A stretch of DNA of 39,249 nucleotides from a virus: the IMG/VR virus record IMGVR_UViG_3300017951_000038, positions 1 through 39,249 of that record; one strand, 5' to 3'. This document shows, in pieces, positions 1-39,249 of this stretch. Below the pieces are notes generated by a model. It did not search any database and was not told the DNA's origin. It worked only from the letters and a program-made list of their open reading frames with translations. The position numbers and the translations under genes were made by a program. The stretch's first letter is position 1. The number at the start of each line of letters is the position of its first letter.

Positions 1-262
1 GACCCTTGGGCCGCGCAGTCCACCCAGCAAGCAGGCGAGCCGCCTCGCCCAAGCCGCCACCCCCCGCACCGCCAACGCCACCACCGCCACCACCACCGCC
101 GCCGCCGCCACCACCACCACCGCCGCCGCCGCCGGCCCCTGTGGGCGGGAACGCCATTCCCCCTAAGCCGTCCCCTATCTTCTCAACTAGGGCGGCCATT
201 TCTCTTAAGCGCTGTATCGCTTCATTATCGTCAATACTTACTTTGATACTAGTCTCTTGCAT
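1..262 (-). CDS. Tape measure protein, N-terminal part (cut by window edge)
   Basis: The frame opens at an ATG at 262 and stays open to base 1, so only about 87 N-terminal residues are visible. The ATG overlaps the TGA of the frameshifted chaperone frame (TGATG), so it is probably translationally coupled. The first 36 residues are a typical tape measure start (IKVSIDDNEAIQRLREMA). They are followed by an uninterrupted run of about 19 glycines coded by alternating blocks of GGC and GGT, then a small Gly/Ala-rich stretch. Tape measure proteins set tail length and are threaded in the tail lumen. The call rests mainly on gene order (tube, chaperone G/GT, then tape measure) and on the N-terminal style. 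The poly-Gly tract is odd for this family. Confidence 0.75.
   Translation of the reverse strand, partial: MQETSIKVSIDDNEAIQRLREMAALVEKIGDGLGGMAFPPTGAGGGGGGGGGGGGGGGGGGGVGGAGGGGLGEAARLLAGWTARPKG
74..135 (-). repeat. GGN (glycine) codon tract in tape measure N-terminus
   Basis: About 19 consecutive glycine codons in blocks of GGC and GGT. This looks like trinucleotide expansion. It is in frame with the tape measure start and would give a flexible linker. Confidence 0.8.
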
Positions 263-907
263 CACTTATCCCCAAATAGTCTTTTTTCAGCTTCATCTAT
301 CCATTTTACCCCTGTTTTGGCGGGGCTGTCAGCATAGATTTTATTTAAGTGTTCGGGCCGTGCTGCTTTAAAGTCCTCGTCGCTCATTTCCAATAGCACC
401 CGCTCAACAAGGCTTGCTGGATGTGCGTTGGCTATGATCGGGTTAAGCCTACAAGGGCTCAACGCTGGGTAAGTCTGTCGCACTAACCCGTACAATCGGC
501 TTTCTCTCTGCTTCTTCGCCCTCTGCCATGTTGAAGCGAAAAAAGGCGCTCTCATGCGCCGCTACCCCCTCATAAACTTGAAATAGTAAAGGGTCACACC
601 GTCCTATCCACTCGTCCAACCATGCCGGCGGGTCCTTTAGTGCCTGTGCACAAGTCGCAAGGGCCCAAACTCGCATTTTTGCCATTGCTGGTAAATCGTC
701 ATAAGGCACATTGCCGGCTAACTGAACGCAAGCCCTATCCCTTAAAAGCTTCTGTTCCATGTCAAGGATTCTACAAACAACGGCTGCTTTTAATGTCTCG
801 CTACCTAGATCAAACTCAATATGTAAAACTCGCTCTAATCCTACAATTTCTTGCTCTTGGTTAGATATGTCTTGTTTCTCTGCGTTGGTTTTAATCTCGG
901 TTAGCAT
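262..907 (-). CDS. Tail assembly chaperone GT, predicted +1 frameshift product
   Basis: The frame open from 555 to 262 overlaps the end of the 152-aa chaperone and lies in its +1 frame. The overlap holds CCC TTG TAG at 457-449, where proline tRNA on CCC could slip to CCT just before the stop. The fusion would be about 215 aa, with a tail of about 64 residues ending in EKRLFGDK. G/GT pairs made by frameshifting are conserved in long-tailed phages. Most use -1, but +1 (Listeria phage PSA, at a CCCUGA site) and -2 are known. An earlier CCC-A in the overlap is an alternative slip site. The frame could also be a separate gene from ATG 555, but no ribosome binding site supports that. Confidence 0.6.
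449..907 (-). CDS. Tail assembly chaperone (G-type, unshifted product)
   Basis: A 152-aa protein lying between the tail tube gene and the tape measure gene, the classic position of the G/GT tail assembly chaperones. It starts at ATG 907 behind an AGGTGA ribosome binding site and ends at TAG 451-449. The sequence is charged and helical, with no motif that names it alone. Known G-type chaperones bind the tape measure protein while the tube polymerises round it. The downstream overlapping frame continues the gene by frameshifting, which strengthens the call. It is not expected in the mature virion. Confidence 0.72.
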   Translation of the reverse strand: MLTEIKTNAEKQDISNQEQEIVGLERVLHIEFDLGSETLKAAVVCRILDMEQKLLRDRACVQLAGNVPYDDLPAMAKMRVWALATCAQALKDPPAWLDEWIGRCDPLLFQVYEGVAAHESAFFRFNMAEGEEAERKPIVRVSATDLPSVEPL

Positions 908-920
908 AGATCACCTGTTT

Positions 921-1343
921 TTATTCAGTAGGGTATTTTAAACGGCGCACCTCAAAGGATAGATTCTCACTAAAAATAGATGCGCTGTCCACTCTAAATG
1001 TTCTTGTAGTCGGTCTGCAACCCTCAAGCAAGACTATTTGTTCACCGGTGTTTTCGTCAATTACAGCAAAGTCTAGACTACCGGCGCTCAAAATGGCCCC
1101 TGTATCTCCAATTTGCCAAGCGCCGTATGTTTCTAAAGGCTGTCTTTGAATACGGATAGCATCTACATTCATAGAAGCTGTACGGCGTACCGGTATGATT
1201 TCTTGTGAATCAATTTCGCCAATAACATCCACTCTTTGAGTTTGGATATTTTCAGATACATTTACACCGGTCGCCCAACCAATTTCTTGACCCGTTCCGG
1301 CTAAAAAAACTTTACAGCTTGCGCCACTAATACCATTTGCCAT
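921..1343 (-). CDS. Tail tube protein
   Basis: A 140-aa protein directly downstream of the tail sheath gene, with TAGGAGA a few bases before ATG 1343. Size, beta-rich composition and position between sheath and chaperones fit the inner tail tube protein of contractile tails, which stacks as hexameric rings round the tape measure. The mid part (RVDVIGEIDSQEIIPVRRT) and the hydrophobic strands near the C-terminus agree with a tube beta-barrel. No enzymatic motif is present. Confidence comes from order and size more than from a diagnostic motif. Confidence 0.8.
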   Translation of the reverse strand: MANGISGASCKVFLAGTGQEIGWATGVNVSENIQTQRVDVIGEIDSQEIIPVRRTASMNVDAIRIQRQPLETYGAWQIGDTGAILSAGSLDFAVIDENTGEQIVLLEGCRPTTRTFRVDSASIFSENLSFEVRRLKYPTE

Positions 1344-1354
1344 TTTCTATTCTC

Positions 1355-2998
1355 CTAAGCTGTGATGCGTTGTGCAATCGCTGTCACTGTGATGAAATTA
1401 AGGGGCTCTACCGCTGCAACCTCATAGCTTACTGCTACCTCGTCGCCAAGGTCTTCAAGCTCAATGTTCTGAAACGCTTTAATGATGCCGTTTCTTACTT
1501 GTGCTGTGAGTCGAGTATTTACACGGCCACTAATCAAGCTTAATTGGCTTGCTCTTGTTGGTCGTCCAATTTGGTCCGCAAGTGCTTGTCTTACATCCCG
1601 CAAGGAAACGATAATAGACTCATAAGCGCTAATCTCTGAATAGATAGGATTATTGTCTGTGAGATATGTAGAGATTGACCGTTCAATGCGTAAACCTAGA
1701 TTATCAGAGCTCACAAAGATTGTACCGGACGCCAGCGCTTGTTCAGCATCAGCGTAATTATCCCACTGTTGAGAAACCTTTAAAAGTCTCGGGCGCTTGC
1801 GGGTCAACGGTTCTCCAATATCAGAGCCCGCTTGCATACCGGCAAACATCAAAGCTAAGTGTTTGCTGTTTACAGAGCGGCGGGCCCCCTTGGGGTCAAT
1901 GAGCTCTCCACTTTGAGAAGAAAGCGCAATGCCAGCATTGTTTAAGGTAGCCGCACGGGTCTTCACTTGTGCTAGTGTAGAATTACTATCAATAGCCGTG
2001 TACGCTTGGCGCTCATAACCGGCACGGGCCGCCGCTGTTAAGTGAGCCCCTAAAAATGATTGAGAGTTAAGATCATCAGTAAAAAGCACAACGATTTGAA
2101 CATTTTCATTTTCAATAGAAGCCAGCGCCGCTTCAAAGTCCGTTGTATTCCCTTGAGAGCCGCCCGAAGCATTACCACTACTCGCAACTAGACCAGCAGC
2201 AGTATTTGAGTTGTCTAGGGTAGCCGTCACTAGGTTAGAAGCAGAAAGAGATTGTTTTAAACGATAAGCGGGCGCTTTAACATCCGCATTTGCACCGCTT
2301 ACAATAGTCAAGTCAATCTTGTCAATCTCGTCAAGTTTAATAGCCGTCGGGTCCACTAGCGTTGCCGTGATATCGCTCACTGTATTGAGCAAGTTTACAG
2401 CGTCAGAAATCAAAGGCGCTTCATCTTGGTCAAATGAGATTAAAGTCTCTTGTGTATCTGTATCAGTAAGAGTTAAAGCACCCTCAATGATAGAGAGCTC
2501 GATATTAGCTGTAGCAGCAATGTTAAAAAGCGCTTCATTCTCAATCTCAAAAGTCTCACTTAGCCCGTTTCTATTTAGTGCTAAGGTATGAGTATCATTG
2601 CTAATTGTCAAACTAGCATTTAAGCGGTTTGCTGTGAGCCCGTAAATTGTACTTGTTAAAGTTAATGGACCTAGATCAATGGTTGCTTGGGTGCAGTTTT
2701 CTCTTGCATTAACAACGCTAATCGAAGCAGCGCCATTATTGGCGTTCGGGTCGTCGCTCGGTGAGAATCCTAATTGAGCTAAAAGTGCAAGCTCATTGTC
2801 CGCTTGATTATAAGCGGCCATAGATCGGCGGCTAGAAAATAAAACCGGTTCAGCGCTCTTAAATGATGCGAAATCTCCAACTAGCGCAATATTCCCACTT
2901 TCAACATCACCCCCCGCCAAAGCGCTGGCGTCAACACGGGTGTAAATTGCGGGGCGGCGGGTCCTTGGAAATCCGGTACTGTTTAAAATTGTAGGCAT
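1355..2998 (-). CDS. Contractile tail sheath protein
   Basis: A 547-aa protein that would form the outer contractile layer of the tail. The C-terminal third is the conserved sheath core: an IERSISTYL element, then YSEISAYESI, RDVRQALADQIGRP and a final beta strand pair (VAVSYEV, NFITVTAI), as in Mu-like and other myophage sheaths. The N-terminal half has the variable outer domains. The start at ATG 2998 has AAAGGAG upstream. A candidate extended -10 promoter lies just before it, so sheath and tube may get extra transcription. Its presence makes the phage a myovirus morphotype. Confidence 0.92.
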   Translation of the reverse strand: MPTILNSTGFPRTRRPAIYTRVDASALAGGDVESGNIALVGDFASFKSAEPVLFSSRRSMAAYNQADNELALLAQLGFSPSDDPNANNGAASISVVNARENCTQATIDLGPLTLTSTIYGLTANRLNASLTISNDTHTLALNRNGLSETFEIENEALFNIAATANIELSIIEGALTLTDTDTQETLISFDQDEAPLISDAVNLLNTVSDITATLVDPTAIKLDEIDKIDLTIVSGANADVKAPAYRLKQSLSASNLVTATLDNSNTAAGLVASSGNASGGSQGNTTDFEAALASIENENVQIVVLFTDDLNSQSFLGAHLTAAARAGYERQAYTAIDSNSTLAQVKTRAATLNNAGIALSSQSGELIDPKGARRSVNSKHLALMFAGMQAGSDIGEPLTRKRPRLLKVSQQWDNYADAEQALASGTIFVSSDNLGLRIERSISTYLTDNNPIYSEISAYESIIVSLRDVRQALADQIGRPTRASQLSLISGRVNTRLTAQVRNGIIKAFQNIELEDLGDEVAVSYEVAAVEPLNFITVTAIAQRITA

Positions 2999-3021
2999 GG
3001 TATAAACTCCTTTTTGTGTGA

Positions 3022-3030
3022 ATTATATCA
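3022..3030 (-). promoter_or_regulatory. Extended -10 promoter candidate before tail sheath (TGATATAAT)
   Basis: TGATATAAT in the short gap between the tail completion and sheath genes, 24 bases before ATG 2998. This is the same word as at 36197-36205. It would give extra transcription of sheath and tube, the most abundant tail proteins. No -35 is evident. Confidence 0.4.
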
Positions 3031-3042
3031 CATTTCATTTTT

Positions 3043-3636
3043 TTATATAGGCCGTACTTTACCTTGTGGCGCTAGTCCTATGGTAAGTGTACCTAAAACC
3101 GTGTCCGGTCTGATTGTGGCGGACCCTTCTTGTATCATCGCTTCAAGTGAAATACGCCGGATAAAAATGCCTAATTCTTCCGCCGCTAGACTTTCATGGG
3201 GCGCCAATTCATCTATACTGTTAATCATAAATGAGAGGTAGCCATTCGCTAAAAAATCTTTTCTTAGCCCTTGGATTATCTTGTAGACGGTTTGGCTTAA
3301 TACATCACACACATCAGCCGCCCCCGCCATTATTTCAATCCTTGCTTCTTGCTGGCTTATAATTGACTCTTTACCGTTGGCCGTCCCGCCTAGCGGCCTG
3401 TGTCTAACATTTCTTGAGAGTTGCTGGGCCACAACTAAAGGCAAACTAGCCGCCCCCGCTGTTGCATAGGGCTTCACTTGGGGCTTGTTCTGAATAATTT
3501 CATTATAGACTCTAATTAGATAATTGTCGTCGTGTGCTGTATCGCTCATTAAATCAAGCCAAGCCGCTTGGTTGTTTGGGTCTAGGTATATACTCAAGCC
3601 GCTATTTAGCGCCGTGACAAGGTGGTGATGAATCAT
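3043..3636 (-). CDS. Tail terminator / tail completion protein candidate
   Basis: A 197-aa protein without a motif I can name, starting at ATG 3636, which overlaps the stop of the previous gene (TAATG), so translation is probably coupled. It sits right before the sheath gene and after the neck proteins. In contractile-tailed phages that place is usually held by the tail terminator or tail completion protein, which caps the tube and sheath and joins the head. The body is helical with a hydrophobic, beta-rich end (TVLGTLTIGL). The functional call is inference from order. Confidence 0.5.
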   Translation of the reverse strand: MIHHHLVTALNSGLSIYLDPNNQAAWLDLMSDTAHDDNYLIRVYNEIIQNKPQVKPYATAGAASLPLVVAQQLSRNVRHRPLGGTANGKESIISQQEARIEIMAGAADVCDVLSQTVYKIIQGLRKDFLANGYLSFMINSIDELAPHESLAAEELGIFIRRISLEAMIQEGSATIRPDTVLGTLTIGLAPQGKVRPI

Positions 3637-4340
3637 TATAGCCCCGCATCATTAACAATTTGATCTAGGTTGAGCTCTATATCAAGCGCCAAGTTTAGGG
3701 CTTCAAAACCGCTGTGCTGCCATGCGTCCGGTCTTTTCCATGATACCGTTCTCCACGTTGCATAGGTAGTATTTGCGCCCCTATTCATGGCCCCGCCTAG
3801 CGTTGTGTTTCCGCTTAATCTGACCATTCCGCTTAGGGCGTCGCTTACGCTTCTAATCCCACTTTTATTTGTAAAGTGACTCGCCCGCCCCGCTGGCATA
3901 CGGGAACCATAAATAAGTTTCCCCGTGCTTTGGCTCATGGTTTGGCTCAAGCTTTTTGCTTCTGTATAGGCGCCCCTAAAACCATAGTTTTTTATATCTG
4001 ACACTGATCGTCTAAACATAATGTATCGGTATGGTTTGCCCTCTTTATTTCTTCTAATTGGTGCGGCGCCTGTTCTCACTGTCCTTAGTAGGTAATTTCT
4101 CATATCATGCGGCGGGATGCCCCGTTCGAGCAAATTGGGAAGCTCGCCCCTTAATGTCACTATTACATGACTTTCGCTTGATTCTGTGATTTGTACGCCC
4201 CTCTTATACTCTCGCAATGTACTTTTTAAACCGGCTTCATCTGCGCTGGCTCTCCAAGCTGCTACGATTGCAACGCCTATTCTTTTCATGCGGGCCCGCC
4301 TAGATCGTGAGTCTAAGCCGTATTCTTTTAAATCAATCAT
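3636..4340 (-). CDS. Neck protein, HK97 gp10-like candidate
   Basis: A 234-aa basic protein. ATG 4340 follows directly on the TAG of the upstream gene, with a GAGGGGG-type ribosome binding site. Features that recur in phage neck proteins of this position are the YRYIMFRRSV strand, a Ser/Thr-Gly rich centre and a tryptophan motif (SWKRPDAWQHSGFEAL) near the C-terminus, like the W-x-HPGF motif of HK97 gp10-type neck proteins. Such proteins connect portal and head completion proteins to the tail. The assignment is by motif style and by its place between connector and tail genes. Confidence 0.55.
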   Translation of the reverse strand: MIDLKEYGLDSRSRRARMKRIGVAIVAAWRASADEAGLKSTLREYKRGVQITESSESHVIVTLRGELPNLLERGIPPHDMRNYLLRTVRTGAAPIRRNKEGKPYRYIMFRRSVSDIKNYGFRGAYTEAKSLSQTMSQSTGKLIYGSRMPAGRASHFTNKSGIRSVSDALSGMVRLSGNTTLGGAMNRGANTTYATWRTVSWKRPDAWQHSGFEALNLALDIELNLDQIVNDAGL

Positions 4341-5156
4341 CTAGGCCCCCTCGGGTGTTCCGTAAAACTCTAAGGTTGCTTCTGCGTAAATTGGTAACTC
4401 TGCGTGATAGGGCGCCGGCGCTTTAAATTGAATCTGTGTATCTCTGACTACATGGGGGTGGCTGGTCACTATGTAGGTTGGGTTTGCATAATACTCTATA
4501 GAGAATCTTTGGCCTTGCACGGGTGCCGTTTGTGCGTCTAGCCACTCAATTTGACCGGCGGCGCTTACTTGGTAATCTATATCTTTTAATGGCTGTGCAT
4601 TTAGATCTACAACGCCGTTTATATCAGATACAACTAAGTGCCGTAATCCAAACTCAATAACGCCGCCAATTAGATCATGGCTTCTTTTTATGATTGGATA
4701 TTTAGGGGCGTCAATCAATGTATTTGATCTAGTTAAAGTTTCTCTGTAAACAATAGCGCTACTCAAAACAGTGAAGCGGTCCCCTAGTGCCGGCAAGTGT
4801 TCCGGTAGCAATGTGATGCCTATTTGACCTTTGCTAAACTCTGTGCCGCCTATATCGCTAAACCTTTGATCATCTTTCCTTAGTCCCGTAACTACGGCCC
4901 TTATTTGTTGTTTACTGTGCCATATATAGCCCCGTCCATAACAAGCTTCACAATCATTTCTAGCTTGCTCACTATATGCCGTGCTTTGGCTTGCTATATT
5001 GAATCCATAGTCGGCGCTGGGATTGCTGCAAGGACACTCGGCGCTTTGTTGCCAAGATAGGTCCATGCCGTGGGACATGATCACTTTTCTAAACTGTTCG
5101 GGCTTAAAGTCGGCTCTTGGTATGAGCTTGTTAGGTACACGGCTGTTGAGAATCAT
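4341..5156 (-). CDS. Head closure / neck protein with CPC...CxxCxGxG zinc-like motif
   Basis: A 271-aa protein with two cysteine clusters near residues 41-43 (CPC) and 70-73 (CEACYGRGYIW). This arrangement recurs in phage neck proteins of this position and looks like a small zinc-binding knuckle. The rest is beta-rich, with a repeated domain feel (VVDLNAQPL, IEYYANPTYIVTS). ATG 5156 has AGGGG upstream. It lies between the connector and gp10-like genes, so a head closure or head-tail joining role is likely. Zinc binding is inferred from the cysteines only. Confidence 0.55.
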   Translation of the reverse strand: MILNSRVPNKLIPRADFKPEQFRKVIMSHGMDLSWQQSAECPCSNPSADYGFNIASQSTAYSEQARNDCEACYGRGYIWHSKQQIRAVVTGLRKDDQRFSDIGGTEFSKGQIGITLLPEHLPALGDRFTVLSSAIVYRETLTRSNTLIDAPKYPIIKRSHDLIGGVIEFGLRHLVVSDINGVVDLNAQPLKDIDYQVSAAGQIEWLDAQTAPVQGQRFSIEYYANPTYIVTSHPHVVRDTQIQFKAPAPYHAELPIYAEATLEFYGTPEGA

Positions 5157-5165
5157 AATAAGCCC

Positions 5166-6125
5166 CTAAAGCGCTGCAATGTTCATTGCTCTATAAGTCG
5201 CCTTTAGCGTCGCCATGAGCTCTTTATACTCTTTTGTGAATTGAATTACACGGGCGCCATAGCCCGAGTTTGTAGCGCTTGAGGTCGTGTTAATGTTCTG
5301 ACTCAAACCGTCTAGGCTGGTACTAACCGACGCTATACCGGCGCCACTGATCAAGTCACCCGCTACATCTAGCGTTAATAGTGATGCTTTCAAGCATACC
5401 GCTCTAATTATATCAGCCGGTAAGGTGTCAATCGTCCATGACAAGTCCACATCTGCGGCGGCTGCTTGATCTAGCTCAACGGTAAAGCTATCAAACCGCT
5501 TGTTTATGACTCGTGCCGTGGTCCCTTGTGGCAAAGTCAAGGCTACATCATATCTATCTGTAAACCTTTGGGGGGTCGCAATTTCAAGGCTAGTTTGACC
5601 TTGTTGAATAGTAGCGGTCCCTTTATATAATGGGAAGCCGGCTAGATATTCGAGCTCAAAATATGCTGGTATATAATACTGTGCATGAAGCCCGCCAAGT
5701 CCTAGTATCACCGGCAAGCCGCCGCTCATAATATAAGAGCTTGCGCCGTCCGTTGTGGGGACTATGTGAATCTGTCCGGCCATTGGTTCCGTAATCGTGG
5801 CCCACTGTGGCGGTAATTCCGCTCTAGTTGTACTTTGGCCATAGATCACATTTAGTTTTTCAACACTGACTAAGGGCCGGTATCGTGTCCTAATAGGAAA
5901 CCATGCCGGCGCCCCGTCGGGTTCTTTATCGTGTCTCTCTGCAAAGGTTTGCGGAGAGAATGTTAATCCTAGCTCGTCGCTCACGGCTCTTTCTGCCTGT
6001 ACAATCGAGCTAGAAAAAATATCGTCCGGATAGGGACTACCGTCGTCCAAGGTAAGGTCTACACCTAGCAAATAAGTATTTTTTAGGTAGTTTGTATCAA
6101 AACCTCTGTCACTGATAGTCGCCAT
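5166..6125 (-). CDS. Head-tail adaptor / connector protein
   Basis: A 319-aa protein starting at ATG 6125 with AAGGA upstream. The C-terminal part (SVSTSLDGLSQNINTTSS then SGYGARVIQFTKEYKELM) is the typical end of head-tail adaptor proteins that bind under the portal, with helices PADIIRAVCLKASLL before it. The N-terminal region is beta-rich and holds a hydrophobic GLPVILGLGGL segment. It lies just after the capsid gene and the small AT-hook-like gene, as expected for the first neck gene. It should form a dodecameric ring below the portal. Confidence 0.65.
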   Translation of the reverse strand: MATISDRGFDTNYLKNTYLLGVDLTLDDGSPYPDDIFSSSIVQAERAVSDELGLTFSPQTFAERHDKEPDGAPAWFPIRTRYRPLVSVEKLNVIYGQSTTRAELPPQWATITEPMAGQIHIVPTTDGASSYIMSGGLPVILGLGGLHAQYYIPAYFELEYLAGFPLYKGTATIQQGQTSLEIATPQRFTDRYDVALTLPQGTTARVINKRFDSFTVELDQAAAADVDLSWTIDTLPADIIRAVCLKASLLTLDVAGDLISGAGIASVSTSLDGLSQNINTTSSATNSGYGARVIQFTKEYKELMATLKATYRAMNIAAL

Positions 6126-6131
6126 TTAGAC

Positions 6132-6374
6132 TTATCCTTGATTTTTACGGGGGCGCCCTCGCCGCTTCTTTGGCTTGGGCGCTTCCTCTGTTTTTGCTTC
6201 CATTGCTGGCGCTTGTTGTTCTTCCTCTTGTTGGACCCACTTCCAACGGGGCAATAAATGAAGCTTTGCCGTCTGTGCGTCGCTCAATTCACTTACAATC
6301 TTATAATCTTTAATAATTACTAGACCGTCCGCAAGTGATAAAGTCCCGTCTTTTCTATGTTCACAAAGCCACAT
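6132..6374 (-). CDS. Small protein with C-terminal AT-hook-like tail
   Basis: An 80-aa protein between major capsid and adaptor genes, starting at ATG 6374 behind a GGGGG stretch. The N-terminal half is a small folded-looking region (LVIIKDYKIVSELSDAQ). A Glu/Gln-rich spacer leads to a strongly basic end, PKPKKRRGRPRKNQG. RGRPRK is the core of an AT-hook, which binds the minor groove of AT-rich DNA. Small proteins with such tails occur in this place in other phages, possibly as capsid or connector accessories that touch the DNA. The function is unknown. Confidence 0.6.
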   Translation of the reverse strand: MWLCEHRKDGTLSLADGLVIIKDYKIVSELSDAQTAKLHLLPRWKWVQQEEEQQAPAMEAKTEEAPKPKKRRGRPRKNQG

Positions 6375-6393
6375 TTATTTTACCCCCGTTTGA

Positions 6394-7845
6394 TTATGGG
6401 TTCAAGCCAAGTAGAATCGGGTCACTAAGACCGCTTAGGCCGCTTGATGCATTAACACCGGCGTTCTTAACAACAAACATCTTGCTAGGCAACTTAACAG
6501 CTGGCGCACCAAACATCATTAAGAGGAAAGGATAGCTAGTTGAAAGCTGTGCAAGCGGACGGCGTACCAAAGAAAGCATTTGGTAGTAGCACATATAATC
6601 GGGGCTCTGATTGACAAATACAATATCAGAACAGCCCGGAATATCATCATTGTTATCAGTGAAAACGGTCGCCGCATTAGTACGGGCAATCTCACCAATA
6701 AGCAAAGCGCCGTCAGCACTTGCCGCATCCGCCGCACTACGATAAACACGGTAGAAATCAACTTGGGTAGTGTTAGTTTGAGCAATAGTAAAGGTCACTT
6801 GATCACCCGCTACAACTGAAACCGCCGCTGTGTCAACAGCTTCGCCGACACCGTCCTTACCTACCGGTACAACTCGATAGATATAATCGCCGGCGTCCGC
6901 TGCTACAAACTTAGAAGCTGCATTTTGAGCCGCTGCCGCTGCAACGCTGATTGTAGGGGCGGTTACGGTGCCGTCAAATACAGAGCTAGTAGCTAAAGCT
7001 GGCGCAATACGATCGTGACGCTCTAGGAACGGGCAAGCAACAACAGGAACAGGACCATAAGGGCCGGTGATGCTGATAGATTGTGCGCCAAAGGTCACAT
7101 TTGACCCGCTGATTTGGATTTGATCGTGACGGCCATGATGAACAGTTTGCTTAATGAGCTCTGAAAGGACCTTAGGAGTCACTAGGATATGAGAAATCAT
7201 ACCATAGAACGGCGCCGAGTAAAGAGCGCCTAGGACCTCTGAAAGATAAAGAGCATCAACGGCCTTACCACGCAAGTCTGCAACGTTACCGCCGTCTTTG
7301 ATCTGCTTAATAATACCGTCCCAAGCAAGCGGGTTAAGAGAGCTATCACCATGAAACAATTCTTTTTCTAGGCGGCGTAAAAGGTTCTCTGTACCACGGC
7401 GGGTTTCTTCCGCAATGCCGTCTGCACTTGGTCCAACGATATTAACCATTGAAGCTTGATCGGTCACTTCACGGCGCTCGGCCATGTATTTGATTTGTAC
7501 AGCTACTTTTTCATAAGTAGAGCGGTTTAGTGCGGCGGTCCCACCCTCTGCAATGAAAGGGGCGTGTTCTGCACCATGCTGTAAAACTCGGTTATATTCA
7601 ACAACTGTATTTTGCGCCGCTACCTTTGAAAGCATAGGCCACAACTTAAGATCATTCATGCTAGAGGTAGCAATGCTCAATGTTTGTGCTAATTGCTGGG
7701 GGACTAGCGGTGAAATGTTATTAGCAACTTGACTTCCGCCCGCTGGCACAAGGGGGCTTTGGTAGCCAACATAGCTACTATTTGCTTTTTGTAATTGGCC
7801 CATTAGAGCCGCCATATCTGCGCTTGAGGGTACACCGTAAGACAT
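6394..7845 (-). CDS. Major capsid protein with inserted Ig/FN3-like domain
   Basis: A 483-aa protein with AAGGAGA before ATG 7845, directly after protease and scaffold genes, the normal place of the major capsid protein. The core has HK97-fold style segments (EEGGTA-type turn, KYMAERREVTDQASM, LVTPKVLSELIKQ). Roughly residues 298-405 are an extra beta-rich domain (YIYRVVPVGKDGVGEA, VDFYRVYRSA, TVFTDNNDDIPG) that resembles Ig/fibronectin-III-like insertions seen in other phage capsids. The first about 60 residues are Gly/Ser-rich and contain LVPQQL, a segment also found in the protease gene product. Some of this N-terminus may be removed during maturation. Confidence 0.9.
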   Translation of the reverse strand: MSYGVPSSADMAALMGQLQKANSSYVGYQSPLVPAGGSQVANNISPLVPQQLAQTLSIATSSMNDLKLWPMLSKVAAQNTVVEYNRVLQHGAEHAPFIAEGGTAALNRSTYEKVAVQIKYMAERREVTDQASMVNIVGPSADGIAEETRRGTENLLRRLEKELFHGDSSLNPLAWDGIIKQIKDGGNVADLRGKAVDALYLSEVLGALYSAPFYGMISHILVTPKVLSELIKQTVHHGRHDQIQISGSNVTFGAQSISITGPYGPVPVVACPFLERHDRIAPALATSSVFDGTVTAPTISVAAAAAQNAASKFVAADAGDYIYRVVPVGKDGVGEAVDTAAVSVVAGDQVTFTIAQTNTTQVDFYRVYRSAADAASADGALLIGEIARTNAATVFTDNNDDIPGCSDIVFVNQSPDYMCYYQMLSLVRRPLAQLSTSYPFLLMMFGAPAVKLPSKMFVVKNAGVNASSGLSGLSDPILLGLNP

Positions 7846-7855
7846 AATTTTCTCC

Positions 7856-8437
7856 TTAAATGTTAAAACGGCTCTTAATTTCGTTTGGATTTACACCGGA
7901 CTCTAGCAAGGCGGCCGCTTTCATAAGGTCCGCTGCTCGTTCCGGTGAGTTAGTAGAGATTTCGCCGAGCGCCTTAAATAGCTCATCACGGCTAAGATCA
8001 CTTTCATTGTTTACGTTGTCAGCGGGTGACGGTAGGTAGGAAACGCTTTTAGCCATTACGGGCGCTTCTACTGCTACATTTTGTCCCTTTAGCGCTTGTA
8101 CGTCTGCTTTTAAGCTTTTAATGAGCTCTAAAGCACCGGTTAGGCCCTTGCAAAGTGCTTCGTTTTGGGCTCGTTGCTCTGTAAGCAATGAATCAAGAGC
8201 GGGTGCCATTGCTTCCGCTACTGATTGCTGGCCGTCGTCAAATGCTTTGACAAGGCGGTCTTGATGCGCTTCCTCTGCTTCTTGCTGTGCAAGTGCTACA
8301 TCCTCTAAGGCGGTCAATGACTTTTCAAATAGCTCATTGTCCTCTTTCTGTCGGATAAAATCACGGGCTCGCATTTCTGCGACCTCGTCGGATGCGCCAA
8401 CGCTTTTCATCATTTGGATTAATTCTTGTGAATCCAT
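7856..8437 (-). CDS. Capsid scaffold protein candidate
   Basis: A 193-aa, highly charged, helical protein. Residues 20-115 are predicted to be long coiled coil (EEAHQDRLVKAF, LLTEQRAQNEALCKG). The ATG at 8437 shares its A with the TAA of the protease gene (TAATG) and GGAGAG lies upstream, so the two are coupled. The order protease, scaffold, capsid is standard for HK97-type heads, where the scaffold guides capsid assembly and is degraded by the protease. No family motif is visible; the call rests on composition and order. Confidence 0.7.
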   Translation of the reverse strand: MDSQELIQMMKSVGASDEVAEMRARDFIRQKEDNELFEKSLTALEDVALAQQEAEEAHQDRLVKAFDDGQQSVAEAMAPALDSLLTEQRAQNEALCKGLTGALELIKSLKADVQALKGQNVAVEAPVMAKSVSYLPSPADNVNNESDLSRDELFKALGEISTNSPERAADLMKAAALLESGVNPNEIKSRFNI

Positions 8438-9144
8438 TAGATCTCTCCACTCAATAATTTTTTGGAAATACGCACAAGCATGGGCGCTGGTGCGCTAGGG
8501 AATAATTTGTTTAATGTTCGTATTGTACGTTCTAAACGCTCGTCGCTCAAGCTAAACTCGCTATTTTCTCTTGAGCTTGCGTTTACAAGGTCACTTGATA
8601 ACTGTTGCGGGACTAATGCCGAAATGCCGTTAGAGTCAATTTGGGACGGTGTTTGGTAGCCCACTCCCTTTAGCGCCATAATGCTTTTTATTAACTCTAG
8701 GCTTGTATTCGGGTTAATTGGATTTGATGTTATAGCGCAATTAATGACCCGTGCTTTTGTGACTAGCTGGGGCTTCATTGAATCCCGCTCTAGCACTTGG
8801 CCCTCAATACTAAATCCTAGTGTTCGCTGCCGTCCCGCTTTTCTTAGCGCTTGAGCCGTCTGATATATATCTTGCGCTTTGGGCTTGTCTAACAATAGGA
8901 CGCCCTCAACTTCTGTGTAGCCTTTTCGCTGCCTGACTTTCGTCGGATAGCCAAGCATATTTTCAGCGCCGGCTTTATGTTCATAGTTGAAGCATCCTTT
9001 TTTTAGAAAATAGCTAAAGTCTAGCCCGTCTTGTTTCACTGACTCGCCCTGTAGGTCGATTTCATCTGTACTAATTACGCCGGCTATCTTTGCTATATTC
9101 TCGTCACTATTAATGCGCTCTGCTTTGTATAAATTAATCCACAC
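8437..9144 (-). CDS. Prohead serine protease
   Basis: A 235-aa protein starting at GTG 9144, 8 bases after GGAG; its start overlaps the end of the MuF gene by 11 bases. It has the herpesvirus-type prohead protease signatures: LQGESVKQDGLDFSYF, catalytic His in NYEHKAG (about residue 54), catalytic Ser in LGFSIEG (about residue 113), then the ITSNPINPNTS strand. It would cleave scaffold, capsid N-termini and possibly internal head proteins. The C-terminal 80 residues are extra and carry GYQTP...GISALVPQQL, similar to the N-terminus of the capsid protein. The N-terminus (MWINLYKAERI) has a [DN]LxKA motif shared with other head-linked proteins here. Confidence 0.9.
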   Translation of the reverse strand: MWINLYKAERINSDENIAKIAGVISTDEIDLQGESVKQDGLDFSYFLKKGCFNYEHKAGAENMLGYPTKVRQRKGYTEVEGVLLLDKPKAQDIYQTAQALRKAGRQRTLGFSIEGQVLERDSMKPQLVTKARVINCAITSNPINPNTSLELIKSIMALKGVGYQTPSQIDSNGISALVPQQLSSDLVNASSRENSEFSLSDERLERTIRTLNKLFPSAPAPMLVRISKKLLSGEI

Positions 9145-10141
9145 TTTTTATTCTCCCCGTTTTGGTGACAAATTGGTTTGGTCCTACCGGTATTGTATCA
9201 CAACGACAATTAGGGTGCATAGGGTAGGCGCTTGGTAACCATGCCCGCCGCTTTCTTCCAACATTGGCACCGTTTGTTATTAATTCTAAAACTGAAAAGA
9301 TCTTGGGTAGCCCGTCGGGTCCTAAAAAAGCTTCTTTGCAATAGCCACAAGCGCCGGACTCGGGTATTCTTGCCACTCTTGCGGCGTCCCCGTCAATTTC
9401 TACGGCTTGCATCACTTGGCCCTCATTGTGGACCGCTTGCAATTCTGTCTCTGCTATTCGATCAAAATTACGGGCTAGGTCGCCGCTTCTCTGTCGGATG
9501 CGCCTTGCAACTTCTTTCGCCGTGTCCTTTGTCAGTACAGCGGCGCCCACTTCCTCTCTAATTACATCTAACATTTCGGCCCGCCTTATCGGGTCCGGTG
9601 TTGAGAGTATTTGAGCGCCGTTCCATTCCTCAAACATGATAGCGCTGGCTTCATCTGCAAATCGAGCCCCTAGCCCCCTAATATAGCCGCCTACTGATTG
9701 AAAAGCGCTTACTAGACTTGTCTTGTCCGCCGTTCCAAAGCTGTCTGGAATTGCGCCCTCTAAGGGCTCGAACACTTCCGGCGCCGTGGGGCGGTCCATT
9801 GGTGGCGTATATCGCACGGCGGGCGGGGGCTCATAGCCTTTTAACTCTCGCTGCCATTGGCGCAAGGTGTACTCTCTCATTCTAGCCCGCTGTTGTGGCG
9901 TTGCTCTTGAATACATTGGCCCTATTCGCCTAATAAATAAAATCGGGTTCAATGGCTCACTTGAGCTATTTACATTGAAGCCTTGTAAGCTTTCTATGTC
10001 TAATAGTCCCCGCTGTACTAATTCCTCTACACGTTCTCGGGGTAGGCCCGCCCCTCTGACGCCTAAAAGCTCAATACATAGTGCATCATAATTATCTATA
10101 ATGCTTTGTCGGGTTCGTCTTTCGGCGTCTAGTAATAGCAT
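9134..10141 (-). CDS. MuF-like minor head protein (phage head morphogenesis)
   Basis: A 335-aa protein. The C-terminal part is the MuF/SPP1 gp7 domain: RNFDRIAETELQAVHNEGQ, then the cysteine motif ESGACGYCKEAFLG, and the final YPMHPNCRCDTIPV. MuF proteins bind the portal and sit in or near the head; in polyvalent systems they are associated with injected effectors. The N-terminal half is helical and specific to this phage. ATG 10141 follows the preceding stop by 2 bases. The usual gene order portal-MuF is interrupted here by a 16.8 kb insert. Confidence 0.87.
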   Translation of the reverse strand: MLLLDAERRTRQSIIDNYDALCIELLGVRGAGLPRERVEELVQRGLLDIESLQGFNVNSSSEPLNPILFIRRIGPMYSRATPQQRARMREYTLRQWQRELKGYEPPPAVRYTPPMDRPTAPEVFEPLEGAIPDSFGTADKTSLVSAFQSVGGYIRGLGARFADEASAIMFEEWNGAQILSTPDPIRRAEMLDVIREEVGAAVLTKDTAKEVARRIRQRSGDLARNFDRIAETELQAVHNEGQVMQAVEIDGDAARVARIPESGACGYCKEAFLGPDGLPKIFSVLELITNGANVGRKRRAWLPSAYPMHPNCRCDTIPVGPNQFVTKTGRIKSVD

Positions 10142-10143
10142 TG

Positions 10144-13002
10144 TTATCTAATAGCCTTTAACAGTGTTAAAAGGTCAAGGGCCTTTTTTAGCTGGTATAA
10201 TTTATCCTCTATATCAAACTCGTCTGATAGTTCCTTTGATAATTTTCTAGCAGCTTCTCCAAAGGAGATTTTAGTATTACCGGCGAACATATCAAAGACG
10301 CCTGTGTCTTCTGTGAGTTTCAGCATCTTATCCATTTGCTGTCCTAGCTTCTTAGTCCCGACGCTAAGTGTCAGCAGCTTTAAAAATGAGCTCGATAGGG
10401 GGTCGGCGCTTACTCTTTCTTTAGCCTTTGCAAATCTAGCGCCTTGTTCTCGCTGGCGCCTTTCTTCCATTGTTTCATTTTCCTTGGGCTTTGTATTAAA
10501 AAGCTCTTGCTCTGATAACATTATGTCATTCATGTGAGCATCCCGCTGCTGTGGTGTTTGCCCTCGTTTTAACTTATCTCTACCAACTGCATGATGATAA
10601 ATCTCAATAGCATCCTGCATGGCTAGTCTTGTATGCTCATTGATTCCGGCGCTTGCAAGCTTACTAATTGCCGTCGATAGGTGGTTGATTGTTCCTATTG
10701 ATAGGCCCTCTAACAAGTCACTGTCTCTGACTACATACCCAACTAACATGGACTTGATAAAGTCACGCCCCCGCCCGTTCAGTGTGCCGTCGTGGGTTCT
10801 AATCATTTCATTCATGTTCTCATTGGTTAGTACACCGTCCGCAAACAAGGCTTCTTTGAATCTGTTCAGTGCTGGGCTTGGCTTGGTCATTAGGTTTTCT
10901 ACATTATCAAAGCCGCTTTCTTTCAAAGCAATTTTCAAGGCGCCTAGTGTCCGCCCGTCCCGAATCTTAACGGCTGTCGCTAGTCCTAGCTGCCTTTCGT
11001 CAATACCTTGTGTCTTGGATTCGTTTAAAGTCCTTACAAGTTTAGCCAAGTGGTCTTTTGTTTCGGTCTTTGGCTTATATTCTCGAACCAATAAAGGCGC
11101 CTTAAACTTGCTTACTTCTTCGGCGCTAAATCCAAATGTGTCCGCTTGCTTTGTCAGATATTCTTTGTAAGCTGCGGCGCTTTCGGGGTGGTTTGCATAG
11201 ACTCTCTGTGCGCTCATTACTCGGCTATTACCGCCTAAGACTATTCCGTCGGGTGTGATGATCGGCGGGCCGTTTGTGGCGTCGGGGTTCGTATTGATCA
11301 AATAAACGGGGTCAAATGACTGTGCGTTCCGAATTACTTTCATCATTTCCGCTTTGTCACTATGATACTTGCGCTCTTGTACGCCCTCGGGATATTCTTC
11401 CCGCTTGCTGAATCCTACCGGCTCATGGGATGCTATAGCGTCGCCCGCTTCGACAATTCGATAAGTGACATTTTCTTTTTGATTCTTGCCGTCCAAGGTG
11501 AGCATGATCTTTGAATTGCGCTTATCGGTGTCTACTGTGGGCTTGTTCTCTGTACCTAACAAACCAACGATTCTAGGGTCATTTTTTAGTTCGGGCTTGG
11601 CTTTCAATAAATCATCTAATGAGCTCAATAATTCTGTCAGCTGTGCCTTGCTCGGTATTTTGGGCTCTTGTGCTGGTTCCGGCTTTGGTTCGGGCATAGT
11701 CTCAAAGTTATCGGCGCTTTGCTCTTGTGGCTTTAATAGCTTCTTAGAAATAAGGTCCTCTTGGTCTTTAAAGCGCTTTTTTAACTTTTTAAAGTTGCGT
11801 CTTTCTTCTGCCGTGGTCCCGCCGCCACTAGTGCGTATATTGGCATGAATTACTAGTTTCTCGATAATCTTGTGATATGCTTCTAGGTTTTCATTTTCCG
11901 CATTAGTATCGCCATTATAAATCGCATATATGTTATTGAAAAAGTCCTCATTTTCAGATTTATCTATATGTAAGAAAAAGGGCTTATTGTTAGCAAAGTA
12001 TAGATAATCCGTATCTAGCCCTAACGGGTTTGCTACTTCATCAAAAATGTTTTCTACGGCCGCTTGTAGTGCTTTTTTAGATCTATACTCGTTAGATTCT
12101 CGCCTGTCTGTTTTAATGATGCGTTGTAAGTAATCTAAGTTTTTCTTTGCGCTGGCTTCGATTTGACTAGCTAAAGCCTTTTCTTTTTTCGAGAGCTCTT
12201 TTGATTCGGGCATAGTCTCAAAGTTATCGGCGCTTTGTTCTTGCTGGGCGGCTTCCGCCTTGAGCTCATTTTCTGTTATAATGAGCTCTTTCTCTGTGTC
12301 CTTTATAATTTTTCCTAAGTCAATCTTCTGGGCGGGGGGCCTCATTGCTAAGACTTGATCTATAGTAAATATATTTTGAAAGTCGTCGCTAAGATACTTC
12401 TCACTAATGAGGTCTAGGGCTCTTTGAGCCCCTTTATGGTCCATTGCTTTATTGTCTAAAATAAAGTGTTGGACTTTGTTTGCATACTCAATAAAAGTCT
12501 TTAAGCGCTTGATCTTTTTTCGTGGGTCTTCTTTTAGTTCGGGCTTCTTCTTCTCAACACCGGCCATGCGTTCTAGCTTCTCAACTCGGTTCTTTGCCGC
12601 CTTAAGCCCAATATGCTTGGGGTTCTCTCGCTTCATCTTCTCATAGGACTCTCGGCGCTTCTTTGCGGTTTCTTTTAGGGCTTGGCCGTGCTCTCTAGCC
12701 AATAGGGCTTGAAATTCGGCCTTAGTCATTGTGACCTCTTTGTCAGTGCCGTCGTGCTTTACAGTGACTTTATCCCCGTCAACTGCTTTTACATGAAAGT
12801 GGCCCGCTTTCCCCGTGCTGGGGTCTTTTAATTTAAAAGCTGCACCCGCCTTTATATCCTCTACGGCTGTCACTCCGCCGCCGTGGTGTTCTTTGTAATA
12901 GTACCTATATTTTATCTTGCCCGTTTTTTTGTCTACTCCCCTCGGTACCTTTTTAAAATACTTTTTAACTTGTGCTTTTAATAGATCTAGTGTGTTAAAC
13001 AT
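10144..13002 (-). CDS. Polyvalent protein with DdrB-like ParB domain
   Basis: A 952-aa protein; ATG 13002 overlaps the preceding TAA (TAATG) behind AAGGAAA. Residues about 5-130 are a module shared with two other proteins here (YRYYYKEHHG, GHFHVKAVDGDKVTVKHDGT, KHIGLKAAKNR). The middle is charged and helical with two NFETMPE linkers near residues 261 and 433. Residues about 500-760 match the DdrB-like ParB superfamily domain: YRIVEAGDAIASHEP, then GPPIITPDGIVLGGNSRVM near 592, and LVRTLNESKTQGIDERQ. Phage P1 DdrB belongs to the head-packaged anti-defence set. An injected, DNA-acting protective role is likely. Catalysis is not shown. Confidence 0.75.
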   Translation of the reverse strand: MFNTLDLLKAQVKKYFKKVPRGVDKKTGKIKYRYYYKEHHGGGVTAVEDIKAGAAFKLKDPSTGKAGHFHVKAVDGDKVTVKHDGTDKEVTMTKAEFQALLAREHGQALKETAKKRRESYEKMKRENPKHIGLKAAKNRVEKLERMAGVEKKKPELKEDPRKKIKRLKTFIEYANKVQHFILDNKAMDHKGAQRALDLISEKYLSDDFQNIFTIDQVLAMRPPAQKIDLGKIIKDTEKELIITENELKAEAAQQEQSADNFETMPESKELSKKEKALASQIEASAKKNLDYLQRIIKTDRRESNEYRSKKALQAAVENIFDEVANPLGLDTDYLYFANNKPFFLHIDKSENEDFFNNIYAIYNGDTNAENENLEAYHKIIEKLVIHANIRTSGGGTTAEERRNFKKLKKRFKDQEDLISKKLLKPQEQSADNFETMPEPKPEPAQEPKIPSKAQLTELLSSLDDLLKAKPELKNDPRIVGLLGTENKPTVDTDKRNSKIMLTLDGKNQKENVTYRIVEAGDAIASHEPVGFSKREEYPEGVQERKYHSDKAEMMKVIRNAQSFDPVYLINTNPDATNGPPIITPDGIVLGGNSRVMSAQRVYANHPESAAAYKEYLTKQADTFGFSAEEVSKFKAPLLVREYKPKTETKDHLAKLVRTLNESKTQGIDERQLGLATAVKIRDGRTLGALKIALKESGFDNVENLMTKPSPALNRFKEALFADGVLTNENMNEMIRTHDGTLNGRGRDFIKSMLVGYVVRDSDLLEGLSIGTINHLSTAISKLASAGINEHTRLAMQDAIEIYHHAVGRDKLKRGQTPQQRDAHMNDIMLSEQELFNTKPKENETMEERRQREQGARFAKAKERVSADPLSSSFLKLLTLSVGTKKLGQQMDKMLKLTEDTGVFDMFAGNTKISFGEAARKLSKELSDEFDIEDKLYQLKKALDLLTLLKAIR
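11691..12237 (-). repeat. NFETMPE linker repeat, pair in the DdrB-like gene
   Basis: Two copies (11691-11721 and 12207-12237) identical over 31 bases. They code for QSADNFETMPE within charged linker regions. The inner 19-base word recurs five more times in the 1720-aa gene. Confidence 0.95.
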
Positions 13003-13679
13003 TATTTTTCCTTTTTATTGATCTGATCTACAACTTTACTACTCCACCGGTCCCCCGCATCCCCGCCCCATAAAAGCCAAGCAATAGCACCGGCGCTGGG
13101 TTCGCCTTTATCGTTTTTGCCGTCCTTGTTTTTTCTGTGTCGTGCAAAGAATGACTTCATCCGCTTTACAGTTTCAGCGCTCAATTCATCACGGTTTTTC
13201 AGATTAACGGCCCTTTGGACTCCGCTTCCTATTCCGTGTTTGGCGGCCTGTCTTACATCTAGCCCGCCCCGTCCATGCTTGCGCCTTAGCTCTAGTCCTC
13301 TCAAGGCCGCTCTTGCTACGTCTGCCGGCGGTTTATAACCTTTTTGGATAGGTTCTCCTAACAAGCTTTCAATGCTCTTTAGCATGGTATCAATTCGCCT
13401 TGTGTGGACTTGGCTCATTTGCTGTGCAAGCTCTTTAATCAAGTCTACCTCGCCACCCCGCTTTTTTTTATTTTTAGCTGATACTGTTTGAGATTTCAGC
13501 ATATTAATAAGGCTTTTGATCGTTGCGCCGGTTTCTAAAAGCACATATCCATGCCCCTTTTTTATATTAAAGGTTCGTCTTGGACCTTGCTGGCTCATTA
13601 CCTGTCTTACAATTTCCCACTGATTAATTGGGTCATGTAGTGCCGCCTTGGGCCCTTTGAATATAAATCTATTGCTCAT
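13002..13679 (-). CDS. Protein with conserved GRGG / WLLWGGDAG phage domain
   Basis: A 225-aa basic protein. ATG 13679 has GAGGTAGAC upstream, and it overlaps the end of the helicase gene by 11 bases. The C-terminal 110 residues show a domain I recall from many phage head and polyvalent proteins: YKPPADVARAALRGLELRRK, GRGG, SAETVKRMKSFFARHRKNK, and GAIAWLLWGGDAGDRWSSK. Its biochemical role is unknown to me. The N-terminal half (TGATIKSLINML, KNKKKRGGEVD) is charged and unassigned. A promoter-like site with perfect TATAAT lies just upstream. Membership of the polyvalent cluster is by context. Confidence 0.6.
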   Translation of the reverse strand: MSNRFIFKGPKAALHDPINQWEIVRQVMSQQGPRRTFNIKKGHGYVLLETGATIKSLINMLKSQTVSAKNKKKRGGEVDLIKELAQQMSQVHTRRIDTMLKSIESLLGEPIQKGYKPPADVARAALRGLELRRKHGRGGLDVRQAAKHGIGSGVQRAVNLKNRDELSAETVKRMKSFFARHRKNKDGKNDKGEPSAGAIAWLLWGGDAGDRWSSKVVDQINKKEK

Positions 13680-15636
13680 AGTCTACCTCGCATAATTTTT
13701 GAATTATACTATAACTATAAGCGCCTGTCGTCAGTAAATCCGCTTGTGCCTGTCTTACTCTGTCGTCTGCGCTTGTGTTTAATACGGCTCTATCTGAATC
13801 AAATAACAAGCCCGTTAAGCTGGCGCTTTGCATGATCTTTCTTGTAAGCGCTTTGTTTTTGGCTTCCTCTAGTCGTCCGCAACTTGGTCTTAATACTGTG
13901 ACCTTGTTTTTTTGGCCCTGTCTATACACTCTCGCTGTTGATTGTGTCAAGGTGTCCGGCGCCCAAGGTGTCGACAAATGAGCCACATAAGCGGCCCGCC
14001 TTTGTAAGTTGGCCCCTGTTTCTAGCGCTCTAGTTTGCCCTATTAAAACTCTTGATTCCCCTTTGTTCAAGCGGTCTATCATATCATGGCGGCTTTTCTT
14101 TGTGCTGCTGCCGCTGTATATGTCGATTAGATTTCTATGTACGCCCCGCCTGACTAGTGCATGATATATCGCTGTAAGTCCGCCTATATACTCACAAAAG
14201 ATAACGGCCCCTTTATCTATCCTCTGATCTAAGAATCTTTTTACATGATCGGCTATCATTTTTATTTTAGGGCTCTCATATTCGGGATATGTTCTATTAA
14301 AAGTTTCTGACCATATAGCTGGCGTTATCATTAATTGTTCAATGCGTTGCCCTAGTGCCTGTGCTGTGGCCGTGGCGCCCTCGGCGGCGACCTGTGGAAT
14401 AAAGCCATATTTTCCATTTAGCGCTTCATTGAAATAGCTAGAGTTAATTTCCCTTGCCGCTGTCGTTTCGATAAGCGCTTTCATCAAAGTTAGCTGGCCT
14501 TGGTCCGGTTTTAGATACGGCGCCAAGTCTACCCGTTCCGGTAGGTCAAGTTTACAATCTGGGTCCGTTGCTGCTCTGATAAATAGAACATTTTTCAACC
14601 GTAAATAGAGCTCGTCTAGTTTGTCGGCCCGTAACGCCCCCGCCGTGTACTGTACGCCCTTATTACTAATAAATGTATCAAAGACCTTGTAAGTGTACTC
14701 TCTAGCAAAGTCTTGATATGTACCAAGTACATTTGGCTTGATTCTGTTTATGACGTTGTAAAAATCTTCAACCTTGTTGGGCTTGGGTGTACCGGTGAGC
14801 CCAATTACCCTGTAAGCTCTTTCGCTTACCGCTTCAAAGGCATGGCCGGTCTTGCCGGTCCCCTTGTATTTATGGACTTCATCAGCAATTAATAAAGTTT
14901 TGTGCTCGGTGCATATTTTGTGAAAATACTTAAAATCTCTAGTAAATGTCTGCGGTGTTATTATTACGCCGTCAATTTGAGCAAAATAAAGTTTTGTGTA
15001 AGTGTCTTCTCTTTCTGCGGGGCTCATGTTCTCTAATATGATTATATTGGCATCACTAAGTTTTAAATGTTCTTGCCATGAGCTAAATGCACTTTTGGGC
15101 GCCGTGATTATTGTCCGTTTTAGCTCTCTACGTTGCTTTAAATGGTGATATGTGAGCAAGGCTATTAAAGTCTTACCAAGTCCCATTTCAAGCGCTAATA
15201 GAGCCCTCTTATTGATCGTTGCAAAATACACGGCCCTTTGCTGGTAAATATGCGGGGTCCACCCTTTTAGGCTCATTTTTGCCATGCCGTGGGGAATCTC
15301 GACAAGGATTGGCGTTTCAATGTCCCGCCGTCTTATTATCGGTTGCTCTGATACCTCACAAAACTGATAAAAAAACAATTCTCTTTCGTCGTCGGTCCAT
15401 TGGCACCATAAATCAGTGAGCCTAGTTATAATTGTGCTTAGGCGGTCTTCTTGTGAGATTGTTAGCTTTTCTTTTCGTTGGGCTCTGTCTAATAAATCTA
15501 GCGTCTTATCTCTCAAGTGCGGTGGCCCTAGCGCTTTGATAACGCCTAATCTTTTTAGGGTTTCAAAGTCCTGACTCCAAGCAAGTTTGTTTCGTGCTGT
15601 AAATAGGGGCGGTCGATCTATCGAGACTATTCTCAT
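13669..15636 (-). CDS. SNF2-family DNA helicase/translocase, stand-alone paralog
   Basis: A 655-aa protein with a complete SF2/SNF2 motor: motif I LALEMGLGKT (about residue 152), motif II LLIADEVHKYK (about 252), motif III GLTGTPKPNK, motif IV IFCEYIGG, motif V GQTRALETGANLQ, and motif VI QSTARVYRQGQ (about 570). It is a paralog of the 1200-aa protein upstream and matches that protein's residues from about 430 on, but lacks the shared N-terminal module. It probably remodels or translocates on DNA during replication, recombination or defence evasion. The start codon overlaps the end region of the reductase gene. Confidence 0.88.
   Translation of the reverse strand: MRIVSIDRPPLFTARNKLAWSQDFETLKRLGVIKALGPPHLRDKTLDLLDRAQRKEKLTISQEDRLSTIITRLTDLWCQWTDDERELFFYQFCEVSEQPIIRRRDIETPILVEIPHGMAKMSLKGWTPHIYQQRAVYFATINKRALLALEMGLGKTLIALLTYHHLKQRRELKRTIITAPKSAFSSWQEHLKLSDANIIILENMSPAEREDTYTKLYFAQIDGVIITPQTFTRDFKYFHKICTEHKTLLIADEVHKYKGTGKTGHAFEAVSERAYRVIGLTGTPKPNKVEDFYNVINRIKPNVLGTYQDFAREYTYKVFDTFISNKGVQYTAGALRADKLDELYLRLKNVLFIRAATDPDCKLDLPERVDLAPYLKPDQGQLTLMKALIETTAAREINSSYFNEALNGKYGFIPQVAAEGATATAQALGQRIEQLMITPAIWSETFNRTYPEYESPKIKMIADHVKRFLDQRIDKGAVIFCEYIGGLTAIYHALVRRGVHRNLIDIYSGSSTKKSRHDMIDRLNKGESRVLIGQTRALETGANLQRRAAYVAHLSTPWAPDTLTQSTARVYRQGQKNKVTVLRPSCGRLEEAKNKALTRKIMQSASLTGLLFDSDRAVLNTSADDRVRQAQADLLTTGAYSYSIIQKLCEVDYEQ
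13703..13731 (-). promoter_or_regulatory. Possible internal promoter before the GRGG/WLLWGG gene
   Basis: Minus-strand ACGACA (4 of 6 to -35), 17-base spacer, perfect TATAAT at 13703-13708. It lies in the end of the helicase gene and about 25 bases before ATG 13679, which would give a short leader carrying GAGGTAGAC. Confidence 0.35.
13928..13971. repeat. 44-bp block shared by the two SNF2 genes (copy 1)
   Basis: Differs at only one base from 23952-23995. It codes the motif VI region (APDTLTQSTARV). The match is closer than protein conservation alone requires. Confidence 0.85.
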
Positions 15637-15638
15637 AT

Positions 15639-17618
15639 TTATTTTAACTCACAAGCGCCCCCCGCACACGCCTGTGCTTCTAAAGGGCTGGTATTATCAA
15701 CTGTTTCAATCATTGTTGAATAGTCTACATTTTTCATTGTACTTTTCAATGATTGCCATAGCTGCCAAGCTTCTTTTTCTTGGTCCGTTTGCCCGTTTTC
15801 AGATACGGCGACAAGCGGCGCTTGTGGGTAGTCATAATCGCCCGTGACGCTTAAAAGTGATACGCCGGTGTATTTCTTTCTATTCATCCAAAGATAATCG
15901 GCCACGGCTTCCCACTCGCTGGGCTCAACCGTTACGGTTAAACTTACATTATGACTAGCGCCCTCTAAGGATTTTTTATCCGTTGTCGGGTCAATCCAAT
16001 GACGCTTGATCAACGCTGTTGTTTCTAGTAATTCAATCGCCGTAAGGTCGGCCTTGGTTAGTCCCTCGGCTTCCATAGGGAATACTACACAGTGCCCGTT
16101 ACCCCATACGCTTTTTTCAACGGCTTGCGGGTTCGTTTCTCTAAAATGATTAAAAACTTCTTCGCCGGTCGTTGTTTGAACACGGCGCAAGTATTTTTTT
16201 GCATGGTTCGGGTGTATGCCGCTAGATGTATTTAAAACAAGGCTTGCTGTCCCCTCGGGTTTTACACAAGTGATTCTTGCCGCTGGATTAATACCGATTC
16301 TAAACGCTGTTGCTTTGTTCCGTTCTCGTGCTGTTAAAGCCGCCGTTTCTAAGGTTTCCTTATCTAGCGCTATATTCGGATTTGAGAGGACGCCGCACAA
16401 GCTTACGCCTAGCAATGCTTCTCGCTCAATAATTTCTCGGCTCACTTCGCCAAGATAGCCGCTGTCTGTGTAGTCCGCTTGATATGTTCCTAGCTGGGCC
16501 GCAAGGCCGGCAAGCCTTACAAGGTCGTCCTTGGACTTTGCTTTGCTCACATTTATAGATGTTAGGTTGCAGACTTGCCACCCGCTTTCAAAAGTGTAGC
16601 CTTGGTCCTCATATAGCGTTCTGTTGGCTGGATTAATTAGGTCTAGTGTATAGTCGTCTACTATGTAGCCCTCGGGGTCCTTAATTAGCAGCGGGCACAT
16701 AACGATTTCTACACAAGGATTTACGCAATGCTCTGTACTTTCTAGGAATAAAAAGGCGGGCTCTCCAAATTGCCTTGTGCTCTCAAATAGCCGTTTAAAG
16801 TCCTGTTCTTGTGCACTCGGTAAAACAACGGCGCTTATATTGGCTCTTGCTCTGTGACTATGTTCCTCAAACCAATTTCCGGTTTTAGCGTTCATCATTT
16901 CATCATCATCAAGTGAGAATAGGGCTATTGTTGCGCTTCTACGGGTTCCGGCGGTCACTGTGCAGTTTGCCAAGTGCATTACAATATCAAAGGCTTCAAT
17001 CGGCTTTAGCTGGCGCCCTATGGCCCCTCTCAAGATCGGTTCAATGTTTTCTAGGGCCTTTTTTAAGGGTAAATGGCCGGGGGCTTTGCCGCCCACTGAT
17101 AGCGGCGCCCCCTCGGGTCTGATCTGTGAATAATCAAATTGAGGATAGCACATATTCAGCATAAAGGCGCTAATTAACGTATTAACAGCATCCGCCCACC
17201 CCTCAATAGAATCCGGCACAATATAGACCATGTTTTCTTTTGGTTCTCTGATCTGTGGAAGCTGGGCCACATGGTGTTTTTGTACTGAAAATCCTACGCC
17301 GGACCCGCACAATAACAGCCAAAGCGCTTCCGCAAAGAATCTCGGGCGGTCGCAATGTGAGCTAGTACAGTTGTACATTCTCATGTTCTTTCGCTCAATA
17401 CCCGCCCCGCCAAATTGTAGACCTCTCATGGACGGTAGGATTTCTTTGTTCAAAAGCGCCTTTTCTATCGGGTCAATCAATCCATGGTCCGATTCATAAG
17501 CAAAGCGCCTACGGTGCATTTCAATATATCTTTTTACGCTCTCCGGCCATTCTTCCCGCCGCTGTGCTTCTTTATTATATCGTGCATATTTGAGCTTATA
17601 AACAAACTCGTCAATCAT
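15639..17618 (-). CDS. nrdJ: Class II (adenosylcobalamin-dependent) ribonucleotide reductase
   Basis: A 659-aa enzyme that makes deoxyribonucleotides from ribonucleotides using a B12-derived thiyl radical, so no NrdB partner is needed. Visible hallmarks: MYNCTSSHC near residue 83 (first redox Cys), GSGVGFSVQKHH, NPCVEI near 300 (radical Cys and catalytic Glu), WQVCNLTSINVS near 348 (second redox Cys), PEGTASLVLNTSSGIHP, and a C-terminal CAGGAC pair (Cx4C) for reduction of the active site. The 48 residues between the radical and the second redox Cys suggest an insertion. GAGGG precedes ATG 17618. With the dCMP deaminase it forms a small dNTP-supply cassette. Confidence 0.92.
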   Translation of the reverse strand: MIDEFVYKLKYARYNKEAQRREEWPESVKRYIEMHRRRFAYESDHGLIDPIEKALLNKEILPSMRGLQFGGAGIERKNMRMYNCTSSHCDRPRFFAEALWLLLCGSGVGFSVQKHHVAQLPQIREPKENMVYIVPDSIEGWADAVNTLISAFMLNMCYPQFDYSQIRPEGAPLSVGGKAPGHLPLKKALENIEPILRGAIGRQLKPIEAFDIVMHLANCTVTAGTRRSATIALFSLDDDEMMNAKTGNWFEEHSHRARANISAVVLPSAQEQDFKRLFESTRQFGEPAFLFLESTEHCVNPCVEIVMCPLLIKDPEGYIVDDYTLDLINPANRTLYEDQGYTFESGWQVCNLTSINVSKAKSKDDLVRLAGLAAQLGTYQADYTDSGYLGEVSREIIEREALLGVSLCGVLSNPNIALDKETLETAALTARERNKATAFRIGINPAARITCVKPEGTASLVLNTSSGIHPNHAKKYLRRVQTTTGEEVFNHFRETNPQAVEKSVWGNGHCVVFPMEAEGLTKADLTAIELLETTALIKRHWIDPTTDKKSLEGASHNVSLTVTVEPSEWEAVADYLWMNRKKYTGVSLLSVTGDYDYPQAPLVAVSENGQTDQEKEAWQLWQSLKSTMKNVDYSTMIETVDNTSPLEAQACAGGACELK

Positions 17619-17666
17619 AACTCGCCCTCTCGGTTTTTAAAGTTTAGGGCTTCTTACAATATGCCA

Positions 17667-18119
17667 TTAGATGTCCTGTGTCGAGTAAATTACTACTCCG
17701 TTCTCTTTTAGATATTTTATACCGGCGCTATGAGTTGTTAGCGGTGTGTAAACTTGTACTATCCCGCCATGATGAATCGCCTTGGCGCACATTAAACACG
17801 GGTCACAATTTACAATTAGCCAAGCGCCAAGTGTAGATATGCCCGTTCTTGTAGCGTTTAAAATGGCGTTCATTTCTGCATGGTGGCACCCTACATCATT
17901 CTGTGTGCCGCTTGTAATGTACCTGATCTCCCTTTGACAAAATGAGCCGCCACAAAGCGCCTTATCTGACCCTCTAGGCGTTCCATTGTAGCCCTCGCTT
18001 ATTGTCGTGTTCGATTGTGGGTCTATTATTAAAGCGCCCACTTTACGCCGTCCACATGGGCTAGCGCTGGCAATTAGCTTGCACTGTTCAATTCTGATTT
18101 TTAAATGCTTAGGGTTCAT
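17667..18119 (-). CDS. dCMP deaminase
   Basis: A 150-aa zinc enzyme converting dCMP to dUMP, the substrate for thymidylate synthesis. It has the cytidine/deoxycytidylate deaminase motifs: SEGYNGTPRG, HAEMNAI (zinc His and proton-shuttle Glu) and DPCLMCAKAI (two zinc Cys). An extra CGGSFCQRE element gives the longer form typical of phage and Gram-positive dCMP deaminases. GAGAGGA precedes ATG 18119. It lies 48 bases upstream of the reductase start, which makes a shared role in nucleotide supply very likely. Confidence 0.9.
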   Translation of the reverse strand: MNPKHLKIRIEQCKLIASASPCGRRKVGALIIDPQSNTTISEGYNGTPRGSDKALCGGSFCQREIRYITSGTQNDVGCHHAEMNAILNATRTGISTLGAWLIVNCDPCLMCAKAIHHGGIVQVYTPLTTHSAGIKYLKENGVVIYSTQDI

Positions 18120-18162
18120 AGGTTCCTCTCAATAACTTTTTAGGGTTAATGAGAGTAGAACA

Positions 18163-21100
18163 TTAAGCGGCGCCGTTCAATGCCTTATAGAGCGCTGCAC
18201 GGTAGTTAATTAAACTATGTGCACTTTTCTTTACGGGGTTAAGCGCCCTATATAGTTTTTGAATGTCCGCCTTAATCTTTGCTCTGATCTTTTCCCTATG
18301 TTCCGGCTCTCTTGTTCCCTCATTGAACATTGGACCATATTTATGGGCCTGTGTGACTCGTGGCTTTAATGGTCCTAGCACCTTTTCGGCGTGAATATCT
18401 AAGCGCTGGTGCATTAGAATTAATTCATTGTCGATTGCACGTTGCTTCTTTGATCTCATTAGCGTTTTAGTCGGGGTTTCCTTTGCCACTGTGAGGAATC
18501 TTGAGCGGTCGTAAATCTGCGCTATCTCACTTGGATTGAGCTCACTTGAATAATTGGTCAATCGTTCCTCGCTCAAACTCGGTGTAATTCTGACCGCTGC
18601 ACTTTCGGCGCTTTGGTCGCTTGCCGTTTCAATTAGTTGAGCTCTTGCCGGTGCCGGTGCTGGTGCTGGTGTTTGTGCTTCTGAGCTTTTAGGGTACTTC
18701 TCTCTCATTTTTTCTATAAGGTTTATATAGCTCTGTCTAGTACCATGATTCTGCTGGACCTCTGCTTCTTTTGCTGTTGATTTAAAAGGTTTTCTAAGAG
18801 AAATCCACCCGCCCGTTGAATTGTCATTAGCGCTAAGTTGTCTTTGGGCCCATTCGCTTAAATGTTCTTTTATGTACTCTCTAATTTGCGTTTCTACTTT
18901 CTCTTTTGTGTTTTGTATATCTCTAAAGCTTTTTATTCGTCCCGCTGCGCTTCTTTTGTTTTCTAAGCTCTCAAGCCTTAATAGCTGTTCTTTTATGACT
19001 TGTAAGTCTTTTCCTTGCTTGATAATCGGCTCGGGTGCGGGTGCTGGTGCGGGCTCGCTCTCTCTGCTCGGTTCAAGGCTTGTTTTAGCAATATCTTTTA
19101 AGACTTGCTCAAGGGTGTCTTTGACAATAGTTTCTGTAAGCTTTTTTGCTGCTGGGCCTTGGGGCGTTATTGTGAAATGGAATCGGGTGGACGAGTTTTC
19201 CAATAGGCCGTCTATAATAGCTTGGTTATTATTCTTAGATAGTGCTTCATTTAGTAAGCTTTCGCTTCTCTGCTTATAGACTTTTTTTGCTTCCTTGGTG
19301 AGCTCTATCGTTTCCTCTATTCCGGACTTTAGTTTTTCATCTTCTTTTAGATTGGATGCCTTAATGGTGTCTAGTCTGTTTTGGGCTTGTTCAATGTGAT
19401 AGTCAAAGATGCTGATCGCCCGTTCTTCTGTTTTGTTTTTTCGCTTGGCTGCTGTGTCTTTTGTTCTCTTTACTGCATTTCCTATACCTAATGTTAATAA
19501 CTCATTAGCAATCTTTCCAATTTCCTCTTTCTGTGCTCTTACTTCTCCAATAGTGTTAAGACTTAATTTTTCTCGGATAAAGTCAGATATTCCCCTAGGG
19601 TTCCCCCTTTCATTTCGGACCGCTTTATTATTTCGGTCAAAGGTGATTACTGTCCTTACTTGAAAGTTTTTATATTCCTTTGCAAGCGGGTTTGTTTCGG
19701 TTGCGTTCTCTATACCTTGTAATAGTCCTCGCTCTCTTATCCCGCTTTCCGCCGCTAGTCTATCTGGCTCTAGCTTCTTTTTTAGGCTGGCTAGTGTTTC
19801 ATCTTCGTAAACGCCCCGCACTTCGGATTCGTCAATAAGCGCCCTCGTTTGATATAACTCTCCGGCTGTCACTTCTTTGAATACTTTTCTTTTTTTAGCT
19901 TGGCGGGGTTCGCTAAAGTTTATCTCGGGCATAGTCTCAAAGTTGCTGGCGCTTAGCTTGGCGGCGGCTTCATCAAAACGCTTTGTAATTTGAGCCCGTT
20001 GGCTTGGGGTTAGCTGCGGTACTGATGAAGACTCGGACCGGCGGTCTTTATGTCTAAAGTATCTTTCTTTTAGGTGTTGGATTATTTCAGCATCTGTTTC
20101 TGTTCTTGTTTCTTCAAAGATCTGTTTAGCTCTTGCTACATACTCTTTTTCAAAATCTAAGTATTCTTGCTTTGCTAATTCTCGGTGTGCTGGTGTTTTG
20201 CTGTCTCTAATAATCCTCTTGGCTAGTTTTCCATAGCCGTTATGTAAAGAGTTTCTTGCTATGATAGATAGGTAATCTGTTCTAAAGTCTTTTAATAATG
20301 CTTTAAGAGAATCAAAGTCTCCTTTTTCAGCAAAGTTTATGAGTTGTGTGTGCGCCGTTTGGTTATGGTTCCATGCATTGACTAGTTTTAACTTATCAGA
20401 ATCTTGGACTACTTGTTTTAGGTCATATAAGCTCGGTGTGTAGCCTGTTTGGAATCTAGCTTGATAATGTCCTCTTGAAGCTGTTTCGTCCAATAAGCGC
20501 TTAATTTCGGGACGCTCGTTCCTATCCCAATAGGTCCCCTTTAGGCCGTCTGTTTTATCACTTGTCGTTATGTCGCTAGATTCTATAAGCTCGGCTCTTG
20601 CTGGGACTTTCTGTTGGCGCTGTTCCATTAAGCCCATGCGTCTTGCGGCGCTTTGTCTGTCTCTTTGTAAATCCCTGTTTTGAAAGTCTATAAAGTCTTT
20701 TTGTGGGTCTGTGTCAAAGCTATTAATAGCTGCGCTTAGGGCTTCATCTATTGACTTGTATTCGCCTAATTCCATTTGAGAAGCTTGGGCTTCACTTATC
20801 TCTTTTCGACTTTCGGGTGTTAATGAAATGGATGTATATACTTTTGTCCTTGTGCCCGCTAAGAGTTGACCACTAGCCCCTATAGGTCCGCCCTGCACTC
20901 TTAGCCCCTCTCTTTCATATTGAAAATATCTTCTCGTGCCTATTGGTGTCTTTGTCTCAAAGTAAGTAGGCTCTCCAAACCATTTTTTAGCATCCTCGGC
21001 GGTTCTTTCGCCTTTCGGTGGTAGCTTGCTTTCGGGCATAGTCTCAAAGTTGCTGGCGCTTAGTTTTTCAAGATTATTAAGTGCTGTTCTTAAGCTTCTT

Positions 21101-23325
21101 CTTGATTTGTTTCTTTCCTTTTGAATGTCGCCATGGTCTTGTCTTGACCCTCTTAAAAGTGTCTGCTCATTTTTAAAGTGACTTAAAGACCCTCTCATTT
21201 CCATTAATATGTGTTGTTTAGGTGTTCTGTCTTGGAACGGCGTGTCGCTAGGGTGTACAGTGTCCTTAAAATCGTTGTCTATGATCTTTTGGATATGTTC
21301 AATCAACTTTTTGTCTGCATTAATTGAAGCTCTTGCTCTCCTACCGTTTTTGATTTCATCTTTCTCTAAGCTCTCTTTTAGTAGTGAGTGCGCTTCTTTG
21401 AGCCGTTGTGTTGTACCGCTTTCAGCTCCGGGCATAGTCTCAAAGTTATCTACGCTTTCAGCTTCGGGCATAGTCTCAAAGTTATTGGTAGCCGGTGCCG
21501 TTGTTGGGCTGTCGGTCGGCTTGCCCTCTACCTCTAAAGCAAACTTGCGGGCGTCCTCTGCATTTTTGAATAGGTAGGCTTTCGCATAGCGGCTATCATA
21601 GCGCCCCTTATATTTCTTAGCTATCTGTACACGGCGCTTAAACTCGTCACGGTCTACACGGTCTTTTTGTTTCGCTGTGAACAGCTTAACGCCGGTCTTC
21701 GTGTGTGTATGCTCGGCAAGCTCAAAGTTATCAATCTTGGCGGGCTGTGGTGCTGGCCCTTGCACCGGTTCCGGTGTCTCAATTAATTGAGCACGGGCGG
21801 CGGGTTGTGATGCTGGCTCTTGTACCGGCTCGGGCATAGTCTCAAAGTTATCCTTAGATTGTGCTTGGTATGCGGCCTTGTTTTCCTCGCCTCTAAGTAT
21901 TTCAATAAGGTCACTTAAGAGTATATCCCTTAATAAGTCGCCTGTCACATTGATAGGGTGGACGGGGTGTTTAATTAATTTTGATTTAAGGTCTTTAACC
22001 TGTCCGGCCTTAACCTTTATTGTTGCGGTAATACCTCTATCGTAAATTGCTTCTATTTCGGGGAAGAATCTTTTTACCCTTGTAAATAGTTCTCTACTGT
22101 TTGCCGGTTGTTTAAAGGTATGTTCCCCTGTTTGGTCTTCTAGCTCTTTTATATCCTTTAAAAGATTCGTCTTAACTTCTGCGTAAATCTCTGTTGTAAA
22201 CTCATTAGGCCGGTTTAAGCGGCTAGGGTTGTGGGGGTGTTCGTATATGTTTTTAAGGTACCGCAATCTTTCTTTGTTTGTGTTTAGCGTTCTTCTATAC
22301 CCTGTAAAAGTCTTTGGTGGGATTGGTTTGTATTGCCCTTGAACCGGGTCCGGTGTTCGCATCAAGGCGCCCACTTCCTTGTTAGGCTCTTGCTTCGCTG
22401 CTTGCTCTCTATACCAACTAGCATAGCGCTCTCTTGCTGTTGCTGGTAATTTAATGCCCGCTTTATCTGCCGCCGCTTGTAGTCTATTAAACGCCGCTTT
22501 AAGCCCTATATGCTTCGGGGTGTCTCGCTTCATGCGCTCATAGGTTTCTTTTTTCGCTTGAAAGTTTTCTTTAAGCGCTTGCCCGTGTTCTTTCATAAGT
22601 AGCGCTTTGAGCTCGCTCTTTGTCATGGTGACGCTGCGCCCTGTTTCGTCATGCTCAACTACAACGACACTACCCTTTACAGCTTTTACATGAAAGTGTC
22701 CGGCTTGTCCGCTTTGGGGGTCCTTTAGTTTAAATGCATCACCCGCTTTCGTATCTTCCGCTGCGCCCGTTATGCCCGTTTTTCCTCTGTGCACATGGTA
22801 GAAATACTCCCAACGCTTCCGCCCGTGTTTGTCATATCCTCTAAACTTTTTATAGTCGTATAAATGCCCCGCCCCTTTTTCTAGCTCGTCATGCTCAAGA
22901 TAATGATAAGCGCTTTGAATAGCGTATGCGGCTCGGTCAATCTTGCTCTGTACCCACTCGGCTAGGTCCTTATCGTCGGGGGCGCTCTCTAACATTTCAG
23001 CGAGTCTATTCGCATAGTCAGCAAGTAGCTTCGCACGGCGCCGGCTCATTGGTACGTCTTGATTTGATTTAAGTGCTTTGTTCATAGTCGCCGGACTTGG
23101 CGCTTTGGTGTTTAGTATACTATCCATGCAAGCCTGTACTTCTTTCGCACTAAATAGACTAGGTTCGCTTATGCTGTAATCTAAAGCTTCATTAGCAAGC
23201 CATTTAGGGACTTTTTGCCCGCTGGCGGTTAGGTGCTTTAACGCTTTAATTATTGGTTGCTTTCGTCCGGCTTTATCACCGGCTTTCGTACCGTTTGGCG
23301 CTAGGTTTGTGATAAGTATATTCAT
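18163..23325 (-). CDS. Giant multidomain internal (polyvalent-type) protein
   Basis: A 1720-aa protein, the largest here, starting at ATG 23325 behind AAGGG. Order: N-terminal helices with EWVQSKIDRAAYAIQSAYHY (about 120-142), a motif seen in phage head-linked proteins; the shared module at about 150-290; an ELAEHTHTKTG...FKNAEDARKF region at about 540-590, like the KTG/AKK-type domain of large polyvalent proteins; then long charged coiled-coil stretches to the end. Five exact NFETMPE linkers (about 493, 617, 629, 760, 1129) and three R-A-[QE]-L-I-E-[TS] linkers separate segments. Ala/Pro tracts (PAPAPAPEP) act as spacers. No catalytic site is recognised. It is likely packaged and injected; its biochemical role is unknown. 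Confidence 0.6.
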   Translation of the reverse strand: MNILITNLAPNGTKAGDKAGRKQPIIKALKHLTASGQKVPKWLANEALDYSISEPSLFSAKEVQACMDSILNTKAPSPATMNKALKSNQDVPMSRRRAKLLADYANRLAEMLESAPDDKDLAEWVQSKIDRAAYAIQSAYHYLEHDELEKGAGHLYDYKKFRGYDKHGRKRWEYFYHVHRGKTGITGAAEDTKAGDAFKLKDPQSGQAGHFHVKAVKGSVVVVEHDETGRSVTMTKSELKALLMKEHGQALKENFQAKKETYERMKRDTPKHIGLKAAFNRLQAAADKAGIKLPATARERYASWYREQAAKQEPNKEVGALMRTPDPVQGQYKPIPPKTFTGYRRTLNTNKERLRYLKNIYEHPHNPSRLNRPNEFTTEIYAEVKTNLLKDIKELEDQTGEHTFKQPANSRELFTRVKRFFPEIEAIYDRGITATIKVKAGQVKDLKSKLIKHPVHPINVTGDLLRDILLSDLIEILRGEENKAAYQAQSKDNFETMPEPVQEPASQPAARAQLIETPEPVQGPAPQPAKIDNFELAEHTHTKTGVKLFTAKQKDRVDRDEFKRRVQIAKKYKGRYDSRYAKAYLFKNAEDARKFALEVEGKPTDSPTTAPATNNFETMPEAESVDNFETMPGAESGTTQRLKEAHSLLKESLEKDEIKNGRRARASINADKKLIEHIQKIIDNDFKDTVHPSDTPFQDRTPKQHILMEMRGSLSHFKNEQTLLRGSRQDHGDIQKERNKSRRSLRTALNNLEKLSASNFETMPESKLPPKGERTAEDAKKWFGEPTYFETKTPIGTRRYFQYEREGLRVQGGPIGASGQLLAGTRTKVYTSISLTPESRKEISEAQASQMELGEYKSIDEALSAAINSFDTDPQKDFIDFQNRDLQRDRQSAARRMGLMEQRQQKVPARAELIESSDITTSDKTDGLKGTYWDRNERPEIKRLLDETASRGHYQARFQTGYTPSLYDLKQVVQDSDKLKLVNAWNHNQTAHTQLINFAEKGDFDSLKALLKDFRTDYLSIIARNSLHNGYGKLAKRIIRDSKTPAHRELAKQEYLDFEKEYVARAKQIFEETRTETDAEIIQHLKERYFRHKDRRSESSSVPQLTPSQRAQITKRFDEAAAKLSASNFETMPEINFSEPRQAKKRKVFKEVTAGELYQTRALIDESEVRGVYEDETLASLKKKLEPDRLAAESGIRERGLLQGIENATETNPLAKEYKNFQVRTVITFDRNNKAVRNERGNPRGISDFIREKLSLNTIGEVRAQKEEIGKIANELLTLGIGNAVKRTKDTAAKRKNKTEERAISIFDYHIEQAQNRLDTIKASNLKEDEKLKSGIEETIELTKEAKKVYKQRSESLLNEALSKNNNQAIIDGLLENSSTRFHFTITPQGPAAKKLTETIVKDTLEQVLKDIAKTSLEPSRESEPAPAPAPEPIIKQGKDLQVIKEQLLRLESLENKRSAAGRIKSFRDIQNTKEKVETQIREYIKEHLSEWAQRQLSANDNSTGGWISLRKPFKSTAKEAEVQQNHGTRQSYINLIEKMREKYPKSSEAQTPAPAPAPARAQLIETASDQSAESAAVRITPSLSEERLTNYSSELNPSEIAQIYDRSRFLTVAKETPTKTLMRSKKQRAIDNELILMHQRLDIHAEKVLGPLKPRVTQAHKYGPMFNEGTREPEHREKIRAKIKADIQKLYRALNPVKKSAHSLINYRAALYKALNGAA
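19926..21852 (-). repeat. NFETMPE linker repeat, five copies in the 1720-aa gene
   Basis: The 19-base word CGGGCATAGTCTCAAAGTT (plus strand) occurs at 19926, 21033, 21429, 21465 and 21831, always in the same frame, coding NFETMP(E/G). The copies at 19926 and 21033 share a longer block with the same SASNFETMPE context. A decayed copy (DNFELAEH) sits near 21720. Confidence 0.95.
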
Positions 23326-23326
23326 C

Positions 23327-26300
23327 TTAATTCCCTTTAAGTTTCAATAATCCTTTGTGAGCGGTTGCATAAACTCCCGCCCAAAATGAAGCATTTGTAA
23401 GGCTCTGCTCGGCGTCAATGATCTTATTAGTATGGTCTTCTATAATTAAGTCGCCTTTTCTCTCTGCAACTATCTTCATCCTACTATAAAAAGCTTCTAA
23501 GTTTTCGGACGTTTTGGGGTTTTTAAAAAACTCTCTATCAAAAGAGTTGGTAAACCATTCTTGTCCTTTATCTAGTTTCTTTTTCTGTGCCTTTGTTTTA
23601 AACGCTGGCGCTATTTCCTCAAGACTGCTCTCTGCTGTTAACATATCGCTTGCTTGTTCTTGTTGCGGTTGTTGTACCTGTTCCCGCTGTTCTATTTCGT
23701 CGCCTTGTGCATCCAAGTTTAGATTTTCGAGCTCTTTAATTCCTAGCAAGCTTGCAATGCTGTTTAAGTCACTTAGCTGGCGGCGTTCGTCCGCCGTTGT
23801 CCTAATTGCGCCCTCGTCGGCTACCATTACCCGCCCCGCCGCTTGTGCTGCTTGGCTTATTTTGCTGGTGACTACTCGGTCTTTTACTCGCTCTATCTCT
23901 GAACCTGTAGGCCTTAAAATCGTTGTCTTTCTTCTTTGGCCTTGTCGGTAAACTCTCGCTGTTGATTGTGTCAAAGTGTCCGGCGCCCAAGGTGTGTTTA
24001 AATGGGCAACAAAATTGGCCCGCTTCTGTAAATTGGCCCCTGTTTCTAGCGCTTTCGTCTGCCCTAAGATTACTTTTATTTCACCCTCATTTAGTCTTTG
24101 TTCGATCTCTCGTCGCTTTTTTGAGCTAACGGCCCCGTAATAAAGCTCTATTTGTTCTGCTGGGATGCCCCTTTTGACAAGTGCTTCCTTTGCTTCTCTT
24201 AACCCGCCTACATACTCACAAAATAAAACGGCCCCCGTTTCCGGATTGGTTTCCAAGTGTTCTACTGCGGCGTCCGCTATGACTCCCATTTTTGGCGTTT
24301 CATATTCGGGGTTATAGATTTCAAACAAGGCTTTAGTCTCGGCGCTACAAGCGGCGGGGTCCACGGCTATTTGATCAAGTCTAATAGCAAGGCTATCCAT
24401 GCCTGAAACGGCCATACTCCAAGCAAGTATTTCTTGAGCTCTTTCATTATCCTTTTTTATGATCTCTTTAAAATAACTAGGCTCGTTTATACACTTAACC
24501 ATATCAGCATTTAAGCTGTCTGTTCTAAGAAATGCTTGGCGAAATTGCGGCGGTAGCCTTTCCGGTTCGGGGTGCCCTATATAGCGCCTTGCCATTGCTT
24601 TCGCTTCACAAAGTGGGCCTAGCACTGTGATTAATTCGGTTTGTGTTTTATCAAGATTTAAAGCTGGTGCTATGTCTATTCGATTAGGTAGGTCTAGTTT
24701 GGCGTCGGGGTCGTTTGTTGATCTAACAAAAAGCATTTCAGCGTTTAGGTGATGAAATTCGTTTAGCCTTGCGGGGTTAAATGTCACCGGTGTTTTAATT
24801 GTTTTCGTTCCATATTGAGTAGGAACATCTTCCGAGACTGATAAACAATAACGGTCCTCAAAGTCCTCTTGGCTAATGTCCCAATTAGGGTTTACTCTTG
24901 CCATTATATTATAAAAATCAATAGGCTTGTTGGGTTTCGGGGTTCCGGTCATCCCTACTACCCGCCCCGCTTGGGCGCTTAATTCTCCAAATGCTAAACC
25001 TTGTGAGCTATCAGCCTTGTATTTATGAACCTCGTCCGCAATAAATAAAGTGTCTTGATCTACTAGCTGCGTAATATGTGCAAAATCGCCCGCTTTGCTT
25101 TTAGCGTTGGGTTTTGGCTTTCTTATTGTTTCGGGGTTGATTACTAAAACATCAATTTCCCCGTTTTTAAACTTCTCATAAGCTGCAAGCCGTTTCTTTT
25201 TAGATGCGCCGGATAGGACTTCATACTTTACATCGCTCAAGCCGCTTAAGTGCTCTATCCAAGACCCGTGAGCGCTTAAGGGCGCTGTAACTATCATGCG
25301 CTTTGTTTCTTTTTTAGACTTCAAGTGTTTATATAAGCCTAGTGCGCTTAAAGTTTTACCTAGTCCCATTTCCATAGCCCAAACTACACGGGGCTTTGCT
25401 AGTGCAAAATTGATTGCTTTCTTTTGGTATTCGTGAAAACTCCAACCTTTTTCTTTCATCTTTTCCATGCCGCTGGGGATTTCTAGCTGCGCATTTTCAT
25501 GTAAGGGGTGCCTTAGTGTGCCGGTAAACTGTTCTTCTAAATTGAGATAGTTATAATAAAACTTTTCTCGCTCATCATCATTTAAGCCGGCCCACCAATT
25601 CGCAAGGCGGGATATAGGTTTAGCAAGTTTTTGTCTTGCGCCCTCGCCTAGCCGGTCCCCTTTTGACGCTCTAGCAATTAACCCAAATATAAAGTTTCGG
25701 TTGCTTTCGTTTTTGCCAAGTGCATCAAAGAATCCAAGGTCCCGTAAGTCGGGATTCTCATTTAGCATGTAATTAGCCCAAGTCGCTTTTTTTTCTATCT
25801 CAAAGTCAAACTTAGACAAGTCTAGTGCAAGAAAATTGGGCGGTAAGCCGGCGCTTAAAGATACACCCTCTTTGGTTCCTCGGCTGTCAAATATCCTTGT
25901 TTCTGAATCAGCAAAAACAAGCTCTAGTCCGTGTTCTTCCGCATGGTAAATTAATGTTTTCCAATTAGGTGTCCCTACGCTGGTAATGTCTTTTTTTCCC
26001 TCAACCATTAAAAAGTGATGATGCGCCTTTTTTAGCCCGTGTGCATTGTATCTATGGTCATAAGATGAAAAGCGGCTATTTAAAAGTAAGTCGGGGCTTT
26101 CTGCGTCATATAATGTTCGCCATTTATCTGCACCTTTAGCCCGTACCCATACTTTAATTTCTCTATGATTATCAAAGTCCCTTGGATGAATTGCGCCGTG
26201 TGGTATTTCAAAGCTATAATTAAATGACTTTAAATGGACCTCATGTTCTCTGTATGTTTCCTCTTTGGGTTCAAGCCATTGATTGTCTTTTTTGTATCGT

Positions 26301-26929
26301 ACTTTCTTTTCTTCAATCTCGTTCCAAGTTGTGGTTTGTGATTTTACTATTTGTTCGGCGGTTTCTTGTGTAACCCATTTTGGCATATTTCTGCCGGCTT
26401 TGTCCTTTAATACTATTCTGTATCTAAGGTGGCTAAAGTCATTTATATCCTTTATTAAACCTTGTCTGGCGTCTTTTTCCCACTTCGGGACCTCTAGTCC
26501 AAGATAGGCCGCTCGGCGTTCGCTTAACTTGGTTCTTATGCTTCCCTGTTTTCTCTCACGCCGGATGCGTTCTAATAGCTCTTTTTTAGCTTCTGTGATT
26601 GCGTCAGCGTGGTGTCTCTTTATCCACTCACTAAACTTTTTCTTATCACTAAATGTAAAGACTTCGCCCGTTTCGTCATGCTTTACCGTGACGCCGTTTT
26701 TTGTGCTTGTTACATGAACATGGCCCCGCTGTCCGTTCTTCCCTGTGTACTCATAAGACGAACCTACCATTATGTCTTCTATGGCACCCATTCCCCGCCC
26801 GTGTAAGTGCTTTTTACGGTAGTAGTATTTATACCGCTTACGCCCGTTTTTGTCCGTGTATGGTACACGGCGGTCGTATAAATGGTGTGCTGCTTTCCAT
26901 AGGTCAAAGACAATTTGAAAATACTTCAT
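23327..26929 (-). CDS. Polyvalent-type SNF2 helicase with N-terminal module (1200 aa)
   Basis: The frame is open from 27079, but the start at ATG 26929 is chosen. It has GGAG 8 bases upstream, follows the portal stop by one base, and its first residues (KYFQIVFDLWKAAHHLYD) begin the shared module. A longer start would add only a (KRT)n artefact of the portal repeat. The module covers about 12-110 (YKYYYRKKHLHGRG, GHVHVTSTKNGVTVKHDETG). The SNF2 motor follows: WAMEMGLGKT near 521, FIADEVHKYK near 631, GMTGTPKPNK, FCEYVGGLREA, GQTKALETGANLQK, QSTARVYRQGQ near 990. A charged tail ends it. P1 DarB-like head helicases protect incoming DNA; a similar injected role is inferred. Confidence 0.85.
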   Translation of the reverse strand: MKYFQIVFDLWKAAHHLYDRRVPYTDKNGRKRYKYYYRKKHLHGRGMGAIEDIMVGSSYEYTGKNGQRGHVHVTSTKNGVTVKHDETGEVFTFSDKKKFSEWIKRHHADAITEAKKELLERIRRERKQGSIRTKLSERRAAYLGLEVPKWEKDARQGLIKDINDFSHLRYRIVLKDKAGRNMPKWVTQETAEQIVKSQTTTWNEIEEKKVRYKKDNQWLEPKEETYREHEVHLKSFNYSFEIPHGAIHPRDFDNHREIKVWVRAKGADKWRTLYDAESPDLLLNSRFSSYDHRYNAHGLKKAHHHFLMVEGKKDITSVGTPNWKTLIYHAEEHGLELVFADSETRIFDSRGTKEGVSLSAGLPPNFLALDLSKFDFEIEKKATWANYMLNENPDLRDLGFFDALGKNESNRNFIFGLIARASKGDRLGEGARQKLAKPISRLANWWAGLNDDEREKFYYNYLNLEEQFTGTLRHPLHENAQLEIPSGMEKMKEKGWSFHEYQKKAINFALAKPRVVWAMEMGLGKTLSALGLYKHLKSKKETKRMIVTAPLSAHGSWIEHLSGLSDVKYEVLSGASKKKRLAAYEKFKNGEIDVLVINPETIRKPKPNAKSKAGDFAHITQLVDQDTLFIADEVHKYKADSSQGLAFGELSAQAGRVVGMTGTPKPNKPIDFYNIMARVNPNWDISQEDFEDRYCLSVSEDVPTQYGTKTIKTPVTFNPARLNEFHHLNAEMLFVRSTNDPDAKLDLPNRIDIAPALNLDKTQTELITVLGPLCEAKAMARRYIGHPEPERLPPQFRQAFLRTDSLNADMVKCINEPSYFKEIIKKDNERAQEILAWSMAVSGMDSLAIRLDQIAVDPAACSAETKALFEIYNPEYETPKMGVIADAAVEHLETNPETGAVLFCEYVGGLREAKEALVKRGIPAEQIELYYGAVSSKKRREIEQRLNEGEIKVILGQTKALETGANLQKRANFVAHLNTPWAPDTLTQSTARVYRQGQRRKTTILRPTGSEIERVKDRVVTSKISQAAQAAGRVMVADEGAIRTTADERRQLSDLNSIASLLGIKELENLNLDAQGDEIEQREQVQQPQQEQASDMLTAESSLEEIAPAFKTKAQKKKLDKGQEWFTNSFDREFFKNPKTSENLEAFYSRMKIVAERKGDLIIEDHTNKIIDAEQSLTNASFWAGVYATAHKGLLKLKGN
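23952..23995. repeat. 44-bp block shared by the two SNF2 genes (copy 2)
   Basis: Partner of 13928-13971, one mismatch. Both are in the minus-strand reading frame of helicase motif VI. Confidence 0.85.
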
Positions 26930-26930
26930 C

Positions 26931-28409
26931 TTAAAACTCCACTGTAAAGTCCTCTTGGTCCTCTTGGTCCTCTTGGTCCTCTTGGTCCTCTTGGTCCTCT
27001 TGGTCCTCTTGGTCCTCTTGGTCCTCTGCTTCGCCCTGTTGCTCTGCCATTTGCGCTGCATTAATAAATGATGAATCAAGGATATAGTCAGCTATTGGGT
27101 TTTCTAGCGGTTCAAGGTCAAAGGCGGCTCGGGCTTCGTTTACTGTCATGTAAGATTTTACTTTTTTAGATACAGCGTCAATTCTTGCGCTTTCTGTCTC
27201 TGTATCTAGTCCTACAAAGCTAAACTCCAAATGTGGCGCTATTGGGTAAATTAGCCAACGATTAATCCATGTTTCAAGCGCTCTTAAAAGCGGCCTTAGC
27301 CCTCGCTCTTTTGAGTATTGGATTCGTTGTGCTGGGCCTTGGGTCTGTAAGCTGCTACTTTGTCCCTCGGCGCCAAATACGTACCCTAATTCGCTAGGGT
27401 CCATTTGATATAAAGCACAAACCTCTTTGATTAGAAAATTAAGCCATTGAGAATACTCCATATCACTATTTGAATTAGAGAGATTAACAGAGCTCACATC
27501 TTCTTTGGCTTCGGGGTCAAGTTGGATGATCGGCGTTTTCTTTGCGCCGCTGGGCCCTTGTAGCATTGAATAAAACTCTCGTCTAAATGCTCTAAATAGT
27601 GCGGGGCTCATTTTGCTTTTTACTGCTAAAATACCGCTTAAATGTAGGCCGTGTGTAAAATTGGCGCTGTTGTATGCCTTAGCTCTGATCATGTCAATAA
27701 TAGTCGGGGCCGCTTCTTCCATTTCGGGGTAGCCATAACCATTGGCGGCTATCTCTGACCGTGGGCGCCTAACACCAAAGGCCATTTCATCTTCGTCAAA
27801 CTCCGCCACTACTCTACTCTTGATCACTTGCACAAAGGCGGTTTTTTTATGGTCCCGCTGCCCTCGCTTTATCTCTGCATCACTCGGGGCTGCTCGGCGA
27901 ATTGTGCTGGCGTCCACCGGTTTAAATGCGGCGGGGCGCCCCCCTCGGTTGATCACTTCAAAACAGCATTGATCAAAGACTAGGCTGTCTCTAGTAATTG
28001 ACCTTAAAAAGTTTTCAAATGTGTTAAAGCCGGTAATGTCTTGCTCTCCACATTGTAAAAGCCACTCTTGCAAAGCTGCAATTTGAGCCCGTACCTTGTC
28101 GCTAATTTCGGCGCTTTGGTTCCGCTGCCTGATCACAAAGCCGGCGCTGTAGCGGTCCGGTTGTGGTCTTGCAAACTCGGCTACTTGGTTCACTCTTGTT
28201 TGTATGATTGCACTCACAAGCGGCATCTTCGCTAGGCTTCTCAAGCTTTCATAGCTTAAGCCGCCGGTGGTCCCTTGGTGAGTATCGTCTAATAGCCCGC
28301 TGATGTGCGTTGCTGAAAACTCCGTGTCGTACGGGTTGAGCTCATAGGCCCGTGACTTGGCCCCTTTTACAAGTCCAAAGTCCTCAAATGTTTTTTTAAT
28401 GTCACTCAT
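26931..28409 (-). CDS. Portal protein
   Basis: A 492-aa protein of the phage portal family: the dodecameric DNA gate at one vertex. Recognisable parts are the N-terminal EFSATHISG and LVSAIIQTRVNQVAEFAR, the wing/stem region (GLHLSGILAVKSKMSPALFRAFRREFYSM), the IKEVCALYQMDPSELGYVFG motif and SKERGLRPLLRALETWINRWLI. ATG 28409 overlaps the endolysin stop (TAATG) with GGAG upstream. The C-terminus is unusual: eight perfect EDQ repeats, from a 9-bp tandem repeat, then FTVEF. The MuF gene that normally follows is 16.8 kb away. Confidence 0.9.
   Translation of the reverse strand: MSDIKKTFEDFGLVKGAKSRAYELNPYDTEFSATHISGLLDDTHQGTTGGLSYESLRSLAKMPLVSAIIQTRVNQVAEFARPQPDRYSAGFVIRQRNQSAEISDKVRAQIAALQEWLLQCGEQDITGFNTFENFLRSITRDSLVFDQCCFEVINRGGRPAAFKPVDASTIRRAAPSDAEIKRGQRDHKKTAFVQVIKSRVVAEFDEDEMAFGVRRPRSEIAANGYGYPEMEEAAPTIIDMIRAKAYNSANFTHGLHLSGILAVKSKMSPALFRAFRREFYSMLQGPSGAKKTPIIQLDPEAKEDVSSVNLSNSNSDMEYSQWLNFLIKEVCALYQMDPSELGYVFGAEGQSSSLQTQGPAQRIQYSKERGLRPLLRALETWINRWLIYPIAPHLEFSFVGLDTETESARIDAVSKKVKSYMTVNEARAAFDLEPLENPIADYILDSSFINAAQMAEQQGEAEDQEDQEDQEDQEDQEDQEDQEDQEDFTVEF
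26950..27021 (-). repeat. Eight perfect 9-bp tandem repeats in the portal gene
   Basis: TCCTCTTGG on the plus strand, eight exact copies in a row, coding EDQ repeats at the portal C-terminus. Perfect identity at wobble positions means recent expansion. It is a variable-number candidate, and length changes would stay in frame. Confidence 0.95.
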
Positions 28410-29026
28410 TATTTATCACTCTCCAACGGTCGATAAATCGCATGAATCTCGTCCACTGATCTAAAGCGCCTAATAACGCCCTCTTGGCGCTGGGTTGATT
28501 CGGGGGTTTCGCCCCATGCGTTACCCTCCACTGTCCAAGCCCCGCTTAGGTCCGGCTCAATGCGCTCTATTAATGTAATATGTTCTCCCCAAGCTTTCTT
28601 TTTACCAACAATTAAAAGATCACCTGTGCGGGCTTTCTCTAGTCCGCTGATTTCTCGCTTGGTTCCCTTGGCCCACTGTTGGAGTCTATAAGTGCTTGGA
28701 AATGATGTCTTTCTTGTTGCGCCGCTTACACTTTCTCGCCAAGCATACGCTACAAAACATCCGCACCATGCAAACTTTCTATTTTGATATTCTTTAACCC
28801 AAGTCCAAAGCGCCCCTTGCCTGATGTATTTCACTAAAATAGGCCCCGTGTTGACTTTGACCTTAGGCTCTAAAATGTTTTGTCGCCATTCTTCAAGCGC
28901 AATTTCTACCGCTCTTTCGCCATGTTCCGGCGCTTGGTAGTCTGTTGGTAGTGCTGTTTGTGTAGGAGTATCTAATTCATCTAGTAAATTAGATCTAAGC
29001 TCTCGGCGGTCGTCGTGGTTCATCAT
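28409..29026 (-). CDS. Endolysin-type CHAP/NlpC-like amidase or peptidase
   Basis: About 205 aa from ATG 29026, chosen over an upstream GTG (29035) because AAAAGG sits at the right distance. The catalytic domain shows the Cys in FAWCGCFVAYAW (about residue 88), the GDLLIV strand, the His in WGEHITLIERI (about 148) and the Asn in VEGNAWG (about 168): the Cys-His-Asn order of CHAP/TIGR02594-type cell-wall hydrolases. It would cut peptidoglycan. There is no signal peptide, so a holin is needed for release. It lies next to the membrane-protein genes, forming a lysis block. Confidence 0.78.
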   Translation of the reverse strand: MMNHDDRRELRSNLLDELDTPTQTALPTDYQAPEHGERAVEIALEEWRQNILEPKVKVNTGPILVKYIRQGALWTWVKEYQNRKFAWCGCFVAYAWRESVSGATRKTSFPSTYRLQQWAKGTKREISGLEKARTGDLLIVGKKKAWGEHITLIERIEPDLSGAWTVEGNAWGETPESTQRQEGVIRRFRSVDEIHAIYRPLESDK

Positions 29027-29070
29027 AAAGCGCACCTTTTTAAAGGGTTAGTTTGCGCTTAGTTTACACG

Positions 29071-29517
29071 TTATTTAAGCATTTTGCTAGTAGCCCACGC
29101 CCCCGCACATAGACTAAATGTAAGGGCCCCGCCTATTAGCGCTGGCTTTACTGTCGGGCAATCTAATTCACTTTTACAAGTGCTTTGGAGTATTTTAAAT
29201 TGAAGCTCAAAGTCTATGATCAATGCGTCAAGATCTTGCTCTACTTGTTCCCTAAGCTTCTTTTCTCGCTGTGCTATCTGTTCCCAATGGTCCCGCTGGG
29301 CCATTAACTGTGCTATGTATTCCTCATTTTTTAAATACTCTGATCGAGTAAAGGCCACGGCGGGCGTATCTAATTTACAGCCCGCCGGCAAGCGTACAAG
29401 GCTTTCTTCTTGGAAGCTCTGCGGGCAAGGCACTTCTCGCCTTGTGCCGTTGCTGTCTATCCATAGCCCCGTTGCTGGCGTTAAAAACAAGATGCTTAAA
29501 ATTGTCGATCTAACCAT
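29071..29517 (-). CDS. Spanin-like protein: signal peptide, coiled coil, C-terminal TM
   Basis: A 148-aa protein with a hydrophobic signal-like N-terminus (STILSILFLTPATG), a Cys-containing region, a long coiled coil (about 60-115: YIAQLMAQRDHWEQIAQREKK) and a C-terminal membrane segment (ALIGGALTFSLCAGAWA). This layout recurs in phage lysis regions and is compatible with an Rz-like/unimolecular spanin that bridges inner and outer membrane. No lipobox is obvious, so outer-membrane anchoring is not proven. It overlaps the end of the preceding gene, with GAGG before ATG 29517. Confidence 0.5.
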   Translation of the reverse strand: MVRSTILSILFLTPATGLWIDSNGTRREVPCPQSFQEESLVRLPAGCKLDTPAVAFTRSEYLKNEEYIAQLMAQRDHWEQIAQREKKLREQVEQDLDALIIDFELQFKILQSTCKSELDCPTVKPALIGGALTFSLCAGAWATSKMLK

Positions 29518-29774
29518 TTTTCTTTTTCCTCTCGCTTCTTTTCTCTTGCTTCTTTTATCTCGTCGCTAAGGTTTTTTAGATCATTAATGTGGACCCGCTC
29601 TTGATCTTTTCTACGCTGTGCATTTTTCTTTTTCTGTCGTTTAATCTTCTCTTGGCCCAAAGCAATCACCACGGCGGCGGCGCTGGTCGCTTCCGTTCCC
29701 ATAAAATAATAAATAGCGAGAAGCACAAGCGCCCCGCCCCCTATCATTAGTTTAGTTTTCTGTGTCAGCTTCAT
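29496..29774 (-). CDS. Small membrane protein, holin or i-spanin candidate
   Basis: A 92-aa protein with an N-terminal membrane segment (LMIGGGALVLLAIYYFMG), a second short hydrophobic stretch (SAAAVVIALG) and a very charged, helical C-terminal half (KIKRQKKKNAQRRKDQERV). With two hydrophobic stretches it could be a small holin; with one TM and a coiled coil it could be an inner-membrane spanin. AAGGA precedes ATG 29774. It overlaps both its neighbours, so the lysis genes are coupled. Confidence 0.5.
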   Translation of the reverse strand: MKLTQKTKLMIGGGALVLLAIYYFMGTEATSAAAVVIALGQEKIKRQKKKNAQRRKDQERVHINDLKNLSDEIKEAREKKREEKEKWLDRQF

Positions 29775-30042
29775 CTGAATCGGGTCCTTGCGCTTTTAAA
29801 AGCGCTTGAGTTTTCGCAAGCTCTAAGATCAAGACTTTCAACACTTCCTCTACATTCACATAGCCGCCGCTTTCTTGTAGCTCTCCAAGCTCATTGGCGC
29901 CCGTGTACTCTCTACCGGCAAACAAAGACTTAAGCGCTGGGTCACTTACTAGGACTCGGCCCGCTCTGATAAAAGGTAGGTTTTTTTCTTTCGTGCGCCC
30001 GTGTCCGTCAAAGGGCTCTTTGATCACTTTAATTTTTTTCAT
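29752..30042 (-). CDS. Small unknown protein of the fibre-lysis junction
   Basis: A 96-aa protein with a basic N-terminus (KKIKVIKEPFDGHGR) and an acidic C-terminus (GPDSDEADTEN). No motif is recognised. Its ATG at 30042 has only a weak ribosome binding site (GAGAC), and it overlaps the next gene by 23 bases. Phages often have such a small protein between tail-fibre and lysis genes. No function is proposed. Confidence 0.65.
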   Translation of the reverse strand: MKKIKVIKEPFDGHGRTKEKNLPFIRAGRVLVSDPALKSLFAGREYTGANELGELQESGGYVNVEEVLKVLILELAKTQALLKAQGPDSDEADTEN

Positions 30043-30053
30043 GTTTTAGTCTC

Positions 30054-31580
30054 TTAATTTAATGCTGTAATTCGATAGTTTAGGAAAGTTTTTTGTGTAC
30101 CCGAGTTATAAGTATACCAACTAAAAATGCGATAAACTTTACTTGCAGCTAACTGATAAGAAAAGCTGCCTGTGTATGGACTTACTTCTCCGGTTTCATC
30201 ATAGACACTAGTGTAATAGTCATTATTAACATTAACGTTCGACCATGATAAAGTTAATATATAGCCTGACATATTTACAATCTCTGTCACCTTATTTTGT
30301 AGGTCGTTTAAAGTAGCCGTACCCGCATTAGCAATAGGCATTACTAAAGTTTCATCAGCGGTCATGGTAGTACCCGCTAAATAATTATAATTCGGATTAT
30401 ATGTGGATGTCGTCCCTTTGACATAATTTACATAATTAATTTTATCAGCAAGCTGTACCTCTGATATAGTTTCAAAAGTCAGTGTTCCATTTCCGTCTGT
30501 CTGCAACACTTTACCCTCTGTAGAGTCCAACATGGGAAACGTATAGGGTAAAGTTTTCATTGCGCTTTCTGTAGTGTTGTAAGCTAGTACTTCGCCGGTT
30601 TGTGTAAGTGCGCTATCGTCAAGTTCTAATTGTGGCGTGATAACGTATGACCATGTAGAGCTAGAAATGGCTATAAGCTCAATTAAAGCTTTTGAGTTAA
30701 TGTTTTTATATGAACCATAAACACCCGCTACCCCGTCATTAGGATTTATATTTGTACCCGATATAGTTTCATATAACTGAATAACGCCGTCGCCTGTATT
30801 TAAAAACTTAATTCTATCTCCTACCGCAAAGTTTCCGCTATAGGGTACATAGATTTGAATCGTGTTGCCGGCTGTTGTTTGAACATAGTAGAAATAATTT
30901 GGACTAGCTGAAAAGTTAGTCGATTTTGTTTCAAATGTCATTTCACCCGTGCTAGCATCTTGAAAGGTCACATTTGTCCCGTCGCTGGCAAGGACTTGTC
31001 CGCTTGTACCTATGGCCGTTGGTAGTTGATAAGCGCTCTGTGTGCTCTGATTGCTAGCATTGCCTACAAAAAACTTTCCCTCATCTAAATTGGGCGTTGC
31101 GTTAGATCTACCGGCGCCGCCTACTTTGATAATGCCATTGGCATCTGATTTTACCACCATTCCAAGGTTTTGAATCCTTGAACCGCTGCCCGTGGGCGCC
31201 GTGGTCGTGTACTCGCCCGCTGTGGTGCTTACATACAAAGTATCGCCTACATCTAGTGTGCTCGTATCAATGCCCTTTAGATTGCCAAAGGTAATCACAT
31301 CCACTTCGTCGCCGTTGCCGATTGAGCTCTGCGCTGTTAATCCAAATGCTGGCATAGATGAGCTATCCGCATCCGCTAAAATAATCTTGCTCAAATTGCC
31401 TGATAGGTTTTCTACTAAAGCGACAACTTTTCCTTTTTCAATCGCTGAACCGGTGTCGTTAATCGCTGTAAATCTTACTGCCCCGTTTAAATCGCCTACG
31501 GTTCTATCTGAATAGACAATATCGAACGGGGTTGATTCTGTTCGTAAAATGTCACTTAGCTGCTTTCCGTTAATCTTCAT
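30054..31580 (-). CDS. Tail-fibre-like protein (508 aa)
   Basis: A beta-rich, Gly/Thr/Ser/Asn-rich protein of fibre type. It begins with KINGKQLSDIL, like the KGKQLADSTV start of the neighbouring fibre protein. The N-terminal third contains the repeat-type segments FVGNASNQSTQSAYQLP and SGQVLASDGTNVTFQD, which are common in phage fibre and appendage proteins. The C-terminal part is Tyr-rich (YNPNYNYLAGTTM) and may hold the receptor-binding tip. AAAGGAG precedes ATG 31580. No chaperone or enzymatic domain is visible. Confidence 0.75.
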   Translation of the reverse strand: MKINGKQLSDILRTESTPFDIVYSDRTVGDLNGAVRFTAINDTGSAIEKGKVVALVENLSGNLSKIILADADSSSMPAFGLTAQSSIGNGDEVDVITFGNLKGIDTSTLDVGDTLYVSTTAGEYTTTAPTGSGSRIQNLGMVVKSDANGIIKVGGAGRSNATPNLDEGKFFVGNASNQSTQSAYQLPTAIGTSGQVLASDGTNVTFQDASTGEMTFETKSTNFSASPNYFYYVQTTAGNTIQIYVPYSGNFAVGDRIKFLNTGDGVIQLYETISGTNINPNDGVAGVYGSYKNINSKALIELIAISSSTWSYVITPQLELDDSALTQTGEVLAYNTTESAMKTLPYTFPMLDSTEGKVLQTDGNGTLTFETISEVQLADKINYVNYVKGTTSTYNPNYNYLAGTTMTADETLVMPIANAGTATLNDLQNKVTEIVNMSGYILTLSWSNVNVNNDYYTSVYDETGEVSPYTGSFSYQLAASKVYRIFSWYTYNSGTQKTFLNYRITALN

Positions 31581-31612
31581 TTAGCTTTCTCCTTTGCATT
31601 GAATTACAATGA

Positions 31613-31663
31613 CCTAGCGGCCCTTAAATGTCAACGCTCAAGAGAAATAGAGAGCCGCTAAGG
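31613..31663. other. Inverted repeat upstream of the 508-aa fibre gene
   Basis: CCTAGCGGC (31613-31621) and GCCGCTAAGG (31654-31663) can form a stem of nine pairs with one bulged base round a 32-base loop. No T tract follows on the minus strand, so it is not a clear terminator. It may be a 5' leader structure. A TTGACA in the loop has no well-spaced -10. Confidence 0.35.
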
Positions 31664-31669
31664 TTTTAC

Positions 31670-32848
31670 TTATGCGTTATAGAAAATCTCTACAATATCG
31701 CTAGTTTCGAGCTCATACGAGCCTTGACCGTTAATATCACCGTTCCAAAGCAATTCATCACCGCTGGCAATGTCAGCAATAGAACGGGCACCGCTGGCGC
31801 CGTCGTCAAAGTATGCGTCGCATCCGGTTGTTACACCGTCGCCAAGCTTAATTCCAACGCCATTAACGGTCACTCTTACATGAGAGTCGCTAGAGGGTGT
31901 GGCTGAAATTGTAATGCCGGTTGAATCACCGTCGCTAGCCGCTGTCGCTAGAGGACTTCCACTGTCAACTTGTGGCAAGGCTGCATTAACGCCGTTTGAA
32001 TCAAGAGAGATACCGGCGCCGGCTTTTACTTGCATAGTGTAGAGATAGGTTGAACCTTGCTCTAAGCCGGAAGAAGCATTTGCACTTGCACTTGCACCTA
32101 CTAAAATCTTAGTGAGGTTATGCATTTGTAGATTCGAGTTGACACCCGCTACACGGGCTAAAAACTCGGGGTTTTGTGTTGCGTTACCTGTGTAGCTTGC
32201 TAATTCAGTCCCACTAATATCAATGTTTAGAGTATCGCCGCTCTTAGTGAGTCCGCTTCCCGCTGTGATCTGACCCGCACCACTAAACTGAATAAATGTT
32301 AAATTATCAGTGTCTAGGGTCGGCGAGCTACCGTCATTATTTGCTTGTAGTACAAAGCTCTTATTTTGGTTATCTGTACCCGCTTCAACGAAAATGAAAG
32401 CGCCGGTTGTTAGGTCGCTTGAGCTATCAGCATCAGTCGCACGGGTTAGAGTAAAGGCGTTGCTACCGTCGCCAACTAGAGTTACTGTATAAATACCATT
32501 GTGACTCGCTGTGCTTTGATCTTTCACAAGAATACGCTGGCCCGCAATAGGGCTTTCGCCGTCAACTGAAATTGCGCCCGCTGCTGCACCGGTTAAAACT
32601 CCGCCGCTATAAGTAGCGCTTAGGTTTCCGGTAGTCGCTACAAAAACGCTTTCTTTGAAATCAAGACCGGCGGCGCTGCTAGTGCTCAATGAATCAACAT
32701 AAGATTTAGTTGCTACATCTGAACCGTTGCTTGGGCTGCTTGCTTGTAATACTGCACCTTGTGCAAAGTTATAAGTGCCACTGTCGAGTTTTAACTTGGC
32801 GGCTGTTACTGTTGAATCCGCAAGCTGTTTTCCCTTAATAAAAGCCAT
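31670..32848 (-). CDS. Tail-fibre-like protein (392 aa)
   Basis: This protein starts MAFIKGKQLADSTVTAAKLKL, and the following SSPSNGSDVATKSYVDSL...GLDFKESVFVAT is a conserved N-terminal fibre segment in many phages, likely the baseplate-attachment domain. A beta-rich shaft (GTDNQNKSFVLQANNDGS) and a compact C-terminal part follow, with a DGVTTGCDAYFDDG loop. AAGGAGAG precedes ATG 32848. With the 508-aa neighbour it probably makes the host-contact appendages. Confidence 0.78.
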   Translation of the reverse strand: MAFIKGKQLADSTVTAAKLKLDSGTYNFAQGAVLQASSPSNGSDVATKSYVDSLSTSSAAGLDFKESVFVATTGNLSATYSGGVLTGAAAGAISVDGESPIAGQRILVKDQSTASHNGIYTVTLVGDGSNAFTLTRATDADSSSDLTTGAFIFVEAGTDNQNKSFVLQANNDGSSPTLDTDNLTFIQFSGAGQITAGSGLTKSGDTLNIDISGTELASYTGNATQNPEFLARVAGVNSNLQMHNLTKILVGASASANASSGLEQGSTYLYTMQVKAGAGISLDSNGVNAALPQVDSGSPLATAASDGDSTGITISATPSSDSHVRVTVNGVGIKLGDGVTTGCDAYFDDGASGARSIADIASGDELLWNGDINGQGSYELETSDIVEIFYNA

Positions 32849-32859
32849 ATTGACTCTCC

Positions 32860-33132
32860 TTATCGTTTATAAAAGACTTCTAGGACTTCGCCCGCTTCAA
32901 GCGGGATTTGTGAGGTCCATGTTATTATATCATTATTCAATGTGTAGTCAGTGCCTTTTGTCATAGATACACCGTTTAATTTCACAATGACTAAAGGGTC
33001 GTTATCATCATCAAGGGTCGGGGCGTTGGCTAGTGTAAATTGTGCCTGTGCTGGATTGGTTACTGTAAAAAACTCAATCTGCCACTGTTCCCCGCCTATG
33101 CTTTCTTCCATTTCGCCGTACAAGGTGCTCAT
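32860..33132 (-). CDS. Small fibre-associated protein
   Basis: A 90-aa beta-rich protein (FFTVTNPAQAQFTLAN, VKLNGVSMTKGTDYTLNND, AGEVLEVFYKR). It ends in the same style as the larger fibre gene (SGDELL...DIVEIFYNA), so the two may share a fibre-end fold: a single beta-sandwich like the fibre C-terminal domain. GGGGG lies before ATG 33132. Function inferred from place and style only. Confidence 0.6.
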   Translation of the reverse strand: MSTLYGEMEESIGGEQWQIEFFTVTNPAQAQFTLANAPTLDDDNDPLVIVKLNGVSMTKGTDYTLNNDIITWTSQIPLEAGEVLEVFYKR

Positions 33133-33133
33133 A

Positions 33134-33460
33134 TTAAAGCCCCCTTGGCCAAGTGTTGATTGTGACCTTGGTCAATGTCCCTTGTGGGATATTCGAAAAC
33201 TCAACCTTTACAGCATCAAAAATAGGCGCTCTTGGGCCCGCTATCATTACAGCGTCTACTTCCGTTGCGCCTGTAACGTGCTCTATATAATTCGCCGCTT
33301 CCGGTGATCTATATGATACATCAAAGCTTCCGCCCGCTAAATTGTGACAAGTCACTTGGACGTTTCTATGACCGTCTGTAAATCGCTGTCCGTTAAAATT
33401 ACGGGGCTGAATTGTCAAGGCGGCGCCGCTGGTAACTTCAAATGTGTGTGTTTCAATCAT
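33134..33460 (-). CDS. Small structural-type protein downstream of TerL
   Basis: About 108 aa from ATG 33460, 3 bases after the terminase stop; a TTG at 33472 would add four residues. The protein is beta-rich with a regular strand pattern (HTFEVTSGAALTIQPRN, NVQVTCHNLAGGSFDVSYR, VKVEFSNIPQGTLTKVTIN). It looks like a small decoration or fibre-type beta protein. No specific family recognised. Its place at the start of the fibre block suggests an appendage or head-decoration role. Confidence 0.6.
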   Translation of the reverse strand: MIETHTFEVTSGAALTIQPRNFNGQRFTDGHRNVQVTCHNLAGGSFDVSYRSPEAANYIEHVTGATEVDAVMIAGPRAPIFDAVKVEFSNIPQGTLTKVTINTWPRGL

Positions 33461-33462
33461 AA

Positions 33463-35148
33463 CTAATTCCAAAGATGATTCGGTATAAACTCATTCCATA
33501 TTTTATCATAACTCTCACGGGTTGTCGCTTCTCTGTACTCTGCTTCTGTATAATTTTCATCATCAGCAAATAAGCGCTCGTCACTCGTTCCGGTATATTC
33601 ACGACCGCCAAAGTCCATGGTATATGTAAAACCGCTCTTTCTTAGCCAAGTTTCAGCTATCCATAGCGCCATGACTGTGTCATCATGGCGGGCTTTACCT
33701 AGTGCAAAGAGCTCATTAATTAAAGGGTCTAGGCGTTCTCTGTCTCGCTCGGTCGCACTTGGTAAGATTACCTTGTTGTTTTCAAAAAGTACACTTAGCG
33801 CTGGTACACCCTCCCACGGGTCCGCTTTATTTCGTGCATGGGTAATGTGCCCCTTGAGGGGTAAATCACTTGAACGCTGTAGTCCAAGATAGTGCAATTC
33901 GCCAAAGGCGTTCTTTTCTACTGCTACAACTCGGACCCGCTGCCCAAACTTGGCATACTCTCCAAGTACACGGCCCTGTAATTCTGTCGGGCTCATGCCC
34001 CGCTTTCTGAATATATCAATCAAGTACCGGTCGCCGTTCTCGGCACGGCCCCAAGTGATTCCGATTGTGTAGTCAGTGTCTCTTGCTTCGGCGCCCTTGG
34101 CATCTGTTACAAGTGAAAAATCCCAACCTTGTACTAAATCAGTCACATCTGGCGGGATTTCCCCTAAGCTGTACCGTTCGCCCCGTTTCATTGCGGCTTC
34201 TAACCAACTCATCTTGAAAGCTGCGCTAGACTCATCTTGCACCTCGTTTTGAAATTCACGGGCAAATAGACGGCTACCCACGGCCCGCCGTTCCAATAAC
34301 AAATAATCAAGCGGCCGTTCTTCGGGCCAAAGGGATGAGCCCCCTTTTACATCTACGCCCGTAATGATCTGGCGCCCGTTCTCATCTTCCGCCTGTATAA
34401 AGTCGTATTTCTCCGGCCACTCAATGATCGCTCGGTCATGTATTACTCGGTACGTTGGGTCATCTATCAAATGACTAAATAAATCATCATGGTGTTTTCT
34501 CGTACCAATAACCAAGATCGAGCCCCCACGGCTTAACATTGGCGCCACTGTACCACGCCACCACTCACGGGTTTTTGATCTTACTCCGGCGGTATATGTG
34601 TTTCTATCGTCCTGTATGTCGTCACATATAATTAGATCAAAGTGACCACCGGTCACGGCACCGCCGGCGCCGATACACTCTAGTGATGCATCAACGCTCT
34701 CTCTTGTTCGTTGTAGATATAAAAGGTTGTTGGTCCATTTGGTGTCAGCGCCTTTAAATGGCGGGGCCCCCGCTTCCGGCTCTAGGGTCCAATCTTCAAC
34801 TATCCTAGCGCTATTCAATAAACTTGTAATTCTTCTCATGCGCTTTTCGGCTTGGCCTTGACTCTCGCTTATCCATAGGATTCTTATATCTCGATCTAAG
34901 CACAAGGCTCTAGTCGCATAAGTGATCGCCACTTCTGTTTTTCCGTGGTCACGGGGCGCCAATACCAACAATTTACCCTTTACGCCCGTTTGCTGGGCCG
35001 TGGTGCTTTGGTTCTCGAATAGATCAAGCCATTTGTCTCGGTGCGCCGCTCTCCGCATCCCGCAATAGTACGCATCAAAAAACTGTGGACTTGCTGCGCT
35101 TAACATACGGCGCCCGCCGGCTGTCGCTAGTAGTTGCTCGGGGTTCAT
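33463..35148 (-). CDS. Terminase large subunit
   Basis: 561 aa from ATG 35148, chosen because AAAGGAG is 6 bases upstream and the previous gene ends just before it; a longer frame to 35259 would overlap that gene. The ATPase has Walker A LAPRDHGKTEV (about residue 66) and Walker B FDLIICDDIQDD (about 175). The nuclease part has the acidic WDFSLVTDAKG (about 345) and HDDTVMALWIAETWL (about 488). The motor packages DNA into the prohead and cuts it. The small subunit is not evident next to it. Confidence 0.93.
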   Translation of the reverse strand: MNPEQLLATAGGRRMLSAASPQFFDAYYCGMRRAAHRDKWLDLFENQSTTAQQTGVKGKLLVLAPRDHGKTEVAITYATRALCLDRDIRILWISESQGQAEKRMRRITSLLNSARIVEDWTLEPEAGAPPFKGADTKWTNNLLYLQRTRESVDASLECIGAGGAVTGGHFDLIICDDIQDDRNTYTAGVRSKTREWWRGTVAPMLSRGGSILVIGTRKHHDDLFSHLIDDPTYRVIHDRAIIEWPEKYDFIQAEDENGRQIITGVDVKGGSSLWPEERPLDYLLLERRAVGSRLFAREFQNEVQDESSAAFKMSWLEAAMKRGERYSLGEIPPDVTDLVQGWDFSLVTDAKGAEARDTDYTIGITWGRAENGDRYLIDIFRKRGMSPTELQGRVLGEYAKFGQRVRVVAVEKNAFGELHYLGLQRSSDLPLKGHITHARNKADPWEGVPALSVLFENNKVILPSATERDRERLDPLINELFALGKARHDDTVMALWIAETWLRKSGFTYTMDFGGREYTGTSDERLFADDENYTEAEYREATTRESYDKIWNEFIPNHLWN

Positions 35149-35161
35149 GCTCTCTCCTTTA

Positions 35162-35608
35162 CTAGCTTTCTTTGTGCTTCTTCCAAAGGTCCTTATCTGC
35201 TGTTTTCTGTGTTTTTCCACCTGTTGCAAAGCTGTAGACTCTTGCACGGCTCCAAGCAATTTGTGAAGCGCCTACACGGTGACCCGTGGCCCACGCCGCC
35301 GCCCCCCGTTCGTGCACTTCGTTTAAGATGCTGCGCTTGATTCCGGTTAGTTTACTGACAACCGATAAAAACTCGTCTTTACTGTTGCCCCTCATGCGCT
35401 TGCGGGTTTCGGCGGCTAACTTTGTACGGCTGTACTTGCTCGGTTTAGTTTCGGCGCCCTTATCACTTGGCAAGGGCTCAAAGCTTCCGCCTGACTTCAT
35501 GCGTCTAATGAGCTCTTGTCTTCGTTCCTCTCTCTCTGTACCCGTCAAGCCCTCAAGATATTTCGCTGGGACTTTCGGCGCTTTCGCTTTCACTAGATCA
35601 AAGAACAT
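35162..35608 (-). CDS. Basic protein upstream of TerL, DUF5824-like
   Basis: A 148-aa basic protein. It starts MFFDLVKAKAPKVPAKYLEGL and ends with RGAAAWATGHRVGASQIAW then ARVYSFATGGKTQKTADKDL. The KYLxGL start and the G-H-R-x-G-A-S...W...AR...S...GGK...D pattern look like the DUF5824 family known from phages and large DNA viruses, function unknown (from memory). Its place just before TerL is where a small terminase is often found, so TerS is an alternative, but no DNA-binding helix-turn-helix is clear. The DLVKA motif at the N-terminus recurs in other head-linked proteins here. Confidence 0.6.
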   Translation of the reverse strand: MFFDLVKAKAPKVPAKYLEGLTGTEREERRQELIRRMKSGGSFEPLPSDKGAETKPSKYSRTKLAAETRKRMRGNSKDEFLSVVSKLTGIKRSILNEVHERGAAAWATGHRVGASQIAWSRARVYSFATGGKTQKTADKDLWKKHKES

Positions 35609-35619
35609 AGAACAGCTTC

Positions 35620-36162
35620 TTACTCGTCAAACTCGTCAACATTATCCATTGCGCCGGCTTCGTCATCCATATCAGCGCCCTTATTCATACCCATTGACTC
35701 ATGGGCCCCCTCGCCGTTCGCTGCACTAGCGCTCATAAAATCTTTTAAGTCGCTGTTGCTCATTTGGTGGAAGATCGCCATTGCTTGGGCTTTCTTAATG
35801 TCACGGCTAGACAAAAACTGATCAAGCTCACTGTCGCTAAGGTCATCAACCATGCTGTAGACCTTGTTCATCATTTCACGGCGGCTCATGCCTTTTTCCA
35901 TGTCCTCTGTTTCGTCTTCTTCTTCTTCTTCTTCCATGTCGGCGCCCTTATTCATTGCTCGTAACAAATCAGCACGGGGCATAGCTTTTCTGGCTTTCTT
36001 TGCTTTAGCTGGCGCTTTGTCCTCATCTTCTGAACCGGCGCCGCCAAACAACTCCGCCATAATTTCGTCTAGGCGCTCGTCGCTGATTTCGTCTTTCGCC
36101 TTTTCCATGTCATAGTCATAGTTAGCGCCTTTCTTGGCGCCCTTAATTAGATCAGTGAACAT
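35620..36162 (-). CDS. Acidic head-linked protein candidate with MNKGAD repeats
   Basis: About 180 aa from ATG 36162 (GGAG 8 bases upstream); an ATG at 36168 is too close to GGAG. The N-terminus MFTDLIKGAKKGA resembles the starts of neighbouring proteins. The rest is very acidic with basic islands (DKAPAKAKKARKAMPRADLL). MNKGADM followed by an acidic run occurs twice (about residues 70 and 160), and the middle is helical (VYSMVDDLSDSELDQFLSS). It could be an internal scaffold, decoration or DNA-mimic-like protein. None of these is proven. Confidence 0.6.
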   Translation of the reverse strand: MFTDLIKGAKKGANYDYDMEKAKDEISDERLDEIMAELFGGAGSEDEDKAPAKAKKARKAMPRADLLRAMNKGADMEEEEEEDETEDMEKGMSRREMMNKVYSMVDDLSDSELDQFLSSRDIKKAQAMAIFHQMSNSDLKDFMSASAANGEGAHESMGMNKGADMDDEAGAMDNVDEFDE

Positions 36163-36196
36163 ATTCATAACTCCATTTTAAATGATCATTGTCGGG

Positions 36197-36205
36197 ATTA
36201 TATCA
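36197..36205 (-). promoter_or_regulatory. Extended -10 promoter candidate (TGATATAAT)
   Basis: TGnTATAAT extended -10 element just upstream of the acidic protein and terminase block. Its TGA is the stop codon of the preceding gene. No good -35 is present. The same 9-base word precedes the tail sheath gene. Confidence 0.42.
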
Positions 36206-36433
36206 TACATAGATTACAGCATAAAACAATAACTCACCGGTGAGCTCGTCTAAGCGTGCTTCAAATCGGCTGCTTAGATGCGCTATCGCTTCATTATACT
36301 CTATATCGAGCCCCGTATACTCTGAATAAGCGCTAATTGCATCATCTACGCTCAATCGTCCGCTTGCTCTGGCTTTCGCTTTTTTATCTAGCCAAGTTGC
36401 AAAATCGTCTAAAGTATCATCATCGTCATACAT
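36203..36433 (-). CDS. Small acidic protein, first gene of the late unit
   Basis: A 76-aa protein, MYDDDDTLDDFATWLDKKAK..., with AAAGGGG before ATG 36433. It is helical and acidic; the LSVDDAISAYSEYTGLDI segment looks like a small helical fold. A TATAAT (36466-36471) lies 33 bases upstream, so this may be the first gene of the minus-strand unit. Its TGA forms part of the extended -10 site that follows. No family recognised. Confidence 0.6.
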   Translation of the reverse strand: MYDDDDTLDDFATWLDKKAKARASGRLSVDDAISAYSEYTGLDIEYNEAIAHLSSRFEARLDELTGELLFYAVIYV

Positions 36434-36465
36434 CCGGCGCCCCTTTTGTGCTGTATTTTTCGGGC

Positions 36466-36471
36466 ATTATA
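36466..36471 (-). promoter_or_regulatory. -10 box candidate for the late unit
   Basis: Perfect TATAAT on the minus strand, 33 bases before ATG 36433. The hexamer 17 bases upstream, TTATCT, is a poor -35, so the promoter may need an activator or a phage factor. It is divergent from the plus-strand promoter. Confidence 0.4.
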
Positions 36472-36501
36472 CAACGAACGAAAAAAAAAGATAATTTTTA
36501 T

Positions 36502-36530
36502 TTGACACGGGTAGTATATGTCTGTATACC
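36502..36530 (+). promoter_or_regulatory. Sigma70-type promoter for the plus-strand unit
   Basis: Perfect -35 TTGACA (36502-36507), 17-base spacer, -10 TATACC (36525-36530). It lies 55 bases before the first plus-strand gene and behind an A-tract. The near-consensus match suggests strong, early transcription by host RNA polymerase. Confidence 0.7.
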
Positions 36531-36549
36531 TATCTCATAAACAATGAAA

Positions 36550-36574
36550 ACTGACACTAAAACACTGACACTAA
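36550..36574 (+). repeat. Tandem ACTGACACTAA repeat in the 5' leader
   Basis: Two exact copies of an 11-base word (36550-36560 and 36564-36574), 14 bases apart, between the promoter and the ribosome site of the first gene. This could be a repressor operator or an RNA-level control site. The second copy runs into the ribosome binding site. Confidence 0.5.
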
Positions 36575-36584
36575 GGACTTGAAC

Positions 36585-36830
36585 ATGAGCCAACTGAAAG
36601 CACAAACTACTAACGACCTTTTAAATCTTCTCGAAATCACTTGTAAAGAAATCGCCCGTTTAACAAATACTAAAGCACCTCTACACATTGACCGAACAAG
36701 CCAAGGCCCTATCGTCTCAAAACTTGTCGCCGATCACTATGACGTCCTATACCTTGATCATGCGGGCCTTGTTGGGCTTGTTGCTAAATACCACGGGCAT
36801 CTATTTAATTTAATCACTAAAGCTAACTAA
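36585..36830 (+). CDS. Small protein, first gene of the plus-strand unit
   Basis: About 81 aa from ATG 36585, with AAGGA 7 bases upstream; an in-frame TTG at 36579 is a poorer choice. It has the pattern LLNLLEITCKEIARLT, then PLHIDRTSQGPIVSKLVADHYDVLYLDH, and ends in GLVAKYHGHLFNLITKAN. The layout (helix, beta hairpin, helix) is like its downstream neighbour (PAPLRIDYAYGKVYKYDFLT), so the two may be distant paralogs. Function unknown; a host-takeover role is a guess from position. Confidence 0.6.
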   Translation: MSQLKAQTTNDLLNLLEITCKEIARLTNTKAPLHIDRTSQGPIVSKLVADHYDVLYLDHAGLVGLVAKYHGHLFNLITKAN

Positions 36831-36864
36831 GAACCAAGAACCAAGAACCAAGAAAGAAAGAAAG
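36831..36864 (+). repeat. Purine-repeat leader (GAACCAA)n(GAAA)n
   Basis: Three GAACCAA units, then GAAA units, directly before ATG 36869. Related leaders occur at 37148-37176 and 37465-37498 before the next two genes. There is no AGGAG-type site in any of the three. Confidence 0.75.
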
Positions 36865-36868
36865 CACC

Positions 36869-37150
36869 ATGAAGCTATTAAAAGACAGCACAATTAAGCA
36901 ATACTCAAACAAACAACTACTAAGACACTTGGACCGCCTATCAGATTATTTTGAGAAGCTAAGCCCCGCCGGAACGCCAGCACCGTTAAGGATTGATTAT
37001 GCTTACGGCAAAGTTTACAAGTACGATTTTTTAACATCCGATTCCTATTGCTTTGAATGTAGCACGGAAGATCGAGAGCACATTATCAGCCTCATCAAGC
37101 GCTACTCTAACCATGTAAGTTTTTATAATCTACATACAAGCCAGCACTAA
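36869..37150 (+). CDS. Small protein, likely paralog of the upstream gene
   Basis: 93 aa. It resembles the previous gene in arrangement: a helical start (QLLRHLDRLSDYFEKL), then PLRIDYAYGKVYKYDFLTSDSYCFEC and a final helix (HIISLIKRYSNHV). The start ATG 36869 is preceded not by a normal ribosome site but by a purine repeat (GAACCAA)n(GAAA)n. Function unknown. Confidence 0.58.
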   Translation: MKLLKDSTIKQYSNKQLLRHLDRLSDYFEKLSPAGTPAPLRIDYAYGKVYKYDFLTSDSYCFECSTEDREHIISLIKRYSNHVSFYNLHTSQH

Positions 37151-37176
37151 GAACCCCTAACCCCGAAAGAAAGAAC

Positions 37177-37464
37177 ATGAGCACTTTTATGAATCTATGC
37201 TTTTATTGCCAGCGTTTAGGCTATGTGATCAATTTAATGTGTGAGAAGACCCCGCTAATCCTCAAGGACTATGCAGACGAATCAGAGCGCATCTTGACCT
37301 TTGCAGAGCTAGCAGCCGCTAATCTTGAGGATGAACACTGTATTGAATCAATGAAACGCTTGATTGAAACCGGAGAAGCGCAAAACGTAGGCATGATGTT
37401 TGAAATTAGGTTATTACTCCCACTTGCTGACTACAAGGCCCCTTTTACCCTAACTAACTACTAA
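37177..37464 (+). CDS. Small unknown protein
   Basis: 95 aa with the helical pattern FMNLCFYCQRLGYVINLM near the start and an acidic middle (DYADESERILTFAELAAANLEDEHC). ATG 37177 is preceded by GAAAGAAAGAAC, a leader of the same purine-repeat type as its neighbours. Several cysteines occur but in no zinc-like spacing. No family recognised. Confidence 0.55.
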   Translation: MSTFMNLCFYCQRLGYVINLMCEKTPLILKDYADESERILTFAELAAANLEDEHCIESMKRLIETGEAQNVGMMFEIRLLLPLADYKAPFTLTNY

Positions 37465-37498
37465 GAACCCGAACCAAGAAAGAAAGAAAGAAAAGAAA

Positions 37499-37807
37499 AT
37501 GACACCCGATAAGCAACTATTCAAAGATCTAATAATTGCCTTGCTCAATATCTTATGCATTGCCGGTACCGTGGCGCTGTATATGTGCAGCGAACCAAGC
37601 CCCGAAGAAAAGAAAGAGCTCAACTGTATTCATGCACTTGATGAACAATTAAGCCAGCGCCAAGTCAGGCACTTGATACACGGCGCCAACGGAACGCATA
37701 AATCAGTCAGTTACTCTCTCATGATTTGGTACTGTAAAAAAATTGGGCCGGAGAACGTGCAAGAGAAGATTAATTGGGCAAAGCGCTATGTAAGAAAGGA
37801 CTTTTAA
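37499..37807 (+). CDS. Small membrane-anchored protein
   Basis: 102 aa with one N-terminal membrane segment (DLIIALLNILCIAGTVALYMC), followed by a soluble, positively charged region (QLSQRQVRHLIHGANGTHK, WAKRYVRKDF). It is probably anchored in the inner membrane with the C-terminal part on one side. The leader is again a GAAA repeat running into the ATG. The role is unknown; membrane proteins made early by phages often affect superinfection or lysis timing, but nothing here shows that. Confidence 0.58.
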   Translation: MTPDKQLFKDLIIALLNILCIAGTVALYMCSEPSPEEKKELNCIHALDEQLSQRQVRHLIHGANGTHKSVSYSLMIWYCKKIGPENVQEKINWAKRYVRKDF

Positions 37808-37808
37808 G

Positions 37809-38183
37809 ATGAGAATGAAACGAATTAAATGCAGATTAACAGCAATAAATGAGCAACGATTACGCACCCTATTTGGAAGATTTGGCGACAATAATTTACA
37901 CCTCCTACACGGTGAATTAACAAAAGCTTATGTATTGCGTATAGCAATGCATGAGGCCCTAGCCGCTAACCTTGATTTATCAGAAAAGCCCGCTTATGCC
38001 ATTGAGACAAGCTTACTTGTACCAGAATGGTTATTGTATCAAATCGGGGAAAAAGGCGACCCCGTCAGAGCCGACCACTGTAAGCAGTTATCTAGTACAG
38101 AAATGCAGAGCCGTCTGATTAATGCGGGCCTTGAGTTACTAGAGTCAAGAGACGACTCACTAAGGTTTTTTATTCAGTGCTAA
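37809..38183 (+). CDS. Small basic protein, unknown
   Basis: 124 aa; ATG 37809 one base after the previous stop, with AAGGA upstream, so translation is likely coupled. The N-terminus is strongly basic (MRMKRIKCRLTAINEQRLRTLFGRFGD) and the body helical (LTKAYVLRIAMHEALAANLDLSEKP). It could be a DNA- or RNA-binding regulator. No helix-turn-helix motif is obvious. Function unknown. Confidence 0.55.
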   Translation: MRMKRIKCRLTAINEQRLRTLFGRFGDNNLHLLHGELTKAYVLRIAMHEALAANLDLSEKPAYAIETSLLVPEWLLYQIGEKGDPVRADHCKQLSSTEMQSRLINAGLELLESRDDSLRFFIQC

Positions 38184-38194
38184 AGGTGGAGAAC

Positions 38195-38491
38195 ATGATC
38201 AAGCTAACAGAAGAACGATACAAGAGCAGCATACTAGCGCCCCTAGATCAGCTTAGAATGATGATCATTGAGCTAAACGACGACCGCCCAGCGCTAGAAG
38301 CAATCTATGAAAAATTAACCGATCATTTAGAGAGTTTAGAAACGGCGCTTAGAACGCATGAAAAGGGCGGGGCCTTTGTCATCAGACCCGTTGAACAAGA
38401 AAACGATCTTACAAGTGAAAATATGGCTTTTATTGATCAAGAGAGCAAAGCGGCGGCTAGAGCGCTGAATAAAAAGTTTAAAAATAACTGA
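38195..38491 (+). CDS. Small helical protein, last gene of the plus-strand unit
   Basis: 98 aa from ATG 38195, chosen because AAGGTGGAG is well placed; a GTG at 38177 within the previous gene is less likely. It is mostly helical and charged (YKSSILAPLDQLRMMIIELND, YEKLTDHLESLETALRTHEKGG). No family recognised. It is followed by a 158-bp gap with the terminator of this unit. Confidence 0.6.
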   Translation: MIKLTEERYKSSILAPLDQLRMMIIELNDDRPALEAIYEKLTDHLESLETALRTHEKGGAFVIRPVEQENDLTSENMAFIDQESKAAARALNKKFKNN

Positions 38492-38616
38492 TCACATAAG
38501 CGCTGGCTCAATCGTTAGAGCTAATGAGACAAACGTAAAATGTGAGAGAGCACTCTAGTTGCTAAAAGTCAGGGCCTTAGTCGAGTTTTAGCTTGGCTAG
38601 GGTTCACGAAAAAGGG

Positions 38617-38652
38617 CCCTCGTTGGTTTTTACCGGCGGGGGTTTCTTTTTA
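38617..38652 (+). terminator. Rho-independent terminator, probably bidirectional
   Basis: An 11-base-pair stem (38617-38627 with 38632-38642, three G-T wobble pairs on the plus-strand RNA), TTTT loop and a T tract TTTCTTTTTA. On the minus strand the same stem is followed by TTTTT from the A run at 38609-38613. It ends the plus-strand unit and may also stop transcripts from the 68-aa gene. Confidence 0.72.
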
Positions 38653-38856
38653 TTCTTTAGTGTCGGGATATGGCACTGTAATATCATGTACATAGTCACC
38701 GGCTCTCTCTAGTCCAAGAATCCAAAAGATTTCGGCGACGGGGTGTCCTATGATGTTATGAACCAAGTATGAGAGTCGGCCAAGTTTACCCAATGTTCGG
38801 GGGATGATTTTGGGTTTAAGCTGTCGCTGGTCATTAAATGCGTCTGTATCTTTCAC
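38650..38856 (-). CDS. Conserved small phage protein with NIIGHP motif
   Basis: 68 aa from GTG 38856 with AAGGA 6 bases upstream. The LSYLVHNIIGHPVAEIFWILG ... GDYVHDITVPYP pattern recurs in a family of small phage proteins (H-N-x-I-G-H-P and G-D-x-x-H-D-x-T-x-P; from memory), whose function is not known. The central part is hydrophobic and may touch the membrane. Its 3' end overlaps the terminator of the plus-strand unit. Confidence 0.65.
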   Translation of the reverse strand: MKDTDAFNDQRQLKPKIIPRTLGKLGRLSYLVHNIIGHPVAEIFWILGLERAGDYVHDITVPYPDTKE

Positions 38857-38921
38857 GGCGTGTCCTTGTGTACTGTAATTATCTGATTTTTATTAAGATT
38901 TGGTCTTATTGCCACTTGCAT
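38853..38921 (-). CDS. Possible 22-aa leader peptide coupled to the next gene
   Basis: A short frame from ATG 38921 to a TGA that overlaps the GTG start of the 68-aa gene (GTGA). A weak site (AGGTG) lies upstream. The peptide starts MQVAIRPNLNK. Stop/start overlap of this kind suggests translational coupling, but the frame is short enough to occur by chance. Confidence 0.3.
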   Translation of the reverse strand: MQVAIRPNLNKNQIITVHKDTP

Positions 38922-38950
38922 TTTGTCACCTTCATAAACTTTTTATTTTT

Positions 38951-38985
38951 CTAACTTTCGATAATGGATCTTTATTGAAGGTTAG
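38951..38985. other. AT-rich inverted repeat between two minus-strand genes
   Basis: CTAACTTTC (38951-38959) and GAAGGTTAG (38977-38985) pair over nine positions with one mismatch and a 17-base loop. T-rich sequence flanks it on the plus strand. It could be a weak terminator or operator. The gap 38857-38998 holds nothing else apart from a possible 22-aa frame. Confidence 0.3.
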
Positions 38986-38998
38986 GATTTTAACTTTT

Positions 38999-39249
38999 TT
39001 AGTTTTCAGATTTTCGGCTTAAGGCCCGGCTTGTAATATCTCCAATTTGCTTTAGCTCATCAGCGCTTAGGCCCGCCGCCGCCGCTTGTTCCGTCCAATT
39101 TGTGGCTTTTTGTTCAATTTTAGCTTCGAGTGTAATTCTATCTAGGCCCGCTAAGCTTTGGCGTCTTCCAAGTGCATCTAGTGCTAATTTCAAAGCGCCC
39201 GCTTTTACTCGCTCATCCTCGGACCCGCTTACAAGTGCAAGGGCTTCTC
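38999..39249 (-). CDS. C-terminal part of an unknown protein (cut by window edge)
   Basis: The frame is open from the edge through a TTG at 39193 to TAA 39001-38999, so only the last about 82 residues are visible. They are helical and Ala/Leu-rich (LKLALDALGRRQSLAGLDRI, LEAKIEQKATNWTEQ, LSADELKQIGDITSRAL). The LDALGRRQ-x-LAGLDR stretch is reminiscent of C-terminal regions of some small terminase or DNA-packaging proteins, which is only a suggestion. A full-length view is needed to name it. Confidence 0.55.
   Translation of the reverse strand, partial: EALALVSGSEDERVKAGALKLALDALGRRQSLAGLDRITLEAKIEQKATNWTEQAAAAGLSADELKQIGDITSRALSRKSEN

What the first reader, a model, noticed from the sequence alone, without database searches (positions are those of the whole stretch)
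10144..26929. 16.8 kb island of putative injected 'polyvalent' proteins inserted between portal and MuF genes
Portal and MuF genes are normally adjacent. Here they are split by three giant proteins (952, 1720 and 1200 aa), two SNF2 helicases, a class II ribonucleotide reductase, a dCMP deaminase and a GRGG/WLLWGG-domain protein. A DdrB-type ParB domain and SNF2 motor match the P1 DarB/DdrB theme of proteins packaged in the head and injected to protect DNA (polyvalent proteins described by Iyer, Aravind and co-workers). The exact domain set and linkers look new to me. It could be a head-loaded anti-defence and genome-establishment system.
Basis: partly seen in the sequence, partly recalled or inferred. 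Interest (0 to 1): 0.88.

Follow-up and report, generated by a model that had tools for sequence, protein, structure and literature searches.

The report
Phage head cargo with address tags
A group of uncultured phages carries, inside its head-building operon, giant proteins that share a start tag and a cutting site with the phage's own head proteins, which suggests they are packed into the head and delivered into the next cell, and which makes that delivery directly testable.

Summary
Portal and MuF genes are separated by 10144-26929, which encodes a 952-aa DdrB-ParB protein, a 1720-aa orphan, a 1200-aa SNF2 protein, a stand-alone SNF2, a class II RNR, a dCMP deaminase and a WLLWGG-domain protein. 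It is not a recent insertion: the arrangement recurs in about 20 uncultured contigs.

(1) They share a ~130-aa N-terminal module that starts with [LMF]xK|[AG]. The same N-terminal LxK[AGS] site marks portal, protease and major capsid protein (23/34) but not non-head proteins (4/87). In the related phage K/812, solved capsid chains begin right after that lysine. (2) The giants are almost cysteine-free (0.07%), like ejected T7 gp15/gp16 and N4 vRNAP. (3) Relatives fuse island-type modules to portal or protease. RNR and dCMP deaminase lack these marks.

A linear motif, NFETMPE, occurs seven times in the window. It recurs between domains of giant proteins across dozens of phage contigs (53 stretches against 4 for a reversed control) and lies exactly where domain cassettes are permuted. 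I found no description of it.

Anti-defence function is plausible by homology but unshown. New variant of a known kind (polyvalent proteins).

The parts
26931..28409 (-). Portal protein; N-terminal FGLVK|GA site at 28362-28373
   Evidence: phrog_12 2e-52; 37% identity to SPO1-like portals; LxK[AGS] in 6 of 10 nonredundant orthologues
23327..26929 (-). G1200: N-terminal NYYY module plus SNF2 motor; optional cargo (absent from L006)
   Evidence: Pfam SNF2 1.8e-13, Helicase_C 5e-17; absent between portal and G1720 in L006
26498..26923 (-). NYYY module of G1200, starting with FDLWK|AA (26891-26902)
   Evidence: alignment A1, Lys invariant in 23/23
18163..23325 (-). G1720: giant mosaic protein without Pfam or PHROG match at E<=0.01; 1 Cys in 1720 aa
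   Evidence: relatives with permuted cassettes
22468..22905 (-). NYYY module inside G1720, preceded by DELEK|GAG (22873-22884)
   Evidence: alignment A1
21829..21849 (-). Motif A NFETMPE, copy 1 of G1720 (aa 493)
   Evidence: chance expectation 0.00
21775..21798 (-). Motif B ARAQLIET (aa 510)
21463..21483 (-). Motif A, copy 2 of G1720 (aa 615)
21427..21447 (-). Motif A variant NFETMPG, 12 aa after copy 2
21031..21051 (-). Motif A, copy 3 of G1720 (aa 759); cassette breakpoint against L007
20578..20604 (-). Motif B PARAELIES (aa 908)
19924..19944 (-). Motif A, copy 4 of G1720 (aa 1128); cassette breakpoint against L007
18625..18651 (-). Motif B PARAQLIET (aa 1559); joins the C-terminal domain
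17667..18119 (-). dCMP deaminase, not tagged, 8 Cys in 150 aa; in only 3 of the contigs
15639..17618 (-). Class II (B12-type) ribonucleotide reductase, not tagged, 14 Cys
   Evidence: phrog_367 1.8e-109, RTPR 5.5e-59
13669..15636 (-). SNF2b: stand-alone SNF2 motor, paralogue of the G1200 motor, no NYYY module, no N-terminal LxK site (0/8)
13002..13679 (-). g225: WLLWGG (DUF6321-like, weak) protein, Cys-free; this domain is fused to the portal in L008, L009, L047, L057
   Evidence: phrog_2859 2.3e-14
10144..13002 (-). G952: NYYY module - motif A linker - ddrB-ParB - helical region; 0 Cys in 952 aa
   Evidence: PF18763 2.7e-20
12553..13002 (-). NYYY module of G952 with N-terminal LDLLK|AQ (12973-12984)
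   Evidence: alignment A1; AlphaFold model pLDDT 81
12205..12225 (-). Motif A, copy 1 of G952 (aa 260)
11689..11709 (-). Motif A, copy 2 of G952 (aa 432)
11074..11484 (-). ddrB-ParB domain (aa 507-643)
   Evidence: GGNSR box invariant in alignment A2
9134..10141 (-). MuF minor head protein
   Evidence: phrog_115 1.3e-11
8437..9144 (-). Head maturation protease; N-terminal INLYK|A, C-terminal tail 8599-8694 resembles the MCP N-arm
   Evidence: phrog_1028 2.8e-45
6394..7845 (-). Major capsid protein with GQLQK|ANSSYVGYQ (site 7783-7794)
   Evidence: phrog_752 4.9e-65; homologous to SPO1 gp6.1 and phage K/812 MCP
35162..35608 (-). g148b: DUF5824 protein with FDLVK|AK N-terminus; domain fused to portal in relatives
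   Evidence: PF19141 9.9e-23
35620..36168 (-). g182: acidic Cys-free protein with TDLIK|GA N-terminus

Best explanation
The island is a cargo bay in the late head operon of an uncultured contractile phage lineage whose portal and capsid are distantly related to SPO1/K phages. The three giants (and probably g225 and the DUF5824 protein) are made with the head proteins and recruited into the prohead. Recruitment uses an N-terminal peptide ending in [LMF]xK[AGS] followed by the shared ~130-aa NYYY module, which acts as an address tag. The head protease then cuts after that lysine, as it does in the capsid protein. The giants stay inside the filled head and are ejected with the DNA. In the new cell their domains (DdrB-ParB nuclease/NTPase, SNF2 translocase, unknown cassettes of G1720) act on DNA or defences before phage genes are expressed. 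Cassettes within giants are joined by flexible linkers bearing NFETMPE and [PA]RxQL[IT]ET, which let domains be swapped and may also bind a common partner. RNR and dCMP deaminase only share the operon and act in the producing cell. Shown here: gene content, conserved order, shared tags and their statistics, cysteine depletion, cassette permutation at the motifs. Inferred: packaging, cleavage of the giants, ejection, and activity in the cell.
For: N-terminal LxK[AGS]: portal/protease/MCP 23/34 nonredundant and NYYY giants 11/18, against 4/87 non-head proteins (Fisher 9.5e-13 and 1.3e-7); control patterns not significant (smaller set). The Lys is invariant in 23/23 NYYY modules, with L/M/F two before and A/G after. 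Phage K/812 MCP: deposited mature chains 9row start at S25 right after ...EDVVK, the equivalent place of the window's GQLQK|A. Cysteine: giants 23 in 32,288 aa (0.07%) against RNR 1.96%, MuF 1.19%, portal 0.63%, SNF2b 0.59%; ejected T7 gp15 and gp16 have 0, N4 vRNAP 0 in 3500, P1 DarA 1, DdrB 2. NYYY is attached to at least four different bodies, including a variable slot between g225 and G952. Island-type modules fused to portal or protease in relatives. Motif A in 53 viral stretches against 4 for the reversed peptide, in proteins with ddrB-ParB, DarA_C, ART-PolyVal, SNF2; breakpoints of the L007/window permutation fall on motifs A and B. Precedent: the N-terminal 30 aa of P1 DarB suffice for capsid targeting (PMC9024508); a shared cleavage motif in head and internal proteins of SPN3US (PMC10052503).
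Against: No virion proteomics exist for any member. Low cysteine is also seen in some plain structural proteins (sheath, decoration), and the SNF2 part of G1200 has as much cysteine as SNF2b, so cysteine does not settle G1200. LxK[AGS] is short; a third of portal/protease orthologues lack the strict form, and start codons were chosen mechanically. In G1720 the site lies at aa 148-151, not at the N-terminus. Cleavage is documented only for the capsid protein of a distant relative. NYYY has no solved homologue at E<=0.001. Anti-defence activity is not shown.
Confidence: 0.72

Rival explanations
1. The giants are internal core or scaffold-like proteins of a complex head: packaged and cut, but serving head assembly or genome organisation rather than acting in the next cell.
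For: Shared processing site with head proteins, strong charge (17% K+R, 14-15% D+E), modules fused to portal and protease.
Against: Enzymatic domains (SNF2, ddrB-ParB) and optional or variable cargo (G1200 absent in L006; variable NYYY slot) are odd for assembly factors; near-zero cysteine matches ejected proteins. This does not exclude a double role.
Confidence: 0.15
2. The whole block is a replication and nucleotide-supply cassette expressed late in the producing cell, not packaged.
For: RNR, dCMP deaminase and SNF2 are metabolism or DNA enzymes; SPO1-like Adastra also has RNR genes next to the portal.
Against: Giants carry the head-type N-terminal site, which RNR (1/8) and SNF2b (0/8) mostly lack, and avoid cysteine while RNR does not. 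ddrB-ParB is a known head-protein domain in P1 (PMC5512222).
Confidence: 0.1
3. NFETMPE and [PA]RxQL[IT]ET are only recombination seams or spacer peptides without a binding or processing role.
For: They sit exactly at cassette joints; copies within one genome share codons (third positions 82% within, 52% between genomes).
Against: Different genomes encode the same seven residues with different codons, in unrelated proteins, with tolerated changes mainly at the last residue. That points to selection on the peptide.
Confidence: 0.3
4. Motif A is a site where the giants are cut into separate domains, by a metallopeptidase or a host protease after entry.
For: Position in flexible linkers between domains, repeated copies, and the processing idea of Iyer et al. 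(PMC5512222).
Against: No HExxH in any window protein; zincin-like HExxH only in L031 and L034 of 45 motif proteins, the other HExxH matches lying in charged coil-like sequence. It does not resemble the LxK site of the head protease.
Confidence: 0.2

Closest known systems
Polyvalent proteins of phages (Iyer et al. 2017, PMC5512222)
   Same: Very large proteins next to late virion genes, with ddrB-ParB or SNF2 domains; motif A proteins of relatives carry DarA_C, ART-PolyVal and ddrB-ParB.
   Different: A common N-terminal address module, a common head-protease site and repeated linker motifs; no zincin peptidase in the window giants. The paper's main text contains no occurrence of 'linker'.
P1 Dar system (DarA, DarB, DdrB, Hdf)
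   Same: DdrB-ParB domain; head-loaded anti-restriction proteins directed by N-terminal signals (PMC9024508).
   Different: No DarB methylase, no DarA domain and no C-terminal peptidase in the window; cargo encoded between portal and MuF.
T4 internal proteins and Alt with capsid targeting sequence
   Same: Short N-terminal peptide shared by unrelated cargo and head proteins.
   Different: Site is [LMF]xK|[AGS], followed by a folded ~130-aa module; cargo is giant.
SPN3US/phiKZ head proteins cut at AXE (PMC10052503)
   Same: One head protease motif shared by MCP, portal, protease and internal proteins.
   Different: Lysine-type site and unrelated cargo.
SPO1/K-type (Herelleviridae) heads
   Same: Portal 37% identity, homologous MCP, protease-scaffold-MCP order, LxK-type sites in the Adastra portal, scaffold and MCP.
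   Different: Adastra's portal is followed directly by the protease, with no MuF or cargo island.

Membership tests
Phage polyvalent proteins (Iyer et al. 2017) | Large protein in late or virion gene context | tested here: met
   Between portal and MuF; conserved in about 20 contigs
Phage polyvalent proteins (Iyer et al. 2017) | Two or more domains of disparate activity in one polypeptide | tested here: inconclusive
   G952 has NYYY plus ddrB-ParB, G1200 has NYYY plus SNF2, G1720 has several cassettes without known family; only one recognised catalytic domain each
Phage polyvalent proteins (Iyer et al. 2017) | Delivered into the host with the DNA | not testable with these tools
   Only indirect support: shared LxK site and cysteine depletion
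P1 DdrB | ddrB-ParB domain | tested here: met
   PF18763 2.7e-20, above its cut-off
P1 DdrB | C-terminal zincin metallopeptidase | tested here: not met
   No HExxH in any window protein
P1 DarB | Adenine methylase joined to helicase | tested here: not met
   SNF2 only; no methylase family in G1200 or SNF2b by Pfam
Head-maturation protease substrates of the SPO1/K type | Site ending in Lys before a small residue, at the position cut in the MCP | tested here: met
   Solved 812/K MCP chains start right after ...VVK; window MCP has GQLQK|A at the equivalent place; 9 of 10 MCPs carry LxK[AGS]
Head-maturation protease substrates of the SPO1/K type | Giants actually cut there | not testable with these tools
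   Needs virion mass spectrometry
Herelleviridae head module | Portal directly followed by protease, scaffold, MCP | tested here: not met
   MuF and island lie between portal and protease here, unlike Adastra

The most novel reading that the evidence does not exclude
These phages use a portable code for building delivered proteins: an N-terminal head address ([LMF]xK|[AG] plus NYYY) and repeated joint peptides (NFETMPE, [PA]RxQL[IT]ET) that recur across unrelated phages' polyvalent proteins. The joints let domains be shuffled as cassettes and are recognised by a common factor in the head or the host.
Probability: 0.33. Interest if true: 0.85.

Novelty: new variant of a known kind. Interest (0 to 1): 0.63.

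Why it matters
Which phage proteins travel inside the head, and how giant proteins are sorted into it, is mostly guessed from gene position. Here sequence alone separates candidate cargo (tagged, cysteine-free) from neighbouring enzymes (untagged, cysteine-rich) in one operon. It predicts exact cleavage sites and gives two short motifs with which injected proteins can be sought in other phages. If confirmed, NYYY or its N-terminal peptide would be a natural signal for loading large proteins into phage heads.

Tried and rejected
The structure of the ParB-to-C-terminus region (pLDDT 73) matched nothing in the PDB. NYYY gave only weak SH3/Tudor-like matches in the PDB (best E 0.03) and one significant viral match, a DdrB-like protein of an uncultured phage. 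Named phages hold no relative of the 1720-aa protein, only the ParB part of G952 and the SNF2 part of G1200. Promoter and terminator scan: no more sites than in shuffled sequence. PADLOC and NCBIfam: SNF2 superfamily hits only, far below cut-offs where these exist, so no claim of a defence system. Considered and rejected: a recent horizontal insertion (composition, conserved order); motif A as the head-protease site (no lysine, unlike LxK); self-processing by a zincin in the window. LxK sites inside the giants are no more frequent than chance (53 against 48), so only the ends are informative. Literature search for the motif strings found nothing, but most subscription papers are not held.

Full report
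What is there. The window is a linear 39,249-bp viral record of a contractile-tailed phage, with TerL, portal, MuF, protease, capsid and sheath genes all on the - strand. Between portal (26931-28409) and MuF (9134-10141) lie, in transcription order, G1200 (NYYY plus SNF2), G1720 (no known domain), dCMP deaminase, class II RNR, SNF2b, g225 (WLLWGG) and G952 (NYYY plus ddrB-ParB). One of the two SNF2 proteins is the 1200-aa giant itself, and the two SNF2 motors are paralogues.

It is a conserved arrangement. Starting from the portal, motif A and the shared N-terminal module, I collected relatives and mapped their genes. The ParB giant directly precedes MuF in 20 contigs, SNF2b-g225 are adjacent in 21, and RNR-SNF2b in 14. 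Counts are biased because contigs were selected by their giants. Cargo varies. G1200 is missing in L006, and dCMP deaminase is in 3 contigs only. A further NYYY protein of varying length sits between g225 and the ParB giant in 8 contigs (NYYY-other next to ParB-giant). In L047 and L057 portal and MuF are adjacent and the NYYY giant follows MuF. In L008/L009 the portal itself carries the DUF5824 and WLLWGG domains, and the protease carries part of the N-terminal module of G1720.

Address tag. All three giants share a module of about 130 aa. Its invariant positions in 23 sequences are K9, Y34, Y36, H68, H70, D84 and H105. AlphaFold gives a beta hairpin, a small barrel and long helices (pLDDT 81), resembling SH3/Tudor barrels only weakly. 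The module always begins with [LMF]xK[AG]. The same site, LxK[AGS], lies in the first ~35 residues of portal, protease and capsid protein (23/34 nonredundant) and of giants with N-terminal NYYY (11/18), but in 4/87 non-head proteins. Patterns of equal form (LxR, LxE, KxL) show nothing. In the homologous capsid protein of Staphylococcus phage K/812 the deposited mature chains begin at the residue after this lysine. I therefore read the tag as the head-protease site, following the precedents of T4, SPN3US (PMC10052503) and P1 (PMC9024508). Ten of 27 giants also have LxK[AGS] within the last 30 residues against 2.0 expected.

Cysteine. Thirty nonredundant NYYY giants contain 23 cysteines in 32,288 aa. 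Proteins known to be ejected show the same: T7 gp15 0/747, T7 gp16 0/1318, N4 vRNAP 0/3500, P1 DarA 1/639. RNR (1.96%) and the deaminase (5.4%) in the same operon do not. This separates likely cargo from cell enzymes. It does not settle G1200, whose cysteines all lie in the SNF2 part.

Linker motifs. NFETMPE occurs seven times in G952 and G1720, counting one NFETMPG. A degenerate-codon scan of IMG/VR found 53 stretches, nearly all inside giant ORFs in P/E/S-rich linkers; the reversed peptide found 4. An unbiased count of recurring 6-mers in 45 motif proteins returned only this motif (32 contexts) and [PA]RxQL[IT]ET (4 or more contexts), apart from simple E/P/A-rich linker words. Motif proteins carry ddrB-ParB, DarA_C, ART-PolyVal, DUF3560 or SNF2 domains. 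Compared with L007, the cassettes of G1720 are permuted, and every new joint is at one of the two motifs. DNA identity between copies in one genome is confined to the 21 bp of the motif, and synonymous sites differ between genomes, which indicates selection on the peptide. Its role is open: docking peptide, release site or plain joint. Tandem copies are exactly 12 aa apart in the window and its close relatives and in the otherwise different L054 and L016, which I read as slightly favouring multivalent docking.

Function. Head loading of the giants is the best reading (about 0.7). That they act in the new cell on DNA or defences follows from homology: ddrB-ParB is a head-protein domain in P1 and is predicted to be an NTP-regulated DNase (PMC5512222), and SNF2 motors recur in DarB-like proteins. 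The exact target is unknown. RNR and dCMP deaminase are not part of the delivered set by these criteria.

Limits. No proteomics, unknown host, mechanical start-codon choice, biased sampling, and no AlphaFold database or multimer prediction. Novelty of motif A is claimed only against the open-access text held here and the polyvalent protein paper.

Noticed in passing
8599-8694 and 7740-7794: The C-terminal tail of the head protease resembles the capsid protein's N-terminal arm: LxK[GS]..GYQTP...LVPQQL occurs in both, in many relatives. The protease may join the prohead by mimicking a capsid arm and free itself at its own LxK site.
   Followed up: partly
11689-11709 and other motif A sites: NFETMPE is identical to a conserved loop of the CorA magnesium transporter (YGMNFETMPEL), found in most cellular hits; probably coincidence.
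   Followed up: partly
L008:3674-6055, L009, L047:1967-4510, L057:4111-6735: Portal proteins of relatives are fused to the DUF5824 and WLLWGG domains that are separate genes in the window (35162-35608 and 13002-13679).
   Followed up: yes
26931-27079: The portal ends in about eight EDQ repeats; the same repeat read in another frame gives (KRT)n, so the G1200 ORF can be extended upstream from a TTG at 27079.
   Followed up: no
L190:4535-7865 (Bacillus phage Adastra): RNR genes (alpha and beta) also sit just before the portal in an SPO1-like phage, whereas the window has a class II RNR after it: different RNR class at a similar place.
   Followed up: no
10144-10200; C-termini in L060, L198, L201, L211, L039: Several ParB giants end in (L)LDLYKA[LI][RK]C, a possible C-terminal copy of the head-protease site containing their last and often only cysteine.
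   Followed up: partly
L021:3-1371, L203:2531-6568: SNF2b (and in L203 also RNR) is split over several frames: pseudogenes or sequencing errors.
   Followed up: no
28409-29035: An endolysin-like protein (phrog_21357, 3.9e-8) is encoded directly upstream of the portal.
   Followed up: no
6-371: Proline-rich low-complexity ORF on the + strand at the window edge, unlike the rest of the region.
   Followed up: no
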